Source: Patescibacteria group bacterium (GTDB lineage: Bacteria; Patescibacteriota; Minisyncoccia; Minisyncoccales; Staskawiczbacteraceae). From it: DNA of 37,564 nucleotides. The translations under genes and the position numbers were made by a program. The notes under the pieces are model-generated. The model did not search any database, had not been told where the DNA came from, and saw only the letters and a program-made list of their open reading frames with translations. The stretch is from NCBI GenBank assembly GCA_022703425.1, contig JAKLDQ010000005.1:1-37564 (forward strand). The letters run 5' to 3'. This document shows, one piece after another, positions 1 through 37,564 of the stretch. Position 1 is the stretch's first letter. Each line of letters starts with the position of its first letter.

Positions 1-106
1 TTTCCGGTTTGTGAAGGACGTTCAGCAGTTTTTGTTGCGAAAGCCCGTACTGTTTCATTTTAATTTTTGAGTGTTCTGTCCAGACAGTTTTTTTGTATGG
101 TTCCAT
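1..106 (-). CDS. Partial small protein, 3' end outside the window
   Basis: Reading leftwards from an ATG at 104-106, an open frame runs off the window after 35 codons. The visible part is basic and includes WTEHSKIKMKQYGLSQ followed by a leucine-rich stretch ending LHKPE. This resembles the start of small DUF4258-like proteins common in Patescibacteria (WT-HS-KM--Y-LS), which I recall from memory only. There is no Shine-Dalgarno sequence, as for most genes here. It lies directly downstream of the Gln/Asn-rich gene on the same strand. Confidence 0.5.
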   Translation of the reverse strand, partial: MEPYKKTVWTEHSKIKMKQYGLSQQKLLNVLHKPE

Positions 107-137
107 TTTTAAAAATGCCGGAAAGGCTGACGAACTG

Positions 138-926
138 CTAGTTTGATTTATTTAGAAGTTTAAACAGCCAGCCAAACAAACTGAATCCTTTCTGCGCACT
201 TTCCAGTGAATCTTCAACCTGCAAATTGGCTTGCTCCAAAATTCGGATCTGCTCTGTCAAAGTTTGGGCGTCGCCTTGGTTTACAATCTGGCTTTTAATC
301 TGATTCAGATTTTTAATTTCTTTGCGGTTTTGTTCAAGCAATTTTTGAGCGTTATTAATCTCGCCATAGTTATGACCAACTAAAAACTTAACAAAACCAC
401 TACGGCTTTGAATCTTCTGCAAACTGGCTTCAAGCTTTTCTTGGTTCTGATTTTGGGCATTTGCGATAGTTTTCACTTGCTGGCCGATTCCGCCGTTCCT
501 GTTGGCAACCTGAAGCATTTCCTGCACTGCATTGGCAACCTGGCTCCGCCTTTGGTCAGCGGTGCTTTTGATTTGACCTTTTGATCCTTCCTGTTCCTGA
601 GTTTGTATTAAATTGTTTTCACCCTGATTTCTTTCCTGGTTCTGATTTTGAACCTGTGTGCCGGTTCCTGTCTCATCCTGCAGCCTTTGCTGTGTCTGTT
701 GTTGGTTTTGCGTTCCTGTCGCCGGCTGATTTGCGCTTCCGTTTTGAGTCTGTTCGTTATTCTGCGTCTGAATCTGATTGCTTTCGCCCTGGTTTTCTGT
801 TTGGGTTTGTTGCAGAACCTGAACTTCAGCTCCGCTTTCATTGCCACTTTGACCCACAGCAGAAACAGTACCGGCGAAAAAAAGAATAGACGCTAAAATT
901 CCTGCCTTTAAAATTTTATTTCTCAT
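138..926 (-). CDS. Secreted Gln/Asn-rich low-complexity protein
   Basis: A 262-residue protein with a clear N-terminal signal peptide (MRNKILKAGILASILFF, then a small-residue region ending near VSAVG). Residues about 25-115 are extremely rich in Q and N, with iterated QTQNQ, ENQGE and QNNEQTQ stretches. Residues about 115-245 look helical, with many Gln and Lys and heptad-like spacing (ANAQNQNQEKLEASLQKIQS). The C-terminus SLFGWLFKLLNKSN is an amphipathic hydrophobic tail. No known domain is recognised. A secreted, possibly envelope-associated or aggregation-prone role is inference. An AGGA lies 8 bases before the ATG. A TTGACA at 980-985 could be its -35 box, but no good -10 follows. The three other-frame readings over this region are composition shadows. 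Confidence 0.8.
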   Translation of the reverse strand: MRNKILKAGILASILFFAGTVSAVGQSGNESGAEVQVLQQTQTENQGESNQIQTQNNEQTQNGSANQPATGTQNQQQTQQRLQDETGTGTQVQNQNQERNQGENNLIQTQEQEGSKGQIKSTADQRRSQVANAVQEMLQVANRNGGIGQQVKTIANAQNQNQEKLEASLQKIQSRSGFVKFLVGHNYGEINNAQKLLEQNRKEIKNLNQIKSQIVNQGDAQTLTEQIRILEQANLQVEDSLESAQKGFSLFGWLFKLLNKSN

Positions 927-1005
927 ATTTATTTCCTGCGCTTTCGCTGTTTAGCTTAAGCACAGGCAATTATAATTAATGTCAAGAGAAACGATTAAAT
1001 TAACT

Positions 1006-1046
1006 TGGTGGGCGGTACAGGATTCGAACCTGTGGCCTCTGTGGCC
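1006..1046 (-). pseudogene. Orphan tRNA 3' half (T-arm, acceptor strand, encoded CCA)
   Basis: On the minus strand this reads a variable-region AGGCC, a T-arm ACAGG-TTCGAAT-CCTGT, an acceptor strand ACCGCCC, discriminator A and an encoded CCA. No D-arm or anticodon arm precedes it. The complementary acceptor GGGCGGT is in the truncated tRNA 5' half starting at 1214, on the far side of tRNA-Val. It is the only T-loop in the window with a normal T at position 55. It may be a decayed tRNA, or the second half of a tRNA opened at the anticodon loop. The upper boundary is approximate. Confidence 0.7.
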
Positions 1047-1081
1047 GTTTACTTAAACTTTGTCTTCAAACACGCGGTTTG

Positions 1082-1153
1082 TGGGCGTTATAGGATTCGG
1101 ACCTATGGCCTCTCCGATGTGAACGGAACGCTCTACCGCTGAGCTAAACGCCC
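1082..1153 (-). tRNA. tRNA-Val (CAC)
   Basis: A complete 72-base cloverleaf. The acceptor GGGCGTT pairs perfectly with AACGCCC and the discriminator is A. The D-arm is GCTC-AGCGGTA-GAGC. The anticodon stem TTCCG/CGGAG encloses loop TTCACAT, giving anticodon CAC (codon GUG). The T-arm is ATAGG-TCCGAAT-CCTAT. CCA is not encoded (ACAA follows). Position 55 is C instead of the near-universal U, and G18 and G19 are present. Tandem truncated copies of its 5' half lie immediately upstream. Confidence 0.93.
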
Positions 1154-1275
1154 ATACTCAATCAAAATTTAAGTGGCCAATGAATGCAATGCTCTACCGC
1201 TGAGCTAACCGCCCGTACTCAATCAAATTTTAAGTGGCCGATGAACACTGCTGGACTGACCCCTCTGACTCGCCC
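1154..1275 (-). repeat. 61-bp tandem repeat of tRNA 5' halves (2 copies)
   Basis: Two adjacent 61-base units (1214-1154 and 1275-1215, minus strand) start with a tRNA-like 5' half. Each then continues through TTCAT, GGCCACTTAAA and TTTGATTGAGTA straight into the next GGGCG. The inner unit keeps a perfect D-arm (GCTCAGCGGTAGAGC) and acceptor GGGCGGT. The outer unit is degenerate in the D-arm. tRNA-Val at 1153 begins exactly one period further on, so it is in effect the third, complete member. This points to unequal recombination within a tRNA cluster. Confidence 0.85.
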
Positions 1276-1309
1276 ATTCAGATATTTTAACATTTTTTCA
1301 AAAAAATAA

Positions 1310-1350
1310 GCAATAAAAGAGCGCCGGAATGAGCATTGCTCATCCGGCGC
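1310..1350 (-). terminator. Rho-independent terminator of the 201-residue gene
   Basis: A long stem GCGCCGG-ATGAGC closing on itself around 1321-1350, with one mismatch per arm, is followed on the minus strand by CTCTTTTATTG. It lies just beyond the stop codon at 1358. Confidence 0.85.
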
Positions 1351-1357
1351 ATCAAAA

Positions 1358-1963
1358 CTATATTATGTGCGGTTTCCTGACGATCGGCCACTGTCCGCGG
1401 TCGATCCAGGGCTCGCCATTTTTCCTGCCCCCAAGAAGCTCCCGCATCAGTTTCGGCAAAGTGCCGGACTTTTGGGCTGATGGAAACTTAATGAAAAGCA
1501 AAGACGTACATGGATTGTTTTCGTCCCACGCCCTTCGGTTTTCTGTTTTGGGATCGCGTCCGTGCCTGCGCATTTGTTCTGTGACATTCGCATAAATAAC
1601 TTTTTTCAGGTCTTCCATTGCCTGTTCTGAATTTCGTCCGGCGAGGGACAAAATTCTTTTCTTGTCGTCCTCGGAAATACCCGGGAAGCCGTACGCCTCC
1701 ACAATCGCAAGACAGACCGCAACGTATGTCGGGTCGCATATGACCATTTCGCCGAGCTCCTTTGAAATGGTTGCAAACCTGACTCTCGTGCGGTATTTCT
1801 CCAGCGTTATCCTTTCAATCTCGTCGTAAATTGCGGGAGAAACTGTCGCAATCTGCAAGACACGAGGTGCTGAGCGCCTGTTCTCTTCTCCAAAAAACGT
1901 GAAGAGTAAATACAGAATCACCATCGCAACAATGAGATTAGGTGCATCTCCGAATTTTTTCAC
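1358..1963 (-). CDS. Orphan protein with N-terminal membrane anchor
   Basis: 201 residues, not recognised. Residues 10-24 (LIVAMVILYLLFTFF) form one transmembrane segment or uncleaved signal. The rest is soluble and charged, with CDPTYVAVCLAIVEAYGFPG in the middle and a Gly/Lys/Arg-rich tail. The GTG start at 1961-1963 is supported by AAGGAG six bases upstream and by a textbook promoter at 2017-2045. It is monocistronic, with its own terminator. Codon use is more G/C-rich than in the ribosomal genes alongside. It belongs to the orphan class described in the findings. The function cannot be inferred. Confidence 0.8.
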   Translation of the reverse strand: MKKFGDAPNLIVAMVILYLLFTFFGEENRRSAPRVLQIATVSPAIYDEIERITLEKYRTRVRFATISKELGEMVICDPTYVAVCLAIVEAYGFPGISEDDKKRILSLAGRNSEQAMEDLKKVIYANVTEQMRRHGRDPKTENRRAWDENNPCTSLLFIKFPSAQKSGTLPKLMRELLGGRKNGEPWIDRGQWPIVRKPHII

Positions 1964-2016
1964 TGCAGTCTCCTTCTTTGGGCAGTTTTGGTTTTGGTAT
2001 TTAATGTCCTGTATTA

Positions 2017-2045
2017 ATTATATCATGTTATGCTCTTATTGTCAA
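2017..2045 (-). promoter_or_regulatory. Sigma70-type promoter of the 201-residue gene
   Basis: On the minus strand, exact TTGACA (2040-2045), a 17-base spacer and exact TATAAT (2017-2022). Transcription would start near 2010, giving a leader of about 47 bases. Confidence 0.85.
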
Positions 2046-2060
2046 TAGTATCAGCAGAAA

Positions 2061-2091
2061 CAAAAACAGCCCTAAAAGTTCGGGCTGTTTT
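2061..2091 (-). terminator. Terminator of rplJ-rplL
   Basis: Stem AACAGCCC / GGGCTGTT with an eight-base loop, followed by TTTTG on the minus strand, just past the rplL stop. Confidence 0.9.
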
Positions 2092-2101
2092 CGCTGAAAT
2101 T

Positions 2102-2506
2102 TTATTTAATTTCAACCTTAGCGCCTGCTGCTGCAAATTTCTTTGCAATTTCGTCAGCTTCCTCTTTCTTTACTCCCTCTTTGACCAACTGAGCTGTTCC
2201 GGCTGCTGCTGCGTCAACCAGGTCTTTTGATTCCTTCAGACCCTTGGCTGTAACGTCTCTGACAACCTTGATAACCTCAATTTTTTGTGCGCCGACTTCC
2301 TTCAATTCAACATTGAAAGATGTTTTCTCTTCAGCCGGAGCTGCTGCACCTGCGGCAACAACTGCAACCGGAGCTGCTGCTGAAACGCCGAATTTTCCCT
2401 CCAAAACTTTTACTAATTCGGCCAGTTCAACAACTGACATTTTCTCGATTTCAGATACCAGCTTTTGAAATTTTTCTGGCACTTCTACGTTATTTTCTTC
2501 TGCCAT
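2102..2506 (-). CDS. rplL: Large ribosomal subunit protein bL12 (L7/L12)
   Basis: 134 residues. The N-terminal dimerisation helices ([21 protein letters not shown]) are followed by an Ala-rich hinge (about 44-60). The C-terminal factor-binding domain starts at [22 protein letters not shown] and contains the conserved GLKESKDLV. The C-terminal domain carries a small Ala/Gly/Thr insert (AAAAGTAQ) after KDLV compared with E. coli, which makes the protein somewhat longer than the usual ~120. bL12 forms the stalk with uL10 and recruits translation GTPases. It is 11 bases downstream of rplJ and shares its promoter. No SD precedes the ATG. Confidence 0.97.
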
Positions 2507-2517
2507 GATTTTTATAA

Positions 2518-3018
2518 TTAAACTGTTTGTTTTTCTCTTATTTTATCCAGAACTCTTGCAAGGCTCGACATCGGGCTGGCAATTGAACCAACCAATCTGC
2601 CCAGCAATTCGTTTCTGGAAGGAATATTGGCTAAAACCAACACTCTTTCTTTTTCGATAAATCTGTTCTCAAAAATTCCGCCCAGAATCTTGAAATTTTC
2701 ATTTGTTTTTGCAAACTGGTTTGAAATTCTTGCCGGAGCAACTTCGTCTTCCACTCCTATAACCAAAGCCAGCTGTCCTGGGACGTTCTTTTTGATTTTA
2801 TTCCAGAAAGAAACATTAGACTGCCCGAGGGCGATTCTAATCAAGGTTTTCTTTCCGATTTTGAGCATGCAACCTGCTTCTTTGAGGTTTTTTCTCAAAT
2901 TAAAAAGATCCTTTGAGTTTACTTTTGTAAAATCGACAAAAATTATCGATTTCTTGTTCGAAACTTTTTCTTTAAGGTCTTTTATCTGTTTTGTTTTTTG
3001 TTCTTTTGTTAAAGGCAT
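2518..3018 (-). CDS. rplJ: Large ribosomal subunit protein uL10
   Basis: 166 residues, normal family length. The N-terminal part [20 protein letters not shown] and the [20 protein letters not shown] region match the rRNA-binding domain, and the C-terminal helix ([17 protein letters not shown]) matches the bL12-binding spine. uL10 anchors bL12 dimers on the ribosome. It represses its own operon by binding the leader at 3035-3160. A modest AAGGA precedes the ATG, one of the few SD-like sites on a housekeeping gene here. The usual upstream partners rplK and rplA are not in this window. Confidence 0.97.
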
Positions 3019-3034
3019 ATTCCTTTATTTTATT

Positions 3035-3160
3035 CAACTAAAAAGCCTGTGTTTCCACAGACAACGACCTCAAGCCAGCATAAAGCTGGTATCTTGCCTC
3101 GGCAGGAAATTTTATGTACCCATTAAGGGCGACAACCTGCTGTCTGTGGCTATTTAGTTA
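3035..3160 (-). ncRNA. Ribosomal protein L10 leader (autoregulatory mRNA element)
   Basis: The leader between the promoter and rplJ is closed by a long-range helix AACTAAATAGCC / GGCTTTTTAGTT. Inside are the elements typical of the L10 leader family (Rfam L10_leader): CCACAGACAGCAGG pairing with GTCTGTGG, the CCTGCCGAGGCAA kink-turn-like segment, and the hairpin ACCAGC-TTTAT-GCTGG. The complex of L10 with L7/L12 binds this RNA and represses translation. It was recognised by motif, without a covariance search. Confidence 0.9.
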
Positions 3161-3167
3161 TGGCATA

Positions 3168-3196
3168 ATATTAATCTATTTTTCTCTCCTTGTCAA
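3168..3196 (-). promoter_or_regulatory. Promoter of rplJ-rplL
   Basis: Minus strand TTGACA (3191-3196), 17-base spacer, TAATAT (3168-3173). The predicted start is right at the 5' edge of the L10 leader. Confidence 0.88.
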
Positions 3197-3204
3197 GCGC
3201 AATC

Positions 3205-3231
3205 AAAAAGAGCCCCTTTAGGGCTCTCCTT
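3205..3231 (-). terminator. Terminator after mltG
   Basis: Hairpin AGAGCCC / GGGCTCT at 3209-3227 with TTTTT on the minus strand. It follows the mltG stop and insulates the rplJ promoter. Runs of A flank both sides, so it could work in both directions. Confidence 0.85.
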
Positions 3232-3233
3232 TT

Positions 3234-4253
3234 TTACCTCAAATACTGCGCGCGGGCAATGTTGTGCTGTTCAAATGTTTTGCTGAATATTGTCCTGCCA
3301 GATCCCGATGCCGACAGATAATAAAGATATTCTGTTTTCGTAGGATAAACCGCCGCTGTTATCGAATCTATTCCCGGATTTGAAATCGGCCCGGCAGGCA
3401 AACCTTTGTATTTATATGTGTTGTATGGAGAGTCTATTTTTGTGTCCTTTATTGCAACTCCCGCGTCGCTTTTTCCTGTTATATAGTTTACAGTCGAATC
3501 AACCTGCAGGGGCATATCAATGGAAAGGCGCTTCCACAATATCCCCGAAACAATTTTTTTGTCATTCAGACTTCTCACCTCTTTTTCAATAATTGAGGCC
3601 ATCGTTATAATTTCAAAAACCGATTTTTTTTGTTTTGCAATTTCTTCTCTCAATTCCGGAGTAAGCTTTTTGTCAAAATTTGTCAGTATTTTTTGCATTA
3701 CATCCCTCGCCTCCTCCCCCAGCGACACCTGATATGTGTCGGGAAAGAGATATCCTTCAAGCCCTATGTCCCTTGGCTTGTCAGTAAGAACCGGAAAGTC
3801 CCTGCTGAAATCTTCCTGCGCCAGGTTTAAAAATTCCTCTTCTGTGCAGATTTCTTTTTCTTCAAGATATTTTGCAATGTCATATTTGTCCCAGCCTTCA
3901 AGAATTGTCACTTTCTGCCTGATTACATCTCCTTGAACCAGTTTTCTTACTATTTCTGCAGTCGACATCGACGGAGAAAGCGAATATTTTCCCGCCTTCA
4001 CTTTGCCATGCTGGAGCGTGGCAATAACAAACCCGCGAAAAAACAAACTGCTTTTGATAATACCCATTTCTTCGAGCTGCTGGGCAATTTCATCGTCGCC
4101 CCATCCTTTCGGAGCCGTATAAACAATACTGTCTTTCGATAAAAAATTCACGGGAATGTAAATTTCCCACACAATTAAGAGCAAAATAAATGCGCCCAAA
4201 ACCGAGAAGGCGCGCCCAGCATATTTTAAAATTTGTTTTTTGTTGATTATCAT
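3234..4253 (-). CDS. mltG: Endolytic murein transglycosylase MltG (YceG-like)
   Basis: 339 residues from the ATG at 4251-4253. A longer open frame exists, but its N-terminal 52 residues overlap the upstream gene and are not MltG-like. An N-terminal membrane anchor (about 12-32, FSVLGAFILLLIVWEIYIPV) leads into a LysM-like part (PKGWGDDEIAQQLEEMGII). The YceG catalytic core follows: EGYLFPDTYQV, then MASIIEKEV with the catalytic Glu, and GLPAGPISNPG near the C-terminus. MltG cleaves nascent peptidoglycan glycan strands at the outer face of the membrane and limits their length. The stop of the upstream 113-residue gene overlaps this ATG (TAATG), which implies translational coupling. Confidence 0.95.
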   Translation of the reverse strand: MIINKKQILKYAGRAFSVLGAFILLLIVWEIYIPVNFLSKDSIVYTAPKGWGDDEIAQQLEEMGIIKSSLFFRGFVIATLQHGKVKAGKYSLSPSMSTAEIVRKLVQGDVIRQKVTILEGWDKYDIAKYLEEKEICTEEEFLNLAQEDFSRDFPVLTDKPRDIGLEGYLFPDTYQVSLGEEARDVMQKILTNFDKKLTPELREEIAKQKKSVFEIITMASIIEKEVRSLNDKKIVSGILWKRLSIDMPLQVDSTVNYITGKSDAGVAIKDTKIDSPYNTYKYKGLPAGPISNPGIDSITAAVYPTKTEYLYYLSASGSGRTIFSKTFEQHNIARAQYLR

Positions 4254-4594
4254 TACAACAGTTTTCCTTGTCTTAAGATTTTTGAAACTTCGGCAACCCT
4301 TTTCTGTCCTTCGTCTGTTACCAAAAAATACGTTTTGGGGTCGCCAATTATTAATTTTTCGTCCCGCAGGAACCTTAACGGCCTGTCCAGCTTGCGGGAA
4401 TCCGGCCATATGGGATATCTGTGAAATTTTATTGAATCAGGAAAAAGAAAAAAACATTCCTTGACCAGCCGTTCAAAACTGCATTCTTCGTTATTGGAAA
4501 TCACCGAATGTATGCAAAAAAGTATAAGATCGTTTGCAGTAACGGATAAATTTTTTCCTATGAGCAGAAATTTATTTTCCTTCTTGCTTTTCAT
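4253..4594 (-). CDS. Conserved small protein, winged-helix-like C-terminus
   Basis: 113 residues. The C-terminal half (LDRPLRFLRDEKLIIGDPKTYFLVTDEGQKR) has the helix, beta-hairpin and TDEG layout seen in winged-helix proteins. The middle holds PDSIKFHRYPIWPDSRK. I know similar sequences next to mltG or GIY-YIG genes in Patescibacteria only as hypothetical proteins. It is coupled to mltG by a TAATG overlap and starts five bases after the GIY-YIG stop, so the three genes probably form one transcript. DNA binding is inference. Confidence 0.75.
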   Translation of the reverse strand: MKSKKENKFLLIGKNLSVTANDLILFCIHSVISNNEECSFERLVKECFFLFPDSIKFHRYPIWPDSRKLDRPLRFLRDEKLIIGDPKTYFLVTDEGQKRVAEVSKILRQGKLL

Positions 4595-4599
4595 ATCAG

Positions 4600-4854
4600 T
4601 TATCTTTCAAAGTAGTTCTTCATCATCCCTTTAATCGTTTTCCATCCCCACCCACTTTTCAAATATTTTTCTCTATTTCTTGCGTCAATCCTGTCGAGAA
4701 AACCTTCATAGAAAATCAATTTATATGGGCGAAATGGCCGAGTAGATTTGTTTTTACCGGAATTGTGTTCTTTGAATCTTTTTCTTAAATCTGAAGTATG
4801 GCCGATATACAAGCTGTCATTTTTCTTGCTTTGAAAGATATACACGTAATACAT
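4600..4854 (-). CDS. GIY-YIG domain endonuclease (UPF0213/YhbQ type)
   Basis: 84 residues consisting of a single GIY-YIG domain. YYVYIFQSKKNDSLYIGHT carries the paired tyrosine motif, followed by the catalytic region DLRKRFKEHN, then FYEGF and the RNREKYLKSG helix containing the conserved Glu. Stand-alone proteins of this kind are widespread and poorly characterised; some cleave DNA. The start codon and first codons lie inside the palindromic element at 4843-4969, because codons 2-4 read TATTACGTG, the element's core motif. No SD is present. Confidence 0.88.
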   Translation of the reverse strand: MYYVYIFQSKKNDSLYIGHTSDLRKRFKEHNSGKNKSTRPFRPYKLIFYEGFLDRIDARNREKYLKSGWGWKTIKGMMKNYFER

Positions 4855-4969
4855 GCCGCGAAGGCATCACGTAATAAATTGCTGCGCAATTTAAACGTGA
4901 TAGCCACGTTTAAATTTTGAAAAATTCAATACTCGCAAGCCACGTTAATTTTTCAAAATTTATTACGTG
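4843..4969. repeat. Nested palindromic element between GIY-YIG gene and tRNA-Trp
   Basis: CACGTAATA occurs at 4843-4851 and 4868-4876 and inverted at 4961-4969. The outer arms 4868-4880 and 4957-4969 are perfect 13-bp inverted repeats. Inside are three further dyads: AATTGC/GCAATT (4877-4891), TTTAAACGTG/CACGTTTAAA (4890-4914) and a perfect 16-bp pair (4911-4926 and 4947-4962). The right end touches the CCA of tRNA-Trp. The other end includes the first codons of the GIY-YIG gene. No dispersed copy was found by eye in this window. Confidence 0.8.
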
Positions 4970-5041
4970 GCAGGGGCTGAGGGAATCGGACCCCCATCCG
5001 TGGTTTTGGAGACCACTATTTTACCATTAAACTAAGCCCCC
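4968..5041 (-). tRNA. tRNA-Trp (CCA)
   Basis: Acceptor GGGGGCT pairs with AGCCCCT (one G-T at position 1-72). Discriminator G, typical for Trp, is followed by an encoded CCA. The anticodon arm is GTGGT-CTCCAAA-ACCAC, anticodon CCA. The D-loop is AATGGTAA with G18 and G19. The T-arm is GGGGG-TCCGATT-CCCTC, so position 55 is C rather than U. A TATAAA sits 5-10 bases upstream of the 5' end. Confidence 0.93.
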
Positions 5042-5102
5042 TATTTATACAAAGTAACATATCGGCGCATAAATTTCAATATAAAAATTTTACCGAAAAT
5101 GG

Positions 5103-5108
5103 TATAAT
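5103..5108 (+). promoter_or_regulatory. Likely -10 box of a leaderless gene
   Basis: Exact TATAAT ends six bases before the ATG at 5115, so transcription would begin at or next to the start codon. The -35 region is A/T-rich without a clear match. There is no SD. Confidence 0.45.
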
Positions 5109-5114
5109 TATTGC

Positions 5115-5312
5115 ATGAGATGGTACAAAAAACCGCTTTTTAAAATCATCGTCATCGCGTTTATTGTTTTACTGTATGCCGGAGTGTTTTTTGCAGAAAA
5201 GATGTTTCCGGTCATATCTGAATACACCCTTTGGTTCTTCCAGTTAAGCTGGGCTGCCGCTTTTATAATTTTCGTGCTTTTGTTCATCAGAAAACTCGAC
5301 AATCGCTACTGA
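5115..5312 (+). CDS. Small two-pass membrane protein
   Basis: 65 residues: a short basic N-terminus, one transmembrane helix at about 9-27 (FKIIVIAFIVLLYAGVFFA), a short loop, a second helix at about 38-58 (LWFFQLSWAAAFIIFVLLFI) and RKLDNRY at the C-terminus. It is not recognised. The antiparallel frame over the same bases encodes no plausible protein. A TATAAT immediately upstream and a strong hairpin after the stop support a real gene. The function is unknown. Confidence 0.55.
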   Translation: MRWYKKPLFKIIVIAFIVLLYAGVFFAEKMFPVISEYTLWFFQLSWAAAFIIFVLLFIRKLDNRY

Positions 5313-5317
5313 TTCCA

Positions 5318-5342
5318 ACGGCTCAACAGCCTGTTGAGCCGT
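5318..5342 (+). terminator. Strong hairpin after the 65-residue gene
   Basis: Perfect 12-bp arms ACGGCTCAACAG / CTGTTGAGCCGT with a one-base spacer. No T-run follows, so it may be an mRNA 3' end structure rather than a true intrinsic terminator. Confidence 0.5.
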
Positions 5343-5360
5343 CTACTCGTTTGAGTAAAT

Positions 5361-5393
5361 CGTAAAATAAAAGCCCTTGGCTGCGCCTCGGGC
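5361..5393 (-). terminator. Terminator of the 244-residue orphan
   Basis: GCCC / GGGC stem with a 13-base loop that can extend internally (GAGGCGCAGCC), followed on the minus strand by TTTTATTTT. Confidence 0.75.
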
Positions 5394-5412
5394 ATTTTAA
5401 TTTGATTTTAGG

Positions 5413-6147
5413 TTAAGGAATTGTTTTCAGACTGCGCACGGGGTGCAGGACCATCTTCCGCCCGTTGAGGCGAAGCACTCTTTTCTTTCTTGCAAAAAGG
5501 CAATGTTCGCGCAAAGCATTGCGCATGAACATCGGCACCTGCTCGCGCATTACCAGAAGCTGTTCTGCCCTGCTCATTCTCGGCGTAAAAAGTTTCAAAT
5601 ATGCTTCTCCCGCAGAGACTGCCGGGCGCGGAACTGCGCCGGCAACAAAACACTCATGATCGAATATAAGGCGTATTGCCATCAACAGAGGTTCTGCCGG
5701 AAACACGGACATATCGGCCTTTGTATATAAAAGAGTCCTTGGACTGAATGTTTTGCCAAAAACCTGCTTGGAGCACGAGAAAAAAACTTTCTGTCCGTTC
5801 CAGTACACTCCTTTTTCATAAATGCGCAGGCCTTTGAACTTTCCCCTGTTTTCTCTGGCTTTTCTTGATGCCAGATTCCAATCTATTAAAGTTGTTTCAA
5901 CAAGAATCCTGCTGGTGTAAAGAGGACTGCAGACGTTTACCGCTGCGGCTTTTATGTTTGGATTCCACGGAAGAAAATCCGTTTTCACAAGAAAATAATC
6001 GTCCGTTTCCAAAAACATCGTCCCTGCAGGCACATCCTGCCGAAGGCATCCGCAAGGCAGAACAGTGTCGAGATTGCATCCTCCTCTAAAAAATCTCCAG
6101 AGATTGTGGATCACTTTGGACACTAGCAGTCCGTCCCGGCTTTTCAT
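5413..6147 (-). CDS. Orphan protein of unknown function
   Basis: 244 residues with no recognised domain and no signal peptide or membrane helix. Six cysteines are scattered and do not form a motif. It is rich in Arg, Leu and Phe, and the C-terminus (KKRVLRLNGRKMVLHPVRSLK) is strongly basic. AGGGGGA lies upstream of the ATG. An exact TTGACA / TATAAT promoter sits at 6212-6241. The leader contains the hairpin GCTGCAAA / TTTGCAGC. It is monocistronic with its own terminator. It may act on nucleic acid because of its basic tail, but that is a guess. Confidence 0.75.
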   Translation of the reverse strand: MKSRDGLLVSKVIHNLWRFFRGGCNLDTVLPCGCLRQDVPAGTMFLETDDYFLVKTDFLPWNPNIKAAAVNVCSPLYTSRILVETTLIDWNLASRKARENRGKFKGLRIYEKGVYWNGQKVFFSCSKQVFGKTFSPRTLLYTKADMSVFPAEPLLMAIRLIFDHECFVAGAVPRPAVSAGEAYLKLFTPRMSRAEQLLVMREQVPMFMRNALREHCLFARKKRVLRLNGRKMVLHPVRSLKTIP

Positions 6148-6211
6148 CCCTAATTCCCCCTAACCATGTTAGAGCTGCAAATCCATTTTGCAGCAAAAAA
6201 GAACTAGAGCT

Positions 6212-6241
6212 ATTATAATGTCTGCCTTGACAAAATGTCAA
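6212..6241 (-). promoter_or_regulatory. Promoter of the 244-residue orphan, -35 inside a palindrome
   Basis: Minus strand TTGACA (6236-6241), 18-base spacer, TATAAT (6212-6217). The -35 hexamer forms one arm of the perfect inverted repeat TTGACATTTTGTCAA (6227-6241), a candidate operator. Confidence 0.8.
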
Positions 6242-6250
6242 CAGTGGAAA

Positions 6251-6279
6251 ACAAAAATCCGGCGGATACCGCCGGATTT
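6251..6279 (-). terminator. Terminator of the PD-(D/E)XK nuclease gene
   Basis: AAATCCGGCGG / CCGCCGGATTT hairpin followed by TTTTTGTTTT on the minus strand, 15 bases beyond the stop. Confidence 0.9.
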
Positions 6280-6293
6280 CAGTACTGTAAATT

Positions 6294-7067
6294 TCAGGCG
6301 ACTTTTGCCCGTTCAGCCAGCTCCTCCTGCCTGACCAACTCTCTGTATCCGCAATATTTGCAGGTCGGACTGGGGTTCGGAATTTTCGGCGCATCAAGGC
6401 ACTTTTTTAATTCCACAATAGCGCTTCCAACCCAAGCATCATTTCCATCATATGGAATTATCGATGTGGTGAATTCGAGTTTTGCATCAAATTGCGGACG
6501 GTTTTTTCCGGCATTTGCAAAAAGAAAATATCCTCTGTTTGAGACCTTAAATCCAAGCTGGCGGAATATCCACTGGTAAATTTCCATCTGCCTTTTGTAT
6601 CCCTGTTTGTATTCGTCTTCCAGCGAGATTTCGCTGTTTGTGCTTGTTGCCTTGTAATCAACGATATAAAGTTCGTCTGTTTTTTTGTCTATCCAGATAT
6701 CATCGACAATCCCGCATATATTCAGGTTTGTAGGCCTGTGCAAAACAGAAGCGCCGATGTACCTGTGATTGTCATCTCTCCAAGTTCCCAATTCGGCGTG
6801 GTTGAATGGAATGGCATCAATATTATATTTTTTCATCAGTTCGTGCGACTGCCCCGCCTGCCTCAGCAAATCAAATTCGTTTTTTAGCAGCGTATCAACG
6901 GCCGAGTTAAGAGCCCATCCCGGCATATCAGGGCGGGAAACGCCCAGACGCCTGTCCAAATAAAAACACCGCGGGCACTCCCAAAACAAATCTATTTTGG
7001 ACCTGCTGATGTTAAACGGAATTTTTGACTCCGGATTATAAAGATTGCCTCTTCTTTTTTGCACCAT
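6294..7067 (-). CDS. PD-(D/E)XK nuclease, Cas4/RecB-like, with Cys cluster
   Basis: 257 residues. The N-terminal motif SRSKIDLFWECPRCFYLDRRLG is typical of RecB/Cas4-type nucleases. The catalytic motifs are GIVDDIW (acidic residue) and LYIVDYKAT (D-X-K type), about 20 residues apart, followed by the QMEIYQWI helix. The C-terminus has CKYCGYRE. Two cysteines at each end (ECPRC and CKYC) suggest an iron-sulfur cluster as in Cas4 and AddB. No cas1, cas2 or CRISPR array is nearby, so a DNA-repair or processing role is more likely than adaptation. A TATAAT at 7098-7103 lies upstream. Confidence 0.85.
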   Translation of the reverse strand: MVQKRRGNLYNPESKIPFNISRSKIDLFWECPRCFYLDRRLGVSRPDMPGWALNSAVDTLLKNEFDLLRQAGQSHELMKKYNIDAIPFNHAELGTWRDDNHRYIGASVLHRPTNLNICGIVDDIWIDKKTDELYIVDYKATSTNSEISLEDEYKQGYKRQMEIYQWIFRQLGFKVSNRGYFLFANAGKNRPQFDAKLEFTTSIIPYDGNDAWVGSAIVELKKCLDAPKIPNPSPTCKYCGYRELVRQEELAERAKVA

Positions 7068-7097
7068 ATATTTAAAAAAATATTAATTGCAGATTAA

Positions 7098-7103
7098 ATT
7101 ATA
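7098..7103 (-). promoter_or_regulatory. -10 box upstream of the nuclease gene
   Basis: Minus strand TATAAT preceded by GG. The -35 region is T-rich (TTTTTGCTT) without a strong match. Confidence 0.5.
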
Positions 7104-7142
7104 CCAAAATTTTTAAAAAAGCAAAAACGATATCCACTGTTC

Positions 7143-7180
7143 AAAAAAAACATTCTAACATTCTATAAATGTTAGAATGT
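7143..7180 (-). terminator. Terminator of the ybaB-like gene
   Basis: Perfect 13-bp arms ACATTCTAACATT / AATGTTAGAATGT with a five-base loop, followed by eight T on the minus strand. Confidence 0.92.
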
Positions 7181-7201
7181 CCGGTGCAATAATCAGGACA
7201 A

Positions 7202-7456
7202 TTAAAAACCGATTCCAGAACCCATCAGCTTCCCGGCAAGTTTTTTTTGAATGCTTTCTTTGGCCTCGTGCAGGCACTGTTTTAACAGGTTCTGCTGTTC
7301 GTCCGTGCCCAGCTCTGAATTCAGTTTTATTTCTTCAACATCAAAGTTGCCGTTCATGGTAACCGAAACTCCCCTTTTCTCAACAGTCAGTTTTTCTTTT
7401 TTAAACTCGTCCTGCATTTTTTTTAATTCCTGCAATTTTTTAAACTGGTCAAACAT
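7202..7456 (-). CDS. YbaB/EbfC-family nucleoid-associated protein
   Basis: 84 residues. An N-terminal helix with heptads (FDQFKKLQELKKMQDEFKKEK) is followed by the strands VEKRGVSVTMNGNFDVEEIKLNSEL. A C-terminal helix (NLLKQCLHEAKESIQKKLAGKL) ends in GSGIGF. This is the YbaB fold, a dimeric DNA-binding protein. It is slightly shorter than the ~100 residues of E. coli YbaB. The usual dnaX and recR neighbours are absent here. No SD is present, and the start is in an A/T-rich context. Confidence 0.85.
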   Translation of the reverse strand: MFDQFKKLQELKKMQDEFKKEKLTVEKRGVSVTMNGNFDVEEIKLNSELGTDEQQNLLKQCLHEAKESIQKKLAGKLMGSGIGF

Positions 7457-7563
7457 ATTTTTAAATTAAGATTATGATTTTTCATTTAATCATTATTTTA
7501 AGTCCGCATCAAGAAGCAAAAAAAATGAGCCCTCGATGAGAGCCCCTGATAAAATTTTCTGCA

Positions 7564-7884
7564 TCACGTGGCAACGCAAACCCCGGTTACGAGACTTGCA
7601 TTTTCCGGATTGCTCCGGAATTCCTGTAAAATGGCTGAAAGGCCTCCGCGCTTTCTGTCAATGGCAAACAGCCATCCGTAAACAGTGCGCGGATAAATTC
7701 CGCTTCTAAGGAAATCAACAAAGATTCTTTCTGCCTGTCCGCCGGCATCCCCGCTGACGAGCCAAATTTCGCCAAGGTCATTCAGCAATTCGCACGTTTG
7801 GTATTCAGCGCCTTTTCCATGGCCGTTGATCCCGTCAATGATTTCCTGAAAACTCAGTCCTGTCTGCAGTCCGTTCGGCGACAT
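7564..7884 (-). CDS. Orphan soluble protein of unknown function
   Basis: 106 residues, not recognised. It has no signal or transmembrane segment. The predicted fold is mostly helical, with LSFQEIIDGINGHG at the start and AERIFVDFLRSGIYPRTVYGWLFAIDRKRGGLSAIL in the second half. It ends with TGA. GAGGAGG lies six bases before the ATG, with a TTGACA promoter at 7939-7967. About 18 bases past the stop, two GAGCCC runs and a T-tract may terminate it, but no perfect hairpin is seen. Confidence 0.72.
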   Translation of the reverse strand: MSPNGLQTGLSFQEIIDGINGHGKGAEYQTCELLNDLGEIWLVSGDAGGQAERIFVDFLRSGIYPRTVYGWLFAIDRKRGGLSAILQEFRSNPENASLVTGVCVAT

Positions 7885-7938
7885 AAGTTCCTCCTCTAAA
7901 ACCTTTGTGGTGCAGTTTTATGAAAGAGCATCTTTGTC

Positions 7939-7967
7939 AGATTAGCACATAATTTTATTTATGTCAA
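7939..7967 (-). promoter_or_regulatory. Promoter of the 106-residue orphan
   Basis: Minus strand TTGACA (7962-7967), 17-base spacer, TAATCT (7939-7944). The leader is about 48 bases. Confidence 0.72.
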
Positions 7968-7993
7968 AGTTGCCGGAAATTTCAAAATGCAAC

Positions 7994-8017
7994 AAAAAAC
8001 GGGGCTTATCTCCCCCG
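7994..8017 (-). terminator. Terminator of rpmG
   Basis: CGGGG / CCCCG stem with an eight-base loop, followed by TTTTTTG on the minus strand, just past the rpmG stop. Confidence 0.88.
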
Positions 8018-8024
8018 CTTGTTG

Positions 8025-8186
8025 TTATTTTTTTGTTTCTTTGTGTACTGTGTGTTTTTTGCAGGTCGAACAGAACTTTTTCAATTCCAGCTTTTTTTCT
8101 GCTGTCGCTTTTGTTTTCTTTGCAAAATAGTTCGTTGTCTTGCAAGTTACACACTGAACCTTCAAAAACGGTTTTTTTGCTGCCAT
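8025..8186 (-). CDS. rpmG: Large ribosomal subunit protein bL33
   Basis: A 53-residue gene, ATG at 8184-8186 and TAA at 8025-8027. It begins MAAKKPFLKVQCVTCKTTNY and has a second Cys pair in KKFCSTCKKHTVHKETKK. The two CXXC pairs form the zinc knuckle of the C+ type of bL33, and length and sequence are typical. The order tRNA-Tyr, tRNA-Thr, rpmG matches the common bacterial arrangement of tRNAs before rpmG-secE-nusG. Here a terminator follows at once instead of secE. No SD is present. Confidence 0.93.
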   Translation of the reverse strand: MAAKKPFLKVQCVTCKTTNYFAKKTKATAEKKLELKKFCSTCKKHTVHKETKK

Positions 8187-8218
8187 AGATTTATATTTTA
8201 GATTCTGTTAAATATCTG

Positions 8219-8291
8219 AGCCGATGGCCAGATTTGCACTGGCGACCTTTCCCTTACCATGGGAGTGCTCTGCTGACTGAGCTACATCGGC
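8219..8291 (-). tRNA. tRNA-Thr (GGT)
   Basis: Acceptor GCCGATG / CATCGGC. The D-arm is GCTC-AGTCAGCA-GAGC. The anticodon arm is CTCCC-ATGGTAA-GGGAA, with one C-A mismatch at 27-43, anticodon GGT. The T-arm is GCCAG-TGCAAAT-CTGGC, discriminator T, CCA not encoded. Position 55 is G instead of U, and position 18 in the D-loop is A instead of G. G19 and C56 are kept. Confidence 0.92.
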
Positions 8292-8321
8292 AATTCCCGA
8301 CCAGCGAGCAAGGCCGAAGTG

Positions 8322-8405
8322 TGGGCGCGGTAGGATTTGCACCTACGAAGGGTAGAACCCGCGGGATTTACAGTCCCGTGCCTTTGTCTGCTCAGCCACA
8401 CGCCC
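8322..8405 (-). tRNA. tRNA-Tyr (GTA), class II with long variable arm
   Basis: 84 bases. Acceptor GGGCGTG / CGCGCCC with one T-G pair, discriminator A. The anticodon arm is CGGGA-CTGTAAA-TCCCG, anticodon GTA. The long variable arm has a GGGT/ACCC stem. The T-arm is GTAGG-TGCAAAT-CCTAC. As in the neighbouring tRNA-Thr, T-loop position 55 is G and D-loop position 18 is A (GAGCAGACAAA where GAGCGG is usual). It is 30 bases upstream of tRNA-Thr and probably co-transcribed with it and rpmG. Confidence 0.93.
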
Positions 8406-8436
8406 GGACATATTGTATATAATAACACAGAAAAAA

Positions 8437-9150
8437 TTAACTTTCAATGACTTTTCCGTGGCTCGTTTTCCACTCTTCTATTTTTTTGTGATCCCCCGAA
8501 AGAAGAACTTTCGGCACTTTCCATTTCTTTCCTTTTTCAGGCTCGAAAATTTCAGGCCTTGTATATTGCGCGTATTCCAAAAATCCGCCTTCTTTTGTTA
8601 TTCTTTCCTTAAGCAATTGCGGTTTTCCCAAAACTCCCGGAACCAGCCGTGAAATGCATTCAATCGCCACCATTGCCGGCAGTTCCCCGCCCATTAAATC
8701 ATAGTCTCCGATAGACAGCTGCATGTCTGCAATTTTTTCTGCAACTCTTTCATCCACGCCTTCGTATCTTCCACAGACAAAAATAATCTGGTCTAATTTT
8801 GAAAGCTTGCTTGCAATTTTCTGATTGAATTTTTCTCCGCGCGGAGTAAATAAAACAACCTTAACTTTTGATTTCTTGCCCTGAGGACGTTCGGCTGAGC
8901 TCAGTCGAAGCCCTTGTCGAAGGTTTATCTTTTTTATAGCTTTATAAATCGGCTCCACTTTTAAAACCATTCCGAGCCCTCCGCCAAAAGGCCTGTCATC
9001 AACTGTCTGATGCCTGTCTTTTGTAAAATCGCGCAGATTATGTATGTTTATTTTTATAAATTTCTTTTTCTGGGCGCGCGCAATCAGGCTCTCGTTTATA
9101 TAAGAGTTAAATATTTCCGGAAAAATTGTGATAACGTCAAATTTTATCAT
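8437..9150 (-). CDS. trmD: tRNA (guanine-N1)-methyltransferase TrmD
   Basis: 237 residues, SPOUT family. The N-terminus MIKFDVITIFPEIF and the HNLRDFTKDRHQTVDDRPFGGGLGMVLKVEP motif are diagnostic. The SAM-binding trefoil knot is made by VCGRYEGVDERV and SIGDYDLMGGELPAM. The C-terminal domain contains LGKPQLLKERITKEGGFLEYAQYTRP. It methylates G37 of tRNAs read at CNN/GGN-type codons and prevents frameshifting. Residues about 77-91, between the helix AIKKIN and the strand KVKVVLFTPRG, are an extra segment encoded by a palindromic repeat. rimM, usually next to trmD, is missing here. There is no SD. Confidence 0.96.
   Translation of the reverse strand: MIKFDVITIFPEIFNSYINESLIARAQKKKFIKINIHNLRDFTKDRHQTVDDRPFGGGLGMVLKVEPIYKAIKKINLRQGLRLSSAERPQGKKSKVKVVLFTPRGEKFNQKIASKLSKLDQIIFVCGRYEGVDERVAEKIADMQLSIGDYDLMGGELPAMVAIECISRLVPGVLGKPQLLKERITKEGGFLEYAQYTRPEIFEPEKGKKWKVPKVLLSGDHKKIEEWKTSHGKVIES
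8878..8922 (-). repeat. Palindromic repeat inserted in frame within trmD
   Basis: A G/C-rich segment with core palindrome TTCGGCTGAGCTCAGTCGAA (8890-8909) and partial outer repeats (GCCCTGAGGACG on one side, CCCTTGTCGAAGG on the other). It keeps the trmD frame and encodes about 15 residues, LRQGLRLSSAERPQG. Its TTCGAC/CTGAG composition is like short dispersed repeats seen in many environmental bacterial genomes and contrasts with the surrounding A/T-rich code. Confidence 0.7.
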
Positions 9151-9181
9151 TTTATTATTTTACCACCCTGAATTCATAAAC

Positions 9182-9203
9182 AAAAACCGCACATTAGCAC
9201 GGT
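9182..9203 (-). terminator. Terminator after khpA
   Basis: ACCGTGC / GTGCGGT stem with TAAT loop (9186-9203), followed by TTTTG on the minus strand, between khpA and trmD. Confidence 0.7.
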
Positions 9204-9221
9204 CTTTGTTTGCCTTAGATA

Positions 9222-9536
9222 TTAGAGGCTGATATTTTCGATGTCTTCTGAGACTTCTTTTTTCTCAGCTCTTGGAGCACGACCGCCCTCTGGTTCTTCA
9301 ATCTTGAGGTTTACGCGGGCGTGGTTTTTCAATCCAACGATTCTAACTAAGTTTCTGATTGCCTTGGCAGTTGATCCCTCGCGGCCGATTATCTGGCCCA
9401 TGTCCTGAGGGTTTACTTTCAATGAAAGCAATACACCCATTTCGTCAACTTTTCTGTCAACTTTGACGTCTTTTGGGTTGTCAACCAACTCTTTGACAAT
9501 GTATTCAAGAAACTCTTTGTCGTTTTCTTTCATCAT
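9222..9536 (-). CDS. khpA: KH-domain RNA-binding protein KhpA (YlqC family)
   Basis: About 105 residues from the paired ATG at 9531-9536. EFLEYIVKELVDNPKDVKV leads into a KH domain whose GXXG loop is IIGREGSTAKAIRNLV. A charged tail (EEPEGGRAPRAEKKEVSEDIENISL) follows. KhpA with KhpB binds many RNAs and affects cell division and elongation in Firmicutes. The gene normally follows rpsP, but here two orphan genes stand between them. An in-frame ATG at 9602 would add 22 residues with no KH homology. That extension contains the palindrome GGCCTGC-TT-GCAGGCC and may instead be a structured leader. Neither start has an SD. Confidence 0.88.
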   Translation of the reverse strand: MMKENDKEFLEYIVKELVDNPKDVKVDRKVDEMGVLLSLKVNPQDMGQIIGREGSTAKAIRNLVRIVGLKNHARVNLKIEEPEGGRAPRAEKKEVSEDIENISL

Positions 9537-9620
9537 GTCTGTTTGTATCTTTTGGCCTGCAAGCAGGCCTGATTCTTTGCGACCTTTTCTGCTAGCCTCC
9601 ATTCAGAGTGCTATACTGTT

Positions 9621-9648
9621 ATTTTACTCCAATATTTTGGTTTGTCAA
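9621..9648 (-). promoter_or_regulatory. Promoter of khpA
   Basis: Minus strand TTGACA (9643-9648), 16-base spacer, TAAAAT (9621-9626). The predicted start near 9614 gives a leader of about 80 bases to the KH start codon. Confidence 0.65.
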
Positions 9649-9675
9649 CCGCGCGAAACTGTGAAAAAAATACAT

Positions 9676-9710
9676 AAAAAAAGGACATTCAGAGTTTCTG
9701 TTTGTCCTTT
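9676..9710 (-). terminator. Terminator downstream of the 94-residue orphan
   Basis: AAAGGACA / TGTCCTTT arms with a 15-base loop and TTTTTTT on the minus strand. Between it and the gene lies a second hairpin, perfect GCCCGCGAAC / GTTCGCGGGC with a three-base loop (9736-9758). Confidence 0.75.
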
Positions 9711-9780
9711 ATTGAACTGCATTTCTGCAGTCCCTGCCCGCGAACGAAGTTCGCGGGCTTCTCGTCGTTGCACTCACGGC

Positions 9781-10065
9781 TCAAAGGCCATGTTTTCGAT
9801 TGTACTCACAAAGGAGTTCAACCGCTGCTTTCTTGTTCCGCCGGGTGCGGACAAGCTCAGCGCCAAGCCGTCTGATTTCTCCGATTAGGAACTTTTCCTC
9901 ATCTTCAAGGTCATCCACCTCGGAAACCAGCTCGGCAACCGGATCCTGAACTGGCTCGGCACCCTGCCGATCAAGTTCTTCTTTCGCCACGCGGAACCTA
10001 TTAAGTTCCTCGGCAAACAATTCGGCTGCGTCCACCCGTGAAACAGAATTATATGTACAACTCAT
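9781..10065 (-). CDS. Orphan coiled-coil protein
   Basis: 94 residues from the ATG at 10063-10065, chosen because GGAGG lies five bases upstream. A frame four codons longer would put that SD inside the gene. It is acidic and mainly helical with heptad spacing (ELFAEELNRFRVAKEELDRQG, then VAELVSEVDDLEDEEKFLIGEIRRLGAELVRTRR) and ends in a basic stretch. No family is recognised. It may form a two-helix coiled coil. It lies downstream of the 93-residue orphan. No clean promoter was found, so it may be read through from that gene past the intervening hairpins. Confidence 0.72.
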   Translation of the reverse strand: MSCTYNSVSRVDAAELFAEELNRFRVAKEELDRQGAEPVQDPVAELVSEVDDLEDEEKFLIGEIRRLGAELVRTRRNKKAAVELLCEYNRKHGL

Positions 10066-10115
10066 TCTAACCTCCATGCACTATTGTGCTGTTACAAGAG
10101 CTAGCGGGATTGCTG

Positions 10116-10181
10116 CCCTTTTTTCAGAATATTATCACCGATGTATTTTTGGTACCCATGTGCAATACCCTGAAAAAAGGG
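10116..10181. repeat. Imperfect inverted repeat overlapping a terminator T-run
   Basis: Perfect 12-bp arms CCCTTTTTTCAG (10116-10127) and CTGAAAAAAGGG (10170-10181), extended inward by TATT/AATA after two mismatches. In the minus-strand RNA the first arm is the T-run of the terminator at 10172-10209. The upstream terminator and this downstream hairpin therefore share bases and are mutually exclusive. Confidence 0.65.
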
Positions 10182-10209
10182 GCCCTCCTCCACATAAGCT
10201 TCGGAGGGC
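10172..10209 (-). terminator. Terminator of the 93-residue orphan
   Basis: GCCCTCC / GGAGG(A)GGGC hairpin followed by CCCCTTTTTTC on the minus strand. Confidence 0.75.
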
Positions 10210-10271
10210 AATGCGAATTTTGATGTTGTCGGTATTCGCCTTTTCCGCTAATGCGGACCGACTTGAACCCC

Positions 10272-10553
10272 TTACAATTTCCGTGGCATTTTGTCGATTA
10301 CAAGCAACGAAGTTGCCTCGTCGACATGCAGTACACGACCATCAAAATGATCTAAGGTTTCAGGATCAATCGCCAGTAAAAGCTTATCTTCCTTCACCAG
10401 CAAAAAATCCTCTGGCCGTTGCTGATCAACAATCAGCTCTGGCCCCTCTTGGGTGACCACAATCCGAAGGCAATCCTCGGAATACTCCGCAGTCTCACGG
10501 AGCGTTTGCCGGAGACGTTCCACCGCTTTCGGTTCTACCTTCAGCACAGACAT
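10272..10553 (-). CDS. Orphan with a HesB/IscA-like fold lacking the cysteines
   Basis: 93 residues from the ATG at 10551-10553, set by AGGAGG seven bases upstream. The open frame continues 48 codons further without homology. MSVLKVEPKAVERLRQTLRE, LRIVVTQEGPELIVDQ, then DKLLLAIDPETLDHFDGRVLHVDE follow the strand and helix order of A-type iron-sulfur carrier proteins (HesB/IscA), including the D-KSL--L-G motif. The three conserved cysteines (C-S-G and C-X-C) are missing, so it cannot carry a cluster in the usual way. The fold assignment is by eye. A long leader of about 190 bases separates it from a strong promoter. Confidence 0.7.
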   Translation of the reverse strand: MSVLKVEPKAVERLRQTLRETAEYSEDCLRIVVTQEGPELIVDQQRPEDFLLVKEDKLLLAIDPETLDHFDGRVLHVDEATSLLVIDKMPRKL

Positions 10554-10750
10554 ACAAACCTCCTGCAGCTTCAGGCGTAAAGTACTTACTTCAAGGCACT
10601 TGAGGGATCTCTCCTTGTTCCCAACGATAAGACAATTAAGCTTACCGCCGAACTCCATAGCCCGAGTTTTGAAGCATGTCCGTGAGAACCGCTGCAAAAT
10701 CGATAATAGAGGAGAAATCTCTCAAATGCCCTTCATTACCCTATATTTCT

Positions 10751-10780
10751 ATTATACCACATAGCAAGATATCTTGTCAA
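10751..10780 (-). promoter_or_regulatory. Promoter of the 93-residue orphan with long leader
   Basis: Minus strand TTGACA (10775-10780), 18-base spacer, exact TATAAT (10751-10756). Transcription from about 10744 gives an untranslated leader of about 190 bases containing CTCAAGTGCCTTGAAG, which can form a hairpin. Confidence 0.82.
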
Positions 10781-10820
10781 GTCCCCTGCCTACTTTCGTC
10801 CCGTGCCCCCTAAAAAGCCA

Positions 10821-10840
10821 AAAACCGGCAAAAATGCCGG
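10821..10840 (-). terminator. Terminator after rpsP
   Basis: CCGGCA / TGCCGG hairpin (10825-10840) with an A/T-rich loop and TTTTTGG on the minus strand. Confidence 0.88.
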
Positions 10841-10864
10841 CTTTTTCTGACCTTATATGCAAAT

Positions 10865-11272
10865 TTATGCTTCTGGCTTCTGTTCCTCTGGTTTTGGCTC
10901 TTCTTTCGGAGCAGCTTCTGCGGGAGTTTCTGCAACTGGCTTTGCTGCCTCAGATGCAGCTGCCTGCGCTGCTTTTTCCTTTGCCATTTCCTCAAGCTTT
11001 GATTTCTTGATTTTTGAAACGTGTATTTTCTTTCCCTCCAATAGCTTTTCTTCAATCAACAGATTATGGATTGTTTCAGACGGCTGGGCTCCGTTTTTCA
11101 GCCAATACTGAACTCTTTCTTTATTTAGAGATCTCTTCTTGGTCAACGGATTTACGTAACCCAAATCCTCAACAGCCCTTCCGCCTTTTGATGACCTTCT
11201 TTTATCTATTACAACCACTCTAAAAAATGGCTGATTCTTTTTTCCTTTTCTGGATAATCTAATAGTAAGCAT
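10865..11272 (-). CDS. rpsP: Small ribosomal subunit protein bS16
   Basis: 135 residues. The first ~80 are standard bS16: MLTIRLSRKGKKNQPFFRVVV, DKRRSSKGGRAVEDLGYVNPL and RVQYWLKNGAQPSETIHNLL. The C-terminal ~45 residues form an Ala/Glu/Pro-rich tail (KEKAAQAAASEAAKPVAETPAEAAP) that is not part of the ribosomal fold and is common in Patescibacteria and some other phyla. It is the last gene of rpmF-nusB-rnc-rpsP, eight bases after rnc. No SD is present. Confidence 0.96.
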   Translation of the reverse strand: MLTIRLSRKGKKNQPFFRVVVIDKRRSSKGGRAVEDLGYVNPLTKKRSLNKERVQYWLKNGAQPSETIHNLLIEEKLLEGKKIHVSKIKKSKLEEMAKEKAAQAAASEAAKPVAETPAEAAPKEEPKPEEQKPEA

Positions 11273-11280
11273 ATTTACAA

Positions 11281-11982
11281 TTATTTGTTATTATTCCAAC
11301 TTTTTATTGCCAGGCCTTCTTTTGCCGCGTGTTCTTCCGCCTCCTGTTTTGAAAATCCCTCTCCTTCGGCAACTTTTTCCTGTCCGAGATAAACTCCGAC
11401 GGTGAATTTCTTGGCGTGATCGGGTCCCCATTCTTTCATTACTTTGTAAGACGGGGTGATTCCCTCTTTTTCCTGCGCTATTTCCTGAAATTTTGATTTT
11501 GCGTCTTTATAAAGCTCGTTTTCCAGAATTTCTGCAAGATTCACAAGCAGATACTTCTGCACGAATTTGTCGGCTGCATCATATCCCATATCAAGATAAA
11601 TAGCCCCCATCACTGATTCAAAGGTATTTGCCAAAATGTACTGTCTTGCCTTGCCGACTTCTTTTGTCTCACCGCGCGACAATAAAAGAAAATCGTTAAA
11701 GCCCAACTTTTCTGCAACACTGGTAAGCATCTTTGCATTTACCAGAGCCGCCCTCCAGTTGGTCAAATCCCCTTCTGACCTTTCCGGATAATCATTATAC
11801 AAATGATTTGTGACAATCAGCTCCAGCACAGCATCTCCCAAAAATTCCAGTCTTTCGTTGTGTTTCAAATGAAATCCGGGATTTTCGTTCAGATACGAGC
11901 GGTGCACGAATGCCTGTGTCAGCAAATCCTTGTTGTTAAATTTTAATCCTAGTTTTTCTTCTAATAAGGAAAAATCCTTCAT
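11281..11982 (-). CDS. rnc: Ribonuclease III
   Basis: 233 residues. The catalytic signature NERLEFLGDAVLELIVTNHL (about 42-61) is intact. The second metal-ligand region is FESVMGAIYLDMGYD. The C-terminal dsRNA-binding domain (about 155-230) has KSKFQEIAQEKEG, then FTVGVYLGQEKVAEGEGFSKQEAEEHAA. RNase III processes rRNA precursors and double-stranded RNA. It sits in an operon with nusB, also an rRNA-synthesis factor, and two ribosomal protein genes. The N-terminus LEEKLGLKFNNKDLL supports the start. There is no SD. Confidence 0.97.
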   Translation of the reverse strand: MKDFSLLEEKLGLKFNNKDLLTQAFVHRSYLNENPGFHLKHNERLEFLGDAVLELIVTNHLYNDYPERSEGDLTNWRAALVNAKMLTSVAEKLGFNDFLLLSRGETKEVGKARQYILANTFESVMGAIYLDMGYDAADKFVQKYLLVNLAEILENELYKDAKSKFQEIAQEKEGITPSYKVMKEWGPDHAKKFTVGVYLGQEKVAEGEGFSKQEAEEHAAKEGLAIKSWNNNK

Positions 11983-11984
11983 TA

Positions 11985-12057
11985 AAACGAGTAAGCTAGT
12001 AACTTGTAACTAGTAATTTTTATTTACTGATTACCAGTTACCAATTACTGGTTACTT
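11985..12057. repeat. Iterated GTAAC/GTTAC short repeats between rnc and nusB
   Basis: The spacer is built from permutations of AGTAAC, CTAGTAAC, CCAGTTACC and ACTGGTTAC, several of which can pair (TTACTGATTACC with GGTTAC partners). It begins within the nusB stop region. It is a low-complexity intergenic repeat of unknown role. Confidence 0.6.
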
Positions 12058-12497
12058 TTTTCTTCTTTATTTTCCTGTGGCTCGAGCTGTTTGTATACTG
12101 TCCCCAAAACTCCGTTTACGAATTTTCCGGATGTCTGGCCGGAAAAAGTCTTTGCCAGCTCGATTGCCTCATTAATGGCAACTTTCGGAGGAACTTCTTC
12201 TTTGTTTGAATATAAAAGTTCGTATAAACCCAAGCGCAAAACATTTCTGTCGACAATCGGAATCTGAGCAATCGGCCATTCGGGAGCCGCTTTTTCTATA
12301 ATTTTATCAAGCTCTTTTAAGTGTTCGTTTACACCTTTTATAAGATCCCAGACAAATTTTGTATCTTCCAAACCGGGCCCGAAATCGCCGAGATTCCTCT
12401 CCACAATAGGATTTAAGGAGTTCTCTTTTCTTCCGTAAAAATCCCATTCATACAGGCTCTGCATTGCAATTGACCTTGAAAGATGCCTTGAAGCCAT
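12045..12497 (-). CDS. nusB: Transcription antitermination factor NusB
   Basis: 150 residues. The N-terminus [20 protein letters not shown] matches the R-X-A-(L/M)-Q-LY-D motif. The core has [35 protein letters not shown], and the C-terminus [31 protein letters not shown] is diagnostic. NusB with S10 (NusE) forms the boxA-binding part of the rRNA antitermination complex. It lies 46 bases after rpmF in the same direction. There is no SD. Confidence 0.97.
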
Positions 12498-12543
12498 TTT
12501 ATAAAAATGCCTAAATTTCTAATAACTAATTTCTAACGGACTT

Positions 12544-12783
12544 TTATTTTGTTTCCGCTTCTTTAATTTGCTTTTCTCTTTCTTTCTTTTCTTTTCTGGA
12601 AAGCTTCCCCAAAACATTTATAATTTCCTGCCCTTTGTAGTATCCGCAGTTTTTGCAAACTGTATGAGGCCTCACCGGTTTTTTGCATTTCTCGCAAACG
12701 CCCAAAGAAGCTGGCTTGATATACAAGTGCATTCTGTGCTTTCCTGTTTTTGATCTTGTGTGACTGTGTCTTGGAACTGCCAT
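12544..12783 (-). CDS. rpmF: Large ribosomal subunit protein bL32
   Basis: 79 residues. MAVPRHSHTRSKTGKHRMH is the typical bL32 start. The zinc knuckle is CEKCKKPVRPHTVCKNCGYYKG (two CXXC pairs), followed by the conserved GYY region and a Lys/Glu-rich tail longer than in E. coli. It is the first gene of its operon, with a good promoter 28-56 bases upstream of the start. No SD is present. Confidence 0.96.
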   Translation of the reverse strand: MAVPRHSHTRSKTGKHRMHLYIKPASLGVCEKCKKPVRPHTVCKNCGYYKGQEIINVLGKLSRKEKKEREKQIKEAETK

Positions 12784-12810
12784 TTGATATTGTCTTAAAT
12801 ATATGAATAT

Positions 12811-12839
12811 ATCATAGCAAATAAATTCCTATTTGGCAA
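12811..12839 (-). promoter_or_regulatory. Promoter of rpmF-nusB-rnc-rpsP
   Basis: Minus strand TTGCCA (12834-12839), 17-base spacer, TATGAT (12811-12816). Confidence 0.72.
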
Positions 12840-12851
12840 GAGCCGAAAAAA

Positions 12852-12886
12852 CAAAAAACAGCCCTTTTGTTAAAGGGCTGTTTTTA
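12852..12886 (-). terminator. Terminator of the surface-protein operon
   Basis: AACAGCCCTTT / AAAGGGCTGTT hairpin with T-runs on both sides, directly after the stop of the 1500-residue gene. It also separates that operon from rpmF. Confidence 0.92.
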
Positions 12887-12898
12887 GATATATTTTTA

Positions 12899-15800
12899 TT
12901 AGAAAGGCGAAATTTCTCTCCAATCTGGAAGACCGGAATCTCCTTTATTTGTCTTAACATTTAGATTGACCGAATTAATACAACATCCTGTTTCGTCGCA
13001 TATCCGCAGAGTTGCCACATATGTCCCGGCATTCTGATATACGTGAGACCTTGTTCCTTCGGCACTTAAACCGTATCCGAATGTCCCATCGCCAAAATCC
13101 CAGACATAACAGTCTCTCCGGCCGTCGCCATTCTCATCGCTTGCAGCCGTGCACTGCGAAGAAGTCAGTGTCTTGCATGCAAAGGGATCGCCATCCGCAT
13201 TCCAGCAGAAAGAAGTATGATCTCTGAAAACTACCGTATCGCCCGGCCGTGGCGGATTTGTTGAATCATATCCCAAAATATCAAACTGCGGATTCGGAGC
13301 CGGATGTGTTTTTGGAAAGCCGTATCGAACCCCGTTTATCCAAGCGGATGCCCCGCCGTTCGAATCCCAAACCTTAACCCTCCAGTAATAAGTTTCTCCG
13401 TAGGCAATGTGATCGCAAAGACTCGAAGGCAAGCCGTATACATCGCAATAATCATCAACCGGATCGGGTTTTACAAATACGATCTGCTCGTTCGTTGAGC
13501 CGGAATTCATCGACAAATTTTCATAAATCCTATCAACTGACGGCGACGCAAATGAGGAATCGTCATCAATTTGTATCTGAAATCTCATTTCCCTGTCACC
13601 GCTGGCATCTATATATCTCCATCTGAATATGGCCATTCCGGTTCCTGCAATCCCAGTACAGTAGCTTCCCTCCAGCGCTTGCAAATTATCAGCGGAAGGA
13701 GCGTCGTTTACAACACAAACCTGATCTATAAAACTGCACTCGTTGATTCCTGCGCCGACGACGCACTCGCACATTCCATAAATACATTCTAAATGGTGTT
13801 CCTGGTCAAGACAGACACAATCTTGGGCGCTTTCGCATTCATCTGCACCCGACCCTTCAACGCAGACACACTGTGAATTGACGCACTCCATGTGGTTGGC
13901 TTCGTCATCCACACAATCCAAACAATCCTCATTGATTGTCGGACATGAATCAATTCCCGGTCCCACGACACACTCGCACATACCGTACAAACATTCCAAA
14001 TGGTGTGTTTGATTCAAACATGAGCAGTCTTCTGAGCTTTGGCATTCGTTCGGAGCATCGCCTTCGACACAAACGCACTGATTTCCAACGCATTCTGTGT
14101 GATGGGCAGAATCCGGACAATCCGTGCAAATATCATTGAAGTTCTGGCACGAATTTTCACCGGGGCCCACAACGCATTCGCACATTCCGTAAACACATTC
14201 CAAATGATGAGTCTGGTTTAAACACGAGCAATCCTCGTCATTTTGACATTGATCCGCGCCTTCTCCCGGCACGCATACGCATTGGCCGTTCTGGCATTCG
14301 GTATGATTTTCAGATTCAGGGCAGTCTTCGCAATCGTCATCAATATTTTGGCACTCATTGATACCAGGCCCCACAACACATTCGCAGACACCATAGAGAC
14401 ACTCTAAATGGTGCTCTTGCGTCAGACACACGCAATCTGCAGAGTTAGCGCATGAAATTTCTGTATTTCCTCCGGGCAAGCATGTAATCGCACTGCCCGA
14501 AACATTACATGTTGCGACTGTATTAAGGCAATCAGAGTTGCTGTCGCACGGAATTCCTGTTCCCAATGATGAGCATTGTTTTTCTGCAGTACATTTATTA
14601 AGAGCGTTACATACCAAATCGCTCGTACAGCTTGCGCCTCCTCCGCCGGGCACGCATTGTCTCAAACTATTGCATGACAATCCGTTATTCTCGCATTGTT
14701 CGTTGTTTGTACATGCAATTCCCGTTCCCGTTGTTGAACATTGCCTGCCCACAGTACATCTGGTGGGGCTTGTTACACATCCGGAACTCGAGGTGCACAC
14801 AGCGCCTCCTCCGCCCGGGACACATTGATTAAATTCATTACATGACATTCCTGAATTCCGGCACTGGAAAGGATCATTACAGGTTAATCCTGTTCCCCCG
14901 CCAATACATTGTCCCAGAGAATTGCATCTTGTTAGGGTTGTTCTGCACGAGGTGCTGGTACAGCCTGTCGCACCGCCGCCTCCCGGCACGCACTGGTCAT
15001 ATTCATTGCATGCAAGCGGAAGTCCTAAACATTGCGAGCTATTTGAACAGGAAAGTCCTGTTCCGCCTTCAACACATTGATTCATTATGTTGCATCCGAG
15101 AGTATTTGTTACACAGTCTGTCGCGCTCGAACATCCCGCTCCGCTTCCCCCTTCAACACATTGATTATATGCATTGCATGTTCTATTGCTGCAATCAAGA
15201 TTTGTTGTACAACTGTCAGTTCCGCAACCCGCAACACTCCTGCAAACACCTGCGACACATTCTGCATGAGGATTGCTTTCACCTGTAGGGCATGTCTGGC
15301 AGTTCAAACATGATGAAACACCACAGGAATTGACCTGCCTGCAGACACCATAAACACATTCTGTGTGCGGATTTGAAGTCCCAGGAGGACACGGACAGAG
15401 TGAACAGTTATCGCTTACTGCACACCAGTTTCTTGTTAGACACGAGCCGTCGGGCTGACATTCCTGATGCGGTTTTGATTGTCCGTCTGGACAAGGACAG
15501 TCAGTGCAACTCACATTTGCTCCGCATCCGTTAACACTAATACATGTTCCGTTCGGACCGCATTCAGTATGCGGACTCGTTTGTCCCGGCGGACACTCAC
15601 AACCATAACAATTATCTGTCCCACAGCTGTTTACATATGTGCAAGATCCATTTTGACAAGCTTTGTGAGGCTTTTTCTGTCCCGCCGGGCAATTGCACGT
15701 GTTGCAATCTACGCTTGCTCCGCAAGAATTCACACTCCGGCACTCACTCTCATAACATACATTATGCGGATTACTTTGTCCCTCTGGACAAACTATCACA

Positions 15801-17401
15801 CTGCCGTCTCCACAATCATCACAACCCGTCCACTCCCCATCAATGCATGTATAATTTCCAGGACCGCATTCGCAAGGCATTGTTTCCCCAGCAATACATC
15901 CGGGGCAATCGCTCCACTGCCCTCCAATGCATACACTCGATCCTCCACCATTACTGCAAGGCGTAGTCGAACCCTCTGGTGAGCAACCGCCCATATCTGT
16001 GCAAGGGCCGTCGCATGTAATATCTATTTCCGGCTCTTTGCATGTTGCAGTGTTAGGAACAGCTCCAGGAATACAGCGGCCGGGATATGTAATTGTAATA
16101 GTACATTGCAAATTATCAGAACAGAATGAAGCAGTTGTTGTGTCCGGATCTCCGCAGTCAGCTTCGGTTCTCGTTATATCTGCCTCCTCACAATGTGCTA
16201 AGCCCGGCTGATATGGCCACATTCCTGTACCAGGACAAACCGTGCCAAGGACACAAATATTTTCAGCCGCCATTTCCGCCGAACATAATGTTTCGGGATA
16301 ACAATTGCTTCCTCCTGTGGGAGGAGTCGAAACACATTCATAATTTTGCACTTCAGTTACAACTTTTCTCCCTTCGCAGTGTGATCCCAGTCCTTGCGGC
16401 ATTGGACAAGTTTCTTTTGTTGTCTGAAATTCGTTATGAGTGCAGGCATACCAAGGGTCGTAGGGCACCAATACGCAACCATTAAAGATATGTGCCTCGA
16501 CAACGTTTTGGCCCACACAAAATGTCCCTCTGTCTTCGTCTGTCGCCCCGCAATCCACCCTTCTCCAATTGGCATCATCATAATCGCAGTATGCGTTCGT
16601 CGGATTTGGTGCCACACAGCTCCCTCCATCGAGAGTTTCCTCATAAATGGCATGAGGAGGAATGTATAGCACAGAACATTTTCTGTCCGGCCTTTGGCAA
16701 TTCTTGTCTTCCACCTCTGTAATCGGACAAACTGTTTGACCGGCTACACACGGAGTTTTCTGCCTTTTCCATACATCATTATTTTTGCAGAAAAATGTAT
16801 GAGTATCGCATTCATCAACAACCCTGGTTTCTGTTTCACATCTTTTGTCCACTGCATCACAAGTATTTGTTTTGTCTACAATATGACCGCCCTCACAGAC
16901 CCGCGTCGTTCCAACAAAGCAGTTAGTATCTGAAACTACGGTTTCAGGATTGCACTTTTTTTCTGTTGCATTGCATATTCTTTGTCTTCCAATGAGATGT
17001 CCGTTAACACAGGAATATGTTATGGGACCGCAGTTTGCAATAGTATGCGTCCCCCATTCGCACTTTCCCGTAGCTGAAACACACGCGTTACCGCGCATAA
17101 TAAGTTTGTTATCTTCACACCAATATTCATCGGACCCCCCGCACTTTAGTTGGTAATCAGTACCTTTTACACAACTCCAAATGTTTGGAGGCATGCATTC
17201 TGATGTTGCCGGATCAAACCAGTCAGTACATGCACAGTAGTACGGAGTTATTTTCATTGTTTCAGAATCTATGCATGAAAACTTCCACTTGGAATCACAA
17301 TCATAAGCATCTTCATCGCATCCCACCGAAAAAACAACTGCGGGGGCAAAAAAGACTGAGAGGCAGAGAAAGAAAAATACTTTTTTCAGTGATTTTTTCA
17401 T
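12899..17401 (-). CDS. Giant secreted cysteine-rich repeat protein with PKD domain
   Basis: 1500 residues. Signal peptide at about 1-26 (KKVFFFLCLSVFFAPAVVFS). Residues 27-530 are Cys-rich without strict periodicity. About 535-725 hold six CP-G-S-PH--C units. About 725-985 hold nine CN---QCV-GG-type units. About 985-1232 hold four HHLEC--G-CECVVG-G units alternating with three H-EC-N-QCVCV-G units. Residues about 1240-1370 look like a beta-sandwich (Fn3-like, YYWRVKVWDSNGG). Residues about 1395-1490 are a PKD domain (CYVWDFGDGTFG, then HVYQNAGTYVATLRICD). There is no C-terminal anchor or sorting motif. It is probably a disulfide-stabilised cell-surface adhesin or stalk. It starts one base after the stop of the 140-residue gene, and the operon order suggests joint export. 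Frames antisense to it are composition shadows. Confidence 0.88.
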   Translation of the reverse strand: MKKSLKKVFFFLCLSVFFAPAVVFSVGCDEDAYDCDSKWKFSCIDSETMKITPYYCACTDWFDPATSECMPPNIWSCVKGTDYQLKCGGSDEYWCEDNKLIMRGNACVSATGKCEWGTHTIANCGPITYSCVNGHLIGRQRICNATEKKCNPETVVSDTNCFVGTTRVCEGGHIVDKTNTCDAVDKRCETETRVVDECDTHTFFCKNNDVWKRQKTPCVAGQTVCPITEVEDKNCQRPDRKCSVLYIPPHAIYEETLDGGSCVAPNPTNAYCDYDDANWRRVDCGATDEDRGTFCVGQNVVEAHIFNGCVLVPYDPWYACTHNEFQTTKETCPMPQGLGSHCEGRKVVTEVQNYECVSTPPTGGSNCYPETLCSAEMAAENICVLGTVCPGTGMWPYQPGLAHCEEADITRTEADCGDPDTTTASFCSDNLQCTITITYPGRCIPGAVPNTATCKEPEIDITCDGPCTDMGGCSPEGSTTPCSNGGGSSVCIGGQWSDCPGCIAGETMPCECGPGNYTCIDGEWTGCDDCGDGSVIVCPEGQSNPHNVCYESECRSVNSCGASVDCNTCNCPAGQKKPHKACQNGSCTYVNSCGTDNCYGCECPPGQTSPHTECGPNGTCISVNGCGANVSCTDCPCPDGQSKPHQECQPDGSCLTRNWCAVSDNCSLCPCPPGTSNPHTECVYGVCRQVNSCGVSSCLNCQTCPTGESNPHAECVAGVCRSVAGCGTDSCTTNLDCSNRTCNAYNQCVEGGSGAGCSSATDCVTNTLGCNIMNQCVEGGTGLSCSNSSQCLGLPLACNEYDQCVPGGGGATGCTSTSCRTTLTRCNSLGQCIGGGTGLTCNDPFQCRNSGMSCNEFNQCVPGGGGAVCTSSSGCVTSPTRCTVGRQCSTTGTGIACTNNEQCENNGLSCNSLRQCVPGGGGASCTSDLVCNALNKCTAEKQCSSLGTGIPCDSNSDCLNTVATCNVSGSAITCLPGGNTEISCANSADCVCLTQEHHLECLYGVCECVVGPGINECQNIDDDCEDCPESENHTECQNGQCVCVPGEGADQCQNDEDCSCLNQTHHLECVYGMCECVVGPGENSCQNFNDICTDCPDSAHHTECVGNQCVCVEGDAPNECQSSEDCSCLNQTHHLECLYGMCECVVGPGIDSCPTINEDCLDCVDDEANHMECVNSQCVCVEGSGADECESAQDCVCLDQEHHLECIYGMCECVVGAGINECSFIDQVCVVNDAPSADNLQALEGSYCTGIAGTGMAIFRWRYIDASGDREMRFQIQIDDDSSFASPSVDRIYENLSMNSGSTNEQIVFVKPDPVDDYCDVYGLPSSLCDHIAYGETYYWRVKVWDSNGGASAWINGVRYGFPKTHPAPNPQFDILGYDSTNPPRPGDTVVFRDHTSFCWNADGDPFACKTLTSSQCTAASDENGDGRRDCYVWDFGDGTFGYGLSAEGTRSHVYQNAGTYVATLRICDETGCCINSVNLNVKTNKGDSGLPDWREISPF
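13700..15795 (-). repeat. Three classes of cysteine-repeat coding units
   Basis: Within the giant gene, roughly 15230-15795 encodes six CP-G-S-PH--C units, 14440-15230 nine CN---QCV-GG units and 13700-14440 seven alternating HH/H-EC units. The units are similar but not identical at DNA level, typical of old internal duplications. They lack the identical short repeats and regular spacers of a CRISPR array. Confidence 0.8.
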
Positions 17402-17402
17402 T

Positions 17403-17825
17403 TTAAATTGGCTTAATTTCCAGTGGAGAAATTTTCATAACTGAACTTACCTGGATACTGCCGTCCGGCTTTAGAATAAAAATTACCGAAACCGCGTCTC
17501 CTATTTTAAGATTGCTCAGATTTATGTCCGTCTTCTTGCCCGTTGAAATATCATACATCCGGGTATTTTCCTGAAGAGTTAAAGTAATTTCCCGCTTTAA
17601 AAAAGAAAGTGTAACATTATTGCCGTTAATTTTACTGATCTCCCCGACGGCAGAAACTCCCGAAACTAAGGGGGAGGATATTATCTTTAAAACTTCTTCT
17701 GTTTCTTTTGGACATTTTGGCGCACCGCTATACATAATTCCCAAAGACCCTCCCAAAATAAAAAAAACCAGGACAACTCCAACAAATAATCCCGTCAATA
17801 AATATTTGTTCATATTTAAATGCAT
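17403..17825 (-). CDS. Membrane-anchored small beta-domain protein (DUF5666-like)
   Basis: 140 residues, or 136 from an ATG four codons later (MNKYLLTG). One N-terminal transmembrane helix (LLTGLFVGVVLVFFILGGSL) is followed by a short linker with one Cys. The outer domain VSAVGEISKINGNNVTLSF, NLKIGDAVSVIFILKPDGSIQVSSVMKI has the strand pattern and DLK-GD-V motif of DUF5666-like OB folds. It is a paralogue of the upstream gene. Its start region is a hairpin (TTTGTCC / AGGACAAA) that would hide the AGGA before the first ATG. It is followed at once by the giant Cys-rich gene. Confidence 0.8.
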   Translation of the reverse strand: MHLNMNKYLLTGLFVGVVLVFFILGGSLGIMYSGAPKCPKETEEVLKIISSPLVSGVSAVGEISKINGNNVTLSFLKREITLTLQENTRMYDISTGKKTDINLSNLKIGDAVSVIFILKPDGSIQVSSVMKISPLEIKPI

Positions 17826-17850
17826 TTGTCCTGTGCGGACAAAAAATTAA

Positions 17851-18255
17851 TTATTTGTTTGTTTCAGTAAGAGGCATTATTGTAACAGCCAATGCCTGTA
17901 TTTTTCTGTTTTCAAGAACCTTAAAGCTTATGTTTACCGTTCTCCCTACTTTAATGTCGCCAAAAGAAACCGGCTGAGGCGCTGATGCGGTTTTTGCCAG
18001 TTGATAAATGGGAACATTGGTTCCGACTTCTATGGTTACGGCATCTTTTCCAAAAGAGACTGTGACGTTTCTTCCATCTGCTTTTGCTACCTGTCCGTAA
18101 GCTGTGCTTGCAACAACAACATCAGAGGACATTTTGTCGGCTATGAAAACGGCAGATCCCGGAAGATATGTCGTAACAAAATAGCCCGCGACACCCCCAA
18201 CAACTAAAAAAAGCACGCCTACGGCAATTGAAATTATCAAAGCTGTTTTTTCCAT
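17851..18255 (-). CDS. Membrane-anchored small beta-domain protein, paralogue
   Basis: 134 residues from the ATG at 18253-18255 (MEKTALIISIAVG); 13 upstream in-frame residues look non-coding. One transmembrane helix (ALIISIAVGVLFLVVGGVAGYFV) is followed by STAYGQVAKADGRNVTVSFGK and GDIKVGRTVNISFKVLENRKIQALAVTIMP, the same layout as its neighbour at 17403-17825. It is the first gene of the apparent three-gene operon ending in the giant surface protein. The pair may be accessory factors for export or anchoring of that protein, which is inference from order only. No SD is present. Confidence 0.8.
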   Translation of the reverse strand: MEKTALIISIAVGVLFLVVGGVAGYFVTTYLPGSAVFIADKMSSDVVVASTAYGQVAKADGRNVTVSFGKDAVTIEVGTNVPIYQLAKTASAPQPVSFGDIKVGRTVNISFKVLENRKIQALAVTIMPLTETNK

Positions 18256-18430
18256 ATTTTTAATGCCATAAACAAACACAAAAACTGTTTGCATTACGGG
18301 CAGATAATAAAATGTTTATTAATTTTACTACTTTTAAAAACTTCAAACAAACAATGTCTCCTGTGGATAACTTTTTAAAAAGCTGTCTGGTGTAAGCTAA
18401 AATTTGCGAAATTATTGAACAAAAAATTAC
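18256..18430. other. Intergenic region between divergent units
   Basis: An A/T-rich spacer holding the presumed promoter of the minus-strand surface operon, without a confident match. It also contains one perfect DnaA-box sequence, TTATCCACA on the minus strand at 18362-18370. No cluster of boxes or iterons accompanies it. Confidence 0.5.
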
Positions 18431-18459
18431 TTGACAACAAGGCGTATAATTGGTATACT
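18431..18459 (+). promoter_or_regulatory. Promoter of the 339-residue secreted orphan
   Basis: TTGACA (18431-18436), 17-base spacer, TATACT (18454-18459). The leader contains the hairpin GGGGAAACTTTCCCC and then GGAGG before the ATG. Confidence 0.8.
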
Positions 18460-18522
18460 GAATATAGTATAGCTTTGGGGAAACTTTCCCCGTGCACATT
18501 GAAATAATGGAGGACTTCCAAT

Positions 18523-19542
18523 ATGAGAACCCTGATTCTTGCTTTGGCTGTTCTGGTGTTCTGCCCGGCCTGTTTCGGCAGAGAATACAAAGTCTCCGAA
18601 GGAGACGGAGAGGTTTCCAACGGACCCTGGCTTCAGCACAATGGATTGGCAAATGTCGGTCCGATCAAGTTACGTTTTCAAACTTGGCTTACTGACGGAG
18701 AAAGTCCGCAGACTGTTGAAGTATATCTTAAAAACTGGTTCAGCTTCTGTCACACGCAAGTTGAATACTTCGATGATCTGGAGGACATTGAGAGCTACGA
18801 GATGACTCCCTACGAGAGGGAAGTAAAGATCACATACAGCAGGAGTGCAAAGACCCTGACATCCAACGCTTGCGGAGAAAATGTTAAGATCAACAAGATC
18901 TTTATTACAAAGGCGCTGGACAGGTATGTTGCTCTAAAAATTAGGGGAACACGACGTTTGTGGAATTCGGCATCTGAAATGCCCGGCTGGTTCAAGGTGA
19001 ACTACGGCATTAAGAGCGAAGAAGATCTCAGCAAAATCAAGTACAATCCAAACGATCCAAAAGTGAATCTTTTGGATAACTGGCTTGTCGTTTGTTACGA
19101 ATGGAAGGCGTGGGAGCCCGTCGAAGAAGACGGCGTAAAACCTTACCGGATTCTTGCCGGAAAACAGTTCAATCTGGCAGGAGTCAACTTCTCGTGGTCT
19201 GAGTTTCCAATTCAGACTGCAGAGAAAAAGGTCAGGCTGACCTACAGTTGTCCTACCTCAGGCAAAAAAATCGCCTACGCGGCGCTTCCCGAGGGAGTCA
19301 AGAACCCCAGAGCTGAAAAGTTTTGGGAATCGTCTGAAAGCGAAAAGTCCCTTCCGATTCCAATCGGACGGACCATCAGCTTTCGCATCACCTCTGACAG
19401 AGGCAGCAAGTTCGTTGCCTTGACACCTATTGAGACAGAAAGGAAGTCGACAGGGATGTACTTCTCGTACGAAGTAAACTGGGACACCGAAGTTCCTCCA
19501 ACCAATGTAGTTGCCACTGCTCCGGCGACTACCATCAAATAA
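18523..19542 (+). CDS. Secreted orphan protein
   Basis: 339 residues. The signal peptide MRTLILALAVLVFCPACFG could be a lipoprotein signal with the lipid Cys at position 17. The mature part is beta-rich with several scattered Cys, Trp-rich stretches (NGPWLQHNGLANVG, MPGWFKVNYG) and duplicated-looking segments with VKITYSRSAKTLTSNACG and VRLTYSCPTSGKKIAYAA. That suggests two related beta-domains, which is inference. A Thr/Ala tail (PPTNVVATAPATTIK) ends it. GGAGG lies nine bases before the ATG. It has its own promoter and terminator. It uses more AAG, GAG and CTG-type codons than dnaE nearby. The function is unknown. Confidence 0.82.
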   Translation: MRTLILALAVLVFCPACFGREYKVSEGDGEVSNGPWLQHNGLANVGPIKLRFQTWLTDGESPQTVEVYLKNWFSFCHTQVEYFDDLEDIESYEMTPYEREVKITYSRSAKTLTSNACGENVKINKIFITKALDRYVALKIRGTRRLWNSASEMPGWFKVNYGIKSEEDLSKIKYNPNDPKVNLLDNWLVVCYEWKAWEPVEEDGVKPYRILAGKQFNLAGVNFSWSEFPIQTAEKKVRLTYSCPTSGKKIAYAALPEGVKNPRAEKFWESSESEKSLPIPIGRTISFRITSDRGSKFVALTPIETERKSTGMYFSYEVNWDTEVPPTNVVATAPATTIK

Positions 19543-19577
19543 CCCTCATGACTCTTTGAAGCCATGAGGGCTTTTTT
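19543..19577 (+). terminator. Terminator of the 339-residue gene
   Basis: CCCTCATG / CATGAGGG stem with a 12-base loop, followed by CTTTTTTG. Confidence 0.92.
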
Positions 19578-19585
19578 GATGTTTT

Positions 19586-20230
19586 TTAAATTTTTTCGGA
19601 CATCGAGCTTACGGGATAAAAAGTTTTTCTGTGGATCTTGCACGGCCCGTACTGCATTAAATTTGCATAATGCAGGCTCGTCGGATATCCCTTGTGCCTG
19701 TCAAACCCGTATTTTGGATATTTTTTGTGATATTTTTCCATCAGCCGGTCGCGCGTGACTTTTGCGATTATGGAAGCGGCGGCACAGGAAACAACCTTGC
19801 AGTCTGCTTTTATTATCGGCTTTTCAAAATATTTTGTGCCGATGCGGAAATTTCCGTCAATCAAAAGCACGCATTCAGGACGCGCGCATTGGATTTTGTT
19901 TTCCAGATTTTTAACTGCTTTTTTCATTGCAAGCTTCGACGCCTGCAAAATATTTATTTTGTCTATTATTTTTTCAGAAACAATCCCAACCCCCCATTCG
20001 ATATTTTTGTCAGCAATTATTTTTTCGTAAATGTTTTCCCGCTCGCCAACTGAAAGCATTTTTGAATCGCGGACTTTTGAAAATCCGGATATCGGAAACT
20101 TTTTTATATAAACAGCTCCAGCAACAACAGGCCCCGCCAAAGGTCCCCTGCCTGCTTCATCCAAACCTATCACAATTTTGTTTCCCTGTTTCCAAAAAAA
20201 TTTTTCCTCATTAAAATTCGGAAAAACCAT
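19586..20230 (-). CDS. rnhB: Ribonuclease HII
   Basis: 214 residues from the ATG at 20228-20230; the 48 codons further upstream run through a terminator palindrome and are not coding. KIVIGLDEAGRGPLAGPVVAGAV carries the first catalytic Asp-Glu pair. RDSKMLSVGERENIYEKI and VLLIDGNFRIG carry further conserved residues including the third Asp, and CAAASIIAKVTRDRLMEKY is the family motif with the last catalytic Asp. YGFDRHKGYPTSLHY and GPCKIHRKTFYPV follow. It removes ribonucleotides from RNA-DNA hybrids. No SD is present. Confidence 0.96.
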   Translation of the reverse strand: MVFPNFNEEKFFWKQGNKIVIGLDEAGRGPLAGPVVAGAVYIKKFPISGFSKVRDSKMLSVGERENIYEKIIADKNIEWGVGIVSEKIIDKINILQASKLAMKKAVKNLENKIQCARPECVLLIDGNFRIGTKYFEKPIIKADCKVVSCAAASIIAKVTRDRLMEKYHKKYPKYGFDRHKGYPTSLHYANLMQYGPCKIHRKTFYPVSSMSEKI

Positions 20231-20260
20231 ATTACGGTATTTTACAAATTTTAAGACAAA

Positions 20261-20297
20261 TAAAAAAGCCCTTGCGAGAAGCGCTTCTCGCAAGGGC
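20261..20297 (-). terminator. Perfect 30-bp palindromic terminator
   Basis: GCCCTTGCGAGAAGC meets its exact complement with no spacer (20268-20297), followed by TTTTTTA on the minus strand. It ends the transcript of the 66-residue gene about 200 bases beyond the stop and shields rnhB. Confidence 0.9.
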
Positions 20298-20308
20298 ATG
20301 ACAACCGG

Positions 20309-20462
20309 GAGCTGTTTTTGACTCAAAGCCTGTGAGTTTGAAAATAAATTTTTAACTTTTAAGCTCTCAGGCAAACGCGGAAAATCCGCGGAGAAACCGC
20401 AGATCTCTGCGGTTCACAGCTCGTCTGTTCTGAAACTGTGGCGCCGGCGACAAAACCGGCGC
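20309..20462 (-). ncRNA. Candidate structured RNA in the 3' region of the 66-residue gene
   Basis: A seven-bp helix, GAGCTGT (20309-20315) with ACAGCTC (20416-20422), closes a multibranch loop. It holds three hairpins: 20328-20336/20364-20372 (nine bp, one mismatch), CGCGGA/TCCGCG at 20376-20390 and AACCGCAG/CTGCGGTT at 20395-20414. A fourth stem, GCGCCGG/CCGGCGC (20441-20462), lies outside, next to the gene. The region is G/C-rich compared with its surroundings and has no coding potential on either strand. It is either an unusual 3' untranslated region or a small RNA processed from it. I know no RNA family that fits. Confidence 0.55.
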
Positions 20463-20481
20463 GGTGTGTTTCGGCAGACTT

Positions 20482-20682
20482 TTACAGGTCGTCTTGCAAA
20501 TAATCCAGCGCACGATCACGTTTGCTGTTGGCAAACAGATTCACCGCGCCGGCGAATGTCAGGGTTATTACGTAGACTGCTACCCCTGTACAGGGATAAT
20601 AGTCTGCGAGATAGCCCGAAACAAGAATATAAATCAGCGCCAAAGCGCCGATCACGATAGCGGAAATCAAGTTTTTAGCCAT
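20482..20682 (-). CDS. Small two-pass membrane orphan protein
   Basis: 66 residues with two transmembrane helices, about 4-25 (NLISAIVIGALALIYILVSGYL) and 34-50 (VAVYVITLTFAGAVNLF), separated by ADYYPCTG. The charged C-terminus is KRDRALDYLQDDL. It is not recognised. AAGGAG precedes the ATG by five bases. An exact TTGACA / TATAAT promoter lies at 20729-20758. A strongly folded 3' region and a palindromic terminator follow. The antisense frames here are shadows. Confidence 0.75.
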   Translation of the reverse strand: MAKNLISAIVIGALALIYILVSGYLADYYPCTGVAVYVITLTFAGAVNLFANSKRDRALDYLQDDL

Positions 20683-20728
20683 TTTTACTCCTTTCAGGGT
20701 CTAGCGAAAAACCAGCCTCCATACTTTA

Positions 20729-20758
20729 ATTATATCATATAAGGCATATTCTTGTCAA
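20729..20758 (-). promoter_or_regulatory. Promoter of the 66-residue orphan
   Basis: Minus strand TTGACA (20753-20758), 18-base spacer, TATAAT (20729-20734). It is divergent from and adjacent to the dnaE promoter. Confidence 0.85.
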
Positions 20759-20762
20759 TAGG

Positions 20763-20791
20763 TTGACCTTCAAACCCCAAACATTTAAAAT
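20763..20791 (+). promoter_or_regulatory. Promoter of dnaE
   Basis: TTGACC (20763-20768), 17-base spacer, TAAAAT (20786-20791). The leader of about 20 bases is A/T-only, without an SD. Confidence 0.65.
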
Positions 20792-20816
20792 GAATGATTA
20801 AATTCAAAAAATTTTA

Positions 20817-23800
20817 ATGAAATTTACGCATTTACACGTCCACTCGCACTATTCCCTGCTCGACGGCCTGCCAAAAATTGACGACCTTTTGGATTATGTA
20901 AAAGAACTCGGCATGGATTCTGTTGCCTTAACTGATCACGGAGTGATGTATGGCGCTGTTGAGTTTTATAAAAAAGCAAAAGCAAAAGGAGTAAAGCCGA
21001 TAATCGGCTGTGAAGTTTATGTTGCAGTAAACAGCATGCACGACAAACAGCCGAACATCGACGGCAGAAGATACCACTTAATTCTCCTTGCCAAAAATGA
21101 AACGGGCTACAAAAATCTTGTCCAGCTCGTCACAAAAGCCCATCTCGAGGGTTTTTATTATAAGCCGAGAATTGACGAAGAACTCTTGGAAAAGCACGCA
21201 GAAGGTTTGATTGCGCTGACCGCCTGCATACAGGGAAAAATCCCCCGCCTTCTTCTGGCAAACCAGGATGAAGAAGCAGAAAAGCTCGCGCTCAAATATC
21301 AGAAGATGTTCGGCGAGGGAAATTTTTATTTGGAGCTCCAGCACCACGCAAGCATTCCGGAGCAGAAAACAACAAATGAAAAACTGATTGCGCTCTCAAA
21401 AAAAACAGGCATTCCGCTCGTTGCAACAAACGATATCCATTATTTAAGAAAAGAGGACGCCGAGGCGCAGGATATTTTAATGCTTATAAATACGGGCGCT
21501 GATCCGAACGACCCCGAAAGACTTTCTATGACGCAGGACGATTTCTCAATGAAATCTCCAAAGCAGATGGCTGAGGAATTCAAAGATGTCCCCGAAGCAA
21601 TAGAAAACACGCAAAAAATCGTCGAGACTTGTAATTTCCAGTTTGAACTAGGCAAAACAAAACTCCCCCATTACGAAGTTCCCGATGGCAAAACCCCCGA
21701 AAGTTATCTTACAGAACTTTGCGAAGCCGGCCTTGTAAAAAGATACGGCGAAAATTATGCGCCCGAAATAAGGGAAAGAATGAATTATGAGCTTTCCGTC
21801 ATAAACAAAACAGGATTTGCTTCATATATATTGATAGTCCAGGATTTTGTTAACTGGGCAAAGCAAAACAGGATTGTCGTGGGGCCGGGAAGAGGTTCGG
21901 CCGGCGGTTCTCTTGTCTGCTATCTTACAAACATCACAAACGTTGATCCGTTAAAACACAAGCTTCTGTTTGAAAGATTTTTGAATCCTGAAAGAATTTC
22001 CATGCCTGATATCGACATGGACTTTGCCGACAGAAGAAGAGATGAAGTCATAAAATACGTAAGCCAAAAATACGGAGCAGACCACGTCGCCCAGATTATC
22101 ACTTTTGGAACAATGGCTGCCAGGGCCGTCATCAGGGATGTGGGCAGGGCATTGCAGTACACATATTCATATTGCGACCAGATGGCAAAAATGATTCCGA
22201 TGGGCATGGATCTTGATGAGACGCTGGAAAAAGTGGACGAATTCAGGCAGGCATATGAAAACGATTTGCAGGCAAAAAAACTGATCGACCTCGGAAAAAA
22301 ACTTGAAGGCGTCGCCCGCCACGCATCAACGCACGCATGCGGTGTTGTGATTTCAAAGGATGCACTTACAGAATCTGTTCCTTTGCAGGTTCCCACAAAA
22401 TCAGACGAAGGCATTGTCACACAGTTTGAAGGGCACAGCATCGAAGACATCGGCCTTCTGAAGATGGATTTTTTGGGATTAAAAAACCTCACTATAATAG
22501 AAGACACTCTCGCCAGAATTTACGTCCTGCGAAATGGAATGAAAATTGACATAGAAAATATTCCGCTTGATGACAAAAAAACATACGAACTTTTGCAGCA
22601 GGCGCTGACAACATCTGTTTTCCAGCTCGAATCAGACGGAATGAAAAGATATTTAAAAGAGCTTGCTCCTTCTGTTTTCGACGACATTACCGCCATGGTT
22701 GCGCTTTACCGCCCGGGCCCCATGCAGTTTATCCCAGATTACATTGCCAGGAAACACGGAAATCAGAAAATTGAATATTTGCATCCCAAATTAGAGCCGA
22801 TTCTTCATGAGACGCAGGGCATCTGCATTTATCAGGAACAGCTGATGAAAATTGCACAGGAAATCTGCGGATTCACTTTGGGGGAAGCCGATGTTTTAAG
22901 AAAAGCCGTAGGTAAAAAAATTAAAGAGCTTCTGGACGCGCAGGAGCAGAAATTCATCCAGGGCGCCATCAAAAACGGCGTTGATAAAAAAATTGCAGAA
23001 GAATTGTGGCAGTGGATTCTGCCTTTTGCATCTTACGGATTCAACAAGTCGCATTCGGCCGCCTACGCAACAATCGCTTATCAGACAGCTTACCTAAAAG
23101 CCCACTTCCCTGTTGAATTTATGGCGTCTGTATTAACGTCTGAAAAAGCCGACGTTGAGAGAATCGCATTTTTGATTGACGAGTGCAAGAAAATGAATGT
23201 CGAGGTGCTTCCGCCCAACATAAACGAAAGTCTGAAAAATTTTACCGTAGTTCCGGGAGAAAATAAAATCAGGTTCGGGCTTCTGGCGATCAAGAACGTC
23301 GGCACAAATATCATCGATTCGACTGTGGCAGAAATAAAGGCAAACGGAAAATTTACGTCAATTGCAGATTTCATCACCAGAATTCCCGTAAAGGATTTAA
23401 ACAAAAAATCAATGGAGGCATTGATTAAAGCCGGAGCCTTCGACACTTTGGCAGAAAGAAACCAGCTTCTGCAGAATCTTGAAAAAATGCTTGAGATTGC
23501 CCGCGAAAACAACAAAAAACAAAACACAAACCAGATGGGTCTTTTTGCAAACAGCGCCGTGAAATTAAACCACGAAATAAAGCTGGATCCCGCCCCGCCG
23601 GCGAGCAATTTTGAAAAACTCGGCTGGGAAAAAGAATTGCTGGGTTTGTATGTGAGCTCTCACCCTCTGAACGGATTTAAAAAACTTTTTGCATCAAAAA
23701 CAGTTGCAATTTCAAAAATAAACGCAGATTTTGTAAACAAAAAAATTGTTCTGGGCGGAATTATCGGCGAAGTTAAAAAAATAATCACAAAAAACGGAAA

Positions 23801-24011
23801 GCCGATGCTTTTTATGAAACTCGAAGACCTGACGGCAAAAACAGAAATCGTCGTTTTCCCGAATCTGCTCGAACGAAATCCAAAAGCCCTTCAGGAAAAT
23901 AAGATTGTATTTGTGGCAGGCAGAGTGGACGACAGAAATGGTGAAATCAAGGTTGTTGCAGATGACGTTCAGGAAATATTAGTGCCAAAAGAGGATTATT
24001 ACGCAGCGTAA
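20817..24011 (+). CDS. dnaE: DNA polymerase III subunit alpha (DnaE)
   Basis: 1064 residues. The N-terminal PHP domain starts FTHLHVHSHYSLLDGLPKID and continues VALTDHGVMYGAVEFY. The polymerase core has VGPGRGSAGGSLVCYL, the catalytic PDIDMDFADRRRDEVI (two Asp, about residue 396) and LKMDFLGLKNLTII with the third Asp. The finger/thumb region includes PGPMQFIPDYIARKHG and FNKSHSAAYATIAYQTAYLKAH. NQMGLF at about 905 fits the beta-clamp-binding motif. An OB fold closes the protein (IVLGGIIGEVKKIITKNGKPMLF). It is about 100 residues shorter than E. coli DnaE, mostly because the C-terminal tau-binding region is missing. It is the replicative polymerase and is monocistronic. Confidence 0.98.
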   Translation: MKFTHLHVHSHYSLLDGLPKIDDLLDYVKELGMDSVALTDHGVMYGAVEFYKKAKAKGVKPIIGCEVYVAVNSMHDKQPNIDGRRYHLILLAKNETGYKNLVQLVTKAHLEGFYYKPRIDEELLEKHAEGLIALTACIQGKIPRLLLANQDEEAEKLALKYQKMFGEGNFYLELQHHASIPEQKTTNEKLIALSKKTGIPLVATNDIHYLRKEDAEAQDILMLINTGADPNDPERLSMTQDDFSMKSPKQMAEEFKDVPEAIENTQKIVETCNFQFELGKTKLPHYEVPDGKTPESYLTELCEAGLVKRYGENYAPEIRERMNYELSVINKTGFASYILIVQDFVNWAKQNRIVVGPGRGSAGGSLVCYLTNITNVDPLKHKLLFERFLNPERISMPDIDMDFADRRRDEVIKYVSQKYGADHVAQIITFGTMAARAVIRDVGRALQYTYSYCDQMAKMIPMGMDLDETLEKVDEFRQAYENDLQAKKLIDLGKKLEGVARHASTHACGVVISKDALTESVPLQVPTKSDEGIVTQFEGHSIEDIGLLKMDFLGLKNLTIIEDTLARIYVLRNGMKIDIENIPLDDKKTYELLQQALTTSVFQLESDGMKRYLKELAPSVFDDITAMVALYRPGPMQFIPDYIARKHGNQKIEYLHPKLEPILHETQGICIYQEQLMKIAQEICGFTLGEADVLRKAVGKKIKELLDAQEQKFIQGAIKNGVDKKIAEELWQWILPFASYGFNKSHSAAYATIAYQTAYLKAHFPVEFMASVLTSEKADVERIAFLIDECKKMNVEVLPPNINESLKNFTVVPGENKIRFGLLAIKNVGTNIIDSTVAEIKANGKFTSIADFITRIPVKDLNKKSMEALIKAGAFDTLAERNQLLQNLEKMLEIARENNKKQNTNQMGLFANSAVKLNHEIKLDPAPPASNFEKLGWEKELLGLYVSSHPLNGFKKLFASKTVAISKINADFVNKKIVLGGIIGEVKKIITKNGKPMLFMKLEDLTAKTEIVVFPNLLERNPKALQENKIVFVAGRVDDRNGEIKVVADDVQEILVPKEDYYAA

Positions 24012-24021
24012 TCAAATTTCT

Positions 24022-24057
24022 GAACGGCTCACTCCTCGAGTGAGCCGTTCATTTTTT
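24022..24057 (+). terminator. Terminator of dnaE
   Basis: Perfect 13-bp arms GAACGGCTCACTC / GAGTGAGCCGTTC with a three-base loop, followed by ATTTTTT. Confidence 0.95.
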
Positions 24058-24060
24058 ACA

Positions 24061-24098
24061 AAAAAAACAGCCCGGAGAGAGATTTCTCTCTGCGGGCT
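24061..24098 (-). terminator. Terminator of the paired membrane orphans
   Basis: AGCCCG-AGAGAGA / TCTCTCT-CGGGCT hairpin (24069-24098) with TTTTTTT on the minus strand. It lies back to back with the dnaE terminator. Confidence 0.92.
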
Positions 24099-24119
24099 TT
24101 AAGTTTGAAGGCTTTCGCC

Positions 24120-24422
24120 TTACTTATCGCTTAACTCTTTGATGTCGGCTACCCAAAGAAGATTTGGCGGAATGTCCTTTTCGGGGACAACCACAATTTC
24201 CCCCTTGTAGTTTAGGACACAAACATTTGTCCGCGGGTCCTTGATATAAGTAAATCGGTTGACCACCTCGTTCACGAACTGCTGATTTAATTCTACGTAA
24301 CGTTTTTGCTCCTCTTGTTTTTGTTCCGTCGTCGGCATAGCAGGGCGGGCAATAAGCACGCAAAGTACTAATCCAACAAACATCGCAACGAGGCCCCCGA
24401 GAAGTGCAATTGCCTCTCTCAT
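24120..24422 (-). CDS. Membrane-anchored orphan, paralogue of the next gene
   Basis: 100 residues. One N-terminal transmembrane helix (AIALLGGLVAMFVGLVLCVLI), a Gln/Glu-rich linker and an outer domain FTYIKDPRTNVCVLNYKGE, VVVPEKDIPPNLLWVADI. The same block (YIKDPRTN-C, VVPEKDIP, VAD) is in the gene at 24473-24808, so the two arose by duplication. The KD-RTGLCFA-like motif also occurs in small proteins of phages and environmental bacteria as I remember them, without a known function. GAGGAG lies before the ATG. It is co-transcribed with its paralogue, 50 bases downstream. Confidence 0.78.
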   Translation of the reverse strand: MREAIALLGGLVAMFVGLVLCVLIARPAMPTTEQKQEEQKRYVELNQQFVNEVVNRFTYIKDPRTNVCVLNYKGEIVVVPEKDIPPNLLWVADIKELSDK

Positions 24423-24472
24423 ACAAAACTCCTCTCTGAAAGTTCGATTGCTTTGGAATACGTGTCCGGTTA

Positions 24473-24808
24473 CTAATCGCGTTCTGCCTTCATTTTATCA
24501 ACATCGGCGACCCGGATTAGCTCCTGCGGAATGTCCTTTTCGGGGACAACCGTTAATGCCGGTCCGCGACTCCAGTAAAAGGCAAAACAGAGATTTGTCC
24601 GCGGATCTTTAATGTACTCGATTCCGCCGGCGACCTCATTTGCATTGTACTGAAGGTTTGCTTCCCGTACCTCAGCACTTTGCTCCGCAGACAGCTGTAC
24701 GGTTGGTTCTGGCGAAGAAGTGTAGAAAACCCATGCACCTACCGCGGAAAAGTCAGCGATCACGAAAAGCACCATAAGAGAAATAATCACCTTTTCACTT
24801 GTTTTCAT
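24473..24808 (-). CDS. Membrane-anchored orphan with YIKDPRTN-C motif
   Basis: 111 residues. N-terminal transmembrane helix about 7-28 (VIISLMVLFVIADFSAVGAWVF), a Ser/Glu-rich linker with LSAEQSAEVREANLQYNA, and the conserved block IEYIKDPRTNLCFAFYWS, LTVVPEKDIPQELIRVADV. It is the first gene of a two-gene unit with a strong promoter. AAGGGGGTGA lies before the ATG. It has one cysteine in the outer domain, as in the paralogue, so an intermolecular disulfide is possible but not shown. Confidence 0.78.
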   Translation of the reverse strand: MKTSEKVIISLMVLFVIADFSAVGAWVFYTSSPEPTVQLSAEQSAEVREANLQYNANEVAGGIEYIKDPRTNLCFAFYWSRGPALTVVPEKDIPQELIRVADVDKMKAERD

Positions 24809-24887
24809 ACGTCACCCCCTTCGAGTTGAGTTTTACCAGAAACTGCTTGTTGTTTTCCTGATAATTCAGGTGGAAAGAACCTGCTTA

Positions 24888-24916
24888 CTTATATAACAAA
24901 TTATTTCTAATGTCAA
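24888..24916 (-). promoter_or_regulatory. Promoter of the paired membrane orphans
   Basis: Minus strand TTGACA (24911-24916), 17-base spacer, TATAAG (24888-24893). The stretch TTGACATTA-A-ATAAT-TTGTTATA is very similar to the promoter at 31651-31679. Confidence 0.78.
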
Positions 24917-24961
24917 TAGTGAAAAGGCGCGCCAAAAATGATAGCATATAGTAATAAATTA

Positions 24962-26710
24962 ATGAATCATATGGAAACAAATATTGAAAAAGTGCGCCAT
25001 TCCCTCGCCCACGTGATGGCATCTGCGGTAAAAGACATTTACCCGAAAGTAAAACTCGGAATGGGCCCTGCAATTGAAAACGGCTTTTATTATGATTTTG
25101 AATTTCCGAAAGGAAGCGAGTTAAAGCCGGACGATCTTGCGAAAATAGAAGACAAGATGAAGGAGATTATCTCTCAAAATCAGGATTTTACCCAGAATGA
25201 TGTTTCCAAAATAAAGGCAAAAACGATGTTCCGGGGGCAGGGCTACAAACTCGAGCTTATAAAAGAACTGCCAGGCAGAAATGTTTCTGTTTACCACAAC
25301 GGCAATTTCGTTGATTTGTGCAAAGGGCCTCATGTCCGCTCCACCGCAGATATCAATCCCAATGCCTTTAAACTGACAAAAATTGCAGGAGCATACTGGA
25401 AAGGAAGCGAGAAGAACAAAATGCTGACAAGAATATATGCAGTTGCTTTCGCATCGGAAAAAGAGCTCAAAGAATATCTGACAATGCTCCAAGAAGCAGA
25501 AAAAAGAGACCACAGAAAGCTTGGCGAAAAGCTGGATTTGTTTGTATTTTCTGATCTGGTTGGAGCGGGACTCCCCCTCTATACTTTCAGAGGAACGGCA
25601 ATTTTGCAGGAGCTGAAAAATTATATCAATGATCTTCAGAGTACAATCGGTTATCAGGAGGTGCAGACTCCCAATATGAACCGCGCAGAACTGTTTAAGG
25701 TTTCAGGGCACTACGAAAAATACAAAGATGATATGTTCAGCGTGCATTCGCACTATACGAAAGAGGAATATTTTTTAAAACCGATGAACTGTCCTCAACA
25801 CACCCAGATTTTTGCCTCAAAACCAAGAAGCTATAAAGAGCTTCCCATCAGAATTGCAGATTTTGCCATGCTTTACAGAGATGAAAAAACCGGCGAGCTT
25901 TCCGGCCTTACGCGACTGAGGTCTTTCCGGCAGGATGACGGACACAGCTTCTGCAGAGAAGACCAGATTAAATCGGAGTTTAAATCGGTTTTATCTGTTA
26001 TTGAGAGGGCGATGAAAACATTCCAGATGAATTATAAAATCCGCCTTTCTCTTTGGGACCCCAAAAATCCCGATAAATATCTCGGAGACAAAAAAGTTTG
26101 GGAAAAGGCGCAAAAAATGCTTGAGGAAATCCTGATAGAAAATAAAATAAATTATTTTAAAGCAGAAGGTGAGGCTGCAATTTACGGCCCGAAAATGGAT
26201 TTGATTTCAAAGGATTCGCTGGGAAGAGAGTGGCAACTCTCAACAATCCAGCTCGATTTCATAATGCCCGAAAGATTCAAATTAAAATACATTGATTCTG
26301 ACGGAAAAGAAAAAACCCCCGTTATGATTCACAGGGCAATTGTGGGTTCTCCGGAAAGGTTTTTGGGAATTTTGATCGAACATTTTGCGGGAGCTTTCCC
26401 CCTGTGGCTGTCCCCCGTCCAGGTTTCTGTCATTTCAATAGGAGAAAAACACAAAGAATATGCCTCAAAAATAAAGGAGGCTTTAACCGTCGCAGGGATA
26501 AGAACTGAGCTGAATGACGCAGACGATACTTTGGGCAAAAAAATAAGAGAAGCGGAAATGCAGAAAATTCCGTATTTGCTTATAATCGGCGACAAGGAAA
26601 TGTCTGCCGAAACCGTATCAGTAAGACAAAGGTCAAAAGGAGATACGGGATCTGAAAAGCTGGAAGATTTTGTTGCAAAGATAAAAGAGGAAATCAGTTC
26701 TAAAAAGTAA
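24962..26710 (+). CDS. thrS: Threonyl-tRNA synthetase (short form without TGS domain)
   Basis: About 582 residues from the ATG at 24962; in-frame ATGs at 24938 and 24971 are alternatives. A TATAGT at 24947-24952 favours a start downstream of it. The editing-type N2 domain begins VRHSLAHVMASAVKDIYP and contains CKGPHV. The class II core has motif 2 around MLYRDEKTGELSGLTRLRSFRQDDGHSFC and motif 3 at MIHRAIVGSPERFLGILIEHF. Zinc ligands are Cys in MNCPQH and His in DDGHS and MIHR. The anticodon-binding domain is VSVISIGEKHKEYASKIKEAL. The N-terminal TGS (N1) domain of E. coli ThrRS is absent, as in some reduced genomes. No T-box leader or SD is seen. Confidence 0.96.
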   Translation: MNHMETNIEKVRHSLAHVMASAVKDIYPKVKLGMGPAIENGFYYDFEFPKGSELKPDDLAKIEDKMKEIISQNQDFTQNDVSKIKAKTMFRGQGYKLELIKELPGRNVSVYHNGNFVDLCKGPHVRSTADINPNAFKLTKIAGAYWKGSEKNKMLTRIYAVAFASEKELKEYLTMLQEAEKRDHRKLGEKLDLFVFSDLVGAGLPLYTFRGTAILQELKNYINDLQSTIGYQEVQTPNMNRAELFKVSGHYEKYKDDMFSVHSHYTKEEYFLKPMNCPQHTQIFASKPRSYKELPIRIADFAMLYRDEKTGELSGLTRLRSFRQDDGHSFCREDQIKSEFKSVLSVIERAMKTFQMNYKIRLSLWDPKNPDKYLGDKKVWEKAQKMLEEILIENKINYFKAEGEAAIYGPKMDLISKDSLGREWQLSTIQLDFIMPERFKLKYIDSDGKEKTPVMIHRAIVGSPERFLGILIEHFAGAFPLWLSPVQVSVISIGEKHKEYASKIKEALTVAGIRTELNDADDTLGKKIREAEMQKIPYLLIIGDKEMSAETVSVRQRSKGDTGSEKLEDFVAKIKEEISSKK

Positions 26711-26712
26711 AC

Positions 26713-28332
26713 ATGCCTGAACTCTCAGAGGCAACACAAAGGCTTGTGGGGAGATATAAGTTCTTCCAGCAAAGCCAGTATCCGAAACAGGGAACGACAA
26801 CAATCCACGTTGATGAAGTGGCATTGAAAATCGCCGCTGTTTATGAACAGGTAAGGACAATTGTTGATTGGAAAGAAGAGCATTTAATGAGAAGAGCCGC
26901 CATTATCAGAAAACTGAAAAGGAGGTTTTTTGATATGGAGCTGAATAATTTTTCGGACACTAAAATTGCAGAACCGCTTGTTTTAGAACTTATCCGGGGC
27001 GGACATTTTCCCAACGACAAAATTGAGGAATCAAAAATTGATGACGTGCAACGGATTACAGACAAATACGTCTTCATATTAAAGAACAGCCCAGAAAATA
27101 AAAAAGGTAAAGCCGGACTGCACTTTTATAACTGGCTTATTGAAATCGCCGCATGTGAAATTGAAGAGACTCTAAGCCCCGCGATAAAGGAGCGCGCGAT
27201 GATTGATTATATGTTCGAACTGATGCGCCAGCGGATAAAGGTTTCAGACAGTATTTACGAAAGAGGTATTTTAAGAAAAGAAGATACAGATGTTCTGATT
27301 TTTGTTGCCATACAGCAGGCGCTTTTTAAATTAGATGCGCCGATTATCAGCTATAACCTTATCATTTATAAATATCCGAATTGGAACGACAATAAAGAAG
27401 AATCTTTGCTGAAAATCTCGCAGAATATTTATAAAATCTGGCATAAAGTGGAAGAAACCCTAAACCACCGCATGCTAAAAAAGTTTTATGTAATCTGCGA
27501 AAAATATGACACGCCCTACCTTTTGCTTGGAGATATTTTATCAACCGAGGATATTTCCGGAATAGCAAAACAAATACAAGAGCCCGCAGTGCTTGAATCT
27601 CTTGTAAAATCAGTTTACGTAAAGCGCCTTTCCACAATGAAAGAAAGGCTGAAAAGAGCAGCTGTTTATTCTACAATTTCGATTTTCCTTACAAAAATGC
27701 TTACGCTTGTGCTTCTGGAAGTCGTGCTGGCTGAAATTTTTACGGGAAAACTTGATTTTCCACGCCTTATCGCCGACCTCTTGATTCCGACCGTTTTAAT
27801 GTTTGGACTGGTGGCAACAATCAAAAGGCCGTCAAGAAAAAACCTGAATATCGTGATAATGGAGACAATGAAGATTGTTTATAAGAAAGAAAAGCCCGAC
27901 ACATATGAGATAAAAATAAGCCGGAGAAAAAACACAATAACAAAATCTGTTCTTTCTTCTCTGTACCTTCTGGGGGCATCTGTTTCTTTCGGCGCAATAT
28001 ATTGGCTTTTCAGCGTATTCGGCTTCCCCATTTATTCCATTGTGATAAACATGATTTTTATAGCGCTAATACTGTTTGCCGGAACAGCTGTCAGAAGGCG
28101 CGCGCAGGAATTGACAGTGGAAGAAGGTTATGAGGGCTTTTTAAGTTTTGTTTCTGATATTCTTTTTCTCCCCATTGCCGGAGTCGGACGCTGGCTTTCA
28201 AATAAGTGGAAGCAGTATAATGCAATTGCAGCCTTCTTCAATGCCCTAATTGACATGCCGTTTTCCGTTTTCATCGAATTTATAGAAGGATGGAGATATT
28301 TCATCCGTGAAAGAAAAGAAGAAATAAGATAA
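26713..28332 (+). CDS. Conserved multi-pass membrane protein of unknown function
   Basis: 539 residues, starting two bases after the thrS stop, so certainly co-transcribed. The first ~315 residues are soluble, helical and charged (EVALKIAAVYEQVRTIVDWKEEHLMRRAAIIRKLKRR). Residues ~315-475 contain about four hydrophobic segments: TISIFLTKMLTLVLLEVVLA, LLIPTVLMFGLVATI, SVLSSLYLLGASVSFGAIYW and IVINMIFIALILFAGTAV. The last ~60 residues are amphipathic. I remember similar proteins in Patescibacteria only as hypotheticals. A link to thrS beyond shared transcription is not supported. Confidence 0.85.
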   Translation: MPELSEATQRLVGRYKFFQQSQYPKQGTTTIHVDEVALKIAAVYEQVRTIVDWKEEHLMRRAAIIRKLKRRFFDMELNNFSDTKIAEPLVLELIRGGHFPNDKIEESKIDDVQRITDKYVFILKNSPENKKGKAGLHFYNWLIEIAACEIEETLSPAIKERAMIDYMFELMRQRIKVSDSIYERGILRKEDTDVLIFVAIQQALFKLDAPIISYNLIIYKYPNWNDNKEESLLKISQNIYKIWHKVEETLNHRMLKKFYVICEKYDTPYLLLGDILSTEDISGIAKQIQEPAVLESLVKSVYVKRLSTMKERLKRAAVYSTISIFLTKMLTLVLLEVVLAEIFTGKLDFPRLIADLLIPTVLMFGLVATIKRPSRKNLNIVIMETMKIVYKKEKPDTYEIKISRRKNTITKSVLSSLYLLGASVSFGAIYWLFSVFGFPIYSIVINMIFIALILFAGTAVRRRAQELTVEEGYEGFLSFVSDILFLPIAGVGRWLSNKWKQYNAIAAFFNALIDMPFSVFIEFIEGWRYFIRERKEEIR

Positions 28333-28406
28333 TTAACATTCCAAATCGCAAGGCGCAAATTACCAATACAATTTGCGGCTGGCAGTTTGGCGTCATAATT
28401 ATAGTT

Positions 28407-29921
28407 ATGAAAAAAATATTTTTTGCTTTATTATTATCCTCCCTGCTGATGGCATCTGCTCTGCCTGTTTTGGCAGATGATATATCTACGGTTACCGACA
28501 GCCAGCAAGCACTAATTAAGGGGCTGGACGTTAAAGAAATAAAAATCCTGCCGAACAGTCCTTTTTACTTTTTAAAAGAATGGCAGAGAAAAATTGCACT
28601 TACTTTCACTTGGAACAACACAAAAAAAGCCGAACTTCTTTCGAAAATTTCAAACGAGAAATTAGCCGAGATACAAAAACTTCTTGAAAGCGGAGCATCT
28701 GCGGATACAATCAAAAAGGCGCTTGAAAGCTACAAGCAGGAGATAAAAGATATAAAAAGCACGGCTGATAAGATAAAAACAGATGCAAAAAACGATCCCA
28801 ATATTAACAAGTTTTTAGAAAAATTTACAAACCAGCAGACATTGCATGAAGGCATCCTGCAGAAACTGAAAGATCAGGTGCCTGAACCTGTTATTGAAAA
28901 AATTACCCAGGCGAGAGAAGAACATTTGGAAAAATTCCAGCAGGTAATGCAGAGGCTGCAAAACAGAGACTGTCCCCGAATCGACAAGGATCCGTCATCC
29001 TGTGAAAATGGAAGAATGGTGCCCCAGAAAGATTCGAAGGGGTGTGTTACCGGATTCCAGTGCGTCGAAAATCAAAACGTATGCACAATGGAATATGCGC
29101 CTGTCTGTGGCGTAAACGGCAGAACATATGGCAATAAATGCGTCGCAGATAATGCGGGTGCTGCAATCGCCCACCAGGGAGAATGCGTTGCCGGAAAAAA
29201 GTGCGCAAGTGATTCTGATTGCGGAAAAATCTGCCCTTCCTGCGGAACGCCTGACGACAGCATAGAATATAAAAACTGTCTGAATGCTTGCACAAACCAA
29301 AAATGCGTCAACGGCGAGTGCAAAATGGCCGGGAATAACAACAAGCCAGAGTGCAGAAAAAACTCAGATTGTCCTACAATTTATTGCATTAAAGCTCCCT
29401 GCCCCGTTAACAAATGCATAAACGGCAAATGTAAGGTTGAGGAAACAGCCCAATGCCAAACTGACGCTGATTGCGCATCAAAAGGCGTAAATTACGTCTG
29501 CAACAAAGGTGTCTGCAATAAAGCAGTAACTCCATGCAACACGCTTTGGTATTATGATAACGACCACAAGTTCTGCCAGCAAAGGAGTTTCTGCGGAGCA
29601 TATATGTATCTCGGCCTGCGCACTTTCTCAGGAAAAACAGAGTGCATTTCAAATCTTGGCAGATCAACTCCTTCAACTCAGGAGGAATGTGCAAAAGCAG
29701 GCGGGACATGGGGAAAAATAGGCCTATCTCCCACGGATGCCTGCAATATAAAAGCCGCTGATTTCGGAAAAACCTGCACAGATCAAAGCCAGTGCCAGGG
29801 AACATGCATAGGAGAAAACGAATCTTCTGTATCTGGAAAATGCAGTGAATGGATAATTACTGTTGGATGCCACCCCATACTGCAGAATGGCAAAGTAAAC
29901 GGAACATTGTGCACCGATTAA
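28407..29921 (+). CDS. Secreted DUF5667-like protein with Kazal-type and Cys-rich modules
   Basis: 504 residues. The signal peptide is KKIFFALLLSSLLMASALPVLA. Residues ~45-185 are helical and resemble DUF5667 (PNSPFYFLKEWQRKIALTF, KAELLSKISNEKLAEIQKLL). At ~220-260 a Kazal-type module reads CTMEYAPVCGVNGRTYGNKC, then HQGEC with the canonical Cys spacing of these protease-inhibitor domains. Four or five Cys-rich units with C-SD-DCG, C-N-EC and C-NGKCK patterns follow to about 370, then a divergent Cys-rich C-terminus. It may be an extracellular inhibitor or adhesin. Similar Cys units in the giant protein suggest a shared surface repertoire. No SD is present. Confidence 0.85.
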   Translation: MKKIFFALLLSSLLMASALPVLADDISTVTDSQQALIKGLDVKEIKILPNSPFYFLKEWQRKIALTFTWNNTKKAELLSKISNEKLAEIQKLLESGASADTIKKALESYKQEIKDIKSTADKIKTDAKNDPNINKFLEKFTNQQTLHEGILQKLKDQVPEPVIEKITQAREEHLEKFQQVMQRLQNRDCPRIDKDPSSCENGRMVPQKDSKGCVTGFQCVENQNVCTMEYAPVCGVNGRTYGNKCVADNAGAAIAHQGECVAGKKCASDSDCGKICPSCGTPDDSIEYKNCLNACTNQKCVNGECKMAGNNNKPECRKNSDCPTIYCIKAPCPVNKCINGKCKVEETAQCQTDADCASKGVNYVCNKGVCNKAVTPCNTLWYYDNDHKFCQQRSFCGAYMYLGLRTFSGKTECISNLGRSTPSTQEECAKAGGTWGKIGLSPTDACNIKAADFGKTCTDQSQCQGTCIGENESSVSGKCSEWIITVGCHPILQNGKVNGTLCTD

Positions 29922-29929
29922 GCAATCAA

Positions 29930-29957
29930 AGCAGCTCCTTGAAGGAGCTGCTTTTTT
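29930..29957 (+). terminator. Terminator of the Kazal/DUF5667-like gene
   Basis: AGCAGCTCCTT / AAGGAGCTGCT hairpin followed by TTTTTTG, before miaB. Confidence 0.95.
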
Positions 29958-29980
29958 GTTGTACATTTAAGCATTATTAT

Positions 29981-31267
29981 ATGGCGAAAAAGAGTTATTA
30001 TATCACTACTTTCGGGTGCCAGATGAACGTTTCAGACAGCGAGAGAATTGCATCTATGTTGAGCAGTTTGGATTATGTCCCCGCAAGTAACCTCGAAGAT
30101 GCAGACCTGGCTTTGGTAAATATGTGTTCTGTCAGGCAGACAGCCGTAGACAGAGTCCACGGACTTGCAAAAAAGTTCAGGGAAATACGCGAAAAAAACA
30201 AAAAGTTCACTGCTATACTTACAGGTTGTGTTTTAAAAAAAGACTCCCAAAAGTTATGCAAAATTTTTGATTACGTGATTGATGTGCGGGAAATAAAGGA
30301 TCTGGCAAAGTTTCTGGGAAGCAAAAGTTTTGATTCAATAGATCACTATCTGCAGATTGCCCCCGCACACCAGTCAAAGTTTTCTGCCAATGTTCCGATA
30401 ATGACAGGATGCAATAATTTCTGCACATATTGTGTTGTACCTTACACAAGAAACCGTGAAACATCGAGGCCGGCAAAAGAGATAGTTGCCGAAATTACAA
30501 AGCTTGTAAAAAAGGGGTATAAAGAAATATGGCTCCTGGGGCAAAACGTAAATTCCTATCATGGATTAATACTTTCGAAAAAAGGGTGGACAAGCTTTTC
30601 AGAACTATTGGAAATGATCGAAGAAATACCAGGCGAATTCTGGGTTCGTTTTACATCCAGTCATCCCAAGGATTTTAATGAGAAAGTAATCAAGACAACA
30701 GCTTCCTGCAAAAAAGTCACCCCATATTTAAATCTTCCGGTGCAGTCGGGCGACAATGCAATTTTAAAAAAAATGAACCGGCGCTATAAGGTAAGCGACT
30801 ACAAGGCGTTAATTAAAAAGGCCAGAAAAGAAATCCCAAATCTCTGCCTTTCCACAGATATTATTGTGGGTTTCCCCGGCGAAACCCAAAAACAGTTTGA
30901 AAACACTGCAAAACTTTTTCGGGAAGTCGGTTATGATATGGCGTATATAAACAAATATTCTCCCCGCCCGGGAACTGCCGCAGAAAAGCTGAACGATAAT
31001 GTCTCAAAAGAAGAAAAGAAAAATCGTGAAAAAATCCTTACCGAGATCTTAAAGGAAACCGCACTGGAAAACAATAAAAAAATTGTCGGGAAAGAAACAG
31101 TCGTTTTGATTGATTCAAAAACAAACGATGGATGGCTTGGAAAAAATGACCAGTATAAAACAGTAAAAATTAAGAGTAATGGACAGAAAAAAGATCTGGT
31201 TGGAAAATTCGTAAACGTGAAAATCACAAAAGCCATGGAATGGGCGCTCGAAGGCGAAATAAAATAA
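29981..31267 (+). CDS. miaB: tRNA-2-methylthio-N6-dimethylallyladenosine synthase MiaB
   Basis: 428 residues from the ATG at 29981; a longer frame overlaps the previous gene and crosses its terminator. The N-terminal MTTase domain has its three cluster cysteines in TTFGCQMNVSDSERI, LVNMCSVRQTA and ILTGCVLKKD. The radical SAM motif is MTGCNNFCTYCVVPYTRNRE (CXXXCXXC), with VTPYLNLPVQSGD and STDIIVGFPGET following. The C-terminal TRAM domain spans about 365-428. It adds the methylthio group to i6A37 of tRNAs. The isopentenyl step is provided by miaA only 405 bases downstream. No SD is present. Confidence 0.97.
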   Translation: MAKKSYYITTFGCQMNVSDSERIASMLSSLDYVPASNLEDADLALVNMCSVRQTAVDRVHGLAKKFREIREKNKKFTAILTGCVLKKDSQKLCKIFDYVIDVREIKDLAKFLGSKSFDSIDHYLQIAPAHQSKFSANVPIMTGCNNFCTYCVVPYTRNRETSRPAKEIVAEITKLVKKGYKEIWLLGQNVNSYHGLILSKKGWTSFSELLEMIEEIPGEFWVRFTSSHPKDFNEKVIKTTASCKKVTPYLNLPVQSGDNAILKKMNRRYKVSDYKALIKKARKEIPNLCLSTDIIVGFPGETQKQFENTAKLFREVGYDMAYINKYSPRPGTAAEKLNDNVSKEEKKNREKILTEILKETALENNKKIVGKETVVLIDSKTNDGWLGKNDQYKTVKIKSNGQKKDLVGKFVNVKITKAMEWALEGEIK

Positions 31268-31285
31268 AAGCACCCTTGAGGTGCT
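31262..31285 (-). terminator. Terminator of the 102-residue orphan
   Basis: AGCACC / GGTGCT hairpin (31269-31285) followed on the minus strand by TTTATTTTATTTC. It overlaps the last codons of miaB. Confidence 0.75.
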
Positions 31286-31298
31286 ATGTAAAGAAGTT

Positions 31299-31607
31299 TT
31301 ATTCTTTCCAGTTTTTGGAAAGTCCTTTCAGTGTTTCGTTGGGACAGCTTGCAATGAATGCAAGAACCAAACATACCGCCGGAATCCCGATGAGAAGCAG
31401 AGCTGATGCCAGAATCAGAATTATTCCGGCAGAGACAAGAATAGCCAGCGGCGCAACCACAATTGTAATCAGAACAAGGACACAGAAGAATTTGATCCAT
31501 TCTGCAAGAAACCTCCCTGCCCGATAGATAATTCCATTTTTTGCGATTTGGACTTCGATCCTTTCCGGTCCGGCTGTTTTTTCTTCAGCCACTTCATTAG
31601 CGCTCAT
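31299..31607 (-). CDS. Two-pass membrane orphan between miaB and miaA
   Basis: 102 residues. A charged N-terminus (MSANEVAEEKTAGPERIEVQ) is followed by two long hydrophobic segments, about 39-60 (IKFFCVLVLITIVVAPLAILVS) and 62-90 (GIILILASALLLIGIPAVCLVLAFIAS), and a short basic tail. It is not recognised. GGAGG lies eight bases before the ATG. The promoter -35 box overlaps the miaA start codon on the other strand. It sits antisense between two genes of one pathway, so it is probably a later insertion. Confidence 0.75.
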   Translation of the reverse strand: MSANEVAEEKTAGPERIEVQIAKNGIIYRAGRFLAEWIKFFCVLVLITIVVAPLAILVSAGIILILASALLLIGIPAVCLVLAFIASCPNETLKGLSKNWKE

Positions 31608-31650
31608 TTTTGAGCCTCCAATTAAAAAGAGCTAAAACAACGATTTAAAC

Positions 31651-31679
31651 AATTTATAACAAATATTATTTAATGTCAA
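31651..31679 (-). promoter_or_regulatory. Promoter of the 102-residue orphan
   Basis: Minus strand TTGACA (31674-31679), then TATAAA after 15 bases (31653-31658) or TAAATT after 17 (31651-31656). The -35 box lies over the ATG and second codon of miaA. Confidence 0.65.
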
Positions 31680-32566
31680 CTAGCAGTAAATTAATTGTTA
31701 TACTCGGGCCAACGGCGTCAGGAAAGACAGGCTTATCCATAAAACTGGCAAAAAAATATAACGGCGAGGTGGTTTCAGCTGACTCAAGGCAGGTTTATAA
31801 GGAGCTTGATATCGGCTCTGCAAAAATAACAAAAAAAGAAATGCGGGGCGTCCCTCATCACCTGCTGGACGTTGCAAATCCAAAAAGAAAATTTTCTGTC
31901 TCGCAATACCAGAGGCTTGCTTTAAGGGCGATCAACGAAATTCGGAAGAAAGGAAAGCTTCCGATGCTTGTCGGAGGCACAGGATTTTATATCCAGTCTG
32001 TTGTGGACGGAATAGTCCTTCCCGAAGTAAAGCCGGACTGGAAATTAAGGAAAGAGCTCGAGGCAAAAACAAAAGAAGAGCTGTTTAATCAGTTGGAGAA
32101 ACTTGACCCTGATCGCGCAGAAAAAATAGACAACAACAATCCCCGCAGGCTTATAAGAGCGCTGGAAATCGTGCTTTCAACAAAAAAGCCTGTGCCAAAA
32201 TTAAAAAAGAGTCCGGGATTTGATTCTTTGCAAATCGGACTGAAAGTTTCAGACAAAAATCTTAAACAAAATATTAAAAAGCGCCTGGAAGAAAGGCTGA
32301 AAAATGATGTTTTGATTAAAGAGGTAAAAAAGTTGCGCGCATCGGGACTTTCATTCAGGCGCCTGGAAGAATTCGGGCTTGAATACAGGTTTGTCGCACA
32401 ATACCTGCAAAATAAAATCTCACGGGAGGAGATGATAGAAAGAATACAAAAAGAATCAGAACACTTTGCAAAAAGGCAGATGACCTGGTTCAAACGGGAC
32501 AAAAGAATAAAATGGATATCAAGCCAAAAAGAAGCTGAAAAACTTGTCAAAAATTTTATAAAATAA
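31673..32566 (+). CDS. miaA: tRNA dimethylallyltransferase MiaA
   Basis: 297 residues. The P-loop is LGPTASGKTGLS. VVSADSRQVYKELDIGSAK and GVPHHLLDVANP are the substrate-binding motifs, with LVGGTGFYIQSVVDG and RRLIRALEI following. The C-terminal YLQNKISREEMIERIQKESEHFAKRQMTWFKRD is typical. It transfers the dimethylallyl group to N6 of A37, the substrate of MiaB. No SD is present. A TATAAC 11 bases upstream of the ATG suggests a very short leader. Confidence 0.97.
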   Translation: MSTSSKLIVILGPTASGKTGLSIKLAKKYNGEVVSADSRQVYKELDIGSAKITKKEMRGVPHHLLDVANPKRKFSVSQYQRLALRAINEIRKKGKLPMLVGGTGFYIQSVVDGIVLPEVKPDWKLRKELEAKTKEELFNQLEKLDPDRAEKIDNNNPRRLIRALEIVLSTKKPVPKLKKSPGFDSLQIGLKVSDKNLKQNIKKRLEERLKNDVLIKEVKKLRASGLSFRRLEEFGLEYRFVAQYLQNKISREEMIERIQKESEHFAKRQMTWFKRDKRIKWISSQKEAEKLVKNFIK

Positions 32567-32601
32567 AACAGCCCTTCGGTTTTGCTCAGGACTGTTTTTT
32601 T
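32567..32601. terminator. Bidirectional terminator between miaA and gatB
   Basis: AACAG-CC-TTCGGTTTTGCTCA-GG-CTGTT hairpin with a T-run on the plus strand and TTTTATTTTAT on the minus strand. It serves the convergent miaA and gatB ends. Confidence 0.88.
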
Positions 32602-34075
32602 ATTGCAGTGCTTTTTTAAGGAGTTCCTGCACCTTGTCGGGCTTTGCCGTTCCTCTCGTCTTTGCCATTACCTGCCCCGCCAAAAACTGCAGTGCGTTTT
32701 GTTTTCCCGCCTTATAATCATCGGCCGGTTTTGGATTTTTTTCAATTATTTCTTTTATAATTCCTTCAAGCTGAGAGTCATCTGAAACCTGCCTCAGATT
32801 GTTTGAATCCACAATGGATGACGGATCAGCTCCCGTGTTGAACATGTCAGACAAAACCATTTTTGCAACCTTGCTCGAAATCTCGCCTTTGTAAATCATT
32901 TTTATAAATTCTGCAAAGTTTTCGGGCGTAATTTTCCAACCCGTACCCGGCTCTCTGAAGCTTAAGCCCTGCAAAAGCCCCTGCACGTCCGACGTCAGAT
33001 AATTTGAAACCAGCTTAAATATCTTTTGCTCTTCCTGTTTTGAAATATCTTTTTTGAAATCCTGCTCCTTTATCCATTCCTCAAATTCAGAGACAACTTT
33101 TTCAAAAAATTCGCTCAAATCTTTGTTTAAAACGAAAAACTCCACGGTACTCTTGTCCAGTCCGAACTGGTCCTCAAACCTTATCCTTTTATTTCCGGGC
33201 AGTTCGGGCAGTTCTGATTTAATGGAATTTATAAAGCTGTCATCAAAGTGCAAGGCGGGCAAATCGGGCTCGGGGAAATATCTGTAATCGTGCGCCTCCT
33301 CCTTTTCTCTTTGGCTGAATGTTATTTCTTTTTTATCGTGCCACCCCCTTGTTTCCTGCACAATCTTTTCCCCCGCTTCCAGCGCTTCCGTCTGCCTTTT
33401 TATTTCAAAATCCACCGCTCTTTCAACAACGCGAAAGGAATTTAGATTTTTAATTTCAACCTTCGTGCCGAACTTTTTGTCTTTGCTGACGCTAATATTA
33501 ACCTCGACTCTCATCTGCCCTTTCTCCATATCCGCGTCAGAAACGCCCAGATAACGCAGAATGAGCTGAAGCTCTTCGGCAAATTTTCTTGCTTCCTTAC
33601 CGGATGTAATATCCGGTTCTGTGACCAATTCCATTAAAGGAATTCCCGCTCTATTCAAATCAACCAGAGAATAATCTGCCCCATCCGGATGCGCCAGCCT
33701 GCCGGTATCTTCTTCAAGGTGTATCCTGGTTATTCTTATTTTTCTTCCATCTATTTCCAAATGTCCTTTTTCACACAGAGGCATATCGTATTGTGAGATC
33801 TGGTAACCTTTTGGCAAATCCGGATAAAAATAATTTTTTCTGTCGAACTTTGAGGTTTTTGCAATTTCGCAGTTTAAGGCCAGTCCGGTTTTAATGACAT
33901 TTTTTACCGCCTGTTCGTTTGCAACGGGAAGGCTTCCCGGCTGAGCAGTACAAACCGGACAAATATTAAAATTCGGCCGTTTTTCATCCGGATCATTTTT
34001 ACACGAGCAGAACATCTTTGAATTTGTCTTCAGCTCTGCGTGTATTTCCAGTCCTATTGTAGGTTTGTATGGCAT
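32600..34075 (-). CDS. gatB: Asp/Glu-tRNA amidotransferase subunit B (GatB)
   Basis: 491 residues. The N-terminus PTIGLEIHAELKTNSKMFCS and the zinc-binding CSCKNDPDEKRPNFNICPVC are diagnostic, with KNYFYPDLPKGYQISQYDMP and IRITRIHLEEDTGRL following. The C-terminal YqeY-like domain ends in NALQFLAGQVMAKTRGTAKPDKVQELLKK. GatB binds mischarged Glu-tRNA(Gln) or Asp-tRNA(Asn) and phosphorylates it before amidation with GatA and GatC, which must be encoded elsewhere. It starts seven bases after the HD gene stop, last in a minus-strand operon. No SD is present. Confidence 0.97.
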   Translation of the reverse strand: MPYKPTIGLEIHAELKTNSKMFCSCKNDPDEKRPNFNICPVCTAQPGSLPVANEQAVKNVIKTGLALNCEIAKTSKFDRKNYFYPDLPKGYQISQYDMPLCEKGHLEIDGRKIRITRIHLEEDTGRLAHPDGADYSLVDLNRAGIPLMELVTEPDITSGKEARKFAEELQLILRYLGVSDADMEKGQMRVEVNISVSKDKKFGTKVEIKNLNSFRVVERAVDFEIKRQTEALEAGEKIVQETRGWHDKKEITFSQREKEEAHDYRYFPEPDLPALHFDDSFINSIKSELPELPGNKRIRFEDQFGLDKSTVEFFVLNKDLSEFFEKVVSEFEEWIKEQDFKKDISKQEEQKIFKLVSNYLTSDVQGLLQGLSFREPGTGWKITPENFAEFIKMIYKGEISSKVAKMVLSDMFNTGADPSSIVDSNNLRQVSDDSQLEGIIKEIIEKNPKPADDYKAGKQNALQFLAGQVMAKTRGTAKPDKVQELLKKALQ

Positions 34076-34082
34076 ATTACAT

Positions 34083-34751
34083 TTATTTTTCTCCTTTCCA
34101 CTCCTTAAAAAATTCTTTTAAATAATTCTCCATAAATCCATGACGTTCCAACGCAATTTTCTTTCCGGTGTCTGTGTTCATGTTGTCCTTAAGCCTTAAA
34201 AGTTTTTCGTAAAAATGATGTATTTGAGATACGCTTCTAAAAGTTCCTTCGTCCCAGTTGCCTTCAGGCAACGGAGCCTCGGGCTTCCAAATAGGAACAT
34301 CATGTGCGCCTCCATATGCAAATACCCTAGCTATTCCAACTGCGCCCATTGCATCTAAATTATCCGCATCCTGAACAATCAGCGCTTCAATGTCTTTTGC
34401 TGTTTTTCCCGAATTAGAAAAATTGTATTCTTCGTGCAATCTTATGCATTCTAACACCCTTTCATTTCTTGGATCATTAATTTTAGCTTTTTCGAGCACT
34501 TCTTTTACTTTCGGCAGTGATTCTTCTGGAGAACAGAACTTTCCCGTCTCGTTTTGAATAATTCTATGTACGTCATGCAGAAAAGATGCTACTGCAATGA
34601 TAAACCTATCACCTCCCTCTTTTTCCTGAAGGTGCAGTGCTATATTTAATGTTCTTCTTAGGTGATAAATATCGTGGCCGCTATTGTCGGAAGAAAACAA
34701 AATCTTAATTTCTTTTTCTAACGATTCAATTATTTTATCAATATCATCCAT
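34083..34751 (-). CDS. HD-domain phosphohydrolase
   Basis: 222 residues. The metal-binding HD pattern is seen as SGHDIYHLRRTLNIA (first His), VASFLHDVHRI (His-Asp pair), LHEEYNFSNS and VQDADNLDAMGAVGIARVF (final Asp region). This is the YedJ/YpgQ-like subgroup of HD hydrolases, likely acting on nucleotides or related phosphate esters. The ATG directly abuts the thyX stop. The operon position, with NUDIX, HAD and tmk genes, supports a role in nucleotide metabolism or clean-up. The substrate cannot be named. Confidence 0.9.
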   Translation of the reverse strand: MDDIDKIIESLEKEIKILFSSDNSGHDIYHLRRTLNIALHLQEKEGGDRFIIAVASFLHDVHRIIQNETGKFCSPEESLPKVKEVLEKAKINDPRNERVLECIRLHEEYNFSNSGKTAKDIEALIVQDADNLDAMGAVGIARVFAYGGAHDVPIWKPEAPLPEGNWDEGTFRSVSQIHHFYEKLLRLKDNMNTDTGKKIALERHGFMENYLKEFFKEWKGEK

Positions 34752-35471
34752 TTAATTAAACTGTGGTTTTACCAATGTTGCGCTTTGGCCGTCGGGTGCT
34801 ATTTCAAAATCGTCAAACATTATCGGCACTCTTTCTTTTACGTCTTTTAATAATTTTACCATTACATCTCTGATTTCCCAATGGGCGTCTATTGCGCACC
34901 TCATTTTAAATATGTGACGCCATTCCCTTAAATTAGCTGTAAGCACGATCTGTGATTTTATCGCAGTTGGCAGAACCTGTCTTGCGTCCTGCGGTACCCA
35001 TCCTGAAGCTCTCAGTCCCTTATACATCTGCTCGTTCATTGCCATCCAGTCATTAAACGAGACTTTCAGCGACACCTTCAATCCCGAATTTTCAGAGCCG
35101 GGAAGATTTAATTCTACAAGTTTCTCGTCCAAGTCTTTCCCGGGAGGCGCAATTACCCTGAATTCTTTTTCGTCTACATACCTGGTTGATTCCTGCGTAA
35201 ATGCCGCCAATCTGTGCCTTACCAATTCATGAGTTAAACCCCTCGAAACATCGTTGAACTCAACGCTCATACACGAATGTTCAAAAACAGATTCGTGGCC
35301 TCTCTTTCTCAAAACCTCTGCAAATTTTAAGGCAGATTCGCTTGTTATTTTATCTCTGCTCTGATAAGCAGTTCTTCCGGCTGTTTCGATAAGCTGCAAA
35401 GGATTCCCTCCGTCTGCGCCCATCATTATGGCAAGTATTTTATAACTTCCCTGATTCTGTAAGGTTTTCAT
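34752..35471 (-). CDS. thyX: Flavin-dependent thymidylate synthase ThyX
   Basis: 239 residues. The family signature appears as RHRLAAFTQESTRYV, a version of RHR-X7-S. AGRTAYQSRDKITSESALKFAEVLRKRGHESVFEHS is the upstream substrate and FAD region, and LTANLREWRHIFKMRC the downstream one. It makes dTMP from dUMP with methylene-tetrahydrofolate and FAD. The start lies inside the 3' end of tmk (32-base overlap), so the two are coupled. The upstream dCMP-deaminase-like gene could supply dUMP and tmk consumes dTMP, so the operon covers three successive steps. Confidence 0.96.
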   Translation of the reverse strand: MKTLQNQGSYKILAIMMGADGGNPLQLIETAGRTAYQSRDKITSESALKFAEVLRKRGHESVFEHSCMSVEFNDVSRGLTHELVRHRLAAFTQESTRYVDEKEFRVIAPPGKDLDEKLVELNLPGSENSGLKVSLKVSFNDWMAMNEQMYKGLRASGWVPQDARQVLPTAIKSQIVLTANLREWRHIFKMRCAIDAHWEIRDVMVKLLKDVKERVPIMFDDFEIAPDGQSATLVKPQFN

Positions 35472-36087
35472 GTTTTAATAATTTACTGTCTATAATATTT
35501 TTTATTTCATCAAAAACTTCGGGAATCGGCTTTTCTCCGTTAACCTCATGTACATTTTCAAACATCTCCGGAATTTTCTTGTAGATTTCATTCACTTTCG
35601 TGAGTTTTTCTTTTTGCTCAAATAATTCCTTCGGCTCGCCCCTGCCTTCGATGCGTTTGATGCAGGAATCCGGAGAAACGTCCACAATCAGTGTTAAATC
35701 GGGAAGCAGGAAATTGTCATTCATTTTTACCAATAAATCAACATCGAGCCCGTCAGAATAACCATATGCAAAAGTCGAAAAAGCATACCTGCTCGAAACA
35801 ACAAAAATTCCCTCCTCAAGAGCAGGAATAACTTTGTTCTCCAAATGCTCTTTTCTGTCCTGCACATAAAGCTTCTGCAACTCCAGCGGTTCCACATAAA
35901 TTTCTTTCCTTAATGCCTGCTTAACTTTTCTGCCTGCTTCTGAATCAATCGTCGGTTCTTTAGTTGTAATTACCTTTTTGCCTTTCTTTTCCAAATATTC
36001 GATAATCAGGTCAATTTGGGCGTTTTTTCCCGAACCGTCCAACCCCTCAACAACAATAAATTTTCCGGTAAAAGTATTTTTTATCAT
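35440..36087 (-). CDS. tmk: Thymidylate kinase (divergent motifs)
   Basis: 215 residues. FIVVEGLDGSGKNAQIDLI is the P-loop, with Asn-Ala where most family members have Thr-Thr. VITTKEPTIDSEAGRKVKQAL is the phosphate-acceptor region. VVSSRYAFSTFAYGY stands in place of the DR(Y/H)--S--AYQ motif, with Asp replaced by Ser but the Arg kept. LTLIVDVSPDSCIKRIEGRG is the lid region. It phosphorylates dTMP to dTDP. Its ATG overlaps the HAD gene stop (ATGA) and its end overlaps thyX. The divergence may reflect an altered nucleotide preference. Confidence 0.9.
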   Translation of the reverse strand: MIKNTFTGKFIVVEGLDGSGKNAQIDLIIEYLEKKGKKVITTKEPTIDSEAGRKVKQALRKEIYVEPLELQKLYVQDRKEHLENKVIPALEEGIFVVSSRYAFSTFAYGYSDGLDVDLLVKMNDNFLLPDLTLIVDVSPDSCIKRIEGRGEPKELFEQKEKLTKVNEIYKKIPEMFENVHEVNGEKPIPEVFDEIKNIIDSKLLKHENLTESGKL

Positions 36088-36707
36088 AATAAAATTTCTT
36101 CGAGTTCTTTAATGTTATGCACTAAATAATCCGGATTCAACCCTCTTAATTTATCTTCTGTGCAAAAACCCCACGTGACAGCAATTGTTTTTATGCCAGC
36201 TTTTTTGCCGGCTTCAATCTCATGGTTGCTGTCACCTATAAAAACAGTTTCTTCTTTTTTTAAATTGTGTTTTCGCATCAACTCTTCAAGAGATTCATAC
36301 TTATCGTGTATTTTGAAAACGACCTCTTTAAAATGGTTCTCCAAGTCATATTCCATTATTTCCGGAAAAATTGTTTCCTTCGGGTCAGAACTCAAAACAA
36401 ACAGACCAGCTCCGCCATTATACAGTTTTTTAATAAAGGCTGTAATTCCATTATATGAATTTGATTTGGGGCAGTCCGTTCTGACGATTGTTTTAAAGTA
36501 AAGCTCTTGTTCTTTTTCCAAAGTAAGATCCGGAAAATATTTTCCCCAAAATATCATATAAGGCTGTTCCCAATTTTCTTTAAGTTCCTCCAAAGTGATT
36601 TCTTTTCCGCCCAACTCTTCCAGCATCCTGTTTACAACCCATAAATGCGCTTCTACCGCGTCCTTCACAACACCAGACCAGTCAAAAATAACACTCTTAA
36701 ACATCAT
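36084..36707 (-). CDS. HAD-superfamily hydrolase
   Basis: 207 residues. Motif I is IFDWSGVV, where the usual second Asp is Ser, as in phosphonatase-type enzymes with DWAG. A helical cap spans about 15-80. Motif II is LFVLSSDPKET. Motif IV is TVFIGDSNHEIEAGKKAGIKTIAVTWGF. The loss of the general-acid Asp argues against an ordinary phosphoglycolate-phosphatase mechanism. It overlaps the NUDIX gene by 11 bases at its start and tmk at its end. A nucleotide-related substrate is inferred from the operon only. Confidence 0.88.
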   Translation of the reverse strand: MMFKSVIFDWSGVVKDAVEAHLWVVNRMLEELGGKEITLEELKENWEQPYMIFWGKYFPDLTLEKEQELYFKTIVRTDCPKSNSYNGITAFIKKLYNGGAGLFVLSSDPKETIFPEIMEYDLENHFKEVVFKIHDKYESLEELMRKHNLKKEETVFIGDSNHEIEAGKKAGIKTIAVTWGFCTEDKLRGLNPDYLVHNIKELEEILL

Positions 36708-37305
36708 AATTTTTTAAATATTCGTTATAAACTATCCGCATCCAATTGCTGTGGCTTAATTTGTCTTCGCCCAATTCAGAAAGATCTATAAGTCTTCCTT
36801 CCATCTTATCTGTTTCCCTCACGTTAATTTCGGGACTGTCGCCCACAAAATGATAAACAAGCCCAAGGTGAACCTTTTCAACATCTCTCGATTCATCGTT
36901 AACAATACCAACCAGTTTCCGGCTTAAAAAATTTCCTTTAAATTCCACCTCTTCATTCCACTCACGCATCATTCCTCCTTCCAGAATATCTCCTTCTCCG
37001 TCATCTCCCGGATTAATGTGCCCGCCCACGCCGAGCTGGTAGTCATTATTTACAAGGCGCTGTTCGCCCGCGTTCGACAGATATTTATATGCAAAAAATT
37101 TTTCTCCGAAACTGAAAAGAATATACGGGATTATCTGCTGATACGAAGGGTTGTTTTCCATGTCCCCCCTTCTTTTGAACTGCGCATTCTTTTTGATCAG
37201 CTCAACATAATAGTCCAGATTATCAGTTTTCAGCCCCATCCATTTTCCGTCCTTAAACAGCACCTCGCTTTCTACAACTAAAATTTGCTCGTCGTCCTTA
37301 GACAT
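36697..37305 (-). CDS. NUDIX hydrolase
   Basis: 202 residues from the ATG at 37303-37305. The NUDIX box runs from GGHINPGDDGEGDILEGG into MMREWNEEVEF, fitting G-X5-E-X7-RE-X2-EE-X-G/E. It is preceded by NDYQLGVGGH and followed by VHLGLVYHFVG. The N-terminal ~60 residues with the YYVELIKKN helix are typical of COG4112-like phosphoesterases. It hydrolyses nucleoside diphosphates linked to another moiety, with the substrate unknown. It overlaps the preceding deaminase-like gene by eight bases and the HAD gene by 11. Confidence 0.9.
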   Translation of the reverse strand: MSKDDEQILVVESEVLFKDGKWMGLKTDNLDYYVELIKKNAQFKRRGDMENNPSYQQIIPYILFSFGEKFFAYKYLSNAGEQRLVNNDYQLGVGGHINPGDDGEGDILEGGMMREWNEEVEFKGNFLSRKLVGIVNDESRDVEKVHLGLVYHFVGDSPEINVRETDKMEGRLIDLSELGEDKLSHSNWMRIVYNEYLKNYDV

Positions 37306-37564
37306 CAAAATAATTTTTATTTATATCTTCAACTTTTCCCTCTTTCATCAAAACTTCCTTTATGCTTCTGAATTCCTGAGGCATCTCGCTTTGAATTTCC
37401 GCTTTTCTCTCATCTGTTTTCTGGTCCTTATATTCTTCGATTGAATTGTCCATTATCACCAAATTGATTTCAGCATCCCTGAATAATTTTATAGTTTTTT
37501 GGTCTGCATGATATCTTTTTTGTGCAACAACTCTCTTAATACCCACCCTGACGATTCTCATTGC
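37298..37564 (-). CDS. C-terminal part of a dCMP/cytidine-deaminase-like protein (cut by window edge)
   Basis: The frame is open to the right edge, and the codon before the first Met is also coding, so the 5' part is missing. The visible 88 residues include IVRVGIKRVVAQKRYHADQK, then TIKLFRDAEINLVIMDN. This matches the end of dCMP/ComEB-type deaminases (AGIK-VVY---Y-D---LL--AGI-V). The zinc motifs would lie outside the window. A charged tail with ERKAEIQSEMPQEFRSIKEV follows. Placement before tmk and thyX fits dCMP to dUMP conversion. The assignment rests on this C-terminal motif and on context. Confidence 0.62.
   Translation of the reverse strand, partial: AMRIVRVGIKRVVAQKRYHADQKTIKLFRDAEINLVIMDNSIEEYKDQKTDERKAEIQSEMPQEFRSIKEVLMKEGKVEDINKNYFDV

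Follow-up and report, generated by a model that had tools for sequence, protein, structure and literature searches.

Ten orphan genes in the window (the whole stretch of 37,564 nucleotides that was analysed, one part of the 720 kb genome assembly of a Staskawiczbacteria-like Patescibacteria) are, on balance, probably moron-like acquired cassettes whose signals were shaped in cells competent for Shine-Dalgarno (SD) recognition. Their SDs are strong (Table 1), their codon usage is atypical and they are patchily distributed; native starts lie in A-rich surroundings and bear SDs no more often than chance would give.

SD strength was scored as duplex energy in kcal/mol, with a strong-SD threshold of ≤ -6.5 in native-gene counts. 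Clostridia and Bacilli loci served as positive control for the scoring, and there 29/46 and 11/17 native genes reached the threshold (nulls 0.05 and 0.03). The first-pass annotation had described a clear SD on each of the ten orphans, and all ten indeed scored between -8.5 and -16.4 kcal/mol. Its claim that the named native genes lack an SD held for most of the 16 native starts scored (-7.4 to +2.2 kcal/mol; -0.3 at the true start of rpmG), although trmD (GGTGG, -7.4 kcal/mol) and gatB (AAGGAG about 14 nt upstream of the start, -6.4 kcal/mol) are not clean. The suggested search for two populations by SD score, carried out over 274 kb, showed that they are real. Only 14 of 218 native starts reached ≤ -6.5, which is below the null given by internal ATGs (136 of 1230), and 38 strong-SD ORFs were found in gaps between genes versus 6.05 in 20 shuffles (sd 2.0, max 10). 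Contig C14 contributes 10 of the 38; the excess remains without this contig (28 versus 5.7, max 9) and without both C14 and the window (19 versus 3.7, max 9). In loci of relatives (L054-L068) there were 36 SD ORFs versus 6.2 in shuffles, natives being among the 36 because the pooled gene calls missed fragments of native genes.

Table 1. Orphan cassettes of the window and their expression signals (positions in the window; an orphan is named by its lower coordinate).
Feature	Position	Strand	Details
1358 gene	1358..1963	-	201 aa; SD AAGGAG; GTG start
1358 promoter	2045-2017	-	TTGACA-17-TATAAT
1358 terminator hairpin	1321-1350		by eye
5413 gene	5413..6147	-	244 aa; SD AGGGGG
5413 promoter	6241-6212	-	TTGACA-18-TATAAT
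5413 post-stop hairpin	about 5373-5393		by eye
7564 gene	7564..7884	-	106 aa; SD GAGGAGG
7564 -35 box	7967-7962	-	TTGACA, exact; weak -10
7564 terminator	7545-7527		strict scan
9781 gene	9781..10065	-	94 aa; SD GGAGG; no TTGACA; start set at 10065 (ORF list: 10077)
9781 post-stop hairpin			without T run; by eye
10272 gene	10272..10553	-	93 aa; SD AGGAGG; start set at 10553 (ORF list: 10697)
10272 promoter	10780-10751	-	TTGACA-18-TATAAT; leader about 190 nt
18523 gene	18523..19542	+	339 aa; SD GGAGG
18523 promoter	18431-18459	+	TTGACA-17-TATACT
18523 terminator	about 19545-19574		strict scan
20482 gene	20482..20682	-	66 aa; SD AAGGAG
20482 promoter	20758-20729	-	TTGACA-18-TATAAT
24120 gene	24120..24422	-	100 aa; SD GAGGAG
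24120 terminator hairpin	24070-24097		by eye
24473 gene	24473..24808	-	111 aa; SD AAGGGGGTGA
24473 promoter	TTGACA 24917-24912; -10 24894-24889	-
31299 gene	31299..31607	-	102 aa; SD GGAGG
31299 promoter	31679-31651	-	TTGACA-17-TAAATT
31299 terminator	31285-31269		strict scan

Exact TTGACA boxes lie upstream of 8/10 orphans, in agreement with the eight resolvable starts reported before; the exceptions are 9781 and 24120, the latter sitting downstream of its paralogue 24473 (37% identity over 91 aa), which reads into it. The window holds four 12/12 promoter matches, all ahead of orphans (1358, 5413, 10272 and 20482), and by the own-promoter test matches of at least 10/12 to the consensus lie upstream of 6/10 orphans, plus 10272 at 12/12. 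The leaders measure about 37-190 nt. Exact TTGACA also occurs at native genes (rplJ, the KH gene), and over 274 kb the contrast with native first genes fades (TTGACA within 150 nt of 11/97 native first genes versus 6/31 gap SD ORFs; within 250 nt of 5/16 chosen orphans outside the window), so the box was rejected as a genome-wide marker of the class. A terminator of their own, claimed for most orphans, was found by strict scan for three (7564, 18523 and 31299) and for 7/10 once those recognised by eye are included (1358, 5413, 10272 and 24120); 20482 ends in a hairpin without a T run. By composition the orphans are atypical, as accessory cassettes, and the richer G/C codon use noted earlier was borne out: GC3 is 0.49 versus 0.38 (p 2e-6) and versus 0.33-0.39 in four ribosomal-protein genes (rpmG left out), and a gene caller trained on natives missed 7/10 window orphans. 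The earlier suggestion that SD strength sets apart a highly expressed gene set was rejected, since orphan codon usage moves away from that of ribosomal-protein genes; the 16S tails without anti-SD likewise disfavour it.

None of the ten orphan products scored above cut-off in Pfam or NCBIfam, and none had a match in PHROGs. By eye, 1358 has an N-terminal membrane segment, 24473 a membrane anchor, 20482 and 31299 membrane segments and 18523 a signal-peptide-like start; 10272 is weakly like IscA/HesB (TIGR00049, E 0.002), far under cut-off. Predicted structures reached a mean pLDDT of 34.8 for 5413 (single sequence) and 66.7 for 24473 (with two relatives). Outside the window, 2/20 strong-SD ORFs were above the Pfam cut-off versus 16/20 random SD-less natives (drawn from 110 and not length-matched); eight of these 20 ORFs lie on C14, and without them the count is 2/12. 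Among nine further SD candidates 5/9 were above cut-off, giving 7/29 in all, a count that leaves out 12 gap ORFs outside the window. SD genes are thus not all orphans, and recognisable genes with an SD include those for an ATP synthase a-subunit, DUF5654, a MacB-like protein, a pseudouridine synthase, WbqC, DUF134 and DUF192.

The native genes' lack of SDs is explained by the anti-SD missing from the 16S rRNA tail found. The 16S 3' end in this assembly, on contig C14, reads GGATCATTTTTTT (the anti-SD-less tail is also written GGAUCAUUUUUUU) and holds no CCUCC. Tails of six other family genomes likewise lack the anti-SD, as do 4/4 readable order genomes and 4/5 readable class genomes. The anti-SD is present in G248, G283 and G353, and in the family member G003 on a short contig. 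The assembly contains two different 16S pieces, one on C14 with its tail and one on C2 without. Their 103-nt overlap shows no more than 85% agreement, so either two 16S genes are present or one piece belongs to a sister species. Each piece is most similar to family members with anti-SD-less tails; the C2 tail is unseen, the initial search found only C2 pieces, and the pattern used to find the tail in this assembly would miss tails with a differing stem, as in G353 and G003, which leaves room for a second tail. The assembly also has a divergent bS21-like gene.

Among 35 other genomes of the family, a homologue turned up for only one of the ten orphans, and three have none in 146 other order genomes, six of which are from the family; rpmF, a short native of 79 aa, was found in 8/15 relatives' loci. 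Native genes flanking the orphans are syntenic in relatives, so contamination of the window was rejected. At four cassette sites the flanking genes stand less than 200 nt apart in 26/46 relative/site cases, and some relatives carry unrelated SD ORFs at the same sites (among the matches listed). The family homologue is that of 24473, in the same dnaE|thrS gap of L067 (43% over 58 aa), which keeps TTGACA and has a weaker SD (GAGGA, -5.6). In wider searches with joined queries, six of the ten window orphans in one and the other four in a second, homologues of 5413 were found in G283 and G353, distant Patescibacteria with an anti-SD, and at 27 and 19% identity these keep TTGACA, SD and post-stop hairpin. 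SD ORFs also occur in both genomes, the lists for distant genomes holding some ordinary genes. The native genes of G283 and G353 hardly use SDs (11/100 and 20/143 at ≤ -6.5; nulls 0.076 and 0.101), so these genomes are not obvious SD-using donors. For two paired SD genes of contig C15 a possible counterpart was seen in G311 (genome E 4e-5 and 2e-4); tblastn recovered only one member of the pair. A match in G344 (E 7e-4), running across 31299 and 20482 in a 1034-aa frame and the sole match in that query stretch, was taken as chance, and a wider 'KDPRTxLCF' motif was rejected, as it had only three known copies in the loci searched.

No vector was found: there was no match in phages for six orphans, in viral contigs for 5413, 18523, 1358, 24473 and one outside orphan (scans that reach close relatives), or in plasmids for 5413. 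Nor was a shared recombination motif found: no 9-, 11- or 13-mer was spread over more of the 26 flanks than shuffled sequence gave. The number of k-mers shared by at least two flanks does exceed that in shuffles (e.g. 34 versus 11.0 for downstream 11-mers), an excess that may stem from promoters, from T runs and from neighbours whose flanks overlap. Of the earlier proposal that the orphans are acquired cassettes with foreign signals, acquisition is favoured by the patchy spread, the closed sites in relatives, the atypical codons and the 5413 homologues, and neither donor nor vector was found.

The differing 16S pieces, one with its tail unseen, lowered our confidence in the cassette reading and raised that in another, in which the SD genes form a regulated set resident in the cell, their GGAGG being recognised by a second 16S rRNA with an anti-SD or by a protein. 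The signals retained by the L067 homologue of 24473, the cassette anatomy maintained at 19-27% identity in the 5413 homologues and the bS21-like gene are in line with it; we nevertheless consider it unlikely, as both 16S pieces are nearest to family members without anti-SD, 9/10 orphans are unshared in the family and codon usage lies away from that of ribosomal-protein genes. Less likely still, the SD ORFs might be long-resident genes whose rapid evolution has made them unrecognisable, with SDs as relics predating anti-SD loss. The one homologue in the same syntenic place fits this, whereas many relatives' sites are closed, codon usage is not ameliorated, and SD relics should have decayed, since anti-SD loss is common to the readable order genomes, yet many are strong. 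It is very unlikely that the cassettes are meant for a partner cell, the presumed episymbiont passing DNA or RNA to anti-SD-bearing ribosomes and the signals being selected outside the cell. Full canonical signals in a cell whose known 16S tail is unable to read an SD, and several products that look membrane-bound or exported by eye, would suit such a use, but the same class occurs in Patescibacteria with an anti-SD. The corollary that cassettes are kept for other cells' ribosomes, their signals and non-native codons coming into full effect only after transfer to an SD-reading partner and anti-SD loss acting as a translational firewall between own and transferable genes, is equally doubtful. 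The slightest probability goes to the view that some entries of the list are spurious (random frames with fortuitous SDs, missed natives or contamination): shuffles alone account for about 6 of the 38 gap ORFs, some listed ORFs overlap others in antisense, the ten on C14 may belong to a sister species and some lists hold ordinary genes (e.g. a pilin-like frame in L180), but all ten orphans of the window score ≤ -8.5 and share a contig with natives that are syntenic in relatives, 5413 and 24473 have protein homologues, and the excess does not depend on C14.

Under the acquired-cassette reading, each unit would be mostly a single gene with its own sigma-70 promoter, a strong-SD leader and, in most cases, a terminator, placed in the spaces that separate syntenic housekeeping operons, with content differing by species. 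The SD would have been shaped in SD-competent cells, either anti-SD-keeping Patescibacteria or unsampled donors, and would have arrived with the cassette. Here it would lack a partner, and translation, if any, might proceed by a route of start codon and unstructured leader, or poorly; rapid turnover would keep undecayed SDs in the genome.

Integron gene cassettes are modular single-gene units, many of them ORFans; the orphans differ from them in having their own promoters, in being scattered and in that no shared end repeat was found. Phage morons lie among conserved genes and bring a promoter and a terminator of their own. Morons and bacterial ORFans, as far as the available text of PMC1557990 goes, resemble the orphans in unknown function, atypical composition and patchy spread. 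The orphans differ from morons in that no prophage was recognised and no phage relatives were found, in G+C above that of the host and in a strong SD despite the lack of an anti-SD in the 16S tail found. As no phage carrier was found, a cassette is said to work like a moron rather than to be one. Known SD-scarce organisms likewise have a 16S tail without CCUCC and natives without SD, and the accessible portions of these accounts name neither Staskawiczbacteria nor a strong-SD gene class; according to the part of PMC6107228 available, absence of the classic anti-SD goes with a lack of SDs in nearly every case. Bacteroidetes/Flavobacterium translate native genes without SD, as here, but keep the anti-SD in their rRNA (available part of PMC6847099), where bS21 sequesters it (available part of PMC10783764), whereas the tail found here has none. 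In the literature covered, which excludes most subscription papers, we found no description of SD-bearing orphans in anti-SD-less genomes; what the analysis adds to the first-pass annotation is the 16S 3' end without anti-SD.

Where the anti-SD has been lost, a consensus SD would be a natural marker of a candidate newcomer gene, and with it gene flow into Patescibacteria could be tallied across thousands of genomes with no need for homologues. The finding also raises the questions of whether and how an anti-SD-less ribosome translates SD-bearing messages, and of the source of the large ORFan pool in this phylum.

The 3' end of the 16S rRNA gene on contig C14 of the window's genome (G000) reads GTAACAAGGCACGGGTAGCGGAAGCTGTTCGTGGATCATTTTTTTAAAA, in which GGATCA is retained and the CCTCC motif is absent. 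This tail was the sole match in a pattern search of the genome, using a pattern blind to certain other kinds of tail. Contig C2 bears a second, longer 16S piece, which stops short of the tail and agrees with the C14 piece at 85% across a 103-nt overlap, a difference that reflects either two rRNA genes or a piece binned from a sister species. The closest sequences belong to members of the family, G019 for the C14 piece (94.6%) and G012 and G019 for the C2 piece (94-96% in the overlapping parts). The anti-SD is also absent in six other family genomes (G004, G005, G006, G011, G012, G019), four genomes of the order (G025, G026, G030, G041) and four of the class (G200, G386, G305, G347). The motif persists in G248 of the class and in two genomes from elsewhere in the phylum, G283 and G353. 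In the family genome G003 the anti-SD lies on a 6.5-kb contig, which may be a contaminant, with a 16S only 68% like that of C14. The survey gave no readable tail for G007 and an absent or partial match in the remaining genomes searched. The loss of CCUCC is known in other Patescibacteria, and the available part of that report mentions no strong-SD gene class within such genomes (PMC10783764).

The first-pass annotation described ten orphans with clear SD sites among natives that lack them, and SD duplex energies bear this out, at -8.5 to -16.4 kcal/mol for the orphans versus -7.4 to +2.2 kcal/mol for 16 conserved genes. Its likely cause, hidden from a reader of the sequence alone, is that natives lack SDs because the 16S tail found has lost CCTCC. 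Seven of the ten orphans escaped a simple gene caller whose training on long frames included no SD term. Genome-wide statistics cover 273,898 bases, 38% of the 719,889-base genome. Within these, 38 frames of at least 50 codons between called genes reached an SD energy of -6.5 or below, compared with 6.05 in 20 dinucleotide shuffles (sd 2.0, max 10). At the same threshold natives were proportionally rarer (14/218 starts) than internal in-frame ATGs (136/1230), and native starts have an A-rich context (A 0.56 at -3). The identical method found SDs at 29 of 46 native starts in Clostridia loci and at 11 of 17 in Bacilli loci; thus the scan detects SD use where it is present. All eight exact TTGACA boxes noted earlier at orphans were found again, and each of the window's four perfect promoters lies upstream of an orphan. 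However, TTGACA was abandoned as a marker of the class, since across the sampled genome it also precedes natives (11/97 native first genes, compared with 6/31 SD ORFs).

None of the ten orphans matched a Pfam, PHROGs or NCBIfam family above the cut-off. Outside the window, a Pfam family was assigned to 2 of 20 strong-SD ORFs versus 16 of 20 random SD-less natives; adding nine initially omitted SD genes gave 7 of 29. Three orphans searched in 146 other genomes of the order had zero homologues. Among 35 other family genomes, only 24473 of all ten orphans had one, in the same dnaE|thrS gap of G019 (L067), with TTGACA present and a weaker SD (-5.6). The surrounding trmD-KH-rpsP-rnc-nusB-rpmF-rnhB-dnaE-thrS-miaB-miaA-gatB backbone largely keeps its synteny with relatives, and the window's dnaE shares 76-82% identity with the dnaE genes of named Ca. 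Staskawiczbacteria and similar MAGs. In relatives, the genes that flank four of the cassette sites are separated by less than 200 nt in 26 of 46 instances; in other relatives the same gaps are filled by unrelated SD ORFs, one of which (L055) encodes a phosphopantetheine-binding carrier protein. Codon use of the orphans is atypical and, as proposed, richer in G/C (mean GC3 0.49, and 0.45 for 16 outside orphans, versus 0.38 for natives and 0.33-0.39 for four ribosomal-protein genes). Membrane and secreted proteins are abundant among novel Patescibacteria families, according to the available part of PMC10849945, and several orphans appear by eye to be likewise.

Positions of the 16S rRNA pieces and of further features
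Feature	Genome	Contig	Position
16S rRNA, 3' piece	G000	C14	L016 8801-9127
16S rRNA, longer piece	G000	C2	L001 1-1236
Dense orphan cluster	G000	C14	L016 1277-7816
Three tiny orphans			L015 3176-3846
SD ORFs with shared leader	G026		L189 3848-4459; 5735-6085
CSDPR/GHDCG ORF			L012 9970-10395
dnaE in two pieces			L068 10001-14458
dnaE in two pieces			L059 10001-14572
tRNA-Val surroundings	G000	C28	1000-1260
Giant protein	G000	C28	12899-17401
Fast-evolving protein	G000	C28	28407-29921
bS21-like gene	G000	C32	25478-25639 (L095 1492-1710)

Strong-SD ORFs also occur in groups elsewhere. About nine lie densely beside the rRNA gene, on a 9-kb contig bearing the 16S 3' end and tRNA-Ala, and three tiny consecutive orphans on one strand, each with a strong SD, resemble an operon. 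In two SD ORFs of G026, the 24 leader bases and the ten N-terminal residues are the same and the sequences differ beyond that point, which marks a duplication of the leader and signal-peptide region. A 141-aa strong-SD ORF without a Pfam hit carries CSDPR and GHDCG motifs resembling those of beta-carbonic anhydrases. Among other genes, two dnaE matched as two pieces about 1.3 kb apart, which suggests an intein, intron or other insert. Within the window, one fast-evolving protein is matched by relatives in patches only, a 1500-aa fast-evolving giant is matched only weakly (~22-29%), by large frames at about the same location in relatives, and partial self-copies appear by eye to flank the tRNA-Val gene. 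A divergent bS21-like gene under the Pfam cut-off follows hisS; any bS21 match was found in 3 of 36 family genomes.

Of the two explanations first offered, acquired cassettes that keep foreign signals are favoured and a special-expression gene set is not. Cassettes would come in equipped with signals of their own for transcription and translation and settle between operons, in gaps where harm is least. The host's ordinary sigma-70 polymerase would transcribe them, and any translation would proceed without SD pairing. Turnover would be rapid, and most observed SDs would therefore be fresh. Of this scheme, the cassettes' anatomy, distribution and codon usage and the 16S tail lacking an anti-SD are direct observations; their arrival, expression and turnover are inferred. 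That cassettes are instead retained for expression inside a partner cell with SD-reading ribosomes is very improbable.

Searches of phages with six orphans, of viral contigs with 5413, 18523, 1358, 24473 and one outside orphan, and of plasmids with 5413 found no donor or vector. Of six orphans searched in 379 phylum genomes, only 5413 had homologues, in G283 and G353 (27 and 19% identity), which fall outside the window's class and retain the anti-SD. Each of the three copies combines a TTGACA promoter with a short leader that contains an SD or a run of G, and a hairpin follows the stop codon. Natives of G283 and G353 hardly use SDs either, so neither is an obvious SD-competent donor. For a convergent SD-gene pair on contig C15, a single contig of G311 offers a possible counterpart (E 4e-5 and 2e-4), of which re-examination recovered one member and not the other. 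In each of nine genome samples, with or without the anti-SD, strong-SD gap ORFs outnumbered the mean of the shuffles, with seven in G386 (inside the shuffle maximum of 8) and eight in G248 (barely above the maximum of 7). Thus SD orphans appear to be typical of the accessory pool of the phylum, and the loss of the anti-SD in the window's clade seems to have made them conspicuous there.

What the first reader, a model, noticed from the sequence alone, without database searches (positions are those of the whole stretch)
12899..18255. Operon for a 1500-residue cysteine-rich surface protein built from three repeat types
The protein combines six CP-G-S-PH--C units, nine CN---QCV-GG units and seven alternating HHLEC/H-EC units with a beta-sandwich and a terminal PKD domain. 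It has a signal peptide but no anchor. It directly follows two paralogous single-pass proteins with a DUF5666-like outer domain. For a small-genome, probably host-attached bacterium, 4.5 kb spent on one disulfide-rich extracellular protein suggests an attachment or host-recognition structure. The high Cys content implies oxidative folding outside the cell.
Basis: partly seen in the sequence, partly recalled or inferred. Interest (0 to 1): 0.6.

Follow-up and report, generated by a model that had tools for sequence, protein, structure and literature searches.

The report
Exchangeable giant surface protein locus
A tiny uncultured bacterium (Candidatus Staskawiczbacteria) keeps, at one fixed spot in its chromosome, a gene for a huge disulfide-rich exported protein whose outer part differs almost completely between relatives while its end piece and a small membrane partner gene recur, which looks like a mount for interchangeable attachment fibres.

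Summary
The ORF, its repeats and the two small paralogues are real. The repeat types are far above chance, though two of the three are variants of one 33-35 aa unit, and a fourth type (residues 93-239) was missed. The informative part is elsewhere: the last ~270 residues (FN3-like sandwich, PKD, terminal LPxWxEIxPF). They occur once in this genome. They are nearly constant between relatives (114 of 120 family pairs similar) while the N-terminal parts are not (18 of 120). The gene sits in a conserved slot, dnaE-rnhB-[ ]-rpmF-nusB-rnc, empty in most genomes of the order. One to three copies of the small single-pass protein lie directly upstream of a giant gene in 13 of 18 family genomes that carry it, including giants of another kind. 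The tail is order-specific and is not a sortase signal: four genomes with the module lack sortase. The genome has Sec but neither VKOR nor a MdbA/DsbA-like oxidase; a conserved membrane pair (CPHC thioredoxin-fold protein plus CPxC multi-pass protein), never found together with VKOR, is a candidate substitute. Best reading: an exported, disulfide-stiffened surface fibre with an exchangeable distal part, probably for attachment; attachment itself is inferred.

The parts
12899..17401 (-). giant exported Cys-rich protein, 1500 aa
17321..17401 (-). signal peptide (residues 1-27, approximate); only hydrophobic stretch of the protein
   Evidence: hydropathy
15986..16282 (-). N-terminal Cys-rich region (residues 374-472) weakly similar to the G007 giant (27%, 1.3e-4)
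15197..15790 (-). type A Cys repeats, six units of 32-34 aa (residues 538-735)
14432..15178 (-). type B Cys repeats, 28-aa register (residues 742-990; last two units degenerate)
13697..14413 (-). type C Cys repeats, seven units of 33-36 aa (residues 997-1235), same repeat family as type A; modelled as one beta-hairpin per unit (low confidence)
13304..13714 (-). constant C-terminal module, first half: FN3-like beta-sandwich (residues 1230-1366)
12959..13159 (-). PKD domain (residues 1415-1481)
   Evidence: Pfam PF18911 3.6e-10
12902..12931 (-). conserved C-terminal tail LPDWREISPF (residues 1491-1500)
17403..17825 (-). small single-pass companion protein 1 (140 aa), 1 bp before the giant gene
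17851..18255 (-). small single-pass companion protein 2 (134 aa from the conserved ATG; 147 aa if 18294 is used)
12854..12885 (.). bidirectional intrinsic terminator separating the unit from rpmF-nusB-rnc
12045..12497 (-). nusB, one border of the conserved slot
   Evidence: gene identified by sequence and synteny
19586..20374 (-). rnhB, other border of the conserved slot (in this genome with prot339, 18523-19542 +, in between)
   Evidence: gene identified by sequence and synteny

Best explanation
The locus is a slot for giant exported surface proteins. Shown: one to three small single-pass membrane proteins are encoded directly upstream of a very large Sec-exported protein, between rnhB and rpmF-nusB-rnc. 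The constant C-terminal end (FN3-like domain, PKD, tail LPxWxEIxPF) is kept while the N-terminal part is exchanged between lineages. In this genome the N-terminal part is about 1200 residues of small disulfide-type repeats with even Cys numbers. Inferred: the repeats form a stiff, protease-resistant rod after oxidative folding outside the membrane; the C-terminal end stays at the cell (docking to the small partner, the membrane or the wall) and the variable N-terminal end points outwards and binds other cells or surfaces. The most likely role is attachment or recognition of a partner organism.
For: Constant end versus variable rest: 114 of 120 pairs of family locus proteins match in the C-module, 18 of 120 in the N-part. 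Module found once in the 719,889-base genome and full length only within the class. Slot conserved: of 41 loci with rnhB and nusB in order, 30 have under 1 kb between them and 8 have 3.5-9.2 kb; occupants are 344-2864 aa. Tail: 34 of 39 motif proteins have it within the last 10 aa, reversed motif 0; 29 DNA matches in 118 relatives versus 4 for the reversed pattern, and 3 in 286 other genomes of the phylum sample. In five proteins the tail is followed by a further hydrophobic or amphipathic segment of 17-34 residues, which suggests a membrane-proximal C-terminus. Companion: 13 of 18, also before unrelated giants. Same architecture in G007 (L112) and a 2094-aa, 12.7% Cys version in G015. SecA and SecY present.
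Against: No host, binding partner, localisation or expression data. The companion is missing beside some module proteins (G030, G017, G004) and present beside other kinds of giants, so it is not specific for this tail. Cys- and His-rich repeats could also bind metal. The disulfide oxidase is only a candidate. The AlphaFold model of the repeats is weak (pLDDT 67.8, pTM 0.33) and has no structural match.
Confidence: 0.55

Rival explanations
1. A structural envelope or matrix protein (coat, stalk or biofilm scaffold) that protects or spaces cells and recognises nothing.
For: Repetitive, disulfide-rich, low-specificity sequence; best Foldseek neighbours of the C-module include an archaeal S-layer YVTN/PKD protein, a biofilm scaffold (RbmA) and mastigoneme filaments, all weak overall matches; giant proteins are credited with the fibrous cell surface of Vampirococcus (PMC8080830).
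Against: Structural coat proteins are usually kept by all members of a lineage, but this slot is empty in many relatives and the N-part is exchanged.
Confidence: 0.22
2. A surface metal-binding or metal-storage protein: His and Cys of the HHLEC/H-EC units hold Zn or Cu, not disulfides.
For: His is invariant at two positions of the repeat alignment; no VKOR/DsbA-like oxidase in the genome; the CPHC/CPxC pair lies next to a P-type ATPase gene fragment whose sequence resembles copper ATPases (by sequence, not tested).
Against: Even Cys number in every clear unit and repeats without His (type B); Cys spacing typical of small disulfide domains; CPHC/CPxC pair present in most family genomes with Cys-rich giants (11 of 14).
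Confidence: 0.1
3. A sortase-anchored (LPxTG-type) surface protein, the tail being a sorting signal.
For: The genome has one sortase and the tail begins with LP.
Against: No hydrophobic segment and no basic end follow the motif in the window protein; genomes G004, G005, G010 and G016 have the module but no sortase.
Confidence: 0.03
4. A phage or prophage tail fibre.
For: Modular, repetitive, collagen-like stretch in a relative.
Against: No match in viral contigs or phage records; flanks are housekeeping genes in every relative; Sec signal peptide.
Confidence: 0.02
5. A polymorphic toxin or effector carrier.
For: One relative (G014) has a pretoxin-HINT domain straight after the tail (PF07591 2.7e-19).
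Against: No toxin or HINT domain in the window protein; in G014 only four residues follow the matched HINT region; no immunity-like gene recurs beside the locus.
Confidence: 0.04

Closest known systems
Giant surface proteins of CPR bacteria such as Ca. Vampirococcus lugosii (PMC8080830)
   Same: Very large exported proteins with PKD, fibronectin or DUF11-type domains, proposed for recognition and fixation to a host
   Different: Those are described as membrane proteins and no shared C-terminal tail, fixed slot or small companion gene was described in the passages read
Highly expressed Ig/PKD protein PMX.108_01191 of Ca. Minisyncoccus archaeophilus (PMC10936435)
   Same: Same class (Paceibacteria), signal peptide, Ig-like fold plus PKD, highly expressed by an archaeal parasite
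FN3/PKD tandems of collagenases and archaeal S-layer proteins (ColH/ColG PKD, 1l0q)
   Same: PKD fold by sequence and structure
   Different: No catalytic or propeller domain; generic fold similarity only
MdbA-VKOR oxidative folding pathway of Gram-positive bacteria and CPR (PMC6744442)
   Same: Would serve the same need, disulfide formation in exported proteins
   Different: Both components are missing from this genome by Pfam search; an unrelated CPHC/CPxC pair occurs instead, and its redox direction is unknown

Membership tests
PKD domain (PF18911/PF00801) | profile match above the gathering score | tested here: met
   40.2 and 28.7 bits against cut-offs 27 and 23.5
DUF5666 (PF18914), for the small proteins | profile match above the gathering score | tested here: not met
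   16.7 bits against 27; only 1 of 9 family members even at E 0.01
LPxTG sortase substrates | LPxTG-like motif followed by hydrophobic segment and basic tail | tested here: not met
   protein ends at LPDWREISPF; no hydrophobic segment after residue 30
LPxTG sortase substrates | sortase in every genome with the signal | tested here: not met
   four genomes with the module lack PF04203
Known C-terminal sorting tails in NCBIfam (PEP-CTERM, PGF-CTERM, Por tail and the like) | NCBIfam profile match | tested here: not met
   no such family at E 1
EGF-like and other curated Cys repeat domains | Pfam match over residues 28-1230 | tested here: not met
   no Pfam family there at E 1; no fold match for the repeat model, which is weak
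Type IV pilins | prepilin leader (GFTLIE-like) followed by a hydrophobic helix | tested here: not met
   N-terminus MKKSLKKVFFFLCLSVFFAPAVVFSVGC; pilins are elsewhere in the genome
Polymorphic toxins | toxin or pretoxin domain at the C-terminus | tested here: not met
   none in the window protein; HINT only in the G014 relative
MdbA/VKOR oxidative folding | PF07884 and PF13462 in the genome | tested here: not met
   no match in G000; genome 96.5% complete
Host-attachment adhesins | binding to a partner cell | not testable with these tools
   no binding, localisation or host data

The most novel reading that the evidence does not exclude
Paceibacteria use an unrecognised display system: a lineage-specific C-terminal module with the tail LPxWxEIxPF docks interchangeable giant proteins at the cell, helped by a small single-pass companion, and where the cargo is Cys-rich its disulfides are made by a CPHC/CPxC membrane pair that replaces VKOR and MdbA.
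Probability: 0.22. Interest if true: 0.75.

Novelty: new variant of a known kind. Interest (0 to 1): 0.52.

Why it matters
Very little is known of how CPR bacteria recognise partners. A positionally fixed gene with a constant cell end and an exchanged outer end is the pattern expected of a recognition molecule. It gives a short list of candidate attachment proteins in any Paceibacteria genome (look between rnhB and rpmF-nusB, or for the terminal motif), which can be tested in the existing co-cultures with methanogens. The candidate thiol-exchange pair would explain how lineages without VKOR could fold such proteins.

Tried and rejected
Profile scan of genome contigs with the C-module alignment: no stretch conserved enough; nusB was used instead to name relatives and fetch the locus. 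Sortase anchoring, phage origin and known sorting tails rejected. Lipoprotein reading of the signal peptide (Cys at residue 28): the residues before it do not fit the usual lipobox and homologues lack a Cys there (judged by eye). DUF5666 membership rejected. Foldseek on the repeat model gave nothing usable. Phylum-wide matches to the C-module (115 of 287 genomes) are mostly partial FN3 or PKD hits, not the module. The first literature search with disulfide terms returned unrelated papers. VKOR/MdbA dependence of Cys-rich giants rejected: most such genomes lack VKOR.

Full report
Observation. The 1500-aa ORF at 12899..17401(-) is intact, begins with a signal peptide and has 181 cysteines. Two corrections: types A and C belong to one repeat family, which also fills a second, membrane-anchored protein of the same genome (contig C1, 859 aa), and a fourth repeat series lies at 93-239. 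All clear units have 4 or 6 cysteines. The two small upstream proteins are paralogues, separated from each other by 25 bp and from the giant gene by 1 bp. A strong bidirectional terminator at 12854-12885 isolates the unit from rpmF-nusB-rnc.

Organism. The window is contig 28 of a 719,889-base genome (96.5% complete). Its family is Candidatus Staskawiczbacteria of the Paceibacteria (names of nusB relatives).

The constant end. A search of 118 genomes of the order showed that most matches to the giant protein fall in its last 270 residues and run to its last residue. Alignment shows an FN3-like sandwich, a PKD domain and a terminal tail LPxWxEIxPF (one search failed and was repeated). AlphaFold supports the two folds (pLDDT 80.5; Foldseek neighbours FN3 tandems and PKD proteins). 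The module occurs once in this genome. It is present in 23 of 36 family genomes; matches covering nearly its whole length were seen only within the class. The tail is nearly always at the very end (34 of 39 proteins within 10 residues; reversed motif none). It is enriched in the order (29 matches versus 4 for the reversed pattern) and not in the rest of the phylum sample (3 in 286 genomes). Five proteins carry a further 17-34 residue hydrophobic or amphipathic segment after it. A 190-aa protein with a similar ending (NWREILPF) has no recognisable domain, so a like tail can sit on other bodies.

The slot. In relatives the gene lies between rnhB and rpmF-nusB-rnc, with dnaE next to rnhB. Of 41 loci with rnhB and nusB in order, 30 have less than 1 kb between them, 3 have 1-2 kb and 8 have 3.5-9.2 kb. 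Occupants differ greatly: 344 to 2864 aa, 0.4 to 12.7% Cys, in some genomes on the opposite strand. For 16 family proteins with the module the C-parts are alike in 114 of 120 pairs and the N-parts in 18 of 120. G007 has the same order of parts but a collagen-like stretch in place of blocks A and B. Several Cys-rich copies are cut by contig ends, so occupancy is underestimated.

The small partner. Proteins of the small family are strongly matched in 18 family genomes; in 13 the next gene downstream is at least 550 aa (P about 3e-10 against this genome's gene lengths, ignoring phylogeny). In four genomes of one genus (G009, G027, G031, G035) that gene is another kind of giant at another place, in one case with a Fib_succ_major domain. 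The small protein therefore looks like a general companion of giant exported proteins. It does not reach the DUF5666 cut-off.

Oxidative folding. SecA and SecY are present. VKOR and Thioredoxin_4 are absent from this genome, although both occur in CPR (PMC6744442) and co-occur in the 118 relatives (13 of 16 VKOR genomes). A gene pair on contig C1 encodes a membrane-anchored glutaredoxin-like protein with CPHC and a multi-pass protein with CPVC just after its first hydrophobic segment. The multi-pass protein has no Pfam or NCBIfam match. It is strongly matched in 33 of 118 genomes; the CPHC or CSHC partner is adjacent in 20 of 21 loci inspected. None of the 33 genomes has VKOR, while 16 of the other 85 do (Fisher P 0.005, phylogeny ignored). 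In the family the pair is present in 11 of 14 genomes with Cys-rich giants and 8 of 22 others (P 0.02, same caveat; G001 has VKOR instead, G004 and G005 have neither). Whether the pair oxidises or reduces is unknown.

Interpretation. Shown: export signal, repeats, constant end, exchanged N-part, fixed slot, companion gene. Inferred: that the repeats are disulfide rods, that the C-end is the cell end, that the companion docks it, and that the variable end binds partners. Very large PKD/fibronectin surface proteins were proposed for host fixation in Vampirococcus (PMC8080830), and an Ig/PKD protein is among the most expressed exported proteins of a Paceibacteria parasite of methanogens (PMC10936435); whether that protein has this module could not be tested.

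Novelty. Giant adhesin-like proteins of CPR bacteria are known in general. The tail, the order-specific module, the slot and the companion were not found in the family libraries used or in the papers read. I therefore call it a new variant of a known kind.

Noticed in passing
L204:979-1903 (contig C1 of the same genome, about 40,979-41,903): Conserved pair of a membrane-anchored glutaredoxin-like CPHC protein and a multi-pass CPVC protein without any family; never together with VKOR in 118 genomes. Candidate unrecognised thiol-exchange system.
   Followed up: partly
L120:7205-9433 (G014, Staskawiczbacteria): Homologue with a pretoxin-HINT self-cleaving domain (2.7e-19) straight after the WKEISPF tail; would leave the tail near a new C-terminus if it cleaves.
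   Followed up: partly
window 28407-29921 (+): 504-aa exported protein, 7.5% Cys, with DUF5667 (3e-17) and a Kazal-type protease inhibitor domain (4.9e-7).
   Followed up: no
L112:6241-9612 (G007): Giant homologue with a collagen-like GPP/Gly-rich stretch in the middle.
   Followed up: no
L235, L238, L239, L240: Small companion genes upstream of a different giant gene (978 to more than 2100 aa, almost no Cys) in one genus; one has a Fib_succ_major domain.
   Followed up: partly
window 18523-19542 (+): 339-aa exported protein divergent from the small genes, with a near-consensus promoter at 18431-18459; no family and no homologue in relatives' loci.
   Followed up: no
L028:3639-6218: Second protein of the genome with the same Cys repeat (10 units), preceded by YAWSDNMGWINF units and followed by membrane segments.
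   Followed up: partly
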